From Prevotella scopos JCM 17725 (GTDB taxonomy: Bacteria > Bacteroidota > Bacteroidia > Bacteroidales > Bacteroidaceae), in the NCBI RefSeq assembly GCF_018127785.1, contig NZ_CP072390.1:1550001-1614000 (forward strand): a stretch of 64,000 nt of DNA, read 5' to 3'. This document shows positions 1-64,000 of the stretch, one piece after another. A model generated the notes under the pieces. It had not been told where the DNA came from. It saw nothing but the letters and a program-made list of their open reading frames with translations, and searched no databases. A program made the position numbers and the translations under genes. Each line of letters starts with the position of its first letter. The stretch's first letter is position 1.

Positions 1-312
1 CGGGTCGTATATAATATGGTGAGGACGATACTTCAACAGCGCATCCACCACAACAGCCAAAGTCTCTATGGTTCTAATCATTCCCACCTTTACCGTATCA
101 GGCTGCATATCATTGATAATGGCCTCAATCTGTCCCCTTACTATTTCTGCAGGAAGATCATAGAAGGCCTGAATACCCAATGTATTCTGAACAGTAACGG
201 AGGTTACAGCCGACACCGCATAGCCACCCAATGCAGCTATCGTTCTGATATCAGCCTGCACTCCTGAGCCACCAGTGCTATCTGAACCTGTTATTGTGAG
301 AATTGTTTTCAA
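1..312 (-). CDS. thiD: Hydroxymethylpyrimidine/phosphomethylpyrimidine kinase, N-terminal part (cut by window edge)
   Basis: Reverse-strand translation gives KTILTITGSDSTGG, then GVQADIRTIAALGGY and VTSVTVQNTLGIQ, which is the N-terminal signature of the ThiD ribokinase-like family. The enzyme phosphorylates HMP and HMP-P in thiamine synthesis in the cytoplasm. About 103 residues are visible; the remainder lies before base 1. No ATG is available in frame, so the TTG at 312-310 (MKTILTITG) is the likely start, at the place where family members normally begin. The gene is transcribed away from the TonB-dependent receptor. I looked for a TPP riboswitch in 313-510 and saw none. The family call is firm; the TTG start is inferred. 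Confidence 0.85.
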   Translation of the reverse strand, partial: MKTILTITGSDSTGGSGVQADIRTIAALGGYAVSAVTSVTVQNTLGIQAFYDLPAEIVRGQIEAIINDMQPDTVKVGMIRTIETLAVVVDALLKYRPHHIIYDP

Positions 313-460
313 TAGCTTAGCGTTTTGATTCTGCTTACAAAGTAAAAAGAAATTATTGAAACCTGCAAGAGTTATTCCTAAATTGACAAGAAAAACGAAA
401 GTTCTGACTGATATTAGGCTTATTAGGCCAATAGCAATGAAAATACCGACCAATAGGTAT

Positions 461-490
461 TGCCTAATTTATAAAAACAACATAACTTTG
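461..490 (+). promoter_or_regulatory. Bacteroidota-type promoter for the TonB-dependent receptor
   Basis: TTG at 461-463 and TAACTTTG at 483-490 are 19 bases apart and match the -33/-7 consensus of Bacteroidota sigma-ABfr promoters. Transcription would start near 496, leaving a leader of only about 15 bases before the proposed ATA start codon at 511. Confidence 0.65.
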
Positions 491-510
491 CAAAGTTATT
501 TACAAACCAT

Positions 511-2985
511 ATAATAACAAATAAAAAATATTTACTAATCTTAACCGCCATATTATGCTCTTTAGCAGCCATGGCACAAAACACCGACGCAATGCTCTTC
601 GGTGACGTAAAGGCAAAAGAAGGTGGACAACACCTCTCTCATGCTAAAATCCAAGTAAAAGGTACCAACCTTAAAACTCAATGCGATGCTACTGGACACT
701 TCAAATTAAGTAATCTTCCTGTTGGAAAGCAGGTTATCATTGCTACACTTTCTAGTTATCAGCAGCAGGAAATCGAAGTAAATATGGAAGCCAACAAGGG
801 TACTGGTGCTTACTTTGAGTTGGAAAAAGATCCATTAGAGTTAAGTCAGGTCGTTGTAACTGGTACTCGTACCAGCCACTTTGTAAAGGACGTGCCTATC
901 CGTACAGAGGTTCTGACATCACAGGCTATCACCAAGAAGAATGCCCAGAACTTATACGAAGCACTTGAAGGTGTACCGGGTATCCGTGTAGAACAGCAGT
1001 GCCAGTTCTGTAACTTCTCTGAAGTACGTATGCAAGGCTTGGGCGCTGAGCACACACAGGTACTCATTGATGGTGAGCCTATTTACTCTGGTCTTGCTGG
1101 TGTCTATGGTTTACAGCAGATTGGAACCAATGACATCGACCGCCTTGAGGTGGTTAAGGGTGCTGGTTCTGCACTCTATGGAAGTAGTGCCGTTGCTGGT
1201 GCTATCAATATTATCTCAAAGGAACCAACCTTTGAGCCATCTGTTAATGGTGATATTCAGTTTGGAAACTTTGGCTTCAAGAGCTATAAGGGTTCTGGTT
1301 CTATGCGTTATAACAACATCGGTCTGAGTGTATTCGCACAGCGAACACAGATGGACGCTATCGACCGCACACAGAATGGACTTACACGTAAGGAAGTAAA
1401 GAACAAGGATGGTATCTCTGATCGTGTAGATGAGACGATGAATAACCTTGGTTTCAGCCTTTATTTCTATCAGCCTTTTGCTAAGAACGATAAACTCGTA
1501 CTGCGTGGTAAGGCGATTGACGAGCACCGTTTCGGTGGTGTTATGACGAATGATCAATATATGAATCCATATACTGATGGTACTGAAGACATTCGTACCA
1601 ACCGTCTTTCAGCTGACCTCGCTTACACCTTGCCTATCGGTAAGCACTCTGAATTAAATCTTACAACAGCTTACGTATATCACAAACGCCTGGCAACAAA
1701 CGACACCTTCCTTCACGACTATATGGATTCTCACAAGGATCCAGCACATCCAGATGAAGACGGTGCAGAACCTGACGTTTCTATGATGCGCCCATACATT
1801 GCTAAGGAGAATACGGTGACACCATCACTCTCCTTCACTTCAATTCTTGGCAACCATACATTGCTTGGTGGTGTACAGGGTTATTTCACTCGTTTGCGTG
1901 AGACTGGACTCTATGTCATCTCTGCTGAGGACGAGAAGACAAGTCCTTACTATGGCGTTCCATATACTTCTATCGGTAAGAAACACGCCAACGAGCTTGG
2001 TTTCTTCGTACAGGATGAGTGGAACGTGACTCCAAAGTTGATTGTTGTACCAGGTATCCGTGTTGATTATCATAGCTCTGGTGAGGAGTACGCTACCAGC
2101 GTAAAGGTTTCTGATAGCGCCTTCCCAACTACTAAGTTTAGTAAGACAACCATCAATCCTCGTATTGCTATCAAATATGAACTGACTCCTTCACTCATTC
2201 TTCGTGCTAATGTAGGTACAGGTTTCCGTGCTCCTTACGGATTCTCTGAGGACCTCCACCTCTGTAGTGGTTCGCCACGTGTATGGAAATCATCTAACCT
2301 TAAGGGTGAGCGTGCTATTAGCTACAACCTCTCAGCAGACTATTATGCTAAGAAATATCAGTTCAGCATCAACATCTTCCGCACCAACTTGAAAGATAAG
2401 ATTCAGTTCTCTCCTGCAGACGATGAGGTTAAGAAGTTCGGTTACTCTTACCAGTGGGAGAATGTTGACGATGCCTACGTACAGGGTGTTGAATTAGGTG
2501 CAAAGGCAAATCTCTTCCGCAACTTCAATGCTGGTATTAACTGGACCTTCAATCAAGGTAAGTTTAAGCACGAGCGTGCAGACTGGTCAGACCCTAACGA
2601 TGAGACTGTAAAAGAGTTCCCACAGCGTCTGCAGTATGCGAAGGACAGCCGTAACGTTTCTCGTTTCCCAGCAATGACTGGCGATATCGACCTCGATTAT
2701 ACCCCTGGCACATGGACTTTCTCTCTCACAAGCTCATTACAGGGAAGAATGTTCATCGACTACAACTCTGAGGACGATGGTGCAACATCAAAGATTAAGA
2801 AGACAAACACCTTCATGATCTTCAACTGCCGTGCTGCAAAGCGTTTCGGTTCATGTACTGTTTATGCAGGTGCTAAGAATATCTTCAGCTATATTCAGGA
2901 CGAGAAACACACAGACGACGCAGCCTTCATGTATGCTCCAGTTTATGGTGCAACATGGTATGTAGGTCTCAGCGTTAGACTATAA
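511..2985 (+). CDS. TonB-dependent outer-membrane receptor with carboxypeptidase-D-like N-terminal domain
   Basis: Predicted outer-membrane active transporter; the ligand is unknown. Numbering from the ATG at 571: residues 8-90 form a carboxypeptidase-D-regulatory-like domain, QVVVTGTR near 93-100 looks like the TonB box/plug start, the plug runs to about 220, and a 22-strand-type barrel follows with FRAP near the middle. The plug has a CxxC pair (C144, C147). The open frame extends upstream to a stop at 472-474 and the codons before 571 encode a perfect signal peptide (NKKYLLILTAILCSLAAMA), yet contain no ATG, GTG, TTG or CTG. I therefore place the start at ATA 511 (or ATA 514). Starting at 571 would give a receptor with no export signal. 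A strong terminator follows, so the gene is probably monocistronic. Confidence 0.85.
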   Translation: MITNKKYLLILTAILCSLAAMAQNTDAMLFGDVKAKEGGQHLSHAKIQVKGTNLKTQCDATGHFKLSNLPVGKQVIIATLSSYQQQEIEVNMEANKGTGAYFELEKDPLELSQVVVTGTRTSHFVKDVPIRTEVLTSQAITKKNAQNLYEALEGVPGIRVEQQCQFCNFSEVRMQGLGAEHTQVLIDGEPIYSGLAGVYGLQQIGTNDIDRLEVVKGAGSALYGSSAVAGAINIISKEPTFEPSVNGDIQFGNFGFKSYKGSGSMRYNNIGLSVFAQRTQMDAIDRTQNGLTRKEVKNKDGISDRVDETMNNLGFSLYFYQPFAKNDKLVLRGKAIDEHRFGGVMTNDQYMNPYTDGTEDIRTNRLSADLAYTLPIGKHSELNLTTAYVYHKRLATNDTFLHDYMDSHKDPAHPDEDGAEPDVSMMRPYIAKENTVTPSLSFTSILGNHTLLGGVQGYFTRLRETGLYVISAEDEKTSPYYGVPYTSIGKKHANELGFFVQDEWNVTPKLIVVPGIRVDYHSSGEEYATSVKVSDSAFPTTKFSKTTINPRIAIKYELTPSLILRANVGTGFRAPYGFSEDLHLCSGSPRVWKSSNLKGERAISYNLSADYYAKKYQFSINIFRTNLKDKIQFSPADDEVKKFGYSYQWENVDDAYVQGVELGAKANLFRNFNAGINWTFNQGKFKHERADWSDPNDETVKEFPQRLQYAKDSRNVSRFPAMTGDIDLDYTPGTWTFSLTSSLQGRMFIDYNSEDDGATSKIKKTNTFMIFNCRAAKRFGSCTVYAGAKNIFSYIQDEKHTDDAAFMYAPVYGATWYVGLSVRL

Positions 2986-3018
2986 GAAATCTCTGAATTA
3001 TATTTTGATACTTAAGTC

Positions 3019-3060
3019 GCAGCCGCATTGCCCAACTGGGTGATGCGGCTGCTTTGTTTT
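3019..3060 (+). terminator. Rho-independent terminator after the TonB-dependent receptor
   Basis: GCAGCCGCAT (3019-3028) pairs perfectly with ATGCGGCTGC (3043-3052), with a 14-base loop and a TTTGTTTT tail. Confidence 0.9.
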
Positions 3061-3183
3061 ATACAACTAAGAGCAAAATAAAAACAAGCAAACCACTATG
3101 CGATAAGTCTTTCCTTCAAACAAAACACAAGAACTGATTGAACGCCTTGGGACTGAATTAAGCTCACCTTTTCCTACTATTTT

Positions 3184-3214
3184 TTGTTCTTTCCAATACA
3201 AATCATTATATTTG
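3184..3214 (+). promoter_or_regulatory. Promoter of the SPFH operon
   Basis: TTG at 3184-3186, 20-base spacer, TATATTTG at 3207-3214. It lies about 70 bases before the ATG at 3293. Confidence 0.65.
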
Positions 3215-3292
3215 CATATTAGAATTAAAGTAGGCATCATAACTTATTACACAGCAATTATTAAACGAATTTGAAGAAGAACCAATAAAGCT

Positions 3293-4279
3293 ATGGGAAT
3301 AAAAGATTTTTTCAAACGCCAACTGCGAACTGTCATAGAATGGAAAGAGCAGAAAACTAACCTATTATTTCATCAATTGGAAACTACTACAGATGAAATA
3401 AAGAACGCAAGTAAACTTATCGTTGCTCCGGGACAAGGTTGTATTATCATTTATGATGGAAAGGTAAAAGGCACCCTTATTGAACCCGGCATCTATGACA
3501 TGGAAACCGCTAATCATCCCTTTATCACTTCACTGCTCAATCTTGCACAGCAAACAGAGAGCGAACACAAGATGAGGTTCTACTTCTTCCGCACGGCAGA
3601 GATGGTGAATATCCTTTGGGGAACAGCCTCACCAGTGAAGTATATAGAACCCTATTACAACTTACCAGTGGCACTTGGAGCCTGTGGAAACTTCTCCGTA
3701 AGGATTCAAGACGCATCACAAATGTTCGTTACGGTGCTTGGTACCGTTGCAAACTACTATGTAGAGGATGTGCAGGAACTTGTTTCTTCACGCATCATAA
3801 CGCCACTCACCAACTTTCTGGCAGTCAAAGCATACCCTTACAAAGAGGTGGATACGCACTTAGAAGAGCTTTCTAATGAATTACGAGAGAAGACGTCAGA
3901 GAAGTTATCACGCCTTGGTCTAGAGTTAACCGACTTCCGTATTGCATCAGTCACATTCGATGACGATACGATGGAACGTATTGGGCGCATTGCAAATATG
4001 GCCACTGAGAAGCAAGCAGCAGCCGAAGTAGACCTAGACTACACCGAGTTGCAGAAGTTAGGAGCCTTGCGTGATGCTGCAAAGAACCAAGGTGGACTGG
4101 CAGGAGCTGGTTTGCAAATGGGTGCCGGACTGCAGTTAGCACAAGACATATTCAAGTCGGGAGGTGCAAGCAGTGACCCTTCTCAACGCTTGCGGAAGCT
4201 CAAAAAGTTACTTGACGAGCAGCTCATCACAGCAGAAGAATACGAGCAAAAGAAGAACGAAATACTTTCTAAATTATGA
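3293..4279 (+). CDS. SPFH/Band-7-like protein with C-terminal SHOCT domain
   Basis: 328 residues. The N-terminal two thirds resemble the SPFH family of YdjI/'virion core-like' proteins: an early GQGCIIIYDGKVKGTLIEPG segment, then a central domain with FDDDTMERIGRIANM, and a helical region rich in Ala/Glu (about 225-290) with GLAGAGLQMGAGLQLA. The last 30 residues (LRKLKKLLDEQLITAEEYEQ) are a typical SHOCT oligomerisation/binding helix pair. No signal peptide or membrane segment is visible, so it is probably a cytoplasmic, membrane-associated scaffold. It is the first gene of a tight four-gene operon; its stop overlaps the next start as ATGA. Biochemical role unknown. Confidence 0.8.
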   Translation: MGIKDFFKRQLRTVIEWKEQKTNLLFHQLETTTDEIKNASKLIVAPGQGCIIIYDGKVKGTLIEPGIYDMETANHPFITSLLNLAQQTESEHKMRFYFFRTAEMVNILWGTASPVKYIEPYYNLPVALGACGNFSVRIQDASQMFVTVLGTVANYYVEDVQELVSSRIITPLTNFLAVKAYPYKEVDTHLEELSNELREKTSEKLSRLGLELTDFRIASVTFDDDTMERIGRIANMATEKQAAAEVDLDYTELQKLGALRDAAKNQGGLAGAGLQMGAGLQLAQDIFKSGGASSDPSQRLRKLKKLLDEQLITAEEYEQKKNEILSKL

Positions 4280-4614
4280 ATAAAGTCCTAATTCCCGCCA
4301 TAGCCATCCTCTTTGTCAACATCATTGCAGGTCTGGTTCTCTCTGTTTACCCCTTAGCAAACATGCTCTACACGAGTGCTGCCATCATTGTTAACACCCT
4401 GTTGGTGGTCATGTTGTTTGCTCTTGGTGCAGAACGAACACATCGTTTGAGCCTAGGAATGCTCTTCCTCTTTGCCAGCATCATAGAGTTTGGCAGTGGA
4501 CTAGTGGCTCCGAGCAGCGTAAAAGACAACTGGTGGATTATCCTCTTCGCTATCTTTACGGCTGTAGAAGGCGTCTTGAGTTATCTAGCCATCCACTATA
4601 AGAAACAATCATAA
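4276..4614 (+). CDS. Small integral membrane protein (four predicted helices)
   Basis: 112 residues, almost entirely hydrophobic. Helices are visible at about 5-25, 31-50, 57-75 and 84-106. There are no recognizable catalytic residues and I do not recognize the family. Its ATG overlaps the SPFH gene's TGA (ATGA), a sign of translational coupling, and the zinc-ribbon gene follows 20 bases later. SPFH proteins commonly work with small membrane partners, so a joint role in the inner membrane is plausible but inferred. Confidence 0.75.
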   Translation: MNKVLIPAIAILFVNIIAGLVLSVYPLANMLYTSAAIIVNTLLVVMLFALGAERTHRLSLGMLFLFASIIEFGSGLVAPSSVKDNWWIILFAIFTAVEGVLSYLAIHYKKQS

Positions 4615-4633
4615 GCACTGATTCTGTAAGAAA

Positions 4634-6025
4634 ATGTCAACAAAGATAAGACCTATAAAGTGTCCGAACTGCGGTAGTGAAAAGCATATTCAACTGGATG
4701 AAAAGCTCTATCGCTGTAAAAACTGTGGAACGGAATACTTCTTAGATGACGATGATATAACCATTCATGTTAAGCATCATTTTGACGATGGGGGCTTCAC
4801 GCGCATTAAAGGAGACGCTAACGTCTCTATGAGCAATGCGATACGAGCATTCGTCATCATCGGTGGTGTCTTATTCTTTCTGTTCTGTATTATGCTCTTC
4901 GGGTTCCACTCTTCCAGTCCAGACCTTAGTTCAGACGACTCCCTCAACGTAGATGACACTTATAAAGCCATCGTCCCAGTGAAGCATGACGGACGTGTTT
5001 GTTTCTTCTATCTAACCGATCGCCGTTTCCATAACACATTCTACAACAATAGAACCTCATCGAATGGTTACTATTATGGATTTATCGATCCGGATAGCGG
5101 AAAGGTGTTAGCTGACAAACTTCTCATCAGTGATGACGATGCAAGGAAGATTGGTATGACAGCTTTCCACATGCTTGAGATACAACATCTGAACCAAGCC
5201 AAGAAGTGGTATATCACGATTCCTAGCCAGTTTATACTCGAGATTGACCCACAGACACTCACACTAAAGAATGTCTCAAAGACTATCTTCGCCAATAAAA
5301 AAGCGATGTCAAGTGGTATCTCATCAGTAGCATTTATCTCTGATACCTACGAAGACCACGCTAGTACGGCGGGCGTAGGTGAGGGCTTCAAAGTCACCAA
5401 CAATATGGCAGAGACCTATTATTACTTCCCCGCCACAGACCGTCTTTATACGGAGGAAGCCTATGAATACGCCCAGCAACTACCTGCTTCTGAACTCAAT
5501 GGAGAGGTTCACGATAGTGTATTCTATATATTAGATCGAAAGGAAGCGAGCGAATCCTCTAGCCAAAAAGGCCTAAACCGATTATGGAGAATACGCTTCA
5601 TGTATCACTTAGGAGACCCTCAAGACGCTGGTTACTTCCTATATGGTGTGACAGATACTCCGCGTGGTGACGGTCGAATGATTAGTCATAATGCAATAAC
5701 AGATTGGTTTGCTGGCTTCAATACAAAGATTGATTACCAAGACTCGAAGTATATCCTTATAGAGTATAATGCTAGTATCTCGGAGGATGCACCAACGGTT
5801 CTTCAACTTCGGAACACTAATGGGGTGATTCTCTGGACACACTCTCTTGAGCTTCCAATGAAGATAGGTGGCATTATAAGAGATAATCAGAAGATATGGT
5901 TCAGAGCGACCAAGGAGAACAGTGAAACTGATGATGAACACTACATCGCAAGCCTTACTTTGAAGGAAGGCTACCTGAAGTATGAGTATAAGTTTGCGAC
6001 TGAACACAAGATACTAAAGCAATGA
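4634..6025 (+). CDS. Zinc-ribbon single-pass membrane protein with large C-terminal domain
   Basis: 463 residues. The N-terminus is a zinc ribbon (C10, C13, C28, C31: CPNCG...CKNCG), followed by an acidic linker and one transmembrane helix at about 70-91. The remaining 370 residues, with repeated hydrophobic strands and no transmembrane segment, would lie outside the cytoplasm and look like a beta-rich or propeller-like domain (ILWTHSLELPMKIGG, IWFRATKE). I do not recognize a known enzyme. Third gene of the SPFH operon; its TGA overlaps the ATG of the next gene. An envelope-sensing role would fit, but this is inference. Confidence 0.75.
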   Translation: MSTKIRPIKCPNCGSEKHIQLDEKLYRCKNCGTEYFLDDDDITIHVKHHFDDGGFTRIKGDANVSMSNAIRAFVIIGGVLFFLFCIMLFGFHSSSPDLSSDDSLNVDDTYKAIVPVKHDGRVCFFYLTDRRFHNTFYNNRTSSNGYYYGFIDPDSGKVLADKLLISDDDARKIGMTAFHMLEIQHLNQAKKWYITIPSQFILEIDPQTLTLKNVSKTIFANKKAMSSGISSVAFISDTYEDHASTAGVGEGFKVTNNMAETYYYFPATDRLYTEEAYEYAQQLPASELNGEVHDSVFYILDRKEASESSSQKGLNRLWRIRFMYHLGDPQDAGYFLYGVTDTPRGDGRMISHNAITDWFAGFNTKIDYQDSKYILIEYNASISEDAPTVLQLRNTNGVILWTHSLELPMKIGGIIRDNQKIWFRATKENSETDDEHYIASLTLKEGYLKYEYKFATEHKILKQ

Positions 6026-6801
6026 GTATTAAGCACGAGTATAGTATGAGAAAGATTCAAGTTCTTCTGCTCCTCCTTATCGCACTACCTTTAGCGTGTA
6101 ACGCACAGGTGAAGAAGATAGTAGAAACCTATGACAATGGACAGATAAAGTCGATTACTTATAGGGATAAGAAGACGGGGTTATTAGAAGGACACTGTGT
6201 TTCATATAAGGAGGATGGGAGCCTCTCCATGGAAGAAGACTATAAGGACGGTCTAAGGGATGGACAGGTGAAGTATTACGATGCGTTTGGTAACATCGAA
6301 AGTATCGTGAGTTACAGCAAAGGGAAGAAGCAGGGTAAGCTCATCAAGTACCAAAAGATGAATTGTCCCAGTGCAAATCCTTATCTTGAATACATTGAGA
6401 ACTACGAGAATGGACTACTACAGGGAATGACCTACGTGTACGATGATACTGGGCAAAAGATTATCGAACACGCACGTTACGATGATGGTCTATGTATCGA
6501 AGATACTGTATATCTCCCTAAAAGCACATTCTATGCGTATCGGACGAAAGGACCTAATGGTACTTATGTTGGTGGTGAGATGAAGAGCAGAATAGTACCC
6601 AATAAGAAGAATGCAGCTACTCATCAACCTACGAGGAAAGCTCCCGCTAGGCAACGGACAACGGCACCAAAACCTGTTAAAGCTAAGCCTGTTCCACAAC
6701 ATAAACCTGCTCCTGTAAGACAACAGAAGCCTCAACCAGCTGCACCACAGCCCAAGCCGCGATTGAAAGTGAATAAGGATGGGACAATAGAAATGGGTTA
6801 G
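6022..6801 (+). CDS. Secreted MORN-repeat-variant protein with Pro/Lys-rich tail
   Basis: Up to 259 residues. The first ATG (6022) overlaps the previous stop, but the signal peptide begins at the second Met (6046: MRKIQVLLLLLIALPLACNA), so 6046 may be the real start. The mature part has MORN_2-type repeats (ETYDNGQIKS, GHCVSYKEDGSLSMEEDYKDG, ENYENGLLQG), which are usual in Bacteroidota envelope proteins. A Lys/Pro/Gln-rich linker (about 195-245) follows, and the protein ends in RLKVNKDGTIEMG. A near-identical ending (HLKINKDGMIVVE) occurs in a decayed gene copy at 14924-15166. Last gene of the SPFH operon; partner or substrate unknown. Confidence 0.75.
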   Translation: MSIKHEYSMRKIQVLLLLLIALPLACNAQVKKIVETYDNGQIKSITYRDKKTGLLEGHCVSYKEDGSLSMEEDYKDGLRDGQVKYYDAFGNIESIVSYSKGKKQGKLIKYQKMNCPSANPYLEYIENYENGLLQGMTYVYDDTGQKIIEHARYDDGLCIEDTVYLPKSTFYAYRTKGPNGTYVGGEMKSRIVPNKKNAATHQPTRKAPARQRTTAPKPVKAKPVPQHKPAPVRQQKPQPAAPQPKPRLKVNKDGTIEMG

Positions 6802-6887
6802 CACATATATAATAAGGTGTATCGAGAATACATCTAACCTAATCGGTTTGCGAAATAAGCCTATTAGCTTGAACATAGAACATAAAG

Positions 6888-6925
6888 AAATCGAACCAGC
6901 TGGATGCTTCCAACTGGTTCGATTT
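6888..6925. terminator. Bidirectional terminator between convergent operons
   Basis: AAATCGAACCAG (6888-6899) and CTGGTTCGATTT (6914-6925) form a perfect 12-bp stem with a 14-base loop. It is A-rich on the left and T-rich on the right, so it can serve both the SPFH operon (plus) and PUL 1 (minus). Confidence 0.8.
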
Positions 6926-6931
6926 GTATAA

Positions 6932-6966
6932 TAGCTCTGTCCCTATAAAGGGACGGAAGAGAGCTA
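6932..6966 (-). terminator. Second hairpin after the PUL 1 glycosidase
   Basis: TAGCTCT (6932-6938) pairs with AGAGCTA (6960-6966), with an inner GTCCC/GGGAC stem. It lies directly downstream of the PUL 1 stop codon on the minus strand. It may be an extra terminator or an RNA 3'-end stabilizer. Confidence 0.5.
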
Positions 6967-6969
6967 GTC

Positions 6970-8418
6970 TTACTTTGTTAGCTTGATAATCTTACAGCCA
7001 TGTGCAGGAATGATCGCCTCAATCTTATCACTTACAGTTCCTTCATCAGCATGCTTCCAAAGGTCACGTGCAGACCAAGTACCAGTAATTCCCACCTTTG
7101 TCAAGTCAATAGAACGAGTTGCTGCTGCTTGATCACGGTTGAAGAGACCGATAACCCAAGAGCCATCCCTCATCTGACCATACCATACCTCTCCATCAGT
7201 ATTCCAGAGGTTACGCTCTAATGGCTGACCAACGAAACCATCCTTCTGCAAAGCAAGCATCTCATCATTCTGGAAGAACTTCAAGTCGTTGCCTGTAGGC
7301 ATATCTGTGATAGAGATTGGTCCACCTGCCATCAAAGGAAGAGAGATAACCGACATCTTCTCATTATCATCAGCATAGCTTCCGATACGAATAAAGTCGC
7401 CGTCAAGACGAATCTTCTTACGGCCAGAAATCTTTGACCAATTGATGAAACCGTCGAAAGCATTCTCAGAGTTTGGCCATCCACCACGAAGGTTACCGCG
7501 ATTATTATCAGAGAAACGATACCAAGAACCCTCAAGTGCATCGGCGTCAATACGTACCATATTACCCGCATATTTCTCGATAATAGCATTATTGCGGAGG
7601 TGAGGCATTACGAGAGAAACATATACGCCATACTTCTGTGCATACTTGTTAATCCACTGCATACCCTTTACATAACGCTCACGACCATAACCTTTATCGA
7701 TAACGTCAGTATAGTTCATACCATCTTCATACCAAGAGAGGAAGTCCATACGTACAAACTTCACACCTAAATCAGAATAGTGCTTGAAGAATCCTTCAAA
7801 ATACTGCTCTGCACCTGGGTGATCTGTTACTACCCAACCAAACTGATCCCTTGAGTTTGGATGCTTGATATCTTTATCTTTTGTTGGATCATAAGCCAGA
7901 CTGCTCACCTTAATACCATCTGTTCCTGGAATAACAGCATCAGGATTGGTATAATGATACCAGAATGGACTATCGTAAACACCGAGTTTCAGCCCCTTTG
8001 CCTTCAACTTAGCAACAATAGTAGTCAATGGGACCTCTGGCGAACGCTCATCTTTCGCTGTGCGGCTATAACGTGTCATGTAACCATCATCACCACTCAT
8101 CGAAGCAAAACCATCAGTAACAAGCATGTCATAACCATGCGATTTGAGATTGGTTGCTACATAGTCTGCAGCCTCATCCCAATCTTGCTCAGTAAAGATA
8201 TTTGGGAATGATCCAGCCTTTTCTTGTGCACGAAGATGACCATATACACTCCAGTAAAGTGGCGCATAGTCCATACCTTCAGCCTCTGCAACAGGTGTAA
8301 GACCTACTGTTGGGTCAGTCTTATCAACGCTCAGATCGCTGGTTACGTCCCATTCATTGCTGTTACAACTTGTCAGAAGAGCAGCGAAAGCCAAGCTTGC
8401 TAAAATATATTTCTTCAT
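6970..8418 (-). CDS. Clan GH-D (GH27-like) glycosidase lipoprotein
   Basis: 482 residues with a lipoprotein signal (AFAALLTSC, C18). The (beta/alpha)8 barrel resembles GH27: LKLGVYDSPFW near 143-153, VKFVRMDFLSW with D225 as candidate nucleophile, and MVRIDADALEGSW with D291 or D293 as candidate acid/base. The C-terminus (about 405-482) is the short beta-sandwich typical of GH27, with WYGQMRDGSWVIGLFNRD. GH27 contains alpha-galactosidases but also isomaltodextranases; the SusE/F-like neighbour, normally an alpha-glucan binder, makes an alpha-glucan substrate possible. Last gene of PUL 1, 131 bases after the SusE/F-type gene. Clan assignment is likely; substrate is open. Confidence 0.7.
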   Translation of the reverse strand: MKKYILASLAFAALLTSCNSNEWDVTSDLSVDKTDPTVGLTPVAEAEGMDYAPLYWSVYGHLRAQEKAGSFPNIFTEQDWDEAADYVATNLKSHGYDMLVTDGFASMSGDDGYMTRYSRTAKDERSPEVPLTTIVAKLKAKGLKLGVYDSPFWYHYTNPDAVIPGTDGIKVSSLAYDPTKDKDIKHPNSRDQFGWVVTDHPGAEQYFEGFFKHYSDLGVKFVRMDFLSWYEDGMNYTDVIDKGYGRERYVKGMQWINKYAQKYGVYVSLVMPHLRNNAIIEKYAGNMVRIDADALEGSWYRFSDNNRGNLRGGWPNSENAFDGFINWSKISGRKKIRLDGDFIRIGSYADDNEKMSVISLPLMAGGPISITDMPTGNDLKFFQNDEMLALQKDGFVGQPLERNLWNTDGEVWYGQMRDGSWVIGLFNRDQAAATRSIDLTKVGITGTWSARDLWKHADEGTVSDKIEAIIPAHGCKIIKLTK

Positions 8419-8549
8419 TGTTTTATTCTATCATAAGTAGTTTTAACCGGTAGCTGTGTGCCTTTAGCCTAATAAAATCCATGCATTATACTTACAAAAC
8501 CCATGCATTGGAGCACCAGCTAACCGGTTATTTATGTTTTTAAACTCTG

Positions 8550-9794
8550 TTATGCGCTTATGTATTCTGCCTTGAACTTCTTGTTCTTCAAGTCAAGTGT
8601 CAGCTTATACTTTCCAGCCTTAGTAACTTTCCACTTCTTGTCACCATAAGAACTTTCTGTACCATAAACAAGTGCATCCTTAGCTACACCCGTTTCATTG
8701 ATTATAGTATTCTCTTCTGGAGCAAAGAAATAAGGCTTATCACCTGAGAAACCAGACTTATCGAGCATAAACTTCATTTCACCCTCAGCCAACTGAACTT
8801 CAATAGAGAAGATATGATCGCCTGACTTCGTGAAAGCAACGCCATTATCAGTTACCCAACCAGCAGGAGTTGCGCTACCAATCATATAGACGCTTTCAGT
8901 GTCCCAAGGTGTTGGTGCAGCTGGAGCAGGAGCATCAGCGACAAACTTCGTTACCTTGATTTCATGCTTTGTGAGGTCGAATACAATGGTATAAGTACCA
9001 GCTTCTGTCACTTTCCACTTATTGTCATCGCCACCAACAACCATTCCCTGCTTTGCAGGACCATCATGGTTGAACTCACAATCAGCTACAGGTGCCTGAA
9101 TCAAGTTGTTCCATCCATCTGACTTGTCAAATGACAATTTGAACTCACCTAAGTTAAGATGACCCTCATAAGTGAACTGTAATGGATTAGATGAGGTCTT
9201 AGCAAACTTAGCAGAACCATCCTGTACCTTTGCTTTCAAGCCATCAATATCCCAGCCGTATGGCGTTGCATTACCGATGAATGACAACCATTCAGACTCG
9301 ATAGGAAGGATTGGACCTGCAGGTTCTTCGCCTTCATAAGTAACAGTAAGCTTACGTGTGCGGAGATCTACAGCGAAGGTATAGATACCTGTCTTTGTCA
9401 CCTTCCACTTATTATCAGCACCACCCTTACGAATATCAATCGCATCACTGGCAACACCTTTATCGCTGATTTCAGTATTAGCAGCAGGAGCGTAAACGAA
9501 TGTAGCACCCCAATCACCCTTTGAGAGTGGCAACTTAATCTCGCCAGTCTTTAGTTTACCATGATAAGTAAAGAGATATTTATTCTCTGTATCGCGTGTC
9601 ATCTCGTATGGATCACCGATGTTCCAACCAGCTGGAGTAGCATCACCCACCATATAGAGATGGTCAACTTTCAGTGGAAGTTCTTCTGTTATGACCACAA
9701 TATCCTTATCATCGTTGCATGACTGGAATGAGGCTGGCGCAAGAAGCACTAACAACAGATACATTCCATATTTCATTAACTTTTTCATATCCAT
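8550..9794 (-). CDS. SusE/SusF-type surface glycan-binding lipoprotein
   Basis: 414 residues with lipoprotein signal ending SFQSC. Three consecutive repeats of about 115 residues start with LYMVGDATPAGW (about 46), LSFIGNATPYGW (about 168) and VYMIGSATPAGW (about 299), each ending with the ...KWKVT..G.Y......L...K pattern. This is the SusE/SusF carbohydrate-binding fold, which in the starch-utilization system binds alpha-glucans on the cell surface. Two starts two codons apart (9794 and 9788) are possible. It sits between susD (26 bases upstream) and the GH-D enzyme, so it is probably the accessory glycan-capture protein of PUL 1. Confidence 0.85.
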   Translation of the reverse strand: MDMKKLMKYGMYLLLVLLAPASFQSCNDDKDIVVITEELPLKVDHLYMVGDATPAGWNIGDPYEMTRDTENKYLFTYHGKLKTGEIKLPLSKGDWGATFVYAPAANTEISDKGVASDAIDIRKGGADNKWKVTKTGIYTFAVDLRTRKLTVTYEGEEPAGPILPIESEWLSFIGNATPYGWDIDGLKAKVQDGSAKFAKTSSNPLQFTYEGHLNLGEFKLSFDKSDGWNNLIQAPVADCEFNHDGPAKQGMVVGGDDNKWKVTEAGTYTIVFDLTKHEIKVTKFVADAPAPAAPTPWDTESVYMIGSATPAGWVTDNGVAFTKSGDHIFSIEVQLAEGEMKFMLDKSGFSGDKPYFFAPEENTIINETGVAKDALVYGTESSYGDKKWKVTKAGKYKLTLDLKNKKFKAEYISA

Positions 9795-9819
9795 AATAGC
9801 TTTTAGTCGTTAAACATCA

Positions 9820-11556
9820 TTAGTAACCCAGATTCTGCTTCATTCCCTTATGAGCACCAATGATTTCTGGGTGGAATGGGAATATCTCGGTGTGCTTGTC
9901 AGCATCAGCTTCCTTGTCCCACCATGCATCCTGGAACTTGCCAAAGCGAATCAAGTCAACACGACGGCGACCTTCTGCGAAGAACTCACGGCCCCATTCT
10001 GCCAACATCTCTTTCATATCGAGACTTGCAGAACCCTCTGGAGCATAGAGAACTGTTGACCAGTCAGATGATGGATAGTTACGCTTACGAACCGTATTCA
10101 GCAGTTTTGCTGCCGTTGTAGCATCTCCACTGCGGAGCTTACACTCGGCAAGGCTATAGATAATCTCTGGCAAACGAATCTCGCAATAGTCTGCTTCAAG
10201 CTGCTGAGCCTTCTCGTTATCAGAGTAGAGTGGATATTTAGCAAACATCCAGCCAGAGTTATCATCACCATGCTTGATGCTACTTTCGCTTGTTGACAAC
10301 CACTTACTACCGTCTGTTGCACCAAAGACACCTACTGCATCGCGGATATCAAGTACATAAGTTCCGTGGTGATCCTTTAGATACTGCTGGTTACCATCAG
10401 CATCAGTGTACTTAATTTTACCATAGATGAACATACCTTCACGACGACCATTACCAAGATTGGTATACATCTTCAAGCGAACATCAGATGGATACTTCTT
10501 GAACTGTGCGATAGGCATACCCAACTCGAAAGTATATTTCTCACCCTTAGGGTTATAACTTGGTGAAGCAGAGTACTTAATATTATGTGACCCCTCCTTG
10601 TTCTTTGTATCGTTCAGCCACTCATTTGCTTTAGATGGAACTGACCACCAGTACAAATCACCCTTATAGTGCCAGTGAGTTTCACCCGCAGAACCAGGGA
10701 ATGCGAAGATAACTTCATCACAAGTCTCATTATCCCAGTCGAAAGCTGCATCCCAACGGTCCGCAACAGCGTATGTTCCATACGTACCATCTACGATTGC
10801 CTGAGCATATCTCTCGGCATCAGCAAAGTGGTCTTCGCCAACATAAACCTTAGCATTCATATACAGACGAACCAACAATGCAGCCGCACCAGCCTGTGTC
10901 CACTGCCCTTCTAACTTCTGATTACCACCCAAAGAAGTCTTCTTTGTCAACAACGGAAGCGCTTCTTTTAAGTCTTTCTCTATAAAATCAAAGATTTCCT
11001 TAGGCTGAACCTGCTCTTTAGAGTTCTTTGATTGGTCGTAGAAACTGGTAGATAAATAAACGTTACGGAAGGCATCTAAGAGGCGAAGATAGAACCAAGC
11101 ACGCAATACATGGTTCTGTGCTTTCAAGTTATTGAACTCTTCCTCTGAGAAACCAAACTTTGAAGCAGTAAGGTTATTAAGGTCTTCAATTACCTTATTA
11201 GCCTGCCCAATGCCCTGATAACAGCCATTGAACTCAGACTGTGCTTCACCAGTCTTATTGTCCCACTTGTGTTGATGAAGGTCTGCCCAGCGTCCACCGT
11301 CATCCCACCAGTCCTCACGAGTAGGGGTAATCAGCTGGTCAGCAGTTTCTTCATTCAGTACCTGACGGCTCTGGATACTCCAGAATCCATGCTCAAACGG
11401 ACGAAGTACCGCACGGATAACATCATCCTTTGTATTGTAATAGTTCTTTGAAGCAACCTGATCGTACAGTGTTTCCGTTAAGTCTGTACAGCTGGAAGTT
11501 GTCATCAATGCTGCTGGCATCATTAGCAAAGCAGCATATTTATATATCTTATTCAT
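9820..11556 (-). CDS. susD: SusD/RagB family lipoprotein (PUL 1)
   Basis: 578 residues; signal peptide with lipobox TTSSC. The N-terminal DLTETLYDQVASKNYY and the C-terminal EIRLPEIIYSLAECKLRSGD, WGREFFAEGRRRVDLIRFGK and FPFHPEIIGAHKGMKQNLGY are SusD-family hallmarks. It forms the hinged lid over the SusC barrel and presents glycan for import at the outer membrane. It lies 35 bases downstream of the susC gene and clearly belongs to the same transcript. The symbol denotes the family, not proven orthology with Bacteroides starch SusD. Confidence 0.95.
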   Translation of the reverse strand: MNKIYKYAALLMMPAALMTTSSCTDLTETLYDQVASKNYYNTKDDVIRAVLRPFEHGFWSIQSRQVLNEETADQLITPTREDWWDDGGRWADLHQHKWDNKTGEAQSEFNGCYQGIGQANKVIEDLNNLTASKFGFSEEEFNNLKAQNHVLRAWFYLRLLDAFRNVYLSTSFYDQSKNSKEQVQPKEIFDFIEKDLKEALPLLTKKTSLGGNQKLEGQWTQAGAAALLVRLYMNAKVYVGEDHFADAERYAQAIVDGTYGTYAVADRWDAAFDWDNETCDEVIFAFPGSAGETHWHYKGDLYWWSVPSKANEWLNDTKNKEGSHNIKYSASPSYNPKGEKYTFELGMPIAQFKKYPSDVRLKMYTNLGNGRREGMFIYGKIKYTDADGNQQYLKDHHGTYVLDIRDAVGVFGATDGSKWLSTSESSIKHGDDNSGWMFAKYPLYSDNEKAQQLEADYCEIRLPEIIYSLAECKLRSGDATTAAKLLNTVRKRNYPSSDWSTVLYAPEGSASLDMKEMLAEWGREFFAEGRRRVDLIRFGKFQDAWWDKEADADKHTEIFPFHPEIIGAHKGMKQNLGY

Positions 11557-11591
11557 TGTTCTTTCAATGTCTAAAAAAGTTTTCTTATTAT

Positions 11592-14579
11592 TTAGAAGTC
11601 AACCTGCAGACCCAGCATAAACTGTCGAGTTGATGGGTAGTAAGAGCGAGAACCTGTTGCACCTGGCTCAAGACCATTCACCTGATAGGTTGATGGGTCA
11701 ATTCCAGAGAACTTAGTAATCGTAAAGAGGTTGGTTGCTGTCAAGTTGATACGAATTGCATCGATGTACTTCTTGTTCAGATTCAGTGTGTAACCGAGGC
11801 TAAAAGAAGACAGTTTCAGGTAGTCACCAGGCTCAAGGAAGTAGTCGCTAACAATTGGATTCTGTGTTACTGCGAGGTTCTTGCTATATGCCTTATCCAT
11901 TACATTACCTTGGAAGTTCTTGATTCCATAGTAGAAGTCATGAATATTAAAGATATCGAAGCCAAGTGCTGTTTGGAAAAACAGTGTTGCATCGAAGTTC
12001 TTATAACGGAAACTGTGAGTCATTGAACCCGTGAACTTTGGCAAGCCATTACCCACATACTGACGATCTTCCTCGGTTGCGTTATCTGCCAAGATCTTAT
12101 CACCATCCTTATCGTAGACAATCCAACGGCCCTGTGGGTCGATACCAGCATACTTCAACATATAGAAGTTACCAACACGCTTACCCTCTTCAAGGCGTTG
12201 CAAATAATGGAATGGATAAGGCTCCTGCGTACTTACACGGTCTTCATAGCTTCTTCCTTCATACTGTTCGTTGCTGAAACTCACAAACTTATTACCCATT
12301 GTAGAGCCAACCACATTCACAGTATAAGAGAAATCCTTTGTCTTAATAGCATTCCATGTAATATCAAACTCGAAACCATAGTTACGCATTGTACCTACGT
12401 TCACGAATGTTGTTGTAAACAAGTAAGGAGGAACTTGTACTGTATAATCACCAAGGAGGTCTTGCTGCTTACGGCTGTAATAGTTAAATGAACCATAGAG
12501 ATTACCATTAAACAATGCCCAGTCAAGTCCGATATTCCAGTTCTTACCCTTCTCCCAATGGAGTTTTTTATTAGGATTCTTTCCAGGACCCCATACCTGA
12601 TAAGACTTACCATTATACATATAGTAGCCGAAACCCTGCATTGTGTCAAGCGATTTATAGCTATCAAAGTTCTGGTTACCAGTAACACCATAGTCTGCAC
12701 GAAGTTTTAGGTCGGTCAACCAACTCTTTGTTCCTGCCATAAATGCTTCGTCAGAGATGCGCCAACCAGCTGATACAGCAGGGAAGTTACCCCACTTATA
12801 ATCCTCACCAAACTTTGTTGAACCCTCATGACGCAAAGAAGCAGTAACCATATAACGACTCTTCCAGTCATAGCTTATACGACCGAAGAAAGCTATCAGC
12901 TTATTACCATTCTTATAAGAACCCATACCCAACTCGTCCTTATCCTTCATGTAAGCACCCGTACCAAGGTTATTATCCTCTAAGGCATCATTAGGGAAGT
13001 CCTTGTTCTCAGCATTGAAGCCAGAGTACAATGCCTCTTGATAAGAGTAACCAAACATAGCCTTAATGTTGTGATTACCAAAAGAGTTGCTATAGTTATT
13101 AATCCACTCCAAACTTTGGAGAGACTCCTTTTTATAGTTCTGTGAAGCTTCACCATCACGACCTGCATTAATAGTACGGGTGTTGGTTGATGGGCTAAAC
13201 CACTGGTTATAGTTATCATACTGATGGTCAGCGAATGTCAACTGTGTAGTCAACACCTGCTTTCCAGGATTAGTCAATAACAATGGGAAGAGATTCAACT
13301 TAACGGTACCATCCCAGTCAATCAACTTTGTTGTACCAGTATCTTTACGTCTCTTCTCCTGCTCTACTGGGTTCCATTCTGCAGGCTGTCCCTTGAAATT
13401 ATAATACAATGTAGGGTTCTGTGGATCGAATACAGGAGTGGTAGGATTGGCTTCCATTGCGTTACGGAATACATCCCAAGTTGCATTCTTACGATAAGCA
13501 ATACGAGGTGCAACATTTAAACCGAAAGTAATAAGACCACTCTTATTTGTATGATTCAAAGAGACACGTGCACCATACTCACGACGTCCAGAATATTTAT
13601 CAATACCTTTTGCATCACGATAATCAACAGATGCACGGTAATTAGACTTAATATTACCACCACTGAAAGTCAGCGTGTGAACCGTACGTACACCTACTCG
13701 GCTTACTTCCTTCATCCAATCAGTTGCACCTCCAAGGTCGTAACCTGTACCAGATGCCAAGCGATTAGCACGATACTCTGCAGCATCAAGCATATCGAGG
13801 TCTTTCTTGATAACGTCGAAAGCTACTGTACCATTATAAGTTGTATGAAGATTACCGTCGCGCGATCCCTTCTTTGTTGTCACGAGGATAACACCATTAG
13901 AACCACGTGTACCATAGATAGCAGAAGCTGCACCATCCTTGAGGACGTCATAGCTTTCGATATCATTTGGGTTAATATTAGTAAGGTTACCACCTGGTAC
14001 ACCATCAATAACAATCAATGGACCCAAGCCTGCTGCGCGGGATGAGACACCACGAATCTGAATACTTGCCTGATTATTAGGGTCACCAGAGCCTGTATTG
14101 GTAATACTAACACCAGCGACCTTACCTTGAATCATCATTGATGGGTCTACACTTGCTACCTGTGTGAAGTTACGTGCTGATACGTGAGATACAGCTGAAG
14201 TCAACTCCTTCTTATCCATCGTACCGTAACCAACGACAACGACCTCATCAAGATTGGCAGCATCTTCCTGCAACTTGATTTTGAAATCGGTCTGATTATT
14301 CACAGGCAACTCCTGTGTCTTATAACCGATATAGGTCACACGAAGTCGCGATTTAGGACTTGCAACAGATAGCGTGAAGTTTCCATCGATATCTGTCACC
14401 ACACCATTCTTGGTACCCTCCTCCATAATGGTTGCACCGATGACGGGCTCACCATGCGGGTCAGTTACCGAACCTTTTACATTGATTTTTTGAGCTGCTA
14501 CGTTCAATGTGCAGATGAGTCCCACCAATACGGCAAGAACTTTGTGCCATGAACTGCTCTCAGTTTGCAATGGTTTCAT
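11592..14579 (-). CDS. susC: SusC/RagA family TonB-linked outer-membrane protein (PUL 1)
   Basis: 995 residues, the usual size. Order: signal peptide (about 1-29), carboxypeptidase-D-like domain (about 31-110, KINVKGSVTDPHGEPVIGAT), TonB box region LDEVVVVGYGT, plug domain (about 115-250, with VLKDGAASAIYGTRGSNGVILVTTK split across the motif), then a 22-strand barrel ending in LGLQVDF with the terminal aromatic. It imports oligosaccharides into the periplasm together with SusD. First gene of PUL 1; a -7 box lies 77 bases upstream of the ATG. No regulator gene is adjacent. Confidence 0.95.
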   Translation of the reverse strand: MKPLQTESSSWHKVLAVLVGLICTLNVAAQKINVKGSVTDPHGEPVIGATIMEEGTKNGVVTDIDGNFTLSVASPKSRLRVTYIGYKTQELPVNNQTDFKIKLQEDAANLDEVVVVGYGTMDKKELTSAVSHVSARNFTQVASVDPSMMIQGKVAGVSITNTGSGDPNNQASIQIRGVSSRAAGLGPLIVIDGVPGGNLTNINPNDIESYDVLKDGAASAIYGTRGSNGVILVTTKKGSRDGNLHTTYNGTVAFDVIKKDLDMLDAAEYRANRLASGTGYDLGGATDWMKEVSRVGVRTVHTLTFSGGNIKSNYRASVDYRDAKGIDKYSGRREYGARVSLNHTNKSGLITFGLNVAPRIAYRKNATWDVFRNAMEANPTTPVFDPQNPTLYYNFKGQPAEWNPVEQEKRRKDTGTTKLIDWDGTVKLNLFPLLLTNPGKQVLTTQLTFADHQYDNYNQWFSPSTNTRTINAGRDGEASQNYKKESLQSLEWINNYSNSFGNHNIKAMFGYSYQEALYSGFNAENKDFPNDALEDNNLGTGAYMKDKDELGMGSYKNGNKLIAFFGRISYDWKSRYMVTASLRHEGSTKFGEDYKWGNFPAVSAGWRISDEAFMAGTKSWLTDLKLRADYGVTGNQNFDSYKSLDTMQGFGYYMYNGKSYQVWGPGKNPNKKLHWEKGKNWNIGLDWALFNGNLYGSFNYYSRKQQDLLGDYTVQVPPYLFTTTFVNVGTMRNYGFEFDITWNAIKTKDFSYTVNVVGSTMGNKFVSFSNEQYEGRSYEDRVSTQEPYPFHYLQRLEEGKRVGNFYMLKYAGIDPQGRWIVYDKDGDKILADNATEEDRQYVGNGLPKFTGSMTHSFRYKNFDATLFFQTALGFDIFNIHDFYYGIKNFQGNVMDKAYSKNLAVTQNPIVSDYFLEPGDYLKLSSFSLGYTLNLNKKYIDAIRINLTATNLFTITKFSGIDPSTYQVNGLEPGATGSRSYYPSTRQFMLGLQVDF

Positions 14580-14655
14580 GATTGTTAATTTGATTTATGT
14601 TTTTAAAATTATTCTTGTCTATGTAAGCAGAAACATCTTTTCTAAAAGATGTATG

Positions 14656-14663
14656 CAAAGATA
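14656..14663 (-). promoter_or_regulatory. -7 box upstream of PUL 1
   Basis: On the minus strand the sequence reads TATCTTTG, a full match to the -7 consensus, giving a leader of about 70 bases. No clear -33 TTG was found at the expected distance, which suggests activator dependence. Confidence 0.55.
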
Positions 14664-14923
14664 CACGAAAATAAGGCTTTATAATAGATAATAAAAGGAT
14701 ATGAGAAGAAATTACAAATACTCTTTACTGATTATCAAGAAGTTAGAACACGTAATATACAAATAAATACAATAACCATTATAAGCTTTAACAACAAGTA
14801 TTAACATCTAAAAAACTTTAAGCGTCTAAGAAAAGAGTCCTTATCACGCTTTTCTACAGCAGTTTATACCTTGCATTAATCTGTTTAGAAATAAGCAAAT
14901 AAGCTTTTGCTCTATATTAAAAT

Positions 14924-15166
14924 ATGACTTCAATAACCGTGAAATTTATCGATGAAATGGGCAATAATTGAAGTTTTATTGCTTTTTATATTATTGAACA
15001 GAAGAAAGTTGCTGTCACACATCCTAATCGACCTGTTTCTGCAAACAATAAGAAAACTGCAAGTCGCAAAACAACGCCTGCCAACTCAACAAAGAAGCAA
15101 ACAATTACACCTAAGAAAAAGCCTCATCTGAAAATAAACAAGGATGGAATGATTGTGGTTGAATAA
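14924..15166 (+). pseudogene. Relic of a MORN-type secreted protein gene
   Basis: The frame starting at ATG 14924 reads MTSITVKFIDEMGNN, stop (14969-14971), and continues in the same frame as KKVAVTHPNRPVSANNKK... to HLKINKDGMIVVE and a TAA at 15164. The tail mirrors the end of the MORN protein at 6022-6801 (RLKVNKDGTIEMG after a Lys/Pro/Thr-rich linker), and VKFIDEMGN resembles its VKYYDAFGN. This is a decayed, internally deleted paralogue. The flanks 14664-14923 and 15167-15458 are AT-rich and contain nothing else I recognize. Confidence 0.6.
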
Positions 15167-15458
15167 GCCATTCTTCAGCTCAGTAGGAATAGGTAGCGAG
15201 AAGTGAACGAAGAGCGAATAAATTGCTCTAAACTTTGACGTGAGAAGTATTCTTAAATGGGCGTAATACGCTTACAGATTCTAAAGAAAAGTTTTATTTC
15301 TGTTTGCTGTCACTTTTAACATTTCATGCACCTCACTAGAATATAACAAGTTACGCATCTATATAAATGACAGGAGTGACAGGAAACTTAATTATCCTTG
15401 AAACTTGGAACTTTAATATTTTTACTTTTCGAAGTGCTCTTTTACTTTTTCTTCTCGC

Positions 15459-16199
15459 TCATTCCTCCTTTTTCGGTTCCGACAAAGAATTCTCCATTTC
15501 AGTAATTCGGCTCACATCAAAATAGATATCAGGTGTAGGATAAGACGCATTTGTTTCACCTAAGACAAAATGGTCACTATTTCCTTCAACCATCTTATCA
15601 TCGATTTTATGAATACCAAAGAAGAATTCCACAAGATTATACTCATCACCTTTCGATGTTACAGAGAAAGGATGTTCTTTGCTGCCATCACCAGTCATAA
15701 ATAGGGTATCAAGGATACGCAATAAACGGACAGTATAAACCCGAAGACTATCAGTTACCATCTGTGCCGAATCCGGATCGACATAAGATTGGGTCCTTAA
15801 GTTATAAATCTTAGACACAATGGCATTTGTATTAAGTGGGTTGATAGCGAGAATTTTATCTGCGATGTCAGCTGCCTTACGAAATTGTCCTTTGTCACGT
15901 ATCTGCTGCATCTCATGTTCCAAACTCAAATCACGTCCTTTAGTTAGGTAAGTATTTCCGTACACAATCAACATTTTGTCGTCTGCAGTCAGTGTCGTGT
16001 CAACATCGACATTTAATAAAGAATCTATTAATAGCTTTATATGTTGCGGATTAGTTTCCACCTCTGCCCTTATTTTATCCCAATTTACTGGCATCAAACC
16101 CGTACCAGTCTGTGCTATTACTGTCTGAACAAACAGCATTAATACAAAAGCAAATACCTGTCTCATGTGCTTTCTCATTTTTTTAATCGTTAATAGCAT
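15459..16199 (-). CDS. DUF4919-like exported protein
   Basis: Up to 246 residues. The signal peptide is MRQVFAFVLMLFVQTVIAQ, so the Met at residue 8 or 12 is a better start than the first ATG. The mature part has a helical region with a TPR-like segment (YGNTYLTKGRDLSLEHEMQQ, RKAADIADKILAINPLNTNA) and a C-terminal GDEYNLVEFFFGIHKIDDK motif, followed by an acidic end. This pattern matches DUF4919 proteins of Bacteroidota, whose function is unknown. It probably acts in the periplasm. It stands apart, 158 bases downstream of comM on the same strand. Confidence 0.7.
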   Translation of the reverse strand: MLLTIKKMRKHMRQVFAFVLMLFVQTVIAQTGTGLMPVNWDKIRAEVETNPQHIKLLIDSLLNVDVDTTLTADDKMLIVYGNTYLTKGRDLSLEHEMQQIRDKGQFRKAADIADKILAINPLNTNAIVSKIYNLRTQSYVDPDSAQMVTDSLRVYTVRLLRILDTLFMTGDGSKEHPFSVTSKGDEYNLVEFFFGIHKIDDKMVEGNSDHFVLGETNASYPTPDIYFDVSRITEMENSLSEPKKEE

Positions 16200-16357
16200 T
16201 TCTTTTCTTATTTATTAGTTTAGCGTATCTAAATGATTAGATGCGCAAAGATTTCTTTACAACTATCTTTTTATTTATCCTTCGAATACCAATACCTCCT
16301 TCACTTTTTCCCCTCATTCATGAGCCATTCCCTATTTCGAGTTGCATAGAACAAGTC

Positions 16358-17899
16358 TCATCGCTCTGCCCAATCACTTCTATCGAGGTTTCTGTACCCA
16401 ATAGCTTCTGCAATATGTTGCACCTGCACATTCTCCGACTCATCCAAATCGGCAATGGAACGCGCCACCTTTAAGATTCTATTATAGGCGCGAGCCGAGA
16501 GCTTTAGCCGCTCCATCGCATCACGAAGTAACTTGATTGAAGCCTCATCAGGCTCAGCAAACTCATGAATCATACGCTCAGTCATCTGTGCATTACAATG
16601 AATATTACGATAACTGCAGAATCGGTCGGTCTGGATTGCACGTGCACGGATAACACGCTCACGGATGGCAGCACTCGGCTCGCCCGGTGTTGCTTGTGAT
16701 ATATCCTTGAAGGGGAGAGGAGCTATCTCACATTGAATATCGATTCTGTCCATCAGTGGACCAGAAATCTTCGCAAGATACTTCTGAATCTGCCCTGGCG
16801 TACAAACACAATGATGTGTAGGATCAGCAAAATAACCACACGGGCATGGGTTCATGCTTGCAACGAACATAAAGCTACAAGGGTAAGTAACCGTATATTT
16901 GGCACGTGAAATGGTTATCTGACGATCCTCCAAAGGCTGACGAAGCACCTCTAAGGTATGTTTATTAAACTCAGGTAGCTCGTCACAGAATAACACGCCA
17001 TTATGTGCAAGCGTTATCTCACCCGGCATCGGATTAGCTCCACCACCCACGAGTGCAACCTCAGAAATCGTATGATGCGGACTTCGAAAAGGTCGCTGTG
17101 TAATCAATCCTGTGTCACGATGCAACTTTCCTGCGATAGAATGAATCTGAGTTGTTTCTAAACTCTCAGAAAGAGATAAGGGGGGAAGAATAGAAGGGAG
17201 ACGCTTCGCCATCATACTCTTACCACTTCCGGGTGGTCCAACCATGATAAGATTGTGTCCACCAGCCGCTGCAACCTCTAACGCACGCTTCACATTCTCT
17301 TGTCCACGCACATCAGCAAAGTCAAGATCGAAAGCGTATTGATGCTCATAAAACTCCTTACGGGTATCTACGAAACAAGGTTCTGGTGAAGATGTTCCAT
17401 TAAGGAAATCAATAACCTGCAGAATATTATCCATTCCATAGACCTCTAAGGTGTCAACAACAGCCGCCTCATGTTCATTAGCTTTCGGAACGATGATACC
17501 TTTGAACTTCTCTGCACGCGCCTTAATGGCAATGGGTAACACGCCTTTAACAGGCTGCAACGTCCCATCAAGGCTTAACTCTCCCACAAGCATAAACTCA
17601 CGCAGATGATCACAGTTCATCTTCTCATTGGCAGCAAGGATAGCAATGGCCAGTGGGAGATCAAAACTGGAGCCTTCCTTTTTAAGGTCGGCTGGAGCAA
17701 GGTTGGCGGTGATATCGGCTACAGGAAATTTATAACCAGTATTAAGAAGAGCTGCAGCAATACGGTCATGGCTTTCCTTTACCGCCCCATCAGCAAGACC
17801 GGTAAGATGGAACAAAACGCCCCGTGTTATACTAACTTCAACTGTTACGGTGGTAACTTCCATTCCGTTGACAGCTGCACAGAATGTCTTTACAAGCAC
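16358..17899 (-). CDS. comM: ComM/YifB family Mg-chelatase-like AAA ATPase
   Basis: 513 residues, normal family length. Order: N-terminal ComM Lon-protease-like fold (1-170, with VEVSITRGVLFHLTGLADGA), AAA+ domain with Walker A GPPGSGKSMMAKRLPS near 221-236, Walker B LFCDELPEF, sensor region with SMNPCPCGYFADP and a Zn-like CxCG..C pattern, and the C-terminal Mg-chelatase helical domain (RAYNRILKVARSIADLDESE). ComM is a hexameric helicase that helps branch migration during natural transformation; Bacteroidota copies are uncharacterised. It follows the thioredoxin-like gene by 11 bases, so they are probably cotranscribed. Confidence 0.93.
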   Translation of the reverse strand: MLVKTFCAAVNGMEVTTVTVEVSITRGVLFHLTGLADGAVKESHDRIAAALLNTGYKFPVADITANLAPADLKKEGSSFDLPLAIAILAANEKMNCDHLREFMLVGELSLDGTLQPVKGVLPIAIKARAEKFKGIIVPKANEHEAAVVDTLEVYGMDNILQVIDFLNGTSSPEPCFVDTRKEFYEHQYAFDLDFADVRGQENVKRALEVAAAGGHNLIMVGPPGSGKSMMAKRLPSILPPLSLSESLETTQIHSIAGKLHRDTGLITQRPFRSPHHTISEVALVGGGANPMPGEITLAHNGVLFCDELPEFNKHTLEVLRQPLEDRQITISRAKYTVTYPCSFMFVASMNPCPCGYFADPTHHCVCTPGQIQKYLAKISGPLMDRIDIQCEIAPLPFKDISQATPGEPSAAIRERVIRARAIQTDRFCSYRNIHCNAQMTERMIHEFAEPDEASIKLLRDAMERLKLSARAYNRILKVARSIADLDESENVQVQHIAEAIGYRNLDRSDWAER

Positions 17900-17910
17900 A
17901 ATATTAGTTT

Positions 17911-18906
17911 TTAATCAGTACTATAACGCTGACGGATGGTATTAGCAGTGATATTTCTTTCCACAACTTTTCCGTTCCGAATGACGATATTATCTGGTAT
18001 GGTATTAAGTCCAAAGGTTTTGAGCAAAGGAGTATTAAGAAGTTTTCCATCACAAACATTCGAAAACTCTATCTCGTCGCGCTCTAATGTTTGTTTTACT
18101 TCCTTAAGATTAGCATCAACACAGATACCCAACGCAGCTATCTTTCCTGCTTTCACAGCATCATTCAGCGCACGTTGAATATCAAGACTCTCATAACTCC
18201 ATGCTGCCCAGGTATTGATAATAATGACATTCTTTCCTTGAAATGACGCATTATTAACCATCTTCCCATTGACATCCTTAACCGAAAACGTTGGTAGCTT
18301 ACTACCTATTGGTAAAGAACCAAGTTCAGTTAATTGTCGTTGAAGACGTCCCAAGCTGGCATTATCAGGCTGTTCTTTTATCAATAGTGGTAAAAGTTTT
18401 GCAGCCTGTTTGTAGTCAGGAGCTTCCGTTTGAACAAGATAGTGATTGAGCAGATAGACACTTACAACAGACTCTGGATGGTCGTTGATAAATTGTATTG
18501 CATACTTGAGTTCCTCTGGAGGAGATACACTTGCTATCTGCTTACGAAACTTAGTCATCAACTTATTATCCTTTGTCCCATCCACTTCCATCTCTTTTAA
18601 GTGAGAAGCATCCGCTTTCACCTCAACCGCTTCACCAGGCTCGGCAAAGATAGGTTGCGTGGAATAATTTGGGAAGATAATAATCAATGTAGAAGGTTTA
18701 TTACAAGGCTTCTCGTAAGAAAAGCGTCCTGCTTCAATCTTGATGGTATCCAAACCAGCAATACCACCATCAGGACTATAAACATAAAGTTCACCTTGAT
18801 TCATGTGCAAGAAGCGTCCCTCCATCTTGAAGTAACCGCTACGGGTACCACAAGAAACTAACAGCAGGGAGAATAAAATTATGTATGCTATTCGCTTCAT
18901 GCGCAT
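17911..18906 (-). CDS. DUF4369/thioredoxin-fold lipoprotein lacking the CxxC motif
   Basis: 331 residues; lipoprotein signal LLLVSC. Residues about 25-120 look like the DUF4369 domain (GRFLHMNQGELYVYSPDGG), then a helical linker, then a TlpA/AhpC-like thioredoxin fold (about 205-331: GSKLPTFSVKDVNGKMV, NVIIINTWAAWSYESLDIQ). The position where active TlpA proteins have WCxxC reads WAAWSYES, so the redox cysteines are missing. The cis-Pro loop (LNTIPDNIVI) is retained. It is likely a periplasm-facing, redox-inactive binder. It lies between tRNA-Leu (18 bases upstream) and comM. Confidence 0.8.
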   Translation of the reverse strand: MRMKRIAYIILFSLLLVSCGTRSGYFKMEGRFLHMNQGELYVYSPDGGIAGLDTIKIEAGRFSYEKPCNKPSTLIIIFPNYSTQPIFAEPGEAVEVKADASHLKEMEVDGTKDNKLMTKFRKQIASVSPPEELKYAIQFINDHPESVVSVYLLNHYLVQTEAPDYKQAAKLLPLLIKEQPDNASLGRLQRQLTELGSLPIGSKLPTFSVKDVNGKMVNNASFQGKNVIIINTWAAWSYESLDIQRALNDAVKAGKIAALGICVDANLKEVKQTLERDEIEFSNVCDGKLLNTPLLKTFGLNTIPDNIVIRNGKVVERNITANTIRQRYSTD

Positions 18907-18924
18907 AGAGATTTAAGAAAGAAG

Positions 18925-19010
18925 TGCCGCGAGCGGGACTCGAACCCGCACAGCCATTACTGGCCAAGGGATTTTAAGTCCCTCGTGTCTACCAATTCCA
19001 CCATTGCGGC
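18925..19010 (-). tRNA. tRNA-Leu (anticodon TAA)
   Basis: 86 bases on the minus strand, with a class II variable arm, GGTAGACAC D-loop region, anticodon loop containing TAA in ACTTAAAAT, and T-loop GTTCGAGTC. The acceptor arms are GCCGCAA and ...CGCGGC with discriminator A and one A-C mismatch. CCA is not encoded. Confidence 0.95.
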
Positions 19011-19020
19011 AAACCGCTTG

Positions 19021-19052
19021 CAAAGATAAGGCTAAATCTCCGAACTAACAAA
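19021..19052 (-). promoter_or_regulatory. Promoter of tRNA-Leu
   Basis: Minus strand: TTTG (19052-19049), 20-base spacer, TATCTTTG (19028-19021). The box ends 10 bases before the tRNA 5' end. Confidence 0.65.
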
Positions 19053-19715
19053 ATTTTTCATGCTTTTTTGAAGTTATTAGGTTGATTGGTATCGCTATTT
19101 AAGATTTTCTTCTACTTGACTTTATCAAAATACACCTATATAATATGTTACATTTGTTATGTCATAATTAGCTTTAGACAAAAATAACTCTGCGCACAAA
19201 GCTCATAAATCATGAGAGTATTCTATACTTATTCCTTGACTTACTTCTTGACCTTCGAACTATGGTAAGTCTTCCTAAATACGGATTGATATCGTTTAAC
19301 ATCTGATTATCAATAACTATTATGTGTTCTATTCTTTCATACCCCTTTATTTACTGAATATTAAGGAATATAAATGTGTAAAACAAAGACTACTCAAACA
19401 ATACTTAGTTTACAAGAGCTACCCATATTACAAAGAACTTATATTTAAGGGTTTATAATACTTGTCTATCAATAGGTAGATAAAAAAATAAAATATCACT
19501 CCAATTTCTAAAAGCTCTAAAAGAGAGACTTGTGTGAATGCTCCGCACCACGTATATCTACCATCCTCATCACTCATGCAGGCCATACACTCTACATGTG
19601 CGGAGTATCTGCAAAAAACGACAAGGGGACTGATAAGAAATTGACCCCAAACATTATCTTAATCAAAAGATATAAAAATATTGGATAGGTTACAGATTAT
19701 CCCATTTATTTTTAT
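19053..19715. other. Gene-free AT-rich stretch
   Basis: No ORF with coding character was found in these 660 bases. The only structure noticed is a weak inverted repeat CTCCGCAC (19541-19548) and GTGCGGAG (19598-19605). The region begins the accessory zone next to tRNA-Leu. Confidence 0.5.
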
Positions 19716-19723
19716 TAACTTTG
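19716..19723 (+). promoter_or_regulatory. -7 box for the small-peptide gene
   Basis: TAACTTTG, 56 bases before the ATG at 19780. No TTG is seen at the -33 distance. Confidence 0.5.
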
Positions 19724-19779
19724 CAACGAAATTACACCGAGGACCGGATGTAATTTAAATATTAATTAACAAGATAGGT

Positions 19780-19953
19780 ATGAAAGTCAATAAGAAAAAA
19801 TATTTGCAACCAAACACTACAGTGCTCTCTGTTGAGAATGTAGGCATGATTTGTAGTAGTGTTCAACCAAATCCAAGTAGTCCTATCCAAACAGATAATA
19901 ATTACGGCAATGGCGGTGAGCATAATGGAGGTGGAGAAGGAAACGATTTATAA
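19780..19953 (+). CDS. 57-residue glycine/asparagine-rich small protein
   Basis: Reads MKVNKKKYLQPNTTVLSVEN, then VGMICSSVQPNPSS, and ends in NNYGNGGEHNGGGEGNDL. The basic start, a central hydrophobic VLSVENVGMIC segment and a Gly/Asn/Glu-rich disordered tail resemble the many small proteins of unknown function found in Prevotella and Bacteroides that begin with 'MKK.Y..P...V...E....' and often lie near surface-adhesin genes. It has its own -7 box and is followed by an unusually strong terminator, which supports real expression. It is convergent with the interrupted fimbrillin gene. Function unknown; a secreted or processed peptide is only a guess. Confidence 0.65.
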   Translation: MKVNKKKYLQPNTTVLSVENVGMICSSVQPNPSSPIQTDNNYGNGGEHNGGGEGNDL

Positions 19954-19978
19954 TTACGAGTTATAAAGAAACAGAAAT

Positions 19979-20021
19979 AACACAATAGAGATGTACTTAT
20001 TTGGTACATCTCTATTGTGTT
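19979..20021 (+). terminator. Perfect 18-bp hairpin after the small-peptide gene
   Basis: AACACAATAGAGATGTAC (19979-19996) pairs without mismatch with 20004-20021; the loop is 7 bases. It begins 25 bases after the small-peptide stop. Confidence 0.8.
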
Positions 20022-20073
20022 ATATAGCATTTATAACCATGTTTAGTATAGAGCTTTTAAAACTAATAATAAA

Positions 20074-20107
20074 AAAATGAGCAAACTATGGGAAGTTTGC
20101 TCATTTT
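20074..20107 (-). terminator. Terminator after the fimbrillin-family gene
   Basis: AAAATGAGCAAACT (20074-20087) and AGTTTGCTCATTTT (20094-20107) form a perfect 14-bp stem with a 6-base loop. It runs into A/T tails on both sides and lies 28 bases past the minus-strand stop. Confidence 0.8.
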
Positions 20108-21628
20108 CTATTTCTTGTTTGTCTGTTTTATCTATTAGTACCTAATGAAAGCTCGGGTAGCTCCCCATTGATCAGTTTTATTTGCATCGTTAATTTGTGG
20201 CCAATCGAGCTTTTTAGTAATCTTTGTACGAATCATTATAGTATAAGATTTTCCGTGTGTATCGGCTGTCCAATAGAAACCAGCAGCAGGACTTCCACCA
20301 GCTTGTAAGAATAAAATTTGTACAAGTTGATATTGTAAATCACTTGAATACCATACTTCGTCATTTTTTTCTTTTTTACCTATAATAGATTCAAAGCCAA
20401 ATGTTCTATAAGCATCGTCCCATTCTCCCCAACTTGGTAAATACCATTTAGCACCTGCAATACTACCTGTCAAATTTACACCTGGAGAATAGTGTGCTGC
20501 AGCATAAAAAGCATCAAAGTTTGGATTATTAGCCTTTACTTTTCCTCCTGATGGATTAGCCCAAGTTGTATTTGATTCATATGTAGTTTCATAGCCATCA
20601 TATTTTGGAGTTTGGGTATTTATATTATATAAATATGTCGCATTATTGGAATTATTTCTTGACCAAGGACCAAGATACCAACTACCATCTCCTCCTTTTT
20701 CAGGATATTTCGCATCATTCAAAGCAATTGCAAATTTATGACCATTATGTGTACCAACATATAATGCTATTGGTGTGCGATTTCCTTTATTTCCCATTGT
20801 TCCTTCCGTACCATCGCTGAAAAGATAGGTAGCAGTATAATAAACTGTGGTTGAAACTATATATTCATAACCGCTTTTTAGTCCACCTGTAATAGGTTTA
20901 CTTATTTTTAGCGATTTACCTGCAATTGATTTTTTGTATATAGTACCAGCAATACCAGTCTTAAATTGGAATTTCAACTTTGTAATATCAGTTCCTGGCA
21001 AGAAAAACATTGCATTATTGCTTAAAATATAAGAATTATCACCATCAACTACATTTCCAGTAAAGCTAACAAAGTCGTTTGTTTGTCCAGCAGCACTATT
21101 ATTTGTAGGTGTTATTGTACCATTTGTTGCATTAAGTGTCATAGTTGAAGGGATAGAATTGGCATCATATACAAAATGTCCATTAGTTGGACCTTCAAAT
21201 GGAGTCTGTTCTGTATATGGCATCCCGTTTGCTGTTTTAGAAGCTCTATCAAACTTAGCTGAAAAAGCTTTAACCTTAAATTTTACTTTCGCAAAGTATG
21301 GTTTAAGAGTAAATGTAAGTTTTGTTTTAAGCTGATTATTAATTGTTACATTATCCTCATACAAATAAGGTTCATTCTCACCATTCTTAAGTTTAGCTAC
21401 GTAATTACCATTTTCTAACTCGAAATCTTGGTTCTTAAAGACATAGAATTTATAACTACCTGGTGCAAGATATTTCTCTGGATTAGAGCCATCTTTCATT
21501 GTGTAGGTGCCGCTTGATGTATAGTTTATCTCCCATTTTTGCTTCAATTCAGTACCTTGATATGCAAGTATAGTATAATCTCCTGCAGGAGCTTGACCCA
21601 CAGCACGCGTTTTTGCAGCTTTTGTAGG

Positions 21629-21636
21629 AGTTTCTA
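21629..21636. repeat. Target-site duplication, left copy
   Basis: AGTTTCTA immediately left of the IS; identical to 22727-22734. Confidence 0.85.
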
Positions 21637-21640
21637 GGCT

Positions 21641-21666
21641 TATGTGACAAAAGTGTGCTTATTTTA
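21641..21666. repeat. IS left inverted repeat, outer copy
   Basis: TATGTGACAAAAGTGTGCTT core. It is the copy that touches the target duplication but is the poorer match to the right end. Confidence 0.7.
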
Positions 21667-21680
21667 GCGTCGTTTTCTCT

Positions 21681-21706
21681 TATGTGACAAAAATGTGCTT
21701 AAAATC
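21681..21706. repeat. IS left inverted repeat, inner copy
   Basis: TATGTGACAAAAATGTGCTT plus AAAATC matches the right inverted repeat at 25 of 26 positions and lies 40 bases inside the outer copy. Confidence 0.7.
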
Positions 21707-21719
21707 TCCCATTCCCCTT

Positions 21720-22650
21720 TTATTTCTTAGGAGAATGGGACTTTATAAAGTCTTGGATGAAGATCTTTCTTCTTTCCATACTGATCCCCTTGTGTAGGTT
21801 CAATTTTGTCTTTAAATCTGCATTGAGTGATTCAATGGCATTGTTTGTATTTGGCATCTTCAATTCAGGGTAATCATAGTATGTCCACAATGACGACATA
21901 TTCCTTTTAAGGCTCAAAAAAGCACTACGTAGAGCTTTATGAGTATAATGTGATTTTCCATCTTCTGTTGTTGTCCGTTCCTTAAGAAAATCCTCCCACT
22001 TGGTGTACCATTCCTTTAAAGCCCCAATAAAGGACTCCTTGTCCGTATGACATAACATCTTGGATAATTCAAGCAGTTCTTTTGAAGCCTCAAGCTTGGG
22101 TCTTGAAGTTAGTTTTGTCTTTATAGTCATTACTTGATGGAACTGGCATAATTGGAATTTATAATTGGGAAAAGCTTGCCTAAGTCCCTTAAAACCATCG
22201 CATACAAGCCCTTGAATGGTATACCCAAGTGACTCCAAGTAGCTTATGCCCTCCTTATAGTCTTCAAGACGTTCATGCCTATTGATAAACTTAAACCAAA
22301 GTACATCACCAGACAATGAATCCTTCATGATAACGACACCAAAATTACGTCCCCAATAGGTGGCATCCATTAAAACCACTACAGGGCGAACAAGAAGGTT
22401 GGGAAGTTCTTCTTTATAAGATTTGGTGAGTTTTCTATAAATTGTCCTGGTTGAAACTCCGTACTCCTCTGATAGATCTTTGACTGTTAGATTACCCTTG
22501 GAATAACGATTATTGACAATGGTATTGGTAAGGCGATTATGTCCAACAAAGCTCCTCTTACAGCACTTACAATACCAGCGTTGACTACCATTAAGATGAC
22601 CACGTTTTATAGTCGATTTTGAGCCACAATAAAAGCAGATTTTTTGCCAT
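21720..22650 (-). pseudogene. IS256/IS1249-type DDE transposase with a frameshift in an A6 run
   Basis: About 309 residues if repaired. The N-terminus has a zinc ribbon (CFYCG...WYCKCCKRSF), then a helix-turn-helix region (VKDLSEEYGVSTRTIYRKL), and a catalytic core with MDATYWG (first Asp), GLVCDGFKGL (second Asp), CQFHQ and NTNNAIESLNADLKTKL (Glu). The ATG at 22650 enters MAK and must skip one base in the six-A run (22645-22640 on the minus strand) to join the long frame: ATG GCA AAA ATC TGC would read MAKICFYCG. The uninterrupted frame otherwise has only a GTG at 22379, which loses the zinc ribbon. Cause: mutation, slippage or sequencing error. Confidence 0.8.
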
Positions 22651-22696
22651 AAAAATATAAATAAAACAAAGATAATGATTATTAGATAGTTACAAG

Positions 22697-22722
22697 GATT
22701 TTAAGCACATTTTTGTCATATA
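22697..22722. repeat. IS right inverted repeat
   Basis: GATTTTAAGCACATTTTTGT plus CATATA, the inverse of the left repeats; it ends 4 bases before the target duplication. Confidence 0.75.
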
Positions 22723-22726
22723 GGCC

Positions 22727-22734
22727 AGTTTCTA
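22727..22734. repeat. Target-site duplication, right copy
   Basis: AGTTTCTA immediately right of the IS; identical to 21629-21636. Confidence 0.85.
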
Positions 22735-23080
22735 TAACTTCTACAAGAGCTTCTAAGCCATTTCCAAGATTTTCGGTAGAAGATGACACTACCCGACCTT
22801 CATTGCTTCCTGCAGCACGTGAGGCAGGACTTCCTTCTGAATATTGACTTGTACTCAACCCAAACGACACCAGACTACCCTTTGCGTCAGCTGGTGCATC
22901 ATCATCGTTAATAACTGAATTTTCGGTATTGTTACACCCTGAAAACATGGTAACTACCAAAGACAAGAGCAATGGCAGCAGCCAGAAAGTTGTATTTTTC
23001 TTATTCATTCTTAGTGATAATACTGGTAAGATGTACATACAAATTACCAAATTTTATACTCAATTTATATTTATTGTCTG

Positions 23081-23088
23081 CAAAGGTA
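23081..23088 (-). promoter_or_regulatory. -7 box for the fimbrillin-family gene
   Basis: The minus strand reads TACCTTTG, leaving a leader of about 65 bases before the ATG at 23008. This also rules out the longer frame opening at 23050 only weakly; the signal peptide at 23008 decides the start. Confidence 0.5.
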
Positions 23089-23371
23089 CGATTTTATTCG
23101 CTAATAACATATATTAATAAGAACAAAAGAACATATTTTTAGGCATTAAAAGAGAGTTCAATACGCATGTGCGACTTTAGCCAGATCCTTTTCGCAAGAC
23201 TTTACTGTGTTCCACCTGTATCCAAGTTGCAATACATTCTACCATCAACACATTTAGTGCACATGCACCACACAACACGTATTCATGTTATGCACAAGTG
23301 GTGTCTAACCTTCGTTCCATACATGTTAACCCACATCACGTTATTTGGGAAAGGAAGATTAGGCTATTCTC
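23089..23371. other. Intergenic region without recognizable genes
   Basis: Contains many CATG/TGCAC words (for example around 23260-23340) and a 74-codon open frame whose product (Cys/His/Met-rich) looks like chance. No promoter, hairpin or homolog recognized. Confidence 0.4.
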
Positions 23372-23839
23372 TTAAGCAGACTGATTATTAGAGGTAGAAG
23401 AGCTCCAACCCTTATTTCCTCTCCTTTGTAAGGTCAGACTATCTCGAGCTCCGTCAAAGAAGGTTTCGAGCATCTTTTCGAAGGTATCACTTGGGCCGAC
23501 AGCATCAAAGAGAGTCATAAAGAGACAGAACTTTAAGGCTTCAATTCTACGCCCCATCACCTCTTTCACTTCCTTAGCAGAATGTTGCAAGACGTCATTC
23601 GTAATCTCTCGCAGCCATTCGCTCAGTAGAAGAATGAATCAAGTAGACACGTGATTCATTGGCTTCTACAATACCATAACACAACGGCCGATAGCTGTGA
23701 CCAAATCCTTTCAATCGTGGGAGAACAAACCAAATCCAACGTAAACGCTTCTCAGCCTCCTGCATTTCGTCCAATGCTTGACAATAAACTTCCTACGTGT
23801 TCTATGCTTCAACAAATCGTTTAAGTCAAAAAAGTGCAT
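23372..23839 (-). pseudogene. DUF1810 family protein gene, broken by at least two frameshifts
   Basis: Three successive frames together match a DUF1810 protein of about 150 residues. Frame one from ATG 23839 gives MHFFDLNDLLKHRT. Frame two gives QALDEMQEAEKRLRWIWFVL, then PRLKGFGHSYRPLCYGIVEA. Frame three gives EWLREITNDVLQHSAKEVKE and FCLFMTLFDAVGPSDTFEK to FFDGARDSLTL. The family hallmarks HWIWYxxPQLxGxGxS, LREIT and MTLFDAV are all preserved but out of register near 23790 and 23625. The gene is inactive unless the assembly is wrong. Family function unknown. Confidence 0.8.
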
Positions 23840-23963
23840 TTCCTTCGCTATTTAACATCGTTTCAGGCTATAGATTAAAGGGTTAATTACGATGGAAGGT
23901 GAACGTACCACACATATATAAAACACGTGTGCAACCATGAAAGTGACAATAAAAGTCACAGTA

Positions 23964-24551
23964 TTAATTAACGCCCAAAACGCCAGTTGGTCCCGTACAA
24001 TTAGCACGATAACGGATAAGTTTCTTACCCCCCTCGCCACTCACGATGTTACCCCCAGTATTAAGGTTATACTTACGATGGCAGTTAGTACAAAAGGCAA
24101 AGCCATCACCACTTAATTTTAATTCATAAGAGCGCAAAGGAAGTACATTCGGCTGAAAGCAATTAGGACATTGTAGGTCATATGCATACAATGGAGCAGG
24201 AACATCAAGATTACCATACCCGACTATAAGTCCGTTGTTCTGTCCCACATGCTTCCAACTCTCCAGTTTAAGATCGATACCATCAAACCACACAGGAGAG
24301 CCCGACCGCAGTCCTTGATTATTCTCAAAAGAGAAGCTATGACGCCCACTAACGTATGAATATCGTATGATACAATATACTCCAGGCGACATTGAGTTGA
24401 GCGCAGAGGCAAGGATAGGGTCTTGATGCGTATCGTTATGGAAAGTAAAAAAGATACGACGGCTACTGTATTCATAGTCCACCCTATCACCACATGATGA
24501 TAATAGGATGAGAAACAGTAAGAGAACAGATTGAACACAACGTCTCATCAT
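23964..24551 (-). CDS. Lipoprotein with CPxC/CxxCH metal-site-like domain (Rieske-like outline)
   Basis: 195 residues from MMRRC at 24551; an upstream in-frame ATG at 24566 adds METKI. The lipobox is LLSSC. The C-terminal third contains YDLQCPNCFQP and FAFCTNCHRKYNLNTGGNIV, followed by GEGGKKLIRYRA. The spacing CPxC-x35-CxxCH and the 'YDLxxGG' turn recall small Rieske-type or rubredoxin-like domains of Bacteroidota lipoproteins, but a Rieske cluster needs CxH...CxxH and the first motif lacks that His, so four-Cys zinc or iron binding is equally likely. It follows the SRPBCC gene by 26 bases in the pyrE transcript. Confidence 0.7.
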   Translation of the reverse strand: MMRRCVQSVLLLFLILLSSCGDRVDYEYSSRRIFFTFHNDTHQDPILASALNSMSPGVYCIIRYSYVSGRHSFSFENNQGLRSGSPVWFDGIDLKLESWKHVGQNNGLIVGYGNLDVPAPLYAYDLQCPNCFQPNVLPLRSYELKLSGDGFAFCTNCHRKYNLNTGGNIVSGEGGKKLIRYRANCTGPTGVLGVN

Positions 24552-24577
24552 AATTTTAGTTTCCACATGTAATGATA

Positions 24578-25027
24578 TTATTCAAACGGAATCATTGCCA
24601 GTGCATCGGCAATCTTCTCAATGCCCTCTTGCAAAGGCTTTGACACCATGCCCTTTGCAAAGAAAGGAATATCAGCGTCAATCGTGAGTTTCATCTTTGA
24701 AGAAATCTCCGTGACAGGAAGTATCTGAATCCAAAAATTGAATGACAACGGAGAGTTATCACTTTTAAACTTGATTGTCTTTGGTTCTTCACGTTCTATG
24801 ATACGCATAGAAATCTGGCCCACTGGGTCAACATTCATAGACAATGAGTCTTGATCAAAGGTGATATTCTGTAATCTTTCTTTCACCTTGTCCATCTCAT
24901 CGTTACCTATAGAACCTTCCGGAAGACGTTCTTTCAGACGCTGTACGTTATTTAAATCACTCAACGTGTTGTAAACACTTTGTTGAGAATGTGGAATTTG
25001 CTTTACGCTACTTTCAAACTTTGTCAT
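24578..25027 (-). CDS. SRPBCC-fold (polyketide cyclase/START-like) protein
   Basis: 149 residues without signal peptide. The sequence has the SRPBCC layout: FESSVKQIPHSQQSVYNTLS at the start, a beta sheet in the middle (ISMRIIEREEPKTIKFKSDN, FNFWIQILPVTEISSKMKLT), and a long C-terminal helix (KPLQEGIEKIADALAMIP). Such proteins bind hydrophobic ligands or phosphorylated lipids; nothing shows the ligand here. Lies 174 bases downstream of pyrE on the same strand and 26 bases before the lipoprotein gene. Small cytoplasmic protein of unknown role. Confidence 0.75.
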   Translation of the reverse strand: MTKFESSVKQIPHSQQSVYNTLSDLNNVQRLKERLPEGSIGNDEMDKVKERLQNITFDQDSLSMNVDPVGQISMRIIEREEPKTIKFKSDNSPLSFNFWIQILPVTEISSKMKLTIDADIPFFAKGMVSKPLQEGIEKIADALAMIPFE

Positions 25028-25201
25028 TGATAATTTTTATTGCGAAGTTAAAGAGAGGAGGATTGGAAAGAAGAGAACTGTTCGCTATAGAAGGATGTTT
25101 CGGATGGCGGGGACGCACGAATTATGCGCCCGCTACATCGAATCCTTTTCAAACATTTCCTATGCAAAAAGGTTCTTTACTTCCAATGGGATGTCAGAAG
25201 A

Positions 25202-25834
25202 TTACTTTTTCCAATTCGCTGGGTCTTTACGCCAGTCGTGTAACATAGTAACCTCAGACTCTTTGATATAACCTGTCTCGAGTGCTTTTTCTACGACATG
25301 TTCATAATCCGTGAGTGTCACGAGTTTCACATCAGCCTCACGGAATGCCTCTTCAGCAACAGGGAAACCATAGGTATAAGAAGCAACCATACCCACAACC
25401 TCAAAACCTGCTTCACGAAGTGCAGCAACAGCCTTCAAGGAAGAACCACCAGTAGAGATGAGGTCTTCTACAACAACAACCTTCGAACCTGCAGGCAGTT
25501 CACCCTCAATCTGGTTCTTCATACCATGATCCTTTGGTTTCGGACGAACGTATGCGTATGGCAATGCCAACTCATCAGCAACAAGCATACCCTGTGCTAT
25601 AGCACCCGTAGCAACACCTGCCACAGCTGTAGCCTCAGGGAAGTTCTCAAGGATAGCATGCACCAACTCTAGTTTCACAAACGAACGCACATCGTGGAAC
25701 GACAACGTCTTACGATTATCACAATAGAATGGTGACTTCCAACCACTTGCCCATGTAAATGGGTCGTTAGGCTGCAACTTAATAGCTTTAATTCCGAGCA
25801 GTTTGCCTGCAAAGACTTTCTTTAAATCTTCCAT
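25202..25834 (-). CDS. pyrE: Orotate phosphoribosyltransferase
   Basis: 210 residues, normal length. It converts orotate and PRPP to OMP in de novo pyrimidine synthesis. Visible signatures are WASGWKSPFYCDNRKTLSF near the N-terminus, VAGVATGAIAQGMLVADELA, the flexible catalytic loop VRPKPKDHGMKNQIEGE, and the PRPP motif VVVVEDLISTGGSSLKAV. The ATG at 25834 sits about 25 bases after a -7 box. Cytoplasmic housekeeping enzyme heading a small operon with the SRPBCC and lipoprotein genes. Confidence 0.97.
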   Translation of the reverse strand: MEDLKKVFAGKLLGIKAIKLQPNDPFTWASGWKSPFYCDNRKTLSFHDVRSFVKLELVHAILENFPEATAVAGVATGAIAQGMLVADELALPYAYVRPKPKDHGMKNQIEGELPAGSKVVVVEDLISTGGSSLKAVAALREAGFEVVGMVASYTYGFPVAEEAFREADVKLVTLTDYEHVVEKALETGYIKESEVTMLHDWRKDPANWKK

Positions 25835-25863
25835 CTTGATAGTTTATGGTTATATACTAATTG

Positions 25864-25871
25864 CAAACTTA
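25864..25871 (-). promoter_or_regulatory. -7 box of pyrE
   Basis: Minus strand TAAGTTTG, about 30 bases before the ATG. Confidence 0.5.
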
Positions 25872-25950
25872 CGCATTTTTTCTGAGATTAAGGGACAAAA
25901 ATATGATAAAAGAAAATAACGAGTCACAGCCTTCCCTTTTCATTTACAGC

Positions 25951-25988
25951 AAAGAAAAAGGGATACACCTATAGAAAGATGTATCCCT
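25951..25988 (-). terminator. Terminator at the end of PUL 2
   Basis: On the minus strand AGGGATACATCT and AGGTGTATCCCT form a 12-bp stem with one G-T pair and a 6-base loop, followed by TTTTCTTT. It lies 71 bases past the last PUL 2 gene. Confidence 0.8.
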
Positions 25989-26059
25989 CTTTGCGATAAA
26001 AAATAAGTCCGAGAACTATTAATCTTTATTTCTTCAATAAAATCATATTAATTCAAGGA

Positions 26060-27046
26060 TTAATCCTCAGCTTCCCCCTTTGGCAAAACAAAATAACCGT
26101 AGTGCAGGTAGTTGTCCTTCAATACCCACATGATTCCCCATACATGCGTATCTGAAACCTTGAGTATTTCAACATTAACTCCTTCATACTGAGTTACAGA
26201 AGTGCCCCAATAATCGGATTTAACTTCAACCTTACCATCAGTCTTCATGCCTATTGTAAGATCGCCACTGAACCAGCACTTGATATAGATACCATCGTAA
26301 TAGTTCCATTGTGCAAGCTGCTTACCATCCTTTTCGCCTATTGACTTGCTTCCATACCCCCTTGATTGAGTATTATCAAAGACAATAGTCTCACTTGTAG
26401 AAGCCATTATATCAGCCTTCTCCTCATCTGAATAAGGAATATCGGTTGTTGTAACAGTCACTTTCACAACCTTGCTGACACCCATCTTGTCAGTAATCGT
26501 AATCATAGCCGTACCATTACTGAGGGCTTTGATGGTAATTACGCCATTTTCAATAGAATAGATATCTACAATATCATTATGGTCGCTGACTGCTTCATAT
26601 CCACCATTACCACCAGTAATAGTCAACAGAGCATAGCCATCAGTATGACCAACCTTGATAGTCATGTTGACTTCATCCTTATCGAGCAATAACGTCTTAT
26701 ACATAGCTTTGACCAACACTCGCTTGTAATTGCCAGCTGCATCAGAAACAACAATACCCGTAAAACCACTTTTTACAGCAGTAACACTTATCTTATTCCC
26801 ATCAATGTTCATCGTTGCCACATCTGGATTCTCACTGAAAGCCTTGTATTCACCACCACCTGCAGTGATATTGAACGTAGTTGTTTCGCCCACACCTACA
26901 CTCACTGTATCGGTATCGAAAGTGAGAGCTGTCTCAACCTTAGGTTCCGGTTTTACTTCTGGGCTATCTTCCTCATTGCTACAGGCAGTAAAAGCCAAAG
27001 CAAGACATGCCGTTAGTACGGCTGAAAAGAAATATTTAAGTTTCAT
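26060..27046 (-). CDS. Lipoprotein with two Ig-like (Big2-type) repeats, last gene of PUL 2
   Basis: 328 residues; lipobox AFTAC. Residues about 38-115 and 117-200 are two Ig-like repeats (LTFDTDTVSVGVGETTTFNI, LLLDKDEVNMTIKVGHTDGY, each with a GGGEYKA or GGNGGYEA turn). The C-terminal 120 residues form a separate beta-rich domain with conserved Trp residues (AQWNYYDGIYIKCWFSGD, VWGIMWVLKD) that I do not recognize. It follows the GH18 enzyme by 20 bases, so it is part of the PUL 2 operon and probably a surface protein. A glycan- or protein-binding role is inferred from context. Confidence 0.75.
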   Translation of the reverse strand: MKLKYFFSAVLTACLALAFTACSNEEDSPEVKPEPKVETALTFDTDTVSVGVGETTTFNITAGGGEYKAFSENPDVATMNIDGNKISVTAVKSGFTGIVVSDAAGNYKRVLVKAMYKTLLLDKDEVNMTIKVGHTDGYALLTITGGNGGYEAVSDHNDIVDIYSIENGVITIKALSNGTAMITITDKMGVSKVVKVTVTTTDIPYSDEEKADIMASTSETIVFDNTQSRGYGSKSIGEKDGKQLAQWNYYDGIYIKCWFSGDLTIGMKTDGKVEVKSDYWGTSVTQYEGVNVEILKVSDTHVWGIMWVLKDNYLHYGYFVLPKGEAED

Positions 27047-27066
27047 TATTTCAAATATTTAGTATG

Positions 27067-28434
27067 TTACCAATCCTTTGCATAACTACCTGTCAGTACA
27101 GTCTCTTCTCCGTAGAAGGCACGTGTGATGTTGTTCAGACGAGACACATAACCATTCCGTGGGGTTAAACCAAAAACCATCGTACCGCCATAGCCATCAG
27201 TCTTGATAGCAGTTGCAGTATTAAAAGAAATAATACGTCCCTGTCCAAACTCTGATGAACCTTGTATCATACCCTTAGGTAACAATCCTTCATAGTTGCT
27301 AGACAGATCGCCATAGCGTCCATAATCCTGCAAAGCATAGTCGATAAATTCGCCCGGCTTATGACCATCAACTGACGATAAGCTACCCGTACGGCTATAG
27401 ACATACACCTCAATAAGTTTGTCAGGCATGATTCGCTTACATTCATAACAAAGACGAGATGCTGCCTCATTAGAAGGAGAAGCGAAGCCTGGGTAATTGC
27501 CATAACTTGAATACTCATCATCAAAGAATATACCATCGAGTTCATAAGCATCAACAACAGCTTTCAACTCCTGTGCAAACTTGATTGCACCCTCCTTAGT
27601 AAGGTTTGCCACACCCGAGCGATCATGGTTTCCAAGGATACCGAGGATAACCTTCATACCCTTTTCCTGCAAAGGCTTAAGATATTTTTCCTTGTAATCG
27701 AGTAAGTGCTGTACATTCTCGTTGTTATAATTATACACTTCACCTGTCTCTGCATTGTAATTGATGTTACCAGAGAAAAGTATCACTTGGTCGAAAACAT
27801 ATTTCTTTGATTCCTTCAAGGTGTAACAGAGGTTGTGAAGCGGATTGGCGTCGTTGACCTCCATACAGCTGATTACCTGCAAGCCATTGTCCTTATGGCA
27901 GTTTGGCATCTTAGTAATATCGCGTACAAAAAGGACAAACTCGCCTTTTTCCTTTGAAGTCTGGCTGGCACCCTTTACACTCAAAGGGATAGCATAAACT
28001 CCATTTTCCTTCAAATCGGTAGCTGTAGTATAGCTGACCGCCACCTTAGACGACTGCTTTGCACCCGCATTTACCATAGCAGTACCACTCACCTTGACAA
28101 GAGATTCAGGCAATGCTTCGAAGGTTGTACCATGTGCCTGGTTGTAATTCTCAAGTGCTTTGGCATCATAAGACAGCGTGTATTCCTCATTAGCCTTGGC
28201 TGCCTCAACAAGATTCACGTAGAAATCAGTAGAACCTTTTTCATTAAAGACAAGGGAATCTTGGTTGCTACAGCCATACTTGTCAGTAATGAAAGCAAGA
28301 TTATTTTCCAATGTCTTGTAACCGCTTTCAGAAACAAGAGGCACTTCGATGCTCTCAGAGCAGGATACGACCAGAGCTATACCGAGCATTGAGAGTACGA
28401 GTGTTTTTATATTATTGATATTCATAAATGTCAT
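27067..28434 (-). CDS. GH18 endo-beta-N-acetylglucosaminidase lipoprotein with N-terminal DUF1735 domain
   Basis: 455 residues; lipobox LVVSC. Residues about 35-170 form a DUF1735 (BT_3987-type) beta domain with SYTTATDLKENGVYAIPLSV. Residues about 185-455 form a GH18 barrel with MKVILGILGNHDRSGVANLT and the active-site strand LDGIFFDDEYSS: D300, D305 and catalytic E307 present, while the first inner Asp of DxxDxDxE is Phe303. In Bacteroides this architecture cleaves the chitobiose core of N-glycans at the cell surface. It follows the DUF1735/LamG gene by 23 bases. N-glycan cleavage is the best guess from family and context. Confidence 0.85.
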   Translation of the reverse strand: MTFMNINNIKTLVLSMLGIALVVSCSESIEVPLVSESGYKTLENNLAFITDKYGCSNQDSLVFNEKGSTDFYVNLVEAAKANEEYTLSYDAKALENYNQAHGTTFEALPESLVKVSGTAMVNAGAKQSSKVAVSYTTATDLKENGVYAIPLSVKGASQTSKEKGEFVLFVRDITKMPNCHKDNGLQVISCMEVNDANPLHNLCYTLKESKKYVFDQVILFSGNINYNAETGEVYNYNNENVQHLLDYKEKYLKPLQEKGMKVILGILGNHDRSGVANLTKEGAIKFAQELKAVVDAYELDGIFFDDEYSSYGNYPGFASPSNEAASRLCYECKRIMPDKLIEVYVYSRTGSLSSVDGHKPGEFIDYALQDYGRYGDLSSNYEGLLPKGMIQGSSEFGQGRIISFNTATAIKTDGYGGTMVFGLTPRNGYVSRLNNITRAFYGEETVLTGSYAKDW

Positions 28435-28457
28435 TTTGATTAAAAGCGTTTAATAGA

Positions 28458-29603
28458 TTATTTCTCCGGTAATGAAACATTGTGCCAAGAAAGAGGTTTG
28501 TTTGCCTTAGCATCATTACCATTACCAGTAGCATCCTTTACAATATTAGGACTATTAGAGTTGTCCATCTTCCAATAGCCTACCAAGCCAGGAGTCTTCG
28601 GATCAACACCATAGATATGTCCTGCTATCTCCTCTTGTGTACGGACAACATTCCAAACACGTACTTCAGACATATTACCCTCAAACCAGCGAGCATCATC
28701 ATAAGACTTTCCGATAAGGAACATACGATCAGGTGAATCGCCCTTGATAGTAACCGTACCCATACGAAGCGTACCTGCTGACTGCAAAAGTCCATTGACA
28801 TAAACCTTCACTTCACGTGTATCCGCATTGTAAGTCATTGCCACATGCTGCCAACGCTTTGTCTGCAGGCCCTTGTTAGAATCTGCATCAGGGAAGTTCC
28901 CACTACTTGTTGCTATCTGAATCTGATTATCTGGGAAGCCTGCATCACCAATACGCATAAGGAACTTGCCCTCAATACCCATCACAGTAGAAATAAGCTT
29001 ACCGAACTCACGTGGATAGATGAGGGCCTCCATAGTAATCTGATGCATATCAGTAACCATGTCTGGAGTCTTCCAATCTACCTGTAGATAGTTCTTGCTC
29101 ATGTCTGCAACAACATTGATAAGTGCGCCTGCACGGAACACAAAGTAATAATTCTTTGCAGACTGTAGGACTTCAATGTCATTACATTCTACAGTTACAG
29201 GCAATACGTATATTGTTGAGCGGTCCAATTTATCGAGCTTAGAGAACTCAATCTGGGCCTCATTACTCTTTACACTACCCTGATTGATCTTCACTTCACT
29301 CTCGAGGAACTTATAACAAGTATCAGGTAACAACACTGCATTGCTATAATAAGCCTTATTATAGGTATCAACAAGTTGCTTTGCAGCAACAAAAGTAGCC
29401 CTAATCTCCTTTTCTGCAGGGCGAGGTGTAGAGAGTTTCAAAGACTTCACGAAAGTAGTTGCATCTTTGATGATGGTCTCATTAGTAAATGTCTTTCCAT
29501 CTATGAACGCCCTACTTACAAAGTCAGCTTCATCATTATTCTGGCATGCACCCATCAATAGGGCTGCTACCAGTACAGGAACATATTTAAATAGCTTCTT
29601 CAT
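28458..29603 (-). CDS. DUF1735 plus LamG-type lipoprotein of an N-glycan PUL
   Basis: 381 residues; lipobox LLMGAC. The first half (about 30-165) is DUF1735-like, with ELEKLDRSTIYVLPVTVECN-type strands around 125-145. The second half (about 170-375) is a concanavalin/LamG-like jellyroll: FLMRIGDAGFPDNQIQIATS, RWQHVAMTYNADTREVKVYV, GYWKMDNSNSPNIVKDATGN. Such proteins are encoded beside GH18 enzymes in Bacteroides N-glycan loci and are thought to bind host glycans on the cell surface. It has no catalytic motif. Six bases separate it from the upstream GH18-like gene. Confidence 0.8.
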   Translation of the reverse strand: MKKLFKYVPVLVAALLMGACQNNDEADFVSRAFIDGKTFTNETIIKDATTFVKSLKLSTPRPAEKEIRATFVAAKQLVDTYNKAYYSNAVLLPDTCYKFLESEVKINQGSVKSNEAQIEFSKLDKLDRSTIYVLPVTVECNDIEVLQSAKNYYFVFRAGALINVVADMSKNYLQVDWKTPDMVTDMHQITMEALIYPREFGKLISTVMGIEGKFLMRIGDAGFPDNQIQIATSSGNFPDADSNKGLQTKRWQHVAMTYNADTREVKVYVNGLLQSAGTLRMGTVTIKGDSPDRMFLIGKSYDDARWFEGNMSEVRVWNVVRTQEEIAGHIYGVDPKTPGLVGYWKMDNSNSPNIVKDATGNGNDAKANKPLSWHNVSLPEK

Positions 29604-29609
29604 TTCCTT

Positions 29610-30647
29610 TTACTCTTTAACGGTTGGATTGATAATTGAGATTACCTTACGTAAGTTAGGGTAAGTGAAAGAGGCATTGTAATAGTCAACATTCGCACTC
29701 AACAACCCCATTCCAGCACAAGTATAGCCAGTATGGTCTGACGCTACATACTTTGCAATACCATACATTGCCAAAGATTTACCCCAGTAGCCAGTCTTGG
29801 TATCGGTCTCATCGATAGATTTATTATTTGCTAACACAACGAACTTATCTGTTGGAACACCTTCTACCAAAGCCCTGCGAACCAAATAATCAACTCCTGA
29901 CACCGACTTCTCGTCCTGTGTTGGAATCACGAGATAACGTGCTTGAGCAAACAGGCTCTTATCTGTAACATGCTGTGGACGACCCATCATAATCAATTCC
30001 TTATCCTTATGACGCTCTTTCCAGTCCTTAGAAATTCCTAAGAAATCATTCTCTAAAGCGATAGCCTCAGCCTTTTCAGCATCCGTGAGATAATATGTTA
30101 ACTTTGCATTGAAGTCCATGATGACTCCGTCATAGTTATACTTGTCAATAAAATGTAACTGTGTATTGACCGTATCAACCAAGAAACCATTGAAATCACG
30201 GAACTTCTTATTTGCATTCTCAGGCTTTGCCATAAAGGCTTTCTTCTGTGTTTCATAAGCCATTTTGAGCGCATCAAAACTTATCTGAAACACAACTTTC
30301 GTTCCTTTCCGACTTCTTACCTCGGCTATTTCCTGCATCATCTGTTCAGTAACCATTCCTGGATTCGTCAGTACAACATAGTCAACACTATCAGGAACGG
30401 CATTGATATGCTGCGCTTGTGTAAACGGAACGGTCTGACTATTATCAAACCATGCCATCATAACCTTATGATTGCTTGCTTTGTAAGCACGAATACCAAC
30501 AAGGTAATTCTTATAGAGTTCAGGGTTCTGATGCTCTATACCTGACTGATTGATTTTAACAGGTTCAACATCTGTATCACAGCTTGACACAAGCAAAGCC
30601 ACTGCACAGAGCGTTGAATATGCTATATATTTAATGATATGTTTCAT
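29610..30647 (-). CDS. GH18-like lipoprotein lacking the catalytic glutamate (surface glycan binder)
   Basis: 345 residues from ATG 30647, chosen because the signal peptide MKHIIKYIAYSTLCAVALLV with lipobox SSC starts there; the frame opens upstream and would overlap susD. The GH18 barrel is recognizable (VMMAWFDNSQTVPFTQAQHI, KGTKVVFQISFDALK), but the active-site strand reads YDGVIMDFNAKL: D173 and D178 are there, and the acid Glu is N180. It should therefore not hydrolyse GlcNAc-GlcNAc bonds. Non-catalytic GH18-like binding proteins are known in N-glycan PULs next to active GH18 enzymes. It lies 25 bases downstream of susD. Confidence 0.8.
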   Translation of the reverse strand: MKHIIKYIAYSTLCAVALLVSSCDTDVEPVKINQSGIEHQNPELYKNYLVGIRAYKASNHKVMMAWFDNSQTVPFTQAQHINAVPDSVDYVVLTNPGMVTEQMMQEIAEVRSRKGTKVVFQISFDALKMAYETQKKAFMAKPENANKKFRDFNGFLVDTVNTQLHFIDKYNYDGVIMDFNAKLTYYLTDAEKAEAIALENDFLGISKDWKERHKDKELIMMGRPQHVTDKSLFAQARYLVIPTQDEKSVSGVDYLVRRALVEGVPTDKFVVLANNKSIDETDTKTGYWGKSLAMYGIAKYVASDHTGYTCAGMGLLSANVDYYNASFTYPNLRKVISIINPTVKE

Positions 30648-30672
30648 TTTCTTTCTTTTTAATCGATAATCA

Positions 30673-32232
30673 TTACTTTGCCCACCAAACATCTGTAGCC
30701 ATATTATCTGCACCACCAAGCATACCTAAAGCTGCATTGTAGTTTACAGTGTTGTCTCTGCGTTCCTCCTGTGGATAAGACAAACGACGTGCACCACGCT
30801 CGCTGTTTACTATACCACCACTATTGTTTACCTTCACAGGCATCAACTTAGGGAAACCTGTACGACGATAGTCAGCCCATGCTTCCAAGCCAAGAGGGAA
30901 CATAGCTAACCATTTCTGAGTGATAATACGTTCTAACTTCTGCTCTTCACTATTACTATCATCCCAAGCAATTGTAATCGTTGAGACCGATCCAGAGTAT
31001 GAGTTGAGTCCGGCAGGGTCTGTATAGACTGCAGGTGTACTGCTGTTATCAGCCAAATAAGCTGTTGCACCCTTTGCGCCCCACTGTTCAAACGATAGTT
31101 CTACACCTGTCTTATAGAAGTCACCAGCTGTTCCGCCCATGTTCCAGTTCTTCAAAGCACCTTCTGCACGGAGGAAAGCTACCTCAGCTGCATTCATCCA
31201 CATGAGTTTGCTATCGGTATTTACATTATAGTTACTATAAGCATGAGCAACCTCTGCACCAGGAATCTGGATACCAGAACGTAATCCATAATAACCATTT
31301 GTACCGCTTGCAAAACTTGACTTTGTGAACATCACATCACGACGTGGGTCGTTATAACCATTCATATAAGTGGTAATATCTGCGCCAACACGTGAGTCAC
31401 CACCATTATACTCATACATCACAACTCGGAAAGGATTGGTATTTGATAAAGTCATGAAAGCATTATCATCATTGGAAGTCATCACACCAACTTCATTAGC
31501 AATCGAAGCCTCAGCCTCATGTTTTGCCAACGCTGGATCAGCCTTTGATATGCGAATAGCCAAACGAAGACGAAGAGAATTGCCAAACTTAATCCACTTC
31601 TCAACATTACCACCATATACCTTGTCAGCCTTTGGCGAGAAGTTCAATGTGCGATTAGCTGTCAGTGTGGTAATCGCCTCATCAAGCTGCTTGAACATCA
31701 GCTTATAAACATCCTGTTGAGAATCATAAGGTGCAGTGATTTCACCATTCTGTCCTACTTTAGAATAAGGTATCGGACCATAAGCATCGGTAACACGATG
31801 GATACCAGCAACCTTTATAATCTGTGCTACAGCCAATGGGACAGGTTCATCCGTAGCACTCTTCACCTCATTGAAATAGATAAAGAGTTTTGGAAGGAAG
31901 TCTCTAAACAATACTCGGCTCCAACCATTCTCTGGACTATATTGCGCAAAGTTCTTACCTGAAAAACCAGCATTAGAATCTGAGAGATAACCACCATAGG
32001 AGCCACCACACAGACACTCTGTAAACTGATTGGTATTGACATCCGTAGGAACCACCCAACTCTGGAGGTTCACCATGGCTGCACCCAAAGAGTAAGCATC
32101 ACGTTTTGTTTCATTTTTTGACACACCATATGGATCTTGGTTATATTCCTCATAACCATTGGTACATCCAACCAGACTCACAACCAAGCCCGCAGATATA
32201 GTTGACAATATGATATTTCTTAACTGTTTCAT
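30673..32232 (-). CDS. SusD-like lipoprotein (PUL 2)
   Basis: 519 residues; lipobox SLVGC. The sequence has the SusD_2-type layout: TNGYEEYNQDPYGVSKNE after the lipid Cys, KVAGIHRVTDAYGPIPYSKV, WIKFGNSLRLRLAIRI, MNAAEVAFLRAEGALKNWN, and the ending ERRDNTVNYNAALGMLGGAD. Proteins of this type, such as the SusD partner in Bacteroides N-glycan loci, bind complex glycans as the lid of the SusC barrel. It is 9 bases downstream of susC, so the two are translationally close. Confidence 0.92.
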   Translation of the reverse strand: MKQLRNIILSTISAGLVVSLVGCTNGYEEYNQDPYGVSKNETKRDAYSLGAAMVNLQSWVVPTDVNTNQFTECLCGGSYGGYLSDSNAGFSGKNFAQYSPENGWSRVLFRDFLPKLFIYFNEVKSATDEPVPLAVAQIIKVAGIHRVTDAYGPIPYSKVGQNGEITAPYDSQQDVYKLMFKQLDEAITTLTANRTLNFSPKADKVYGGNVEKWIKFGNSLRLRLAIRISKADPALAKHEAEASIANEVGVMTSNDDNAFMTLSNTNPFRVVMYEYNGGDSRVGADITTYMNGYNDPRRDVMFTKSSFASGTNGYYGLRSGIQIPGAEVAHAYSNYNVNTDSKLMWMNAAEVAFLRAEGALKNWNMGGTAGDFYKTGVELSFEQWGAKGATAYLADNSSTPAVYTDPAGLNSYSGSVSTITIAWDDSNSEEQKLERIITQKWLAMFPLGLEAWADYRRTGFPKLMPVKVNNSGGIVNSERGARRLSYPQEERRDNTVNYNAALGMLGGADNMATDVWWAK

Positions 32233-32241
32233 AACTTTGAT

Positions 32242-35200
32242 TTAGAATTTAAGTTTGATGTTGAAACCAATATTTCTCGTACTTGGTGTCATAAACTTAT
32301 CAATACCCTGATAATAGTTGCCTGTCGTAGCTGTTGTCTCAGGATCGAAAGGAGCCTTACAATAGAACATTAATAAGTTACGACCAGTCACAGAGAGGGT
32401 CAAATCGCCAAGACCGAAGAAGTGATTCTTCTTGAAGGTATAACTAAGACTAGCCTCCTGCAAACGAACATTCGTTGCACTATAGGTATAGAACTGTGGG
32501 ATACCATCACTTCCACCAACTGTTGAGTACCATGATTCTGGGTTAAGATGGTCATTGCCATTTACCTCCATATATCCCTTATCACGTACCTTTGCACTTG
32601 CTTCTGATACTCCGTAAAGATCGAGTGCTGCCTGCGTTGCAGAGTAAACAATACCACCGAAACGTGCACTTACCATCACACTAAGGTTAAAGCCCTTATA
32701 AGAGAAATCATTGCGCCATGCCATGTTTGCCTTAGGGAATACTGAACCCAACTTCACATCGCCTACATTATTATTACGATATACCTTACCATTCTTATCG
32801 ATATAAACACGTCCCTTATCGTCACGCATCAAATCAGTCAAAGAATAGAGGTCACCTAAAGTGCCGCCTTCCTTTAAAATGAAGTGTGCATTGCCTAATC
32901 CTCCTACATCAAGACGGTCTTTATTGATAACAGTACCTGTTTCTGGGTGAACGTAGTTACGAACCAACTCATTGATACGGTTGCGATTAGAACTCAAAGT
33001 ATAGTTACTTGACCATCCAAAGCCGCCCCAATTGTTGCTGTAACCCAAAGCTACCTCAAGACCATTGTTTGACACATTACCAGTCTGGATATAAAGTGCA
33101 GAATAACCAGATGATACCGAAATATCAGGGTTGAATGTCTGGTTGAAAGTCTTTGTCCAATAAAGTGTTGCATCCAAGTTGAAGTGCTTGAGGAAACGAG
33201 CTTGTAAACCAATTTCCCAAGAGTTTGTTGTCTCTGGTTTCAAGTCATAGATAGGATAGATAGTCTGACTCTTCCACTGCTTTGTTGTGTTATCCCACTC
33301 ATACTTTGGATTTGCAATATTGCGAAGGAATGGGATACCTACAGAAGCAAACGAACCACGTACCTTCAGATAGTTGATAGCCTGTGGCATCTTCACTGAC
33401 TCTGAAATAATCCATGATCCACCAACAGAAGGGTAGAAGAATGAGCTCTTGTTAGAGTGAGGACCTGCCAACATTGAAGGCCAGTCATTACGTCCAGTAA
33501 CCGTCAGATACAGCTGGCTCTTCCATCCAAACTCTAAACTACCAAGAAGTGACTTCGTCTGCTCATGATAACCATTTGGCAAACGCTTCTCACGAGCCGC
33601 ATCAACCTGATATTCATTGAATACATTTGGAATCAGGTTATCAGCTATCGGACCATCAAGACCAGTCTGGTCCTGCTTGATATCAGAGAGACTTGCACCG
33701 ACATTAGCTACAAACGACAACTTATTCTCTAAGAAGTGCTTATTGATATTCAACATAACATCACCATACACCTGCTTGTCATCAGTCTTCATCTTTGCAT
33801 ACTGACCATTAGCACCTGCTATCGTTGTGTTAGTACTAGCATAATACTTCTTCTCGAAAGTATTTGTTGCATTGTCTATACGGATGCGACCAACAACATT
33901 CAACCAATCTGTTACCTTATAAGTAAGACCAGCATTCATCATATAACGATACTTTTTATTGGTACGAATGTTACGATAGTTAATCCAATAAGGGTTCTGA
34001 CCAACAAACTCACTAATAAGGTTATTCCAATTCTGTGTGTAAATATCACGTGTCGTATCGAAATATTCAAACATAGCCATGTCGTTGTAGTCATTACCAC
34101 GTGGATAGAGGTAAGCTGTCACCAATGGATTGGCATAAACTCCCTGGTTGGTCATATTGCGATCATTCTGGATGATATAACTTGCGCCAACATCTAACAA
34201 TAACTTGTCGCCCAGCATACTAGATGTATTGCGAAACGTAAAGTTATAACGATTATAACCATTGTTAGGAATAATACCGCCTGAATTCAATGCACTTGCA
34301 GAGAAATAACTCTGATTCTTTTCCGAACCTGTTGAAAGGGTGAAAGTCTCAGTAGTCATGATACCTGTCTTGAGATAATCTTTTTTAGGATCATAACCCA
34401 TGAAATTGGCATTATTCAACCGACGTCCCCAGCTATAGCTATCACCACCAGCATCACGCAGGCTACTACCCGTTCCATAACGATTCTGAAACTCTGGCAA
34501 ACGGAAAGCAGAAGATAGTTCTGTGCTCTGACTAACAGTAAACTCTGTATGTCCAACCTTTCCTTTCTTTGTCGTGATGACAATCGCACCATTAGACGCA
34601 CGGTTACCATAAAGAGCTGCGGCAGCTGCACCTGTCAAGACTGACATACTCTCAATGTCTTCAGGGTTGATATCAGCGATTGCCTCTGTCGTACCATTAG
34701 ATCCAAAGGAAGAATCGCCGCCACCACCGAGATTGAACATTGGTACGCCATCAATAACATACAAAACATTACTTGACTGCTCAATACTACGTGTACCACG
34801 CATAACAACCTTTGAAGCTCCACCGGCACCAGATGAACTAGCATTGATATTCACACCAGCAACCTTTCCACTAAGAGAATTGATGAAGTTAGCATCCTTA
34901 TTTGTTCCTAACGCATCACTATTCACCTGCTGTACGTTATAACTCAATGCCTTTTGCTCACGCTTTATACCAAGAGCGGTCACTACAACCTCGTTCAACT
35001 CCTTGGCACTACCCATAGAAAGAATGATATCGTATTTATCAGCTTTACCAATACGCACCATCTTTGTTGTGTAGCCAATGTAAGAGATTTCAAGTTCAGC
35101 ACCTTCTTCTGCCATCAGCGTAAACTGACCATCTATGTCAGTCACAGCGCCTCCTTGGGTTCCTTTCAGACGAATCGTTGCACCGATTACCGGCTCACCA

Positions 35201-35432
35201 TTCTCATCCTTCACAACTCCGACAACTTTCTTCTTTTCGCCAGCATCTTGCGCCTTTTGCGAAATCTGGGTTGACGAAACAGAAACTGAATTTCCATTTT
35301 TTGTCTCAAAATAGCCATGGCATCATTCGATGTTGCGTTCTTCTTATTACCAGCAACATCATGAGCGTCCATGCTTAGATGAAGACATAACAGGAATGCA
35401 GTCAAATACAGACCATTTCTCATGTTACTCAT
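32242..35432 (-). CDS. SusC-like TonB-linked outer-membrane protein (PUL 2), frameshifted after the signal peptide
   Basis: The long frame (35214-32242, 990 residues) holds the carboxypeptidase-D-like domain (NGEPVIGATIRLKGTQGG), TonB box ELNEVVVTALG, plug (VLTGAAAAALYGNRASNGAI) and barrel to FNIKLKF, but no signal peptide. A separate frame at 35432 supplies one (MRNGLYLTAFLLCLHLSMDA, best start 35423) and runs out of phase. The coding frame is open back to about 35315 and reads ETKNGNSVSVSS...AGEKKKVVGVVKDENG before the assigned Met. Both frames meet at an A6 run in CAAAAAATGG; one extra A would join them. As written, the receptor would lack an export signal. Mutation, slippage or sequence error cannot be separated here. 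Confidence 0.85.
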
Positions 35433-35790
35433 TCAGACTTAGTTTTTAGTTTTAAGAATTTATTATTTGTTATTTGTTTAATTCAGAGGACAGAGCTTTT
35501 CAAATCTTAGGATGTCTTTAAGTGCTATCAATATGTATCTATGTCATGTCAGCGTCTTATTTACATACTCAACTTTCGTTCAGTAAAATGCTTTTCTTTT
35601 ATTAACAGTACAAAGTAGTTGAGGGTAAATCCATTCAAGACTTAATTGCATAGCTCCGACTGCTTATAACATCAAAAAGATTTAATACGTACATCCACAT
35701 TGGACAACGTTTTTGTTAGGTAATCTATTCGGTTTTTAGATGGCCACAAGACCAACTTATTTAGGTATAATTGATACAATATATCTTTTG
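35433..35790 (-). other. Long putative 5' leader of PUL 2
   Basis: The only good -7 box upstream of the susC start lies at 35791-35798, leaving about 350 bases of possible untranslated leader. It has no ORF of note and no riboswitch I can recognize. Long leaders in N-glycan PULs can be targets of regulatory RNAs, but no such RNA is demonstrated here. Confidence 0.45.
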
Positions 35791-35798
35791 CAAAGGTA
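35791..35798 (-). promoter_or_regulatory. -7 box upstream of PUL 2
   Basis: Minus strand TACCTTTG, full consensus match; the -33 position is unclear. Confidence 0.5.
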
Positions 35799-36151
35799 AT
35801 AAAAATTTATAAAAATAAAAAAATAACAGGTAAAATCATCCGCTGCAACTATGCCGCAAACAATAATGATGGTACTTATTAAACTTTTCGTTTGGTTTTG
35901 TCATTTGTGTCTTACAATTGAACTTTTCATTGCCAACAAACCCGCTCACGTCCAACAAACAATGAGCTTATCCTTAGTATAAGTAGAGCTATTGATAAAC
36001 ACCATGCGTGCGGATACTTAACATCAAATAAAACAAGGTAGAAACAGAATCTGCTTGTAAGGGAAAAAGAATTCTAAACCACGATTACAAGCGATGTCCC
36101 ACTAATAAATGGATTGTATCTTCAAATGCAATCTCTTTGCTAATTGAATAG
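35799..36151. other. Intergenic region between PUL 2 and comF
   Basis: AT-rich, 353 bases, between the PUL 2 promoter and the comF stop. Nothing recognizable apart from two CCAACAAAC words near 35934 and 35951. Confidence 0.4.
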
Positions 36152-36859
36152 TTAACCATTATTCGCAAAGCCCAATGAGAGGACACTGACCTTAACATTG
36201 TTCCCCTTGAGTACTTCTTTGGCAACAGCAACAAGGGTGGCACCTGAGGTGATGACATCATCAATGAGTAAGATATGTTGATTGCTTACGGCGGAAGCAT
36301 CAAGCAAGTGAAAGGCTTTATCTACATTTTCATTGCGTTCCCAACGATCTTTCTGCGTCTGACTACCATGGAAGGTTATACGCTCCAAAGCATTAAGTAA
36401 AAGGGGCAGACCCGTTTCCTCACAGACGCCACGTGCTATTTCCACACTTTGATTATACCCTCGTTCTCTCTCACGCTGCCGAGCAAGTGGCACGGGAAGC
36501 ACAGCTGTGATTCCATCGAAGAAGCCATCCTGTGCAAACTCTGCTGCAACAATTTGTCCCAGACGCTCACCAAGTTCAGGATGACCACCATACTTCAGTT
36601 GATAAAGCAAACGACTAGTGTCAGAATGGGCTTTATAGAAAAATAAGGCTGCACCCTTCTCAATGGGAATTCGTCCCCAAAAAAGGCGTGAAAGTCTGTT
36701 GTCAAAAGCAGACTTAGAATAACCCGTACGAGGAAGACATTGGTTACAACAAGCGCACATCACCTCTTCCGTAACAGTCAGGCGACTACCACAAATGGTA
36801 CATGAACGTGGTGCAAGGGTGTCTATCAGACGAGCAAGTAAGCTAATCGTCGGCTTCAT
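36152..36859 (-). CDS. comF: ComF family phosphoribosyltransferase-like protein
   Basis: 235 residues. The N-terminal double zinc ribbon is CTICG...CACCNQC (about 20-40). The C-terminal PRT domain has PVPLARQRERERGYNQSVEI, and the PRPP loop ILLIDDVITSGATLVAV. In competent bacteria ComF/GntX proteins act in DNA uptake with the helicase PriA; comM in the same window suggests this strain may keep a transformation set. The ATG lies inside the end of recX (17-base overlap), so the two are translationally coupled. Role here inferred from family only. Confidence 0.92.
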   Translation of the reverse strand: MKPTISLLARLIDTLAPRSCTICGSRLTVTEEVMCACCNQCLPRTGYSKSAFDNRLSRLFWGRIPIEKGAALFFYKAHSDTSRLLYQLKYGGHPELGERLGQIVAAEFAQDGFFDGITAVLPVPLARQRERERGYNQSVEIARGVCEETGLPLLLNALERITFHGSQTQKDRWERNENVDKAFHLLDASAVSNQHILLIDDVITSGATLVAVAKEVLKGNNVKVSVLSLGFANNG

Positions 36860-37361
36860 CCTCTACAAAATCAATCTCATCATCAGCTGTGACTACACCT
36901 TCATCTATGCACCGGTGTATTAAATCCATCGTGAAGCCACGTCCCATGGCAAACTTAATCAACTTCATTGAACGTTCGTAATCACTCTCGGCCTTGATGG
37001 TAGGATACTTACTTGCCAATAATGGTCTTAATACTTCAAGATATTCTTCATCTTCCACGGCATCGAGGATAGGCGAAGAAATTGCATTATCGACCTTTTT
37101 CATCCACAGAGCTTGTTCAATCTTCCGTCGTCCCCATTTGTTATAGCGGATTTTGTCATGTACGAAAGACTCCGTATAACGGCTATCATCAACGTAATGC
37201 AGCGTTATTAACTTCTCCATAATACGTGCTTGCGCATCTTCTGATAGTCCCCATTTGCGCATCTTCTCTAACATCTCACCAGAGCAATGTTCGCCTTTCG
37301 CACATAAATCGGCAAGTTTCTTCAGGGCTTGCGGCTCTAATATAGGTCGTTTCTGTATCAT
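36843..37361 (-). CDS. recX: Regulatory protein RecX
   Basis: 172 residues, three-helix repeats as in RecX: LKKLADLCAKGEHCSGEMLE KMRKWGLSEDA region, then YVDDSRYTESFVHDKIRYNK and WGRRKIEQALWMKKV, which is the family's best conserved motif. The C-terminus is acidic (DDEIDFVEDEADD). RecX modulates RecA filaments in the cytoplasm. It overlaps prmC by 4 bases (start of recX in the end of prmC) and comF by 17, forming a prmC-recX-comF operon. Confidence 0.92.
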   Translation of the reverse strand: MIQKRPILEPQALKKLADLCAKGEHCSGEMLEKMRKWGLSEDAQARIMEKLITLHYVDDSRYTESFVHDKIRYNKWGRRKIEQALWMKKVDNAISSPILDAVEDEEYLEVLRPLLASKYPTIKAESDYERSMKLIKFAMGRGFTMDLIHRCIDEGVVTADDEIDFVEDEADD

Positions 37362-38221
37362 GGTAGGATGGCTTTCGTGAATCGGAGCTTACCAAACTGG
37401 TCTTCTCGCAGTTTTATCTGCTTATAACCCAATTCGCTTAACATCTGCTTTACATTATCAATATATAATGGGTTGGTCTCGAAATAAAGTGCACCATCAG
37501 CTGACAAAGCCTGCACGCCATACTCAGCGATTGCCCGATAGAAGCGTAGTGGGTCATCATCAGGAACAAAAAGAGCCGTTTCAGGTTCATACGCAAGCAC
37601 ATTCCCCTCCATCGCTGTCCGTTCTTTGTCGCAGATGTAAGGTGGATTACTCACTATAATATCAAATTGCTGCTGCATAGCTGCTGCTGAAGGATGAAGC
37701 GCATCCTCCATCTTTAGTTCAACACGAACCTGCCATTGATGTACATTCTCACGTGCAATAAGTAGTGCATCACCCGATATATCCCACGCTGTAACCGCCG
37801 AGTTGCGTAGGTCGGCAGCCAATGTAACAGCAATACAGCCACTACCTGTTCCAACATCTAAGACCTGTAGAGGCATAGGAGGTTGCAAAGCGCAATAAGG
37901 TCGGTTATAGTCTTCCTCTACCCAACGGCATAGCACCTCAGTCTCTGGACGTGGAATCAATACGCCCGGAGCCACATGAAATGTGCGCCCACAAAAGGTT
38001 TCACGTCCTAAAACATATTGTACAGGCTCCGAACGCTCCAAACGAAGGATGATTTTCTCTAATTCCTCCTCCGCTTCTCGGGATAATTCATTAACTTTGC
38101 CCGTATATATATCGGTCAGCGTAATGCCAAACTGCACCTCTAACACAAGCCGAACGATAGCTTGTGCCTCACCTTCATCATATAAAGGAGTGAGTCTGTG
38201 CCATAAATCTTGGTATGTCAT
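37358..38221 (-). CDS. prmC: Peptide chain release factor N5-glutamine methyltransferase
   Basis: About 287 residues from ATG 38221 ([10 protein letters not shown]). The open frame continues upstream for 25 codons, but a -7 box ends 5 bases before this ATG, so the longer form cannot be made from that promoter. The SAM-binding motif is [16 protein letters not shown], the catalytic NPPY motif is [13 protein letters not shown], and the N-terminal helical domain ends in [20 protein letters not shown]. PrmC methylates the GGQ glutamine of release factors RF1/RF2. First gene of the prmC-recX-comF operon, divergent from ribD. Confidence 0.95.
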
Positions 38222-38226
38222 AGCTG

Positions 38227-38234
38227 CAAAGATA
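38227..38234 (-). promoter_or_regulatory. -7 box of prmC, 5 bases before the start codon
   Basis: Minus strand TATCTTTG followed by CAGCT and ATG. The transcript would begin at or next to the AUG, so a leaderless mRNA is expected. Confidence 0.55.
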
Positions 38235-38248
38235 GGAATTTTAATGAA

Positions 38249-39367
38249 ATGAAACAAGAAAAAACTGACGAAAAATATATGCGTCGCTGCCTGCAATTAG
38301 CTCGTAATGGACAACAGCTTGCCAAGCCTAACCCAATGGTTGGTGCGGTTATTGTGAGCAAGGAGGGCAGGATTATCGGTGAGGGTTACCACGTACGCTG
38401 TGGCAAAGGACACGCAGAGGTGAACGCTTTTGCATCTGTAAGGAAAGAGGACGAGGCTTTGCTACGTGAAGCAACGGTGTATGTCAGTCTTGAGCCTTGC
38501 TCTCATCATGGAAAGACACCTCCTTGTGCCGACTTGATTATCAGTAAGGGTGTGCGCCGTGTTGTGTGTGGTTGCATCGATCCTTTTGCCGAAGTGCAAG
38601 GACGTGGAGTAAAGAAGATTCGCGAAGCTGGGATAGAAGTGACCGTGGGTGTATTGGAGAAAGAGTGCTTAGAACTGAACAAACGGTTTATTACTTATAA
38701 CACACATAAACGACCTTATGTGATATTGAAGTGGGCAGAAACAGAAAGTAGACTAACCAACACGCCATTCAACACAACAACTGGCCCCTCCCCCTTACCC
38801 CTCCCCCATAGGGAGGGGAGTAATCACCGAGATTCCTCTGATGATGCGAGTATTATAAATGGTAGTAAAGATGGTGTAACTACTTGTACTAAAAAACCTT
38901 CTGTGGCTTACATTGGCAACTTGCCGGGTAAAGATTATCAGCCATTGATTATCTCTACACCCTTTACAAAGATGTTAGTACATAAGATGAGGGCGGAGAA
39001 TGATGCGATACTCGTTGGGAAAACAACGGAAGAACTAGAACAACCACAGCTGATGGTGAGAGAATGGAGCGGCCCAAGTCCAGAAAAGTTGGTATTGACA
39101 AGTCAACCGACAAAAGCAGGAGAATACGCAACACCTACTGAAGTGCTGTCGCATCTCTATGCTGAAAAGAAGCAAAGTCTCATTGTGGAAGGTGGTGCAA
39201 AAACCTTACAGAGTTTTTTGGATGCAGGACTATGGGACGAGATACGCATAGAATCGGCTCCTTTCACGGTTAACGAAGGTATCGAAGCACCAAAACTCCC
39301 AGAGAATATACGTGTAACAAAGGTAGAAAAGTATGTAAATACGATTATAACCTACGAGCGAGCATAG
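38249..39367 (+). CDS. ribD: Bifunctional diaminohydroxyphosphoribosylaminopyrimidine deaminase/reductase
   Basis: 372 residues from ATG 38249. The deaminase domain (about 8-150) has the zinc motif H55-A-E57 and [11 protein letters not shown] (C84, C93). The reductase domain (from about 165) has VILKWAE, then [20 protein letters not shown] and [19 protein letters not shown]. It catalyses steps 2 and 3 of riboflavin synthesis. Odd: between the two parts an extra, low-complexity segment of about 45 residues ([20 protein letters not shown] and on) is encoded by a GC-rich palindromic repeat inserted in frame. It begins 28 bases from the divergent prmC start. Function probably kept, since the insertion falls in a loop of the reductase N-terminus. 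Confidence 0.93.
38783..38820. repeat. GC-rich palindromic element inside ribD
   Basis: Contains GGCCCCTCCCCCTTACCCCT and the hairpin CCCCTCCC (38798-38805), ccata loop, GGGAGGGG (38811-38818). Its base composition is completely unlike its surroundings. It resembles intergenic palindromic repeats common in Bacteroidota. Confidence 0.75.
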
Positions 39368-39410
39368 GATGAAACGACATCCTTCCAATAATACTAAATG
39401 GCTAAAAACA

Positions 39411-39494
39411 ATTTATCTTCATGAAAAAAAGAAATTCTTTTCATGAAGATAAATATTTATTTTCACGACAAAAAATATTTCTTTTCATGAAAAT
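39411..39494. repeat. Intergenic 22-bp-period array, copy A (four units)
   Basis: Core CATG/CACG at 39420, 39442, 39464 and 39486, exactly 22 bases apart. The consensus unit is close to AATATTTATTTTCATGAAAA, ending with ATTC. It lies between the convergent ends of ribD and the cyuA-like gene. Confidence 0.85.
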
Positions 39495-39532
39495 AATTCA
39501 AAAAAAAAGCTGAGTTAGGGTATAACAACCTT

Positions 39533-40822
39533 CTAATTACACTTATGAGTCATGATGTTAAGCACCATATCGTCGGTGTTGCACATCGCTTCCTTCCCTA
39601 TGCTTGTTAGGTTTCGGATAGACTTATCAACGTCTTCATCGATGATTCCCTCTGCAGCCGTCACATGTTTGCCCTCCATAGAGAGCGTGGCAGAGAGGAT
39701 GGCAGTCGATACGCCCGATGATATCTTCAGTGAACAACTTGGCTTCGCACCATCGCAAATCATACCCGTAAGGTTGGCTATCATGTTCTTTACTGAATGA
39801 CAAATATTGACATAATCACCTCCCATCAGATATGTGATACCACAACTGGAACCAATACTCGCCACCACACAACCGCAAAGGGCTGACAGTGCACCGAGAC
39901 TCTGCTTGATGTAAATGGCAGTGAGGTGACTTAAGATAAGTGCACGGATAAGTTCTTCACGTGTATTCTCATTCTCCTTGGCAAAAACGGCTACTGGGTT
40001 CGTTGCACAGATACCCTGATTACCAGAACCACTGTTGCTCATCACTGGAATCAAAGCGCCACCCATACGAGCATCGCAGGCTGAAGCGGTCTTCGCAATA
40101 ACGTGCGAGAAGATGCTATTACCAAAGATTCCACGACTCAAAGGACGGTCCATTATCTTACCCAAACAATGTCCATAATTTCCTTTCAAAGCCTCAGCAG
40201 CAGCACGGAGGTTATATCGCTTCGCCTCAAGGATAAAGTCTATTTCTTCGACAGGGGAGGTCGTTGCAAACTCCCAAACCCTCTTCAGACTCAGACAAAG
40301 CGGTGCTTTCTCTTCCGTAGCATTGCTGGGTTGCATATTATCAAGCTGTACATTCCCGTCTTTCTCTTCAAAGACAATATTCGTATGAGCACAAGAGATA
40401 ATAGCTGTGGCACGATGTCCCTCAGCCTCACAAGTGATTTCGATGTATAGTTTCTCAGTGATACCTTCCTTTAACTTGACGTCAATACGATTCTCACTGA
40501 TAAATGTCTTACCAGCTTCTAAGGTGTCAGGTGTGAGGTTTTTGATAACCTCCAACTGATACTCTGACTTACCCACCAAAGCACCGAGGGCAATGGCAAT
40601 AGGCAATCCTATCATTCCCGTGCCAGGAATACCGACTCCCATCGCATTCTTCAGAATATTAGCAGAGAGCAACACGCTAATATGCTCTGGTCTTCTACCT
40701 AATAACTCCGTGGCACGTGCAGTACATAATGCCACCGCCATTGGTTCTGTACACCCCACAGCAGGTACCACCTGCTGGTGTATCAATTCGATAATCTGTT
40801 CTCTAATGTTCTTCTCAAGCAT
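39533..40822 (-). CDS. UPF0597/CyuA-like iron-sulfur L-cysteine desulfidase or serine dehydratase-type protein
   Basis: 429 residues, full-length for the UPF0597 (YhaM/CyuA) family. Visible: VPAVGCTEPMAVALC with C24, the serine-dehydratase alpha-type segment MGGALIPVMSNSGSGNQGIC, ATNPV, and conserved Cys in ALCGCVVASIGSSCGITYLM and MICDGAKPSC that can hold a [4Fe-4S] cluster. Family members degrade L-cysteine to pyruvate, ammonia and sulfide; sulfide release from cysteine would fit an anaerobic oral species. Cytoplasmic, no signal peptide, no operon partner close by. Confidence 0.88.
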   Translation of the reverse strand: MLEKNIREQIIELIHQQVVPAVGCTEPMAVALCTARATELLGRRPEHISVLLSANILKNAMGVGIPGTGMIGLPIAIALGALVGKSEYQLEVIKNLTPDTLEAGKTFISENRIDVKLKEGITEKLYIEITCEAEGHRATAIISCAHTNIVFEEKDGNVQLDNMQPSNATEEKAPLCLSLKRVWEFATTSPVEEIDFILEAKRYNLRAAAEALKGNYGHCLGKIMDRPLSRGIFGNSIFSHVIAKTASACDARMGGALIPVMSNSGSGNQGICATNPVAVFAKENENTREELIRALILSHLTAIYIKQSLGALSALCGCVVASIGSSCGITYLMGGDYVNICHSVKNMIANLTGMICDGAKPSCSLKISSGVSTAILSATLSMEGKHVTAAEGIIDEDVDKSIRNLTSIGKEAMCNTDDMVLNIMTHKCN

Positions 40823-40896
40823 AATGATTTGGTTTAGGTTTAGCCTGATATTATGACCTAATAAAAGCTTTTACTTTATTTTTTCACTCTCTGACA

Positions 40897-41310
40897 TTAA
40901 TTTGTCTGCGAGAGTGCGTTACCTAACTCTTGTCGCATAGCCTCCATCTTTTGACGACGGTCGATAGAGAATGTAGAGCCATTCGCCTCAACATAGTCGA
41001 ATAAAACGTATGCCTTTTCCAACAGCATTTGGCGCAAAGGTTGCCCTTTACAGTTTGCTTCAGCATGTAGCAACTCTGCAACCATATTGATTTTATCTAT
41101 TCGCTCAGTCTCATCCCACTGCTCCTTAGCGTATTTCAACAACTCGTCTACAGAGAGATTACGTAAGACGTCATACTCTCCAACATACTGTCTGTAAAGG
41201 TCTTTCAAGTCCTTATCTCGCTTCAAGTCATCGTCTTTCTTTGTTAGAAAGTGCGAAATAGCAGCATTGAATTCCTCTATCAAACGAATAAAATAATCTC
41301 GTTGTAACAT
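40897..41310 (-). CDS. Small helical protein, DUF6483-like
   Basis: About 137 residues from MLQRDYF (41310). The start at 41334 is excluded because it lies within the -7 box region at 41332-41339. The sequence is all-helical and highly charged: MLQRDYFIRLIEEFNAAISH, then KDDDLKRDKDLKDLYRQYVG and EQWDETERIDKINMVAELLH. This layout resembles DUF6483 proteins, whose function is unknown. No signal peptide and no cysteine motif. It stands alone between two minus-strand genes, with its own promoter. Confidence 0.6.
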   Translation of the reverse strand: MLQRDYFIRLIEEFNAAISHFLTKKDDDLKRDKDLKDLYRQYVGEYDVLRNLSVDELLKYAKEQWDETERIDKINMVAELLHAEANCKGQPLRQMLLEKAYVLFDYVEANGSTFSIDRRQKMEAMRQELGNALSQTN

Positions 41311-41331
41311 AGTAGATTTCCTTTTATGACA

Positions 41332-41339
41332 CAAAAGTA
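41332..41339 (-). promoter_or_regulatory. -7 box of the DUF6483-like gene
   Basis: Minus strand TACTTTTG, 21 bases before the ATG at 41310. Confidence 0.5.
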
Positions 41340-41415
41340 AATAAAAAATTGATATAAATCCACTTTTCAGTGTGTAATTAAATAAAAAATATTTTAGGAT
41401 TGGGGTTATAAAGAA

Positions 41416-41451
41416 TTAGCCCAATTAGCCAAATAAGACCAATTGGGCTAA
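41416..41451 (-). terminator. Hairpin after the SF1 helicase gene
   Basis: TTAGCCCAATT (41416-41426) and AATTGGGCTAA (41441-41451) form a perfect 11-bp stem. It lies 16 bases past the helicase stop. Confidence 0.65.
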
Positions 41452-41466
41452 CAAACCTAATAACTG

Positions 41467-43437
41467 TTAGGACTGCGGAAGACTTTCCCACAGCTTCTTA
41501 TAGAATTTGTGTTGGGTCATTGTTTGGGCATTACCAAGGATGATTAGCTTCATTCTGGCACGTGTTATAGCAACGTTCATACGGCGTAAATCACGCAAGA
41601 AACCTATCTGACCATCATCGTTGGAACGCACAAGAGAAATGAGAATCACGTCACGTTCCTGTCCTTGGAAGCCGTCAACGGTGTTCACACTGATAAGACT
41701 TCGATAGGGCTTAAAGAACTCCCGCTTCTTAATCAGACTGCGAAGATACTGCACTTGAGCACGATAAGGGGAGATAACGCCCACATCTATTCGCTCATCT
41801 AACACACGTTGCTTTCCTATCTTTGTGAAGTAATCTTTTAAAGTCTTGAGTGTTAGCTCTGCTTCTCCTTTATTAATACGTCCAAAAGAAGAACCAACAA
41901 ACTGCTCATGGAAGGCGTTTTCCTTTTCGTTATTTGACTGAGAAGGACCTGAATTAGCCTCACTTTCCGTTAAATCATACGATGCAACGACAGCTTCATC
42001 GGACGTATCAACCCATACCATCGGATTGTCATAATCAAGGATGCCACGATATTTTATCTGCGGAGCAGTTTCTACCTGTCCACCATAGAACCAATCGGAT
42101 GAGAAGCGCATAATCTCTTCGTTCATTCGATACTGCACCTTCAGGAGTGTAACTACCTCTGGTTTGTTCTCTACAATTCGTTCCATCAAGGTCTTACCTA
42201 AGCCTCCACGCAGGGCAGCAATGCTTTTTACAGTCGGTGGAAGTTGACAATGATCACCCGCAAAGATGACTCTTGACGCTCTACGAATGGCTATCCAGCA
42301 AGCTGCTTCAAGGGCTTGTGCAGCCTCATCGATGAATAAAGTCGTAAACTTCTGACCTTCCATTATCCTACTGTTTGCACCAACGAGGGTGGAAGCAACG
42401 ACACGTGCCTCTCCAAACAGTTCTGCATTAATACGTATTTCAAGCTCAGTAGCACGGCTCTTCAGTCTATCCATCTTCTGATGATAGCTTTCAGAACCTT
42501 TCTTTCTATTGTTTCTCAATTCACGAATAGCCTTCCGAATCGACCATAATTGAGGATAATCAGGATGCGCTTCAAACTTTCGTTCGTATGTGAAACCTAA
42601 CATCTTATCATTCACTCGGGTAGGATTGCCAATGCGAAGAACATTAATACCACGGTCGACAAGCTTCTCACAAATCCAGTCAACAGCCATATTACTCTGC
42701 GCACAAACCATCACCTGACTCTCTCGCATCAGTGTTTCGTTGATCGCTTCGACCAATGTTGTCGTCTTACCTGTTCCCGGTGGACCATGAACTACCGCCA
42801 CATCCTTTGCCCATAACACCTCGTTGACAGCCTTTTCTTGTGTTGGATTCAGCCAAGGTAATCGAATAGGAGCAAAGGAGAACTTCTCTACCTTTTGTCG
42901 TGAATAAAACAAGTCACGAAGATGAGCCAATCTATTTCCCTTTGCTTTCATGGTATGGTCTAACGCATCAAACATCATTTGATAGCTCGTTTCATCAAAA
43001 CCTAATTGACATCCAATCTGCTCGGAAGCTGATTGAAGGTCTAACAACGGAGCTGAGTCAGGGACAGCAACAACCATTCTGTCGCACTCTACATAAGATA
43101 CCATACCTGTAAAACCATAGTATTTCAGCTGAGCAGACTTATTAGGAGTCCCCTTCTCCGTCTCAACAAACTTAAAGAAAAGGAGCGGACGACCACTTTC
43201 AAAGTTATGTTCGATATCCCCATCCTGTGTACGAAACACCTCAACACACAGTTGGTTGAGTCCATTATAAAACCGTTTTCCCACTCTTAATGGGAACCAA
43301 GCGTCACCTCGCTTCACTTTCCGCTGCATACCAGCAGCCTCAGTCTGCTTTCTAAAGGCTTCTTTCTCGGCATAATACTCCATTTGAAGCAGTAAACGCT
43401 GACGTTGTAAGAGTTGTATTGGACTTTCCTGAAGCAT
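41467..43437 (-). CDS. Superfamily 1 DNA/RNA helicase, IGHMBP2/Upf1-like
   Basis: 656 residues. Helicase motifs in order: Q-like LNPTQEKAV, Walker A VHGPPGTGKTTTLVEAI, motif Ia CAQSNMAVDWI, motif II LFIDEAAQALE, motif III FAGDHCQLPPTVKS, motif IV/V VISPYRAQVQYLR and TVDGFQGQERDVILIS, motif VI RMNVAITRARMKL. The N-terminal 150 residues match the domain that precedes the ATPase core in bacterial IGHMBP2-type helicases. It is a cytoplasmic ATP-dependent 5'-3' helicase by family. Preceded by an 8-nt-period repeat. Confidence 0.93.
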   Translation of the reverse strand: MLQESPIQLLQRQRLLLQMEYYAEKEAFRKQTEAAGMQRKVKRGDAWFPLRVGKRFYNGLNQLCVEVFRTQDGDIEHNFESGRPLLFFKFVETEKGTPNKSAQLKYYGFTGMVSYVECDRMVVAVPDSAPLLDLQSASEQIGCQLGFDETSYQMMFDALDHTMKAKGNRLAHLRDLFYSRQKVEKFSFAPIRLPWLNPTQEKAVNEVLWAKDVAVVHGPPGTGKTTTLVEAINETLMRESQVMVCAQSNMAVDWICEKLVDRGINVLRIGNPTRVNDKMLGFTYERKFEAHPDYPQLWSIRKAIRELRNNRKKGSESYHQKMDRLKSRATELEIRINAELFGEARVVASTLVGANSRIMEGQKFTTLFIDEAAQALEAACWIAIRRASRVIFAGDHCQLPPTVKSIAALRGGLGKTLMERIVENKPEVVTLLKVQYRMNEEIMRFSSDWFYGGQVETAPQIKYRGILDYDNPMVWVDTSDEAVVASYDLTESEANSGPSQSNNEKENAFHEQFVGSSFGRINKGEAELTLKTLKDYFTKIGKQRVLDERIDVGVISPYRAQVQYLRSLIKKREFFKPYRSLISVNTVDGFQGQERDVILISLVRSNDDGQIGFLRDLRRMNVAITRARMKLIILGNAQTMTQHKFYKKLWESLPQS

Positions 43438-43446
43438 ATCTTTTTA

Positions 43447-43490
43447 TAGTTGACAAGTTAACGAGTAGACGAGTAAACAAGTTGCTTGTA
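43447..43490 (-). repeat. 8-nt-period repeat upstream of the SF1 helicase
   Basis: Read on the minus strand: CAACTTG TTTACTCG TCTACTCG TTAACTTG TCAACT. The unit pattern is nnnACTTG/nnnACTCG. It ends about 10 bases before the helicase start and has the same orientation to its gene as the copy at 51822-51910. Confidence 0.75.
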
Positions 43491-43560
43491 AATAATTAAA
43501 ACGGTATTATTTATAAATAAAAGCACACTTTGCACACTAAGTATAAAAGAAAGTAGATCA

Positions 43561-44343
43561 CTAAAAGAAGAACATTGTACGACTATTCTGCTTTTTCTGC
43601 GCCAAAGCATTTTCCATTTGCTTTGTAGCTGCCTTAAAGAAGAACGCAATTAGGTGTTCATCCGTCCCTTCCGTTCGTATGGTTCGCAAAGCAGCAATAT
43701 ACTCTTGGCGATCTTCTTTCTGGATAATCAATTCAGGATAACCATGACGTAGCAAGATGAAGTTGGACAACAGCCTGCCTGTTCTCCCATTCCCATCACG
43801 GAAAGGGTGTAAGTATTCGAAGAAACCATGGAACCGAGCAGAAAGCACCATAGGGTGAAGTTCTCCACGCTTCATCATCCCTGCTGTTGAAGACATCAGT
43901 CGTGGCACCTGTGCTACCAATCCTTCATGTTCGCCAAAAACCGTATCACCAGCTGCCATATCCACCATTGTAAACTCCCCAGGTACAGCATCTGCCTGCT
44001 TATAAGGAAGTGTACGAAGTGTTACCAACCTATTGATAGTCTTCATTAGTTCGACATCAAAAGGGTGATCTAAATGATTATGCATCCATTCGTATGCTGC
44101 AAAGTGGTCTGCCATCTCCTGACACTCCAGCAATGACTTACCAACTGGATGATAACCTAACTGCTCTTCAAACAGACAACGTGTATCATCCACTGAGAAA
44201 GAAGACCCTTCTATACCACAGCTATGGCAGGAAAAAAGGATTTCAGAATACTCTCTAAACGCCTTCTTTCCCATTGGCAGCACTATCTTTTCTTGATACT
44301 CTGCTACCAACTCATCATATCTTTTTATCTCTGTTTCAAACAC
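43561..44343 (-). CDS. Fic domain protein (AMP-transferase type, self-inhibited class)
   Basis: About 260 residues from GTG 44343 (VFETEIKRYDELVAEY). The frame opens 23 codons earlier, but a -7 box (44348-44355) ends 4 bases before this GTG, so this is the likely start. The Fic motif is HPFRDGNGRTGRLLSN. The inhibitory motif (S/T)xxxE(G/N) is visible as SCGIEG ahead of the core, so it resembles class II Fic proteins in which this Glu blocks ATP. Fic enzymes transfer AMP from ATP to Ser/Thr/Tyr of target proteins. No antitoxin gene adjoins it. Target unknown. Confidence 0.9.
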   Translation of the reverse strand: MFETEIKRYDELVAEYQEKIVLPMGKKAFREYSEILFSCHSCGIEGSSFSVDDTRCLFEEQLGYHPVGKSLLECQEMADHFAAYEWMHNHLDHPFDVELMKTINRLVTLRTLPYKQADAVPGEFTMVDMAAGDTVFGEHEGLVAQVPRLMSSTAGMMKRGELHPMVLSARFHGFFEYLHPFRDGNGRTGRLLSNFILLRHGYPELIIQKEDRQEYIAALRTIRTEGTDEHLIAFFFKAATKQMENALAQKKQNSRTMFFF

Positions 44344-44347
44344 GTTA

Positions 44348-44355
44348 CAAATATA
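44348..44355 (-). promoter_or_regulatory. -7 box of the Fic gene, 4 bases before the GTG
   Basis: Minus strand TATATTTG, TAAC, GTG. A leaderless message is implied. Confidence 0.5.
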
Positions 44356-44405
44356 GCACTTTTTATCTAATATCCATTCTACAACGAATAAAAAACAGAA
44401 AGGGC

Positions 44406-45167
44406 TTAACAACTGAAGTCATCCTCTATCTCTGCGGCTTTACCCATTTGCAAACCAGGGGGCGCACAAGATGATAAGAACAAGGCAACACGGAGCTCCT
44501 CATAATCTGTAGGTAAGGAAAGAACGAGGTCTAACTTCCCATCTCCATCCAAGTCACCAGCAAACAGAAGTGCAAAACTTGCACCATCGACCCTTGCCTC
44601 TCTAACGACTCGTTCGCCATTCAGCAATAATGTATAGTTCTTTAATTGACTTTCTCCCTGCGCCTTTGCCTCTAACTTGTAATGCTTCCCAGCAAAAGTA
44701 AAATTCCTTACAGAGCCTGGTTCCAGATAAGTACTATCTGAAAATGCAACATCAGCAATCTTAACTTTCCCCTTCTTTATTGGCAACTGATTGACAAACA
44801 ATATCGTGTTTCGTTTTTCTGATAGATATGTTGGAATGGTACTTGAGCACGCATCCTCTCGCATCTCAATACTATACCGAGCTTTACCAACATAATAATC
44901 CTTCCCATCTTTATAGAGTTCAACCCAATTTCGGTTGATTATCGTATCTGGATTACATAAACGATAATTAAAAGGAACAAGAATCTTATACGTGAGAGGC
45001 TTCTTCTTCACAACCTTAACACTATCAACCTTCTTTACAAACAAACTATCTTCCTGCTGTACAGACGACTCCTGCACCTGACTAACAGGTTTCTTATCAG
45101 TACAAGATAGAAGTATCATGCAAAGACTCAACAAAAAGAAAAGGAACTTAACTTTCTTCATAATCAC
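44406..45167 (-). CDS. Lipoprotein with calcium-binding-type GDLDGDGKLD repeat
   Basis: 253 residues (first ATG 45167; MKKVK at 45161 is also possible); lipobox MILLSC. A Lys/Ser-rich linker follows, then a compact domain with FNYRLCNPDTIINRNWVELY. Near the C-terminus is GDLDGDGKLDLVLSLPTDYE, an FG-GAP/EF-hand-type loop as found in Bacteroidota surface proteins; the ends are cysteine-containing (SSCAPPG, DDFSC). I do not recognize the family. The gene lies 62 bases before the Fic gene on the same strand, with its own -7 box at 45215-45222. Confidence 0.7.
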   Translation of the reverse strand: MIMKKVKFLFFLLSLCMILLSCTDKKPVSQVQESSVQQEDSLFVKKVDSVKVVKKKPLTYKILVPFNYRLCNPDTIINRNWVELYKDGKDYYVGKARYSIEMREDACSSTIPTYLSEKRNTILFVNQLPIKKGKVKIADVAFSDSTYLEPGSVRNFTFAGKHYKLEAKAQGESQLKNYTLLLNGERVVREARVDGASFALLFAGDLDGDGKLDLVLSLPTDYEELRVALFLSSCAPPGLQMGKAAEIEDDFSC

Positions 45168-45214
45168 GTTTTTATTGCCTATCAGTAAACACTATTATTA
45201 TATACCACACTCTG

Positions 45215-45222
45215 CAAAAATA
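45215..45222 (-). promoter_or_regulatory. -7 box of the lipoprotein gene
   Basis: Minus strand TATTTTTG, about 48 bases before the ATG. Weak support. Confidence 0.4.
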
Positions 45223-45363
45223 ACACTTTTCCCTTTATATTCCAACCTTAAACTGTATAAAAGACTATGTAGCAATAATTATATATGGGTATTTTGCAAC
45301 TTTATCGACACCATTTTATATTTTTTTTTCTTTAATTCTAACCCTACTATCGCAAATATTTGC

Positions 45364-45371
45364 TATTTTTG
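45364..45371 (+). promoter_or_regulatory. -7 box of the C69 dipeptidase gene
   Basis: TATTTTTG, placing the RNA start near 45378; this excludes the ATG at 45360 and favours ATG 45411. Confidence 0.5.
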
Positions 45372-45410
45372 TCATCAATAATTAACAGCAAAAACAAGAC
45401 TTTAAAGCTT

Positions 45411-46853
45411 ATGAAAACAAACAAAATGCAAACAGAACACAAACTTCCTTCAGAGTGTACAACCATCATCGTTGGTCAAGATCAGACTGCCGATGGATCA
45501 ATGATAGTAGCGCGTTCAGAGGACTGGGACGCTATGGAAGCAAAGAACTACGAGATTTTTGAGGCTACAGACAATGGTCCACGTGAGTTCGTTGCAAAGG
45601 ATAGCCCTTTCCGTTGCGAACTTCCAGAGAAGGCTTTGGGCTATTCTGCCCTTTCTCCGTATAATCTTCACGGCCATTGGGGCAGTGCTGGTTTCAACAC
45701 AGCAGGTGTCGGCATGAGTGCCACGGAGAGTATCTTTAGCAATGACGAGGTATTGAAACACGACCCATTGGTAGAGAATGGTGTGGCAGAGAACTCTGTC
45801 TTCAACATTACCCTACCTTACGTCCACACCGCACGTGAAGGTGTTGAGCGTTTGGGTATGCTCATCGAGAAATATGGTATCGCTGAAGGTTTCGGTATTG
45901 GCTTCGTAGATAGCAAGGAAATATGGTACTTGGAGACAGCTTGCGGTCATCGTTGGTTGGCTTGCCGTATGCCAAAGGATAAGTATTTCGTAACTGGTAA
46001 CCAAAGTCGTTTCCGCACTTACGATCCTAACGACAAGGAGAATTACCTCGCATCAGCCGACTTAATTGAGTTTGCAGAGAAGCACGGACTCTACAACCCA
46101 GCACATGGTGCCTTCGACTTCCATGAGACTTACGCACGTGATATCGAACTCGACACCACCTATAACTACCCACGTGTATGGGGCTTGCAGCAGTTATTCT
46201 CTCCAGAAATCAAGAATGACGTAACAAAGAACACCTTCCCTGTCTTTGCTAAGGCTGCTCATAAGGTCACACTGACCGAACTCCGCACGGCCTTCCGCTT
46301 CCACTACGACAATACAGAGCACGACCCTTACCTAAATAGCAATCCTAAGGAACCTTACCGCCCAGTTTCTATCTTCCGTACCACTCAGACCCACCTCATA
46401 CAGGTACGCCCTGAACTGCCACAAGCTATAGGTTGTGTGAATTATGTTGCTATGGGTATGGCTGACCTCGGTGTGTTCCTACCACTCTATCAGGGCATCA
46501 CGTCCTATCCAGAGGCTTACACAAAGGGTAATGATGAGTCAAGTGCTGACTCTGCTTACTGGAAGTTCCGTAAGGTGATGGTATTGGGTATGACTAACTA
46601 TAACAAATATGCTCCTATCATCAAGGAGGCGTATGCAAAGTTTGAAGCTGAGACCGACCAGCGTCAACGTGAGATGGAAGAGGAATACCTTCGCATCTAT
46701 AAAACACAACCTCTTCATGCAAAGGATATGTTGCAGGCTTTCTCTGACAAGATTCTTAACAGTGCACTCGACCTTGCCGACCGTCTCCAAGAGAAACTCT
46801 TTACGCTGATGACGCAAGACATCCAGCAAGAATATCTCTTCCACGGAGCATAA
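45411..46853 (+). CDS. pepD: Peptidase family C69 (PepD-type) dipeptidase
   Basis: 480 residues from MKTNKMQTEH at 45411. The family's N-terminal-nucleophile Cys is seen in ECTTIIVGQDQTADGSM, followed by YSALSPYNLHGHWGSAGFN, GVGMSATESIFSND, and WYLETACGHRWLA, which are conserved C69 motifs. Family members hydrolyse dipeptides with broad specificity in the cytoplasm or periplasm; here no signal peptide is visible, so a cytoplasmic role in peptide catabolism is most likely. The assigned symbol is by family; Bacteroidota have several C69 paralogues. It stands alone downstream of its own -7 box. Confidence 0.9.
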   Translation: MKTNKMQTEHKLPSECTTIIVGQDQTADGSMIVARSEDWDAMEAKNYEIFEATDNGPREFVAKDSPFRCELPEKALGYSALSPYNLHGHWGSAGFNTAGVGMSATESIFSNDEVLKHDPLVENGVAENSVFNITLPYVHTAREGVERLGMLIEKYGIAEGFGIGFVDSKEIWYLETACGHRWLACRMPKDKYFVTGNQSRFRTYDPNDKENYLASADLIEFAEKHGLYNPAHGAFDFHETYARDIELDTTYNYPRVWGLQQLFSPEIKNDVTKNTFPVFAKAAHKVTLTELRTAFRFHYDNTEHDPYLNSNPKEPYRPVSIFRTTQTHLIQVRPELPQAIGCVNYVAMGMADLGVFLPLYQGITSYPEAYTKGNDESSADSAYWKFRKVMVLGMTNYNKYAPIIKEAYAKFEAETDQRQREMEEEYLRIYKTQPLHAKDMLQAFSDKILNSALDLADRLQEKLFTLMTQDIQQEYLFHGA

Positions 46854-47493
46854 TAGTTGGTTAAAACACCCAGCTTTAAAAAAGCTATTGTTGGAATTAA
46901 TGAGGATAATGGTTCCCCCCTTCGCTCTATACAGAGCAAAATTAGAAATGACTTTCTACATGAAAACATGGGATATGTTATATCGGAACTATCATTAGTG
47001 TTAAACTTGGAGATAGAGTCTATTAACCAAAAGAATTTTGTTTTGAGTAACAGAGCTCTTTTCTGACCATAAGTAGATTCCATCTCCACGTAATCATACA
47101 TTGTGCTGAGCCTCAGTATGCATGTTTATTACCAATATAGTACCATGCGTGCTGGGCACAGGCACTTTAATAAAAGAAGACAACAAGAGGGCATTGTCAT
47201 TATTACTATATTGTAAGACAACAATGACTAAGTTCTATGGGAGAAGTATATGAGACACCTATACATCCTTATAACTAAATAGTTACGTTATGGAACATAA
47301 AATAGCTGAAGAAGCTTAAAAGCCGAACGTTGTCAACCTTTAATACCATGGCAACACTTAAATTTTAAACTAATACCGAAGTTTTCACCCATGAAAAAAT
47401 AAAGAGAAGAACAAAGAAATCTATAACCAATTTACATACTAATTATCTCATTCCTCTGCTTCTTAAAGGAATAGAGATAGAAATAATTACATT
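46854..47493. other. Intergenic region without supported genes
   Basis: 640 bases. A 69-codon plus-strand frame (46857-47066) has no recognizable match and no start signal; it may be chance. No strong hairpin, tRNA or repeat was found. The last 100 bases presumably hold the promoter of the T9SS gene, but no clear TAnnTTTG box is seen. Confidence 0.4.
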
Positions 47494-49281
47494 ATGAGAA
47501 AAAATATTCTACTTGCCATTGCCGTACTTTCTGTGAATGTACAAGCAATCTATTCACAAGACACTGGTACTATTGCTCCAAGACCAGCTTATACTTGTGA
47601 TTTTGAGAACACGGGAACAACAGATTTTGGTGACCAAGTTATCACAATTAATGGAAAACGTTGGAGATTCCATAATGCCAGAATTACTGATTCTGCAATC
47701 AATGGTATCCCACAAGGGAAGCGTGCTGCAGAAATACTTGCGGGTACGCATAACAACAAGCCATCGTATCTTGAACTTCTTGACACCATTCGTGGAGCTT
47801 CTGTCGCTTTTTGTTTTGGTCATTCAGGGATGGACAGAACCATTAGCAAAAGTAGTGAGGCTTGGTTTGTCGAAGTAACAAATAATGATGGAAAAGATTG
47901 GCTTTCAAAACCACTCATTTTCGATGACACTGACGTCACTCCAATGTTATCTTTTGATTCACCTTACTATGGAGAACCTTTTAGATTTAGAATACGTTTT
48001 ACAGATAAATTAGGATATGGAAGTAATTGGCGTATTCTAATAGATAATATTTTTGTCACACAAGGAGAAAATATAGAAGCACCTTGGTATATACAGCCAG
48101 GACGTTTCTTTGATGGGATTGAAACCTCTCAAGATAATATAACGTTTACCCCATTAATGAGTGGCTCTACATTCTTCTTTGGTGAGAAAGACAGTCCGTA
48201 CGCCGATACTTATATACAAACATGTATTGACGAAAACGAACCTATTAATTATTACACCATGCCCGAGGGCATCCAGTTTAAGGCGAAAAATCTAACGGAA
48301 GGGAAACATCACTTCGCCATAAAGTTTATGCGTACTTCCGACGATCAGCCTTGGAGCGGAGCATTGCAGACCAACTTTGATTTCTACGTGCGACCAGTGA
48401 GCGGGACCAAGAAAGGTATTTCTGCATTACGACATGGAGAAATTGGTAAGTTCTACGACTTAGTACCAAATGATAACGATAGTATTTTTGTAAACTGGAT
48501 TAAGAAAACACGAGCACAAAAGTGGCTCTTTGATGGTAAGGCTGGAATCTTAGTAGATGATCCTAACTATATTGATTTTTCTCCTACCTTATCACCTAAT
48601 GATCAGATTGTAAAGAAAATGCGTGGACAACTCCTTAAGATTGACAATAATCTTGTGTTCCGATTAGATAGTAAACCAGAGATTGAAGATGTAGCTAATA
48701 CAAAATTCCATTTCCGAAACTATGAATGTGATAATCTTAGTATTATTACCAGCAACCCTGAAAGTTACATGGCTTATCCATTGGCACTTACAGGCGTAAA
48801 ACTTGTTAAGCCGTTCAACCAAATAGACCATTCGCCTAATGGCAGAATAGAGATAGAAGACTTAAAAGGCAACCAGTTCATACTACAAAATATTTATCCA
48901 GATAACTTCCAAGTCTCTCAATTCCTCGAAGCTGGAACAAAGTATTTCATTATTTATGGTATGGTAGGTAGATCTTATATCGATGGTAAACCTTGTTTCT
49001 ACCCACTCAATGTACAACCTGATAATAATGGTGAGTCTGATGGTGTTAGTAAAACCACAACAAATACACCATCATTGGTGATAAGTCATGTTTCTAATAA
49101 TCTTTCAATAAAAAGTTCAGTTGCTTGTCCTGTAGGTATTACCGATATAAACGGTAGTGTTGTAACTCGATTAAGCCTTACAGCAGATGTTGCGACAACA
49201 ATCTCACTCGGTCATGGGCTTTTCATGGCTACAGCATACTTTGGAAATGGTAAAAAATCTACCGTGAAGTTTGTAAACTAA
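47494..49281 (+). CDS. Secreted protein with type IX secretion C-terminal sorting domain
   Basis: 595 residues. Signal peptide about 1-21 (NILLAIAVLSVNVQAIYSQ). Residues 30-190 look like a jellyroll-type domain (YTCDFENTGTTDFGDQVITI, YGSNWRILIDNIFVTQG). The middle has GSTFFFGEKDSPYADTYIQT and a Ser/Tyr-rich strand pattern typical of large surface repeats. The last 70 residues (LSIKSSVACPVGITDINGSV, TRLSLTADVATTISLGHGLF, ATAYFGNGKKSTVKFVN) fit the type A T9SS sorting domain, including the final KxVKFxx. It should be exported by T9SS and anchored or released at the surface. Function of the main body unknown. Confidence 0.8.
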   Translation: MRKNILLAIAVLSVNVQAIYSQDTGTIAPRPAYTCDFENTGTTDFGDQVITINGKRWRFHNARITDSAINGIPQGKRAAEILAGTHNNKPSYLELLDTIRGASVAFCFGHSGMDRTISKSSEAWFVEVTNNDGKDWLSKPLIFDDTDVTPMLSFDSPYYGEPFRFRIRFTDKLGYGSNWRILIDNIFVTQGENIEAPWYIQPGRFFDGIETSQDNITFTPLMSGSTFFFGEKDSPYADTYIQTCIDENEPINYYTMPEGIQFKAKNLTEGKHHFAIKFMRTSDDQPWSGALQTNFDFYVRPVSGTKKGISALRHGEIGKFYDLVPNDNDSIFVNWIKKTRAQKWLFDGKAGILVDDPNYIDFSPTLSPNDQIVKKMRGQLLKIDNNLVFRLDSKPEIEDVANTKFHFRNYECDNLSIITSNPESYMAYPLALTGVKLVKPFNQIDHSPNGRIEIEDLKGNQFILQNIYPDNFQVSQFLEAGTKYFIIYGMVGRSYIDGKPCFYPLNVQPDNNGESDGVSKTTTNTPSLVISHVSNNLSIKSSVACPVGITDINGSVVTRLSLTADVATTISLGHGLFMATAYFGNGKKSTVKFVN

Positions 49282-49326
49282 TTCATTCAAACAATTCCTA
49301 CAAAAATAAAGAAAACGTTTATAACT

Positions 49327-49375
49327 GCCCATCAATATTTCAATATCAAGAAATTTGATGGGCTTTTTCTTTTTT
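49327..49375 (+). terminator. Terminator after the T9SS cargo gene
   Basis: GCCCATCAA (49327-49335) pairs with TTGATGGGC (49355-49363), followed by TTTTTCTTTTTT. Confidence 0.85.
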
Positions 49376-49482
49376 GTAATAGAGTTAGGTGAGGGTACAA
49401 AAGCCTTATGTTATTATATAGTCATCTGGTAAAGTAAAGGTAAAAAATCTGTCGTTTCACAACGTATATAACTTTTTTTTCC

Positions 49483-49490
49483 TATCTTTG
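49483..49490 (+). promoter_or_regulatory. -7 box upstream of tRNA-Arg
   Basis: TATCTTTG, 57 bases before the tRNA 5' end. No clear -33 element. Confidence 0.4.
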
Positions 49491-49547
49491 CAGACAATAG
49501 CTATTGCACATCTGTTCTACGGGAGCAAAGCAATATGCGAAAAATTC

Positions 49548-49619
49548 GCTCTGATAGTTCAATGGATAGAACGTAGGTTTCCTAAACCTTTGATCCGGGT
49601 TCGATTCCCGGTCGGAGTA
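49548..49619 (+). tRNA. tRNA-Arg (anticodon CCT)
   Basis: 72 bases: D-arm TAGTTCAATGGATAGAA, anticodon loop TTCCTAA with CCT, T-arm CCGGG/TTCGATT/CCCGG, acceptor GCTCTGA against TCGGAGT with discriminator A. CCA is not encoded. The first acceptor pair is G-T. Confidence 0.93.
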
Positions 49620-49771
49620 CTAAACAGCAACTATTATCCCTCTCTATTTAATGGGTAAAACTTTGATTATCATTGTCGTATAGACTTACTACTAACAATA
49701 AAGAGAAAACATATACCCCCATAGTATTTTATTCCTCTCTCAAGCTACGGAGAGATTAAAGAAGAAACATT

Positions 49772-50575
49772 ATGATTGGTGCTATTATAGGAGATATTGT
49801 AGGCTCACGCTTTGAATTTGGACCAGTTCCACAGAAGAGTTTTGAACTTTTCACACCCGATTGTTCTTATACCGATGATACAATTTGTACCATTGCCATT
49901 GCTGATGCTGTATTGAATGAGCGTGATTACAAGGAGAGTTTGCTTGATTGGTGTCGTCGCTATCCTGACCCAATAGGTGGATATGGAAGACGATTTTATC
50001 AATGGTTTAACGCTGACGACCCACAGCCTACGGATTCATGTGGCAATGGCTCTGCAATGCGGGTTAGTCCTATTGGATGGCTTTTTGACGAGTGGGAAGA
50101 AGTGATTGAGGAAGCTGAGAAGAGTGCCATTGTAACGCATAACCATCCTGAAGGCGTCAAAGGTGCACAATGTATTGCTGAAGCCATCTGCTGGCTACGC
50201 CTAATGCGCTTTTCAAAATCCGATGTCGAACGAAAAGTAGAGAAGTTTTTCGGTTATGAACTTCCCTCCATGCGAGACATAAAAAAGATTGGTTCTGAGG
50301 GACACTTTGATGGTACCTGCCAAGAAACCGTACCAATGGCATTACGTTGTTTCATTGATGCCAATAGCTTTGAGGAGACCATCCGCCTCGCTGTGCTATG
50401 TGATGGCGATACTGACACGAAGGCTTGTATTGCTGGGGCTGTTGCTGAAGCTTATTATCAGATACCAGAATGGATGATAGAAAAGGCTATCAGCTACTTA
50501 CCCGATGATATGCTCATAATCCTCGGACAGTTTTATGAGCGCATACAAGACAGCTGTGGGACTAAGAAAGAATAA
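49772..50575 (+). CDS. ADP-ribosylglycohydrolase family protein
   Basis: 267 residues, family-typical length. It has the DraG/ARH fold signatures: MIGAIIGDIVGSRFEF at the N-terminus, the di-magnesium motif YTDDT (D35, D36), GNGSAMRVSPIGWLF, TVPMALRCFIDANSFEETIR, and the C-terminal metal motif GDTDTKACIAGAVAEAY. Such enzymes remove ADP-ribose from proteins or nucleic acids or handle free ADP-ribose derivatives. Cytoplasmic and without an adjacent ART or macrodomain gene, so the substrate is not evident. Convergent with the patatin gene; repeat array B lies between. Confidence 0.92.
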   Translation: MIGAIIGDIVGSRFEFGPVPQKSFELFTPDCSYTDDTICTIAIADAVLNERDYKESLLDWCRRYPDPIGGYGRRFYQWFNADDPQPTDSCGNGSAMRVSPIGWLFDEWEEVIEEAEKSAIVTHNHPEGVKGAQCIAEAICWLRLMRFSKSDVERKVEKFFGYELPSMRDIKKIGSEGHFDGTCQETVPMALRCFIDANSFEETIRLAVLCDGDTDTKACIAGAVAEAYYQIPEWMIEKAISYLPDDMLIILGQFYERIQDSCGTKKE

Positions 50576-50649
50576 CTTTAAGCCTTAAAGAAATACGATT
50601 TTTCGAGTCTAACAATGCCGTTTTGAAAACCTTAAAACAGCATTTCGCA

Positions 50650-50733
50650 AGTTCTTTTCATGAACAAAAAGATTTATTTACGTGAAAAGAAATATTTATT
50701 TACGTGAAGAAAAATATTTATTTTCATGAAAGT
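50650..50733. repeat. Intergenic 22-bp-period array, copy B (four units)
   Basis: Core positions 50659 (CATG), 50681 (CGTG), 50703 (CGTG) and 50725 (CATG), exactly 22 apart; the last unit is AATATTTATTTTCATGAAAG, then TAATTC. Between the convergent ADP-ribosylglycohydrolase and patatin genes. Confidence 0.85.
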
Positions 50734-50736
50734 AAT

Positions 50737-51726
50737 TCATCGTTGATGGTCTTTCATGAATGTTTCCAACTGCTTTCGATACTTTATACCAGTATCCTCA
50801 CCTATTTTAAGGATATCCCTTATCGCCTTTACATTGAAGTCGGTGACACCATAAGTACCTAAATCGGGATTAATATAGAGGTCGGCTTTTGTGCGATTGA
50901 CGTTATATTTCTTTATATCAGGACGTTCTGCCAACCAATCTAGAATACCACCCAGACCTTTCAGAAAGCTAAAAGGTGAATGATAATCATCGTGTTTGCG
51001 CTGCTGTAGATCGACGGCAATAACAATGTCTGCTCCCATCTTTCGTACAACATCCACAGGAAGATTATTTCCCATACCGCCATCCACCAGCATCAGCGTG
51101 TCTATCTGCACTGGTTTGAATGCACCGGGAATAGCCATACTGGCACGCATATTACGCGCCATGGAACCAGTATCGAGGACTATTTCTTGTTGACGACGGA
51201 TGTCAAAGGCTACACATGAGAAGGGAATAGCTTGTTTGACGACACGACGTTGTACGGGAGAACGACTGACGAGTGAGTCAAGGAAATTATAGACATGGTC
51301 GCCATGCAACATTCCAAACCCCACCTTATTATTAGCATCAGCCTTTCTACGCACAGGAAAGCCGAAAACATAGATTATTCCATTTTCTTCTTTATAGACT
51401 TTTCCAACCAATGTGGTATCTCTATCAGCCAAGAGTGCTAACCAATTCTGCGAACGGAAGAGTTTTTCGAGGTCATCTGCACGATAGCCTTGCGCGTATA
51501 ATCCGCCAATAATCGCTCCTATACTTGTTCCAGCAATATAGTCAATAGGAATCTTTTCTCGCTCCAACTCCTTTAGTATTCCTATGGCTGCAGCACCTTT
51601 CGCACCACCACCACCAAGCACAAGTCCCACCTTTGGGCGGGTCACTTCACCTTGACTTTGTTGCTGTGCCATCAAAGATAGACCACAGCATATCAGTAGC
51701 AGAAATACAAATAAGTATTTTTTCAT
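50737..51726 (-). CDS. Patatin-like phospholipase/hydrolase, exported
   Basis: 329 residues, signal peptide about 1-21 (LLLICCGLSLMAQQ). Patatin motifs: oxyanion hole VLGGGGAKGAAAIG, nucleophile GTSIG with S68, and the dyad Asp in LVDGGMGNN (D215). The family contains Ca-independent acyl hydrolases of phospholipids or other lipids; here the product would act in the periplasm or outer membrane. It lacks the C-terminal POTRA/barrel part of the long RssA/PlpD-type proteins. A -7 box ends 5 bases before the ATG, suggesting a leaderless transcript. Confidence 0.9.
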   Translation of the reverse strand: MKKYLFVFLLLICCGLSLMAQQQSQGEVTRPKVGLVLGGGGAKGAAAIGILKELEREKIPIDYIAGTSIGAIIGGLYAQGYRADDLEKLFRSQNWLALLADRDTTLVGKVYKEENGIIYVFGFPVRRKADANNKVGFGMLHGDHVYNFLDSLVSRSPVQRRVVKQAIPFSCVAFDIRRQQEIVLDTGSMARNMRASMAIPGAFKPVQIDTLMLVDGGMGNNLPVDVVRKMGADIVIAVDLQQRKHDDYHSPFSFLKGLGGILDWLAERPDIKKYNVNRTKADLYINPDLGTYGVTDFNVKAIRDILKIGEDTGIKYRKQLETFMKDHQR

Positions 51727-51731
51727 AACGA

Positions 51732-51739
51732 CAAAAGTA
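51732..51739 (-). promoter_or_regulatory. -7 box of the patatin gene, 5 bases before ATG
   Basis: Minus strand TACTTTTG, TCGTT, ATG. Confidence 0.45.
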
Positions 51740-51821
51740 GTATTTTTCTAAGAGAAAAGCGTATTTTTTTCTTTTTATTGTTACTTCTCATTTCTCCAAC
51801 AATCTTCATATTTCTCAAAAG

Positions 51822-51910
51822 CAAGTAACTTGTTCACTTGTAAACTTGTCTATTCGTAAACTCCAAAACAAATAACTTGTTTACCCGTAAACTTGTCAAC
51901 TCGTCAACTA
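51822..51910 (+). repeat. 8-nt-period repeat upstream of the RluA-like gene
   Basis: Blocks GTAACTTG TTCACTTG TAAACTTG and TTTACCCG TAAACTTG TCAACTCG TCAACT share the pattern nnnACTTG/nnnACTCG. A 16-base imperfect stretch separates them. The last block contains the TTG used as -33 element of the downstream promoter. Confidence 0.75.
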
Positions 51911-51923
51911 TTCCTTATCTTTG
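51893..51923 (+). promoter_or_regulatory. Promoter of the RluA-like gene, with -33 in the repeat
   Basis: TTG (51893-51895), 20-base spacer, TATCTTTG (51916-51923), CACT, ATG at 51928. It fits the consensus fully; RNA should start at or next to the AUG. Confidence 0.6.
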
Positions 51924-51927
51924 CACT

Positions 51928-53643
51928 ATGAAGTTTCACCCTGTCGTATCAGAGCACTCCCTACCCGTGCGGTTTAATAATCCTTTCGATTACGAACCGG
52001 ACGCCCTTTGCCGTGCAGCAGTCAAGCAGTTGCAGGCAAATCTCCCTATAACACCTATCGAAGGAAAGATGTATGGCGTTCTGATTGTTGAGCGAAATGG
52101 GGAGATTGGTTACTTGCAAGCCTATTCAGGGCAGATAGCAGACGAGGGAGAAGACTTTGTACCAGCTGTTTTCGATTATCTTCAGTCCGATGGTTACTTC
52201 AAGATTCACGAGGCTGAGATTACCCAATTGAATCAACAGATAACCCAACTAAAAGCCTCAACAGCCTACCAACAGGCATCGAATAGCCTAAAAATGATTC
52301 AGCAGAAAGCAGAAAAGGATATCGAGGAAGCACGGAAAGTGATGCAAGGAGCTAAGTTCTTACGTGACAAACGACGTAAAGAGGCTTTTATTTCAGAGGC
52401 AGAACGAAACGAGATGACACGTCAGAGCCAGTTTCTTAAAGCCGAATTGCAACGTAAGAAAAAGGCTTATGCAGAGCAGATTACCGCTGCACAGACCATC
52501 GTAAACGGCTATCAGAAACAAATAACAGCATGGAAACGAGAGCGGAAAATGAAGTCTGACCATCTGCAACATTGGCTTTTCTCTCAGTTCTCATTGCTCA
52601 ATGCACGCAGAGAGCGTAAGAACTTACTCGATATCTTCCGTGATTACTATTTGAAGAACAGTCCTGCACGTACGAAGGCTGCCCATATAACAAGTGTAAA
52701 TACTGCTGAACGCACTACCAAGGAGAATCTTGCAGCTTCGCTACTTCCGCCTTCTGGCGCAGGTGAATGCTGTGAACCAAAACTCTTACAATATGCCTTT
52801 CTTCATGGTTATAAGCCTATTAGCATGGCAATGTTTTGGTGGGGACCACCGCCAAAGACTGAGATTAGACAGCATGGAAACTACTATCCTGCTTGTAATG
52901 GAAAGTGTAAACCCATCTTGGAGTGGATGTTAGACGGGATAGACGTTGACTATAAGGATTGCAATAGGACAGATTATGAAACCGAATTAGCACTTTCTGA
53001 AAGACTAAAAATACGCTATGAAGATGATTATCTTGCTGTCGTTGTCAAGCCATCAGGCTTACTTTCGGTCCCAGGGAAAGGCTGTCAGCCATCAGTTTAT
53101 AGTATTCTAAAGGAGCGATGGAAGGGGAAGAGCGATGTATTCATGGTGCATCGATTAGACATGGATACAAGTGGCTTACTCGTTGTTGCCCGCAATACGG
53201 AGGTTTATAAGGCTTTACAGGCGCAGTTTATTGGGCGTTCTGTAAAGAAGAAGTATGTTGCTCTGCTTCCTCTCTCTGTCCTCGAAAAGCAGTTACCAGC
53301 AGAGGGACGGATAGAACTTCCACTCTCTCCCGACCCAGACGACCGTCCTCGGCAGCGTGTTGATAGAACTAATGGGAAGCCTGCAACCACCGAGTATCGC
53401 TTTATCGGTAAGACTACATACGGCAAAGAAGCATTGGAAGCTGTGAAGATTGAGCTCTATCCGCTGACAGGTCGTACCCACCAACTGCGCATTCATTGTG
53501 CTCATCCAGATGGATTGGGCTCCCCTATTATTGGCGACAACCTCTATGGGCAGCGAGCAGAACGCCTTTGGCTACACGCAGAACACCTTGAATTCACTCA
53601 TCCTATCACTCAGAAGCGAATGAGTTTCGATACTCCTTTATAA
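51928..53643 (+). CDS. RluA-family pseudouridine synthase with long N-terminal coiled-coil extension
   Basis: 571 residues from MKFHPVVSEHS (51928). The frame opens at 51877 but the promoter at 51893-51923 excludes that start. The first about 330 residues are an extension found in Bacteroidota homologs: a domain with FNNPFDYEPDALCRAAVKQL, a coiled coil (about 95-215, rich in Gln/Lys/Glu) and WWGPPPKTEIRQHGNYYPAC near 320. The catalytic domain (about 350-571) has VVVKPSGLLSVPGKG, the active-site HRLDMDTSGLLVVAR, and GRTHQLRIHCAHP. It isomerises uridines in rRNA or tRNA; the exact site is unknown. Confidence 0.9.
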   Translation: MKFHPVVSEHSLPVRFNNPFDYEPDALCRAAVKQLQANLPITPIEGKMYGVLIVERNGEIGYLQAYSGQIADEGEDFVPAVFDYLQSDGYFKIHEAEITQLNQQITQLKASTAYQQASNSLKMIQQKAEKDIEEARKVMQGAKFLRDKRRKEAFISEAERNEMTRQSQFLKAELQRKKKAYAEQITAAQTIVNGYQKQITAWKRERKMKSDHLQHWLFSQFSLLNARRERKNLLDIFRDYYLKNSPARTKAAHITSVNTAERTTKENLAASLLPPSGAGECCEPKLLQYAFLHGYKPISMAMFWWGPPPKTEIRQHGNYYPACNGKCKPILEWMLDGIDVDYKDCNRTDYETELALSERLKIRYEDDYLAVVVKPSGLLSVPGKGCQPSVYSILKERWKGKSDVFMVHRLDMDTSGLLVVARNTEVYKALQAQFIGRSVKKKYVALLPLSVLEKQLPAEGRIELPLSPDPDDRPRQRVDRTNGKPATTEYRFIGKTTYGKEALEAVKIELYPLTGRTHQLRIHCAHPDGLGSPIIGDNLYGQRAERLWLHAEHLEFTHPITQKRMSFDTPL

Positions 53644-53656
53644 GTACCGAAGCCTT

Positions 53657-55645
53657 CTAATCTTCCTCTTCTTCTATTCTTTCAACCCTTGGAATACTAT
53701 TTCCTACCTTTTTAGCATGTGACTTTAATGTGAGTGGTACGTTCTCTATCAAGACATTACTCGTATTCAGACCTAAAGAACGTGTCATACTCAATTTCAA
53801 ATGGTCAATCCATTCATAGGCATCCATGATAAGTCGCTCCTTAAAAGAGAAAGAAGCGAAGGTTGAATAAATCCTATTAATAAGCACAAATACGAAGTTT
53901 CCCATCACATTATGCTTAGCCAATGACGGATAAGATGACGCAAGAGAGAACTCATTCTTAGCTACCATATCCTCGATTATCTGCCTAAAATAACGATTGA
54001 CAAGTGGGTGGATGCGGAATCCTAACCGTAGATTGATACGATAAAGAGTATCGGGAACAAGCGTGGTAACGTCATATTCCAGCGTTGATGGACTGTCTTG
54101 ATAGTCTATATGTAGCAAGAAATAATGGTCAGCACGCATTGGATGCTTGTTAATGATTGAATAGAGAATCTTCTGTTCAATGTCGTATTTACCCCCAAGT
54201 TTGGTGAGATAGACAATATTTGTCGCATACTTAGGGATTGAATCATCGTTCTTAATATCGGAAATAATACTGAACGATTCACGAACATCACGTATCTGTA
54301 TCTGCGAATTACGAATGGTTGTGGCATTATACCACACATACATGATTGCTATCATCACACTGGCAAGAAGCATGGTTACCCAACCTCCATTCATAAACTT
54401 TGCCATGTTTGCGACGAAGAAGATACTCTCCAAACCGACAAAGACAATAAGGAACAGGAGTGTTAGCCAACGATTTACTCGACGAATAGTAAGATAAGCA
54501 CTCAAGAGGAAGGTAGTCATGAGCATGGTTATCGTGATTGACAAGCCGTAAGCAGCCTCCATTCGTTCCGAACTCTTGAAGAAAAGTATCACAATCACAC
54601 ATAAGACGAAGAGCGACATATTGACAAATGGGATATAAAGTTGTCCCTTAACATCGGTCGGATACTTAATCTTCTGACGTGGCCAAAACTTCAAGTTCAT
54701 TGCTTCACTGAAGATAGTAAACGACCCACTAATCAATGCTTGACTCGCAATGATGGCTGCTATCGTTGCCATGACAATACCGAAAAAGAGCATACCGTGG
54801 GGCATAATGGCATAAAAAGGGTTCAAGTCAGAGGTAAGATTATTGACATGTACAATTATCCAAGCCCCTTGACCAAGATAGTTGAGGATTAACATGACCT
54901 TGACAAAGGCCCAACTCGTGCGGATGTTATTAATACCACAATGCCCTAAGTCGGAATATAAGGCCTCAGCACCTGTCGTACAGAGGAACACTGCACCCAA
55001 GATTAAGAACCACTCTGGGTTACTCGTCAGCAAGCGGATGGCATGTAAGGGATTAAAAGCTTGCAGAATAGGAATATAATCACCGATATGCATAGCTCCT
55101 AACACTCCCAACATTGAAAACCATAAGAGCATTAATGGACCAAACAACTTGCCAATCATATTCGTTCCGAATTGCTGAATGAAGAACAAAACAGTAACAA
55201 TACAAAGGGCAATAGGTACAACTGGGGTCTCTGGTTCATAGACCTTCAATCCCTCTATAGCAGAGAGAACCGTAATAGAAGGCGTTATTACACCATCAGC
55301 TATCAGCGTACTGGCACCAATAATCGCTAAGAAGTAAAACCATTTACGACTATGTCGACGTATTAAAGCATACAAAGCGAGTATTCCACCCTCTCCTTTA
55401 TTATCCGCACGGAGGGCTATTAAGACATATTTAACAGTCGTTTGAAGGGTTAATGTCCATATAATACACGACACTGCACCGATGATATATTCAGCATTAA
55501 CAGGGTTTCCAGCCCTAACAATAGCCTTCATCACATACAAAGGAGATGTACCTATATCTCCGAAAACAATACCTAAGGTTACAATAACGCCCATTAAACT
55601 TAGTTTATGGCGTGCAGAAATACTATAATTGTTATCCCGTGTCAT
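53657..55645 (-). CDS. kup: Low-affinity potassium transport protein Kup
   Basis: 662 residues with about 12 transmembrane helices in the first 430 (for example VTLGIVFGDIGTSPLYVMKA and KGEGGILALYALI), then a long cytoplasmic domain. The TSPLY and GEGGxxALY motifs are Kup/HAK signatures. The protein is a proton-coupled potassium importer of the inner membrane. Its stop is only 13 bases from the stop of the convergent RluA-like gene and no terminator is visible between them. Upstream there is 142 bases to metG, which diverges. Confidence 0.96.
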   Translation of the reverse strand: MTRDNNYSISARHKLSLMGVIVTLGIVFGDIGTSPLYVMKAIVRAGNPVNAEYIIGAVSCIIWTLTLQTTVKYVLIALRADNKGEGGILALYALIRRHSRKWFYFLAIIGASTLIADGVITPSITVLSAIEGLKVYEPETPVVPIALCIVTVLFFIQQFGTNMIGKLFGPLMLLWFSMLGVLGAMHIGDYIPILQAFNPLHAIRLLTSNPEWFLILGAVFLCTTGAEALYSDLGHCGINNIRTSWAFVKVMLILNYLGQGAWIIVHVNNLTSDLNPFYAIMPHGMLFFGIVMATIAAIIASQALISGSFTIFSEAMNLKFWPRQKIKYPTDVKGQLYIPFVNMSLFVLCVIVILFFKSSERMEAAYGLSITITMLMTTFLLSAYLTIRRVNRWLTLLFLIVFVGLESIFFVANMAKFMNGGWVTMLLASVMIAIMYVWYNATTIRNSQIQIRDVRESFSIISDIKNDDSIPKYATNIVYLTKLGGKYDIEQKILYSIINKHPMRADHYFLLHIDYQDSPSTLEYDVTTLVPDTLYRINLRLGFRIHPLVNRYFRQIIEDMVAKNEFSLASSYPSLAKHNVMGNFVFVLINRIYSTFASFSFKERLIMDAYEWIDHLKLSMTRSLGLNTSNVLIENVPLTLKSHAKKVGNSIPRVERIEEEED

Positions 55646-55730
55646 TCTTATTATATCTTAAAACGGATGCAAAGGTAAACAAAATCATGATAACTGCATA
55701 ACCCTCTTAAGGCTTTTATCTATATTTCTT

Positions 55731-55760
55731 TTGTCGTTTCTCTTATTTACTGTAACTTTG
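55731..55760 (+). promoter_or_regulatory. Promoter of metG
   Basis: TTG (55731-55733), 19-base spacer, TAACTTTG (55753-55760); about 21-base leader after the expected start point. Confidence 0.65.
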
Positions 55761-55787
55761 CAGTAGATAATAAATAATCAAACAGAT

Positions 55788-57851
55788 ATGGAAGAAAAGA
55801 AATTTAAGCGCACCACTGTTACCGCAGCATTGCCTTATGCGAATGGAGGTGTACATATAGGACACCTTGCTGGTGTATATGTTCCTGCCGATATCTACGT
55901 TCGTTATCTCCGATTGAAGAAGCGTGAAGTTGCTTTCATTGGTGGTAGTGACGAGCATGGTGTGCCTATCACCATCCGTGCTAAGAAGGAAGGTATCACC
56001 CCACAGGACGTATGTGACCGTTATCATAAGTTGATAAAGGACTCTTTTGAAGAGTTTGGTATCTCCTTCGACATCTACAGTCGCACAACAAGTGAGACTC
56101 ACCACAAGTTTGCTTCAGACTTCTTCCGTAAGCTATATGATGATGGTAAGCTCGTCGAGAAGGAGAGTGAGCAGTACTATGATGAGGAAGCTCACCAGTT
56201 CCTTGCCGACCGTTATATCATGGGTGAGTGTCCTCACTGTGGCAATCCAAATGCTTATGGCGACCAATGCGAGAAGTGTGGTAGTGACCTTAGCCCTATG
56301 GAGCTGAAGAATCCTCACTCAACCATCTCTGGTTCACATCCTGTCATCAAGCGTACTAAGAACTGGTACCTGCCTTTGAATGACTATCAAGAGTGGCTGA
56401 AGCAGTGGATTTTGGAGGATCATAAGGAGTGGCGACCAAACGTTTATGGTCAGTGTAAGAGCTGGTTAGACATGGATCTCCAGCCACGTGCTATGACCCG
56501 CGACCTTGATTGGGGTATTCCTGTACCAGTAGAGGGAGCCGAGGGCAAGGTTCTTTACGTATGGTTCGATGCACCTATCGGCTATATTTCAAACACAAAG
56601 GAGCTTTGCGAAAAGGATCCAGAGCACTTCGGCAACTGGCAGAAGTGGTGGCAAGACCCAGAGACACGTATCGTTCACTTCATTGGAAAGGACAATATCG
56701 TGTTCCACTGTCTTATCTTCCCAACTATGTTGAAGGCGCATGGCGACTATACTTTGCCTGATAACGTACCATCAAATGAGTTCCTCAACCTTGAAGACGA
56801 TAAGATTTCTACAAGTAAGAACTGGGCTGTATGGCTCCACGAGTATCTCCGCGACTTTGAAGGAAAGCAGGATGTACTACGTTATGTACTGACTGCTAAC
56901 GCACCAGAAACCAAAGATAACAACTTTACATGGAAAGACTTCCAGGAGCGTAACAACTCTGAACTCGTTGCTGTATATGGTAACTTCGTTAACCGTGCAC
57001 TGCAGTTGACAAAGAAGTATTGGAATGGTGTGGTTCCGGCTTGTGGCGAATTGGAAGAGATTGACCGGCAGACTATCCAAGAGTTCAAGGATGTTAAGGC
57101 AAAGGTAGAGGCTTACCTCGATATCTTTAAGTTCCGTGAGGCACAGAAGGAGGCTATGAACCTCGCTCGCATCGGTAATAAATACATAGCAGAGACAGAA
57201 CCTTGGAAACTCTGGAAGACCGACCCTAAGCGCGTTGAGACCATTCTCTACATCTCACTGCAGCTCGTTGCCAACCTCAGTATTGCCTTCGAACCATTCT
57301 TGCCGTTCAGCAGTAAGAAACTTCGTGAGATGATTAACATGACGGAGTATGACTGGAGTGAACTTGGTTCTACCGACCTTCTCCCAGCTGGTAAGCAGTT
57401 GGCAGAGCCTGAGTTGCTCTTCGAGAAGATTGAGGATGAGGCTATCGAGGCTCAGTTGCGTAAGTTGGAAGAGACTAAGAAGGCTAACGAAGCCGCTTCC
57501 TACAAGGCTGAACCAATCAAGAAGGACATTCCTTTCGAAGACTTCGAGAAGCTTGATATCCGTGTTGGACATATCATCAAGTGCGAGAAGGTGAAGAAGA
57601 GTAAGAAACTCTTGCAGTTCACTATCGACGATGGTTCGGGTGTTGAGCGCACTATCCTTAGTGGTATTGCTGCCTACTATGAGCCAGAGCAACTCACTGG
57701 TAAGGATGTTCTCTTCGTTGCTAACTTTGCTCCTCGCAAGATGATGGGCATCGAGAGCCAAGGAATGATTCTCTCTGCCGTTAACTTCGATGGTTCACTC
57801 ACCGTTACTACAACCATGGGTGAGGTGAAACCGGGTAGTCAGGTGGGATAA
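55788..57851 (+). CDS. metG: Methionine-tRNA ligase with C-terminal tRNA-binding domain
   Basis: 687 residues. HIGH motif: [16 protein letters not shown]. Zinc knuckle: [23 protein letters not shown] loop as [13 protein letters not shown], near 336-348. The anticodon-binding helical domain follows, then a linker with [20 protein letters not shown] and the C-terminal EMAP/tRNA-binding OB fold ending [12 protein letters not shown]. It charges initiator and elongator tRNA-Met in the cytoplasm. It has its own good promoter and a bidirectional terminator behind it. The Ile-Ser-Thr-Ser form of the KMSKS loop is an accepted variant. Confidence 0.98.
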
Positions 57852-57941
57852 TACCCACCTCTAACTCTGACTAAAAGAGATAGAATATGATAGGCGTAGT
57901 GAGTTATCAGACTACCAAGTTTATCACGACATAACAACTAT

Positions 57942-57983
57942 AAAGGCAATTATAAGGTTTATCAGACCTTCTAATTGCCTTTA
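57942..57983. terminator. Bidirectional terminator between metG and the lipoprotein pair
   Basis: AAAGGCAATTA (57942-57952) pairs with TAATTGCCTTT (57972-57982), with an inner AGGT/ACCT stem. It is placed between convergent stop codons. Confidence 0.85.
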
Positions 57984-58000
57984 TTTTATTGCAGATTAAA

Positions 58001-58774
58001 CTATTCAGCAAAGCTAACTTCATCCAAATCACGTATCTTTGAAAGTCTCATCAGCGGCTTTCTCGGCAGTTTATAGATGGCGCGTTTAAGTTCAGTTTCC
58101 TTTTCATAGTCATCTCCATGGATGTTCTTATCCACAAATTTAATGCCTGTCAGAAAGTTGATGCTTAATCGCGCAAAGACCTTTGCACCATAATTACGCG
58201 ACTTTTCATAACCTATCAGCATAAAGTCAGATGAATGATAGCGAAAGCAATACTCCCAAAAACCATATCTACCATAATTATAGTGTAGATAAAGTTTGCT
58301 GTCTTTTATGCTAACGTTCAACTCAGGAGGATCGTAACATCCTCCATCCTCATTCTCTGAAGAGAAACAACTTTCATTTTTCAAAGCTAACTTATAACCA
58401 TTACCATGCGTAAACAATATTATAATCCCACGCCTATTACGATCAACCTTATGACCATCACGATCGTTCACAAAGCTATCCTTGCGTGTAGCCTTGATGA
58501 TTAACACGCAATCCATAAGCCCATCTTTATTCAAGTCACCATAAACCTTGTCAAATAGCTTATAACCCTTAGGGATAAAACCCATTATCTGTTGCTGACC
58601 AGTAACAGATATGTGACTTCCTTTATCTATTATCATGGAGCCTGAATTCTTCTTCATAGGTTGTGAAGTCACAACTAAAAAGTCAGCCGCAAAACCTATA
58701 CACCATGTCTTATCGCAACAGCCAACTAACATAAAGACTGCTAATAACAGCCCTACTACAGTCGTCTTGTTCAT
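58001..58774 (-). CDS. Lipoprotein, second copy of a tandem pair (VCBS/FG-GAP-like)
   Basis: 257 residues; lipobox LVGCC. The mature part carries FIPKGYKLFDKVYGDLNKDG, LMDCVLIIKATRKD, NRRGIIILF, ESCFSSENEDGGCYDPPELN and YGRYGFWEYCFRYHSSDFML. The GDLNKDGLMDCVLI loop is a calcium-binding-type repeat. It is a clear paralogue of the gene at 58801-59595, which lies 26 bases upstream in the same operon; the cores are strongly similar while the N-termini and last 40 residues differ. Function unknown; probably anchored in the outer or inner membrane facing the periplasm. Confidence 0.8.
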   Translation of the reverse strand: MNKTTVVGLLLAVFMLVGCCDKTWCIGFAADFLVVTSQPMKKNSGSMIIDKGSHISVTGQQQIMGFIPKGYKLFDKVYGDLNKDGLMDCVLIIKATRKDSFVNDRDGHKVDRNRRGIIILFTHGNGYKLALKNESCFSSENEDGGCYDPPELNVSIKDSKLYLHYNYGRYGFWEYCFRYHSSDFMLIGYEKSRNYGAKVFARLSINFLTGIKFVDKNIHGDDYEKETELKRAIYKLPRKPLMRLSKIRDLDEVSFAE

Positions 58775-58800
58775 TTGTTTTAAAGCTTATATCTTATCTA

Positions 58801-59595
58801 TTAATCATCTGTATTCAATCTCTCTATTTCAAGTTCATCAAAATCATCTATCTCCGAGAGTTTCTTTAATGGTTCTTTCTTCAGCTTTATAACTTTCCGT
58901 ACAAACTTTTCTTCCGCATCATCATCATACTTATTGACATTATCATCATCATACTTAACCCCTGTAAGGAAGTTAATACTCACTTTTCCAAGCGCTGTTG
59001 GACCCTGACTACCAAATGATTCATAACCTATCAACATAAAGTCAGAGTCTTGATAACGGAAGCAATACTCCCAATAGCCATACCGACCATGGGCATAATG
59101 TACAAAAAGCTTACTATTCCTAATATCTATACTCAGGTAAGGAGCAAAATAAACTCCACCATCCTCATTCTCTGACGAGAAGCAGTTGTAATTCTTTACA
59201 GCAACTTTATAGCCTTTCTCTTCAGAGAACAGCACAATAATACCCCTACGATTACGATCTACCACTTTATCAAAACTGTTTTTTATGAAGCCATCCTTGC
59301 GTGTTGCCTTGATGATTAACACACAGTCATCAAGCCCATCTTTGTTCAAGTCACCCGAAATCTTCTCAAATAGTTTATAACCTTTGGGAATGAAATCAGT
59401 TATTCGCTGCTTGTCAGCAACATCATACTGACGCATATCTCCTTGTTTTTCCACCTTTGATATACGCTTCATTGACTGCCTTGCTGCGGCTTGATGGTTG
59501 GCAGTATCGGCTTTTGACCGCACCTTATCACGGCAACCTGTCAACGCCATTGCCACACAGAGCAAACAAAGAGTTATCTTACTGACTTGTTTCAT
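58801..59595 (-). CDS. Lipoprotein, first copy of a tandem pair (VCBS/FG-GAP-like)
   Basis: 264 residues from ATG 59595 (MKQVSKITLCLLCVAMALTG, lipid Cys in ALTGC). The frame opens at 59679, but the -7 box at 59622-59629 supports the inner start. The core matches its neighbour: FIPKGYKLFEKISGDLNKDG, DDCVLIIKATRKDG, NRRGIIVLF, NCFSSENEDGG, HGRYGYWEYCFRYQDSDFML, SINFLTGVKY. The C-terminus is very acidic (DDDNVNKYDDDAEE). Family not recognized. First gene of a two-gene operon ending at the bidirectional terminator. Confidence 0.8.
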   Translation of the reverse strand: MKQVSKITLCLLCVAMALTGCRDKVRSKADTANHQAAARQSMKRISKVEKQGDMRQYDVADKQRITDFIPKGYKLFEKISGDLNKDGLDDCVLIIKATRKDGFIKNSFDKVVDRNRRGIIVLFSEEKGYKVAVKNYNCFSSENEDGGVYFAPYLSIDIRNSKLFVHYAHGRYGYWEYCFRYQDSDFMLIGYESFGSQGPTALGKVSINFLTGVKYDDDNVNKYDDDAEEKFVRKVIKLKKEPLKKLSEIDDFDELEIERLNTDD

Positions 59596-59621
59596 GTCGT
59601 ATATAGTATTGCTTTCATCTG

Positions 59622-59629
59622 CAAATATA
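59622..59629 (-). promoter_or_regulatory. -7 box of the tandem lipoprotein operon
   Basis: Minus strand TATATTTG, about 26 bases before the ATG at 59595. Confidence 0.55.
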
Positions 59630-59738
59630 GATAAAAAAAAGGATAACAAACGACAGAAAACACCTTTTATTATCACCAAAGTGTATGTGTTTACTAATCA
59701 AAAAGAAGGTAGATCAATAGCACAACAATTCTCTCCTG

Positions 59739-59829
59739 CGAATTATTTTCATGACAAGAAGAATTTATTTTCATGAAGATAAATATTTATTTTCACGACA
59801 AAAAATATTTATTTTCATGAAAATAATTC
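59739..59829. repeat. Intergenic 22-bp-period array, copy C (four units)
   Basis: Core positions 59750 (CATG), 59772 (CATG), 59794 (CACG) and 59816 (CATG), exactly 22 apart; the last unit contains the perfect palindrome TATTTTCATGAAAATA and ends in ATTC. This copy lies between divergent genes. Confidence 0.85.
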
Positions 59830-59847
59830 GGCAAGCATGGTCTCAAC

Positions 59848-59878
59848 TTGTTTATGTCGCTACTTTTAATTACTTTTG
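59848..59878 (+). promoter_or_regulatory. Promoter of the gene at 59937
   Basis: TTG (59848-59850), 20-base spacer, TACTTTTG (59871-59878). Confidence 0.6.
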
Positions 59879-59936
59879 CAACCATAGGAAAGAATAGAAT
59901 CGATAGTTAATAATAAAACAAAAGAGGGTTAGGAAT

Positions 59937-60686
59937 ATGAGAAGAAAGGTTTTCTACTTTTTATTATTTACGCTGTTTGCTGTTAATTGCATGGCTTGCA
60001 ACCTTTCTGCCGACACCACAAAGACAAGTAAAAAGGTTGATAATCCACTGATAGAGGACGGATATGATGTTGATGCCGACACGGTTATGGGATATTATGG
60101 AAAGCCAATTCAACACCTGACAAGCTTTACGAATAACACCATAACGCTTAATTGTCCTACACCAAACCGTTGGAAGGGCTTTTATACATGGAAAGGCTTT
60201 AAGATATCTAACTTCTATGTGAAGACGGGTGAAGCATCTTTCAAGGGAATGAATGCCGCTATTTTATCTCCGACAACGATGACGACAAGTATAGACAGCA
60301 TCACAGATTCAATTTTTACCGACCGTCTTCTTGCCATTGAATACAAGGGAAGACGATGGGTTTATAGCAATGTTATCCGTAACACGGAGGCGGATACAAT
60401 GCTAAGTTTTGAGGAGATTAGGACAGGAAAAGAGGGTATAGAACTGAGTTATGTGGGTGGACAAGGATACAAATATGACTATCAACTCCTTATCAATATG
60501 TCTGATGGACAACCCTGTTTGACGAACATCTACGTTGACGAATACAATTCTACTGCAAAGTATCAAGCCACACATCAATTCGATTTTACGGCGTTTGACG
60601 ACGAAGGTGACTTCTCTCTTTATCGTTATCGACGCCATTTTCCAATGCTATTACGGATGGGAAACTATGAAGTCTTTTGTGAATAG
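59937..60686 (+). CDS. Exported protein of unknown function, possible lipoprotein
   Basis: 249 residues. The signal peptide is MRRKVFYFLLFTLFAVNCMA with a Cys directly after it (MAC), so lipidation is possible though the lipobox is weak. The mature part has a beta-rich look with Trp-centred strands (NRWKGFYTWKGFKISNFYVK, KGRRWVYSNVIRNTEAD) and Asp-rich ends. I do not recognize the family. It has its own promoter, downstream of repeat array C, and is convergent with the helix-hairpin-helix protein gene 50 bases further. Confidence 0.65.
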   Translation: MRRKVFYFLLFTLFAVNCMACNLSADTTKTSKKVDNPLIEDGYDVDADTVMGYYGKPIQHLTSFTNNTITLNCPTPNRWKGFYTWKGFKISNFYVKTGEASFKGMNAAILSPTTMTTSIDSITDSIFTDRLLAIEYKGRRWVYSNVIRNTEADTMLSFEEIRTGKEGIELSYVGGQGYKYDYQLLINMSDGQPCLTNIYVDEYNSTAKYQATHQFDFTAFDDEGDFSLYRYRRHFPMLLRMGNYEVFCE

Positions 60687-60736
60687 CAGCCTACGCTATC
60701 TGCCCCATAAATCGTAATCACATAAAGCATCAGCAC

Positions 60737-62731
60737 TTAAAACCGCCAACGCAGTTGAATATCGAGCCCACTTAGCGTTGAGGAGTTGACTTGCTGAAGC
60801 CCTGATGATATTGTATCACGGTCGAAATAATGCGTGGTTGAACTGCGAAGAATACACATGAGATGGCGAGATAGATCTGCCCGAGCAAACAGACTGTAGT
60901 GCATTCCCTTACCAAAGAAGGCTGGAAAGCTGAAAGAATAGAGTGGGCCACGCTCGTAGGTATAGATACGGGAAGCGAAATCGGTCGTATGGAAATAGCC
61001 TATCGCGGCATTGAGCGCAAACCACGACAGGAGTTTACATGTTCCTGTCTCACTGACCATGTAACCAAAACTACGTTTGAGATAATTGCTTACCGCAATG
61101 TCCAACTGACTTTTACTGCTCCAAGCAGTCGTTGAATAAGTCAAGGATAGACGGCCACGCTGCGTAAGTTCGTTTATCAGCGCAGTCTTATCGGCATTAT
61201 CTTTCTCACGTATTCTAAAGCGATAGCGGGCCAAGAGCGACCAGCGTTGACGATTATAGGTAAGCATCAGTAGGTTATCCCACGCCTTACTGGCTGCATG
61301 TGCGCCAAAACGAGGATGTGAGAAATAGGCAATATCGGTGTAAGCCATGAGCGACAAGCCACGCCTAATATTCCAATTTGCACCGATGAGGACTCCGCTC
61401 TCGTTCTGCACCATCCCATTATCACCGAAACTACGTGCAAAGAGTGCTGTATATTGATAGCCATAATAACGCTGAACGGCAAGTAAAGAGAGATTAGAAG
61501 TAGGCTGAAAGGAGAGGTTATTCAGCATAGCAATATTTCCCTTGCTATCCATTGCCGTCTCACCAGCCAACGACCAGTGCGGGTGTTGGTAGCTATAATC
61601 TGCACTCACGTTCCAAAAGTTGTTGCCAGCGGGTGCATATTGGTGATAATATAAAGACGTATTGGGTGTTAACTCCTTATTAAAACAAGAATAAACGCCC
61701 GACAATCCTACACGAAAAGCACCCAATGACCAAGCTAAATGACTCCCAGCAGCAAACTGCGTGGCAGCATCTTTGTTATTCATCTCACGCACGATGCGGT
61801 GATAACCAGTTTTGAGAATCGTCTTAATCGTTCCGCTATCCGTAAGTGAAGCATCGATACTGCGGTAAGAAAGAAAAGTAGTAAGGTCGAGCTGCCGTGT
61901 TAACGCTGTCGTTGCAGCTACTCCTTGCAGATAGTTAGCTGCCGAACGGGAGGAGTGTGCATGAATACCTGTTGTCTGTCTGCCAAGTGTTGAGAGAACA
62001 GCAAGTTTTCCAAAACCAAAGGAGTTGTTGATAACCAATCCTTGCCCGAAGTTCACCTTATATCGTCCTATGACCAGCGCCTTCAACCGTCCCATCTTTC
62101 TTAACAGCAAATAAAAACTATAATGGTCATAACCCAGACTATTCCCATACGCAAAGAAAGGTTCACCAGCATCTTGTGCGCCAACCAATCCTGCTAGAAC
62201 ATAATCGCCATAACGGAAGGAATAACGGAATGAATGGGCATAAGGATAGCCAAGATAGCCATTGCGGTCGCCTTTTCGCTGATAGAAAGGAAGATGTGAA
62301 GTAAATAAAAAAGTGTGCTTTCCTCCTTTCACAATCGTTTTAAGTGTGGGAAACTTTCGTTGTTCATCTACTGGAGCGACATAGACAAAATAAGGCAGAA
62401 GCTTCCGGCGAAGGGCATCTAAGGATTCAATCATTGCCAATTCGCCTAATGACTGCATACCATGATATTGATAGACATAGGCTTGTAAGTCCTCAACCTG
62501 TTCTGCCGTAAGGAAAGGAATACGTTCCAACTCTTCCCGACTGGCCGTATTAAGGTTCAGAGGATGCTCTGCAAGCTCGGTTAATAGTTCAAAGGCTTCT
62601 TCCTTAGTATCTATATTCTCTTCACTACTTGCATAGAGTTCTTCAAACAAATCCTCCCAATCATAGGTTTGTTGTGCAATAGAAGTAAGGCTTATAAGTC
62701 CCATAAAGCAGGTCAATAGTAGATGTTTCAT
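60737..62731 (-). CDS. Helix-hairpin-helix (ComEA-like) outer-membrane beta-barrel protein
   Basis: 664 residues; signal peptide about 1-19. Residues about 45-120 form a pair of helix-hairpin-helix-type motifs (LNLNTASREELERIPFLTAE, QVEDLQAYVYQYHGMQSLGE), similar to ComEA. The remaining 540 residues have alternating strands with aromatic girdle residues (HSFRYSFRYGDYVLAGL, YRFRIREKDN, GLDIQLRWRF with final Phe) and look like a large outer-membrane barrel. Such HhH-barrel fusions are known in Bacteroidota but uncharacterised. The combination with comF and comM in the window makes a DNA-uptake role conceivable, but this is inference. Confidence 0.75.
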   Translation of the reverse strand: MKHLLLTCFMGLISLTSIAQQTYDWEDLFEELYASSEENIDTKEEAFELLTELAEHPLNLNTASREELERIPFLTAEQVEDLQAYVYQYHGMQSLGELAMIESLDALRRKLLPYFVYVAPVDEQRKFPTLKTIVKGGKHTFLFTSHLPFYQRKGDRNGYLGYPYAHSFRYSFRYGDYVLAGLVGAQDAGEPFFAYGNSLGYDHYSFYLLLRKMGRLKALVIGRYKVNFGQGLVINNSFGFGKLAVLSTLGRQTTGIHAHSSRSAANYLQGVAATTALTRQLDLTTFLSYRSIDASLTDSGTIKTILKTGYHRIVREMNNKDAATQFAAGSHLAWSLGAFRVGLSGVYSCFNKELTPNTSLYYHQYAPAGNNFWNVSADYSYQHPHWSLAGETAMDSKGNIAMLNNLSFQPTSNLSLLAVQRYYGYQYTALFARSFGDNGMVQNESGVLIGANWNIRRGLSLMAYTDIAYFSHPRFGAHAASKAWDNLLMLTYNRQRWSLLARYRFRIREKDNADKTALINELTQRGRLSLTYSTTAWSSKSQLDIAVSNYLKRSFGYMVSETGTCKLLSWFALNAAIGYFHTTDFASRIYTYERGPLYSFSFPAFFGKGMHYSLFARADLSRHLMCILRSSTTHYFDRDTISSGLQQVNSSTLSGLDIQLRWRF

Positions 62732-62758
62732 TCAGTTAGACTTAAAGTATTAAGACAA

Positions 62759-62766
62759 CAAATATA
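62759..62766 (-). promoter_or_regulatory. -7 box of the helix-hairpin-helix protein gene
   Basis: Minus strand TATATTTG, about 27 bases before the ATG. Confidence 0.5.
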
Positions 62767-62817
62767 GTCCTTACAACTGAGAAAAGCAAATGAAACGAAA
62801 AGAAAAGTAAAAATAAA

Positions 62818-62877
62818 AACCCTCTCAACCTCCTTTTAGTCCACAATTAAGGGCAAAAGCGAAGTGATGAGAGGGTT
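62818..62877 (-). terminator. Terminator after the lipoprotein at 62924
   Basis: On the minus strand AACCCTCTCA ... TGAGAGGGTT, then TTTATTTTT; arms at 62868-62877 and 62818-62827, with a 40-base loop. The long loop lowers certainty. Confidence 0.6.
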
Positions 62878-62923
62878 ATGTTTTATGCTCTTAAGTAGGA
62901 GAGCGGTAATAGCAGAGTATCGT

Positions 62924-63469
62924 TTACTGAATTCTCACACTCTTTCCATCCTTATAACAAGCAATGGTACGACTGCCGTTAGTATAGATATCCTCACTAC
63001 CAGGCATATCCAAGGTGAAGCCAGCAGCTTTAACCTGGGCAACAAGGTTGTCGTAAGCAGGCTGATTGAAGACGGCAATGATGATTGCTCCATCCTTAAA
63101 AGCTACGTAACTTGACACACCTTTGCGCATAGGTTTTGGATAATCCTCATACTTATCAGCTGTAAGGAGCTTCGCCAGAACACAGTTTTTATAGTACATC
63201 TTATTGAACTTATCCAAGCGATAGACCTCATAATTGGTTTTCAACTTATAACCATACTTCTTCGTAATAGCCTCAACCTTATCTGGATTCTGATACATAT
63301 ACAAAGCATCTGCAATACTGATAACCTCCTTCAAAGGCTCAACAGCCGCAATAGTATCTTTAACAGCAGAAGTCGTTACTGGCGCTGTTGCTTTCTGTGG
63401 TGTACCACAACTATTCAAAATTAAGGCAAGCACAAAGACGATAGAAACTATCCATACATTCTTTTTCAT
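62924..63469 (-). CDS. Small lipoprotein of unknown function
   Basis: 181 residues; lipobox LILNSC. After a Thr/Pro/Ala-rich linker the mature domain has ISIADALYMYQNPDKVEAIT, KYGYKLKTNYEVYRLDKFNK and a C-terminal GFTLDMPGSEDIYTNGSRTI, followed by ACYKDGKSVRIQ. The compact alpha/beta pattern is shared by many Bacteroidota periplasmic lipoproteins, but I do not recognize a named family. It lies 81 bases after the ABC ATPase on the same strand and ends at a hairpin. Confidence 0.7.
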   Translation of the reverse strand: MKKNVWIVSIVFVLALILNSCGTPQKATAPVTTSAVKDTIAAVEPLKEVISIADALYMYQNPDKVEAITKKYGYKLKTNYEVYRLDKFNKMYYKNCVLAKLLTADKYEDYPKPMRKGVSSYVAFKDGAIIIAVFNQPAYDNLVAQVKAAGFTLDMPGSEDIYTNGSRTIACYKDGKSVRIQ

Positions 63470-63550
63470 AAATTATTTCTATTTAAATTAATGTTTTATT
63501 TATTAAGTATTGGGTTGCAGATGCTATTAAGACATTGACAAGCACAAGGA

Positions 63551-64000
63551 CTAACTATCTATGATTGCATTGATAGAAGCCTTTACTTCCGTCACAGACA
63601 CTGCTTGTAAAGTACCATTCTTTACCTCCAATAAGCCATCAGCAAACCGTACAGCGAGTTCTAAGTCATGGGTGGAAAGGAGGATAAGCTTATCCCTTTC
63701 ATGTGCCATACGCTGTAAAGACTGAAAGGTCTCGGCCTTAGAAGGAAAGTCGAGGAAAGCTGTAGGCTCATCAAGTAAGATGATGGGTGTCTCTTGCGCA
63801 ATTGCTTTGGCAATCATCACCTTCTGTCTTTCACCATCAGAAAGGGTCTGAATCATGCGTCCTCTCAACTTTTCAATACCCATCGTAGCGATTGCATCAT
63901 TGACAACCATGCGGTCTTCTATACGCAACCGACCAAAGAAGCCTGTATAAGGCGACCTTCCCAAGCCTATTATCTCCTCTACTGATAGGTTTTGCACATC
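63551..64000 (-). CDS. ABC transporter ATP-binding protein, FecE/BtuD-type (C-terminal part; gene continues beyond the window)
   Basis: About 150 residues visible. Signature motif LSDGERQKVMIAKAIAQ, Walker B IILLDEPTAFLDF and H-loop LLSTHDLELAVRFAD are present; Walker A lies beyond base 64000. The phrase VEEIIGLGRSPYTGFFGRL near the start is typical of FecCD-family partners for iron-siderophore, heme or cobalamin import. It would energise import across the inner membrane. Neighbour genes that would reveal the substrate are outside the window. Confidence 0.9.
   Translation of the reverse strand, partial: DVQNLSVEEIIGLGRSPYTGFFGRLRIEDRMVVNDAIATMGIEKLRGRMIQTLSDGERQKVMIAKAIAQETPIILLDEPTAFLDFPSKAETFQSLQRMAHERDKLILLSTHDLELAVRFADGLLEVKNGTLQAVSVTEVKASINAIIDS

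Follow-up and report, generated by a model that had tools for sequence, protein, structure and literature searches.

Dispersed sites that organise chromosomes are known from Noc/NBS, SlmA/SBS, MatP/matS and ParB/parS, all of which use single palindromes. The repeat arrays described here for Prevotella scopos resemble these systems in that dozens of sites are dispersed and unevenly distributed along the chromosome. They differ, however, in consisting of four sites at exact 22-bp steps, in being located mainly on one of two replicons and in their candidate protein, as the HU-HIG family is unrelated to the proteins of these four systems. Plain HU is the textbook case of DNA binding with little sequence specificity, and IHF binds single sites. 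REP/BIME elements are intergenic palindromic units in tandem, which vary in unit number and spacing and prefer the 3′ ends of genes. The arrays share the tandem, palindromic and intergenic units with them, but are nearly fixed in number and spacing and show no orientation bias. Another lineage-specific, intergenic, high-copy Prevotella repeat is PINSR, a 188-bp repeat of the P. intermedia/nigrescens group whose places are largely conserved between two strains (PMC4755523). It differs in that no terminal inverted repeats are reported, the comparison being one by description, as the sequence is given in a figure only (PMC4755523). A described family of the form seen here was not found in the open-licence PMC literature, in agreement with the original prediction, which could name none. 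Judged from sequence, the arrays are probably landing pads of an unstudied HU-type protein with an added DNA-reading domain.

Results

The window, i.e., the whole analysed stretch of 64,000 nucleotides, contains three arrays:

Array 1, 39409..39500, unstranded: four 22-bp units (direct reading and profile); cores at 39414-39429, 39436-39451, 39458-39473 and 39480-39495 with the centres CATG, CATG, CACG and CATG; flanked by a ribD-like gene (+, end at 39367) and a gene for a serine dehydratase alpha chain (-, end at 39533)
Array 2, 50648..50739, unstranded: cores from 50653, 50675, 50697 and 50719 with the centres CATG, CGTG, CGTG and CATG; flanked by genes for an ADP-ribosylglycohydrolase (+) and a patatin-like protein (-), directly at the stop codon of the latter
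Array 3, 59738..59830, unstranded: cores from 59744, 59766, 59788 and 59810 with the centres CATG, CATG, CACG and CATG; between two divergent genes, neither with a Pfam match

A search of the window for the 16-bp palindrome TATTTTCATGAAAATA, allowing at most three mismatches, yielded 11 matches where 0.80 were expected (0/100 shuffles reached 11). All 11 lie inside the three arrays and are spaced at exact 22-bp steps. A twelfth unit, unit 3 of array 2 (TATTTACGTGAAGAAA at 50697), deviates from the palindrome by more than three mismatches, yet is in register. As each array is itself near-palindromic, the profile matches both strands at each of them. The core variant TTTACGTGAA brought a parS-like core into consideration. 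The elements usually carry the caps [GA]AATT...AATTC, from which the left ends of arrays 1 and 2 deviate, and with these caps the element has a length of about 90 bp. Direct reading of the sequence bears out the earlier description of palindromic units that recur four times with an exact period of 22 bp, and the common ATTC ending is found in all three arrays as a terminal AATTC. Being contiguous 22-mers without spacers, the arrays are, as had been stated, not a CRISPR.

In the host genome the array family occupies 49 places, of which 43 are on the 1.86-Mb contig (C2) and six on the 1.44-Mb contig (C1). The geometry of the arrays is fixed. In 544 kb, a period of 22 is unique among lags of 8-60, with 24 matches compared to at most three at any other lag. 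From the host genome 41 arrays were extracted, 37 of which aligned as in-register four-unit arrays. Exceptions in the host are L008 with five units, L041 with fewer than four in register, and L028 and L047 with a one-base shift; in P. jejuni, the ortholog of L005 has three units. The claim of exactly four units is, with these exceptions, a strong rule but not an absolute one. A random variation of unit number and period, which had been named as a possible refutation, was not observed, since the period is fixed and the unit number nearly fixed in relatives as well; simple tandem-repeat decay is ruled out, as the unit number hardly varies in two species. Both halves of a unit deviated from TTCA in 18/384 units, whereas 27.9 were expected (p 0.0098). 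Base pairing of the flanks between array ends was not higher within arrays (0.55 at the first position) than between arrays (0.59).

An absence of the arrays from related genomes, the other possible refutation, was likewise not found, as relatives carry many of them. Related Prevotella exhibit the same architecture with different cores, often in identical intergenic gaps. The gap of array 1 also bears an array in P. jejuni (L153:6088), and the locus of array 3 is duplicated in that species with the array retained in both copies. The gap of array 2 contains a 22-bp array of unrelated sequence in P. histicola. In P. jejuni, whose patatin-like gene no longer has the same neighbour on the far side because that flank has moved, such an array likewise follows the patatin-like gene. 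Genes other than HU-HIG genes also adjoin many 22-bp arrays that differ in sequence.

Lineage-specific sequences, a set length bounded by inverted ends and a copy number of 49 to about 75 would also fit non-autonomous mobile repeats (MITE- or REP-like) which are functionless in themselves and spread and kept by recombination. In the host genome a different 22-bp array sits within a MITE-like repeat with inverted ends (134 candidates, 40 scored), with apparent 8-bp target duplications in several of 22 copies viewed, and two P. jejuni arrays mark the ends of an inverted segment. However, the sites are conserved: for 21/41 host arrays the matching flank in P. jejuni has an array no more than 400 bp away, in stretches that had been chosen around arrays, and at several of these shared sites the intergenic DNA around the array has diverged beyond alignment. 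Arrays with different cores are present in the same gaps of P. veroralis and P. vespertina. At the five compared sites where one species has no array, the difference consists of whole intergenic stretches or decayed remnants, and no clean empty site is seen, which speaks against a clean MITE insertion at these few loci. An origin as mere mobile repeats is very unlikely.

The palindromic units might alternatively act as nucleic-acid hairpins, i.e., as bidirectional terminators, stabilisers of mRNA 3′ ends or cruciforms, with the hairpin size setting the 22-bp step. The folding energies are well below those of dinucleotide shuffles, the mean z values of the two strands being -5.5/-5.3 in 67 family-A arrays and -3.9/-4.3 in 59 other arrays, compared to -0.42 in 100 random segments. 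Yet, among 91 copies all pairing measures were equalled or exceeded by 496-500/500 shuffles, for the whole-array hairpin and the unit palindromes alike. Paired cells amounted to 82.0% in these 91 copies compared to 84.3 and 83.3% in shuffles; partner sliding reduces paired cells, as is expected of any consensus palindrome. Compensatory changes were not above chance, with 38 double-sided changes against 103 in shuffles and 61 against 84, and such a deficit speaks against a structured RNA. The arrays also show no preference for gene 3′ ends. In P. jejuni 13 are located in convergent, 34 in codirectional and eight in divergent gaps, compared to 41, 102 and 35 array-free gaps (p 0.69; with host arrays added p 0.34), and intrinsic terminators are not supported by these gap classes, which do not differ. 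The two convergent and one divergent contexts reported before are correct within the window; they do not characterise the family. As gene orientation is that of gaps without arrays and the copies show less pairing than shuffles, terminators and RNA hairpins are disfavoured, and the hairpin explanation as a whole appears quite unlikely.

As candidate reader of the arrays, a protein of about 200 amino acids with an HU domain and a predicted C-terminal winged helix was identified, whose gene (HU-wHTH) lies outside the window at C2:1654357. By Pfam score it is a member of the HU-HIG family of the HU/IHF superfamily (PF18291; E-value 2.5e-24), with 86.1 bits for the host, 100.1 for G017 and 81.2 for P. 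vespertina at a gathering cut-off of 26.2, and its probable layout of HU followed by a winged helix is the one described for this family. The C-terminal domain (residues 145-208) is predicted as a winged helix with a block pLDDT of 75-92, preceded by HU-like secondary structure. The HU part of the model is of low confidence (mean pLDDT 59.5), and Foldseek with this model gave no match at an E-value of 0.001, the top match being an HU at 1.9e-3. No description of a cognate DNA element or function of HU-HIG was found in open-licence PMC papers. An octameric Lrp-type wrap had been considered prior to the HU-HIG link and has no evidence in this analysis.

The gene of the candidate reader and the arrays are linked. 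A family-A array precedes the start of the host HU-wHTH gene by 64 bp, and the HU-wHTH genes of P. jejuni, G017, P. vespertina and P. veroralis are each preceded by an array whose core recurs in the respective genome. A strong 22-bp array is located in the 450 bp upstream of 20/40 sampled HU-HIG genes, compared to 21/232 other genes (p 7e-9); with the six genes known beforehand excluded, the count is 14/34 (p 8e-6). With array-chosen P. jejuni stretches as control the excess is smaller (20/40 against 49/241, p 2e-4). The other 20 HU-HIG genes have no strong array; those which do fall into 8/17 protein clusters at 60% identity and 4/8 at 40%. In two new genomes, arrays were found at the predicted place: C1:1696463-1696554 beside the HU-wHTH gene C1:1695777-1696367(-) in G348, and C1:280983-281074 beside C1:280296-280886(-) in G136.

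Arrays and HU-wHTH also co-occur, with arrays in 12/12 genomes with the gene and 0/12 without it, a split that likewise separates clades and whose 12 negative genomes were not randomly drawn. G141 has an HU-wHTH protein, yet just two array matches. A single weak array match was obtained in each of G016 and G030, both listed as lacking HU-wHTH, and G046, which is outside the 17 HU-wHTH positives and whose membership in the 198 searched genomes is not shown, has a short one.

The promoter geometry is recurrent: a TAnnTTTG box followed by the array was present at 10/11 HU-wHTH genes with upstream DNA examined, seven being measured by script (10-16 bp) and L419 (15 bp) and two P. veroralis genes by eye. 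For the exception, the HU-wHTH paralog L420 with an NAYR helix, neither the box nor a TTATCA array occurs within the stretch examined. As the array at the gene's own promoter sits like an operator, all arrays could be ordinary operators and the HU-HIG protein a conventional transcription factor acting on about 50 promoters. However, an inward TAnnTTTG box within 40 bp was seen at only 6/192 edges of 96 arrays, which is no enrichment, and three of the six belong to the two HU-wHTH loci of the set. The arrays also show no bias toward divergent gaps, and this explanation is unlikely.

Across HU-wHTH genes the helix class and the array core change in parallel. The recognition-helix motif YAYQ pairs with the core TTTnCA|TGnAAA, ST[SA]YR with TTTCAYCA|TGRTGAAA (TTTCAgCA.. 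in L419) and NAYR with TTATC..GATAA.

On C2, 33/43 arrays (hand count) are located within the quarter-lengths flanking coordinate 0, and none at 616-977 kb. As dnaA is on C1, whose arrays do not show this pattern, and as core versus accessory content could explain it, an origin/terminus bias is a lead only. In the four genomes covered that have two large contigs, the array-rich replicon is also the one that carries the HU-wHTH gene.

Discussion

We put the probability at roughly 0.7 that the arrays are cooperative binding platforms for an autoregulated, sequence-specific HU-HIG protein which organises the chromosome. Of the functions originally considered, a cooperative or nucleoid-type binding array is the best supported and now has a candidate protein, whereas a terminator-like element is not supported by the flanking-gene classes. 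The protein would combine an HU dimerisation and DNA-bending core with its winged helix. A single dimer may occupy each 22-bp palindromic unit, each winged helix contacting one 11-bp half, and as 22 bp correspond to two helical turns, four dimers would be aligned along the same face of the DNA. At the array directly downstream of its own promoter the protein may repress its own transcription. The approximately 50-75 dispersed arrays, generally away from promoters, would be architectural sites at which it bends or bundles the chromosome, mainly on one replicon.

A more far-reaching possibility, which we regard as tentative, is that HU-HIG proteins form a diversified family of sequence-specific histone-like proteins with private 22-bp array codes, one of which may mark one chromosome of oral Prevotella for identity, segregation or nucleoid occlusion. 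This fits the location of the HU-wHTH gene on the array-rich replicon and the depletion of arrays around the likely terminus of that replicon; arrays and helix would co-diversify as the protein drifts. To our knowledge, no system for any of these three functions is known in this phylum.

If the proposed role of HU-HIG is true, a branch of HU that recognises a fixed array of four sites, controls its own expression through one copy and decorates one chromosome at dozens of others would be a new way of building a nucleoid. The arrays would offer a binding-site handle on HU-HIG, and the array-helix pairs of several species are a ready natural experiment on protein-DNA coevolution. Through the arrays, chromosome organisation in two-chromosome Prevotella becomes directly testable.

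Palindrome arrays in the window and in the two genomes

The features considered here are:
Window 39409-39500, array 1, intergenic
Window 50648-50739, array 2, intergenic, adjoining a patatin-like gene
Window 59738-59830, array 3, intergenic

The three arrays of the original prediction are real, each consisting of four near-palindromic 22-bp units in exact register, far above chance. A search of the host genome and other Prevotella for the array found it to be numerous in the host and in P. jejuni DSM 26989, which was the closest named relative identified. The complete element measures about 90 bp, is near-palindromic overall and usually carries the caps [GA]AATT...AATTC. In the host genome at least 40 arrays were obtained with a consensus query (best 40 of 54 candidates) and at least 49 places, some of them partial, with a profile built from 37 copies (best 150 of 2343 candidates; two weaker rows left out). 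In P. jejuni the profile gave at least 153 strand matches among those listed, corresponding to about 75 arrays, and 63 arrays lay within the 719 kb fetched, one additional hit being false. Two other tandem repeats, with periods of 24 and 47 bp, lie at window 51707-51769 and 51816-51909 near the gene adjoining array 2.

The unit is TATTTATTTTCATGAAAATAAA, its dyads alternating at 11-bp steps between CATG and AAATATTT. Among 384 units from 96 arrays of both genomes, the centre was AT in 269, AC in 59 and GT in 56 units, and GC in none (8.6 expected, p 7e-5); a single CGCG unit was met in another species, the Prevotella genome G212. Exactly one CACG/CGTG unit was present in 62 of the 96 arrays versus 41 expected (permutation 5e-5, orthologs not being independent), with 22 of 37 in the host (P 0.009) and 40 of 59 in P. 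jejuni (P 0.00015). Base pairing was below that of shuffles for the hairpin as well as for the unit palindromes, a finding that speaks against a conserved RNA and would be consistent with perfect palindromes being unstable and selected against. Nevertheless, individual arrays have strong folding energies.

Conservation of sites and cores

For 21 of 41 host arrays an array was found within 400 bp of the matching flank in P. jejuni, a figure biased towards presence as the P. jejuni stretches were chosen around arrays; 13 gave no usable hit and seven gave flank hits without an array nearby, one of which (L005) holds a three-unit array in P. jejuni. The 22-bp arrays of P. veroralis and P. vespertina have the cores TCATCATGATGA and TCACCATGGTGA, with central palindromes flanked by additional degenerate 22-bp steps. 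Sharing of at least one neighbouring orthologous gene with a host or P. jejuni array was seen for seven of 14 arrays in P. veroralis and for six of 12 in P. vespertina (raw counts with no formal null, some matches being loose). One single gap carries arrays in four species with three core types, and four-unit arrays capped by AATT, their cores being different, are present in the Prevotella genomes G017 and G212. A segment of about 18 kb (P. jejuni C31:24331 and 42176 versus host L269/L270) has opposite orientations in the two species, with arrays close to both of its ends in P. jejuni.

Association with HU-HIG genes

The HU-HIG (PF18291) family is expanded in Bacteroidetes and its genes were therefore searched. 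Their coordinates place arrays immediately in front of HU-HIG genes in several species. In upstream DNA, lag 22 was the best among lags 14-30 for 24 of 40 HU-HIG genes and strong for 20. Among non-HU-HIG comparison genes with an upstream gap of at least 150 bp, strong arrays preceded 13 of 164 genes of the host samples, 8 of 68 genes of other Prevotella and 49 of 241 genes of the array-chosen P. jejuni stretches. Without six genes known beforehand, a strong upstream array was present for 14 of 34 HU-HIG genes (p 8e-6) and, by protein clusters at 60% identity, for 8 of 17. Near-identical HU-HIG proteins of P. jejuni (L404) and another Prevotella (L406, genome G016) both have upstream 22-bp arrays of the AAAAGGTAGACC type, a likeness which suggests that gene and array travel together.

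The HU-winged-helix protein as candidate reader

HU-HIG members of about 200 aa terminate in a predicted winged helix (HU-wHTH). The host gene is:
Contig 2, position 1654357, about 40 kb outside the window, HU-wHTH gene preceded by a TAnnTTTG box, then an array

The same layout was found for the P. jejuni and G017 genes, three of P. vespertina, and two each of P. veroralis and P. histicola. The box matches the Bacteroidetes -7 element; its spacing to the array is 10-16 bp in seven measured genes and 15 bp in locus L419. Neither box nor array was seen at a P. vespertina paralog (L420), and a distant relative with 25% identity (L378, genome G045) was left out of this comparison. The core upstream of the gene equals that of the dispersed arrays in the host, P. 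jejuni, G017, P. vespertina and P. veroralis. With the exception of L420, the recognition-helix classes YAYQ, ST[SA]YR and NAYR each go with one of three core classes (TTTnCA|TGnAAA, TTTCAYCA|TGRTGAAA and TTATC..GATAA, respectively); as independent cases are so few, this covariation is suggestive. Loci L424 and L426 of P. histicola and L380 of P. veroralis make up an additional class of HU-wHTH, in which TTATC..GATAA arrays stand behind the same promoter.

A search for HU-wHTH across 198 genomes of the genus gave hits in 17 of them at E 1e-20. Array-profile matches occurred in all 12 searched genomes with the protein (2 to 151 matches) versus none of 12 without it (Fisher 7.4e-7), a comparison confounded by clade membership. 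Isolated short or weak matches came from G016, G030 and G046, which have no recorded HU-wHTH. Among the matches listed, an array stood at the predicted place adjoining the HU-wHTH gene in at least two new genomes, G348 and G136.

Replicon bias

In the host, 43 of the 49 places are on contig 2 (1.86 Mb) and six on contig 1 (1.44 Mb; p 3.7e-6 against length), which carries dnaA. Hand counts among the matches listed gave 45 arrays on contig 1 versus 5 on contig 2 in G348, 14 versus 1 in G136, and 18 on contig 2 versus 1 on contig 1 in G367; in each of these three genomes and in the host, the contig rich in arrays also carries the HU-wHTH gene. The bias may reflect either function or core-genome content. 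On host contig 2, GC skew (12-kb samples) has one sign change close to coordinate 0 and a second one somewhere from roughly 0.65 to 0.93 Mb; the best 150 of 2343 profile candidates include no array at 616-977 kb.

A wider 22-bp periodicity

In 544 kb of host samples, a scan of lags 8-60 gave 24 hits at lag 22 and at most three at every other lag. Under stricter settings, P. jejuni gave 45 hits at lag 22 and at most five elsewhere, except for 14 at lag 44. Further lag-22 hits came from G017 (seven in 60 kb), G016 (three in 60 kb), G010 (one in 40 kb), P. histicola (one in 60 kb) and Bacteroidales MAGs plus Barnesiella (one in 88 kb); G024 had three, but other lags there reach six. Twenty Bacteroidia genomes (400 kb) yielded two lag-22 hits, one of them convincing and from the same family, and up to three at other lags. 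No lag-22 hits were obtained in G045, G046, the P. vespertina sample, Pedobacter or a further 141 kb from eight Prevotella/Hoylesella/Hallella loci; 100 kb of E. coli gave no hits at any lag. Many lag-22 arrays are unrelated in sequence. Loci L148-L187 (P. jejuni), L274-L293, L084 and L343 comprise many more such unrelated intergenic arrays, most of them self-complementary and not all adjoining HU-HIG genes.

At least eight lag-22 arrays of the host samples form one family within a repeat with inverted ends:
Host contigs 1 and 2 (e.g., L346-L375), MITE-like repeat, about 290 bp, terminal inverted repeat GGCTCTATAACGAATCGTGTGGG, apparent 8-bp target duplications, internal 22-bp array

Its best 40 copies (of 134 candidates) all match at 91-98% identity, and none of these lies within the window; P. 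jejuni gave only three weak matches. The repeat is presumably of ISL3-like affiliation.

Significance of the arrays

The arrays are most likely four-dimer binding platforms of a putatively autoregulated HU-winged-helix protein. For the dispersed copies, a role in chromosome organisation appears the likeliest.
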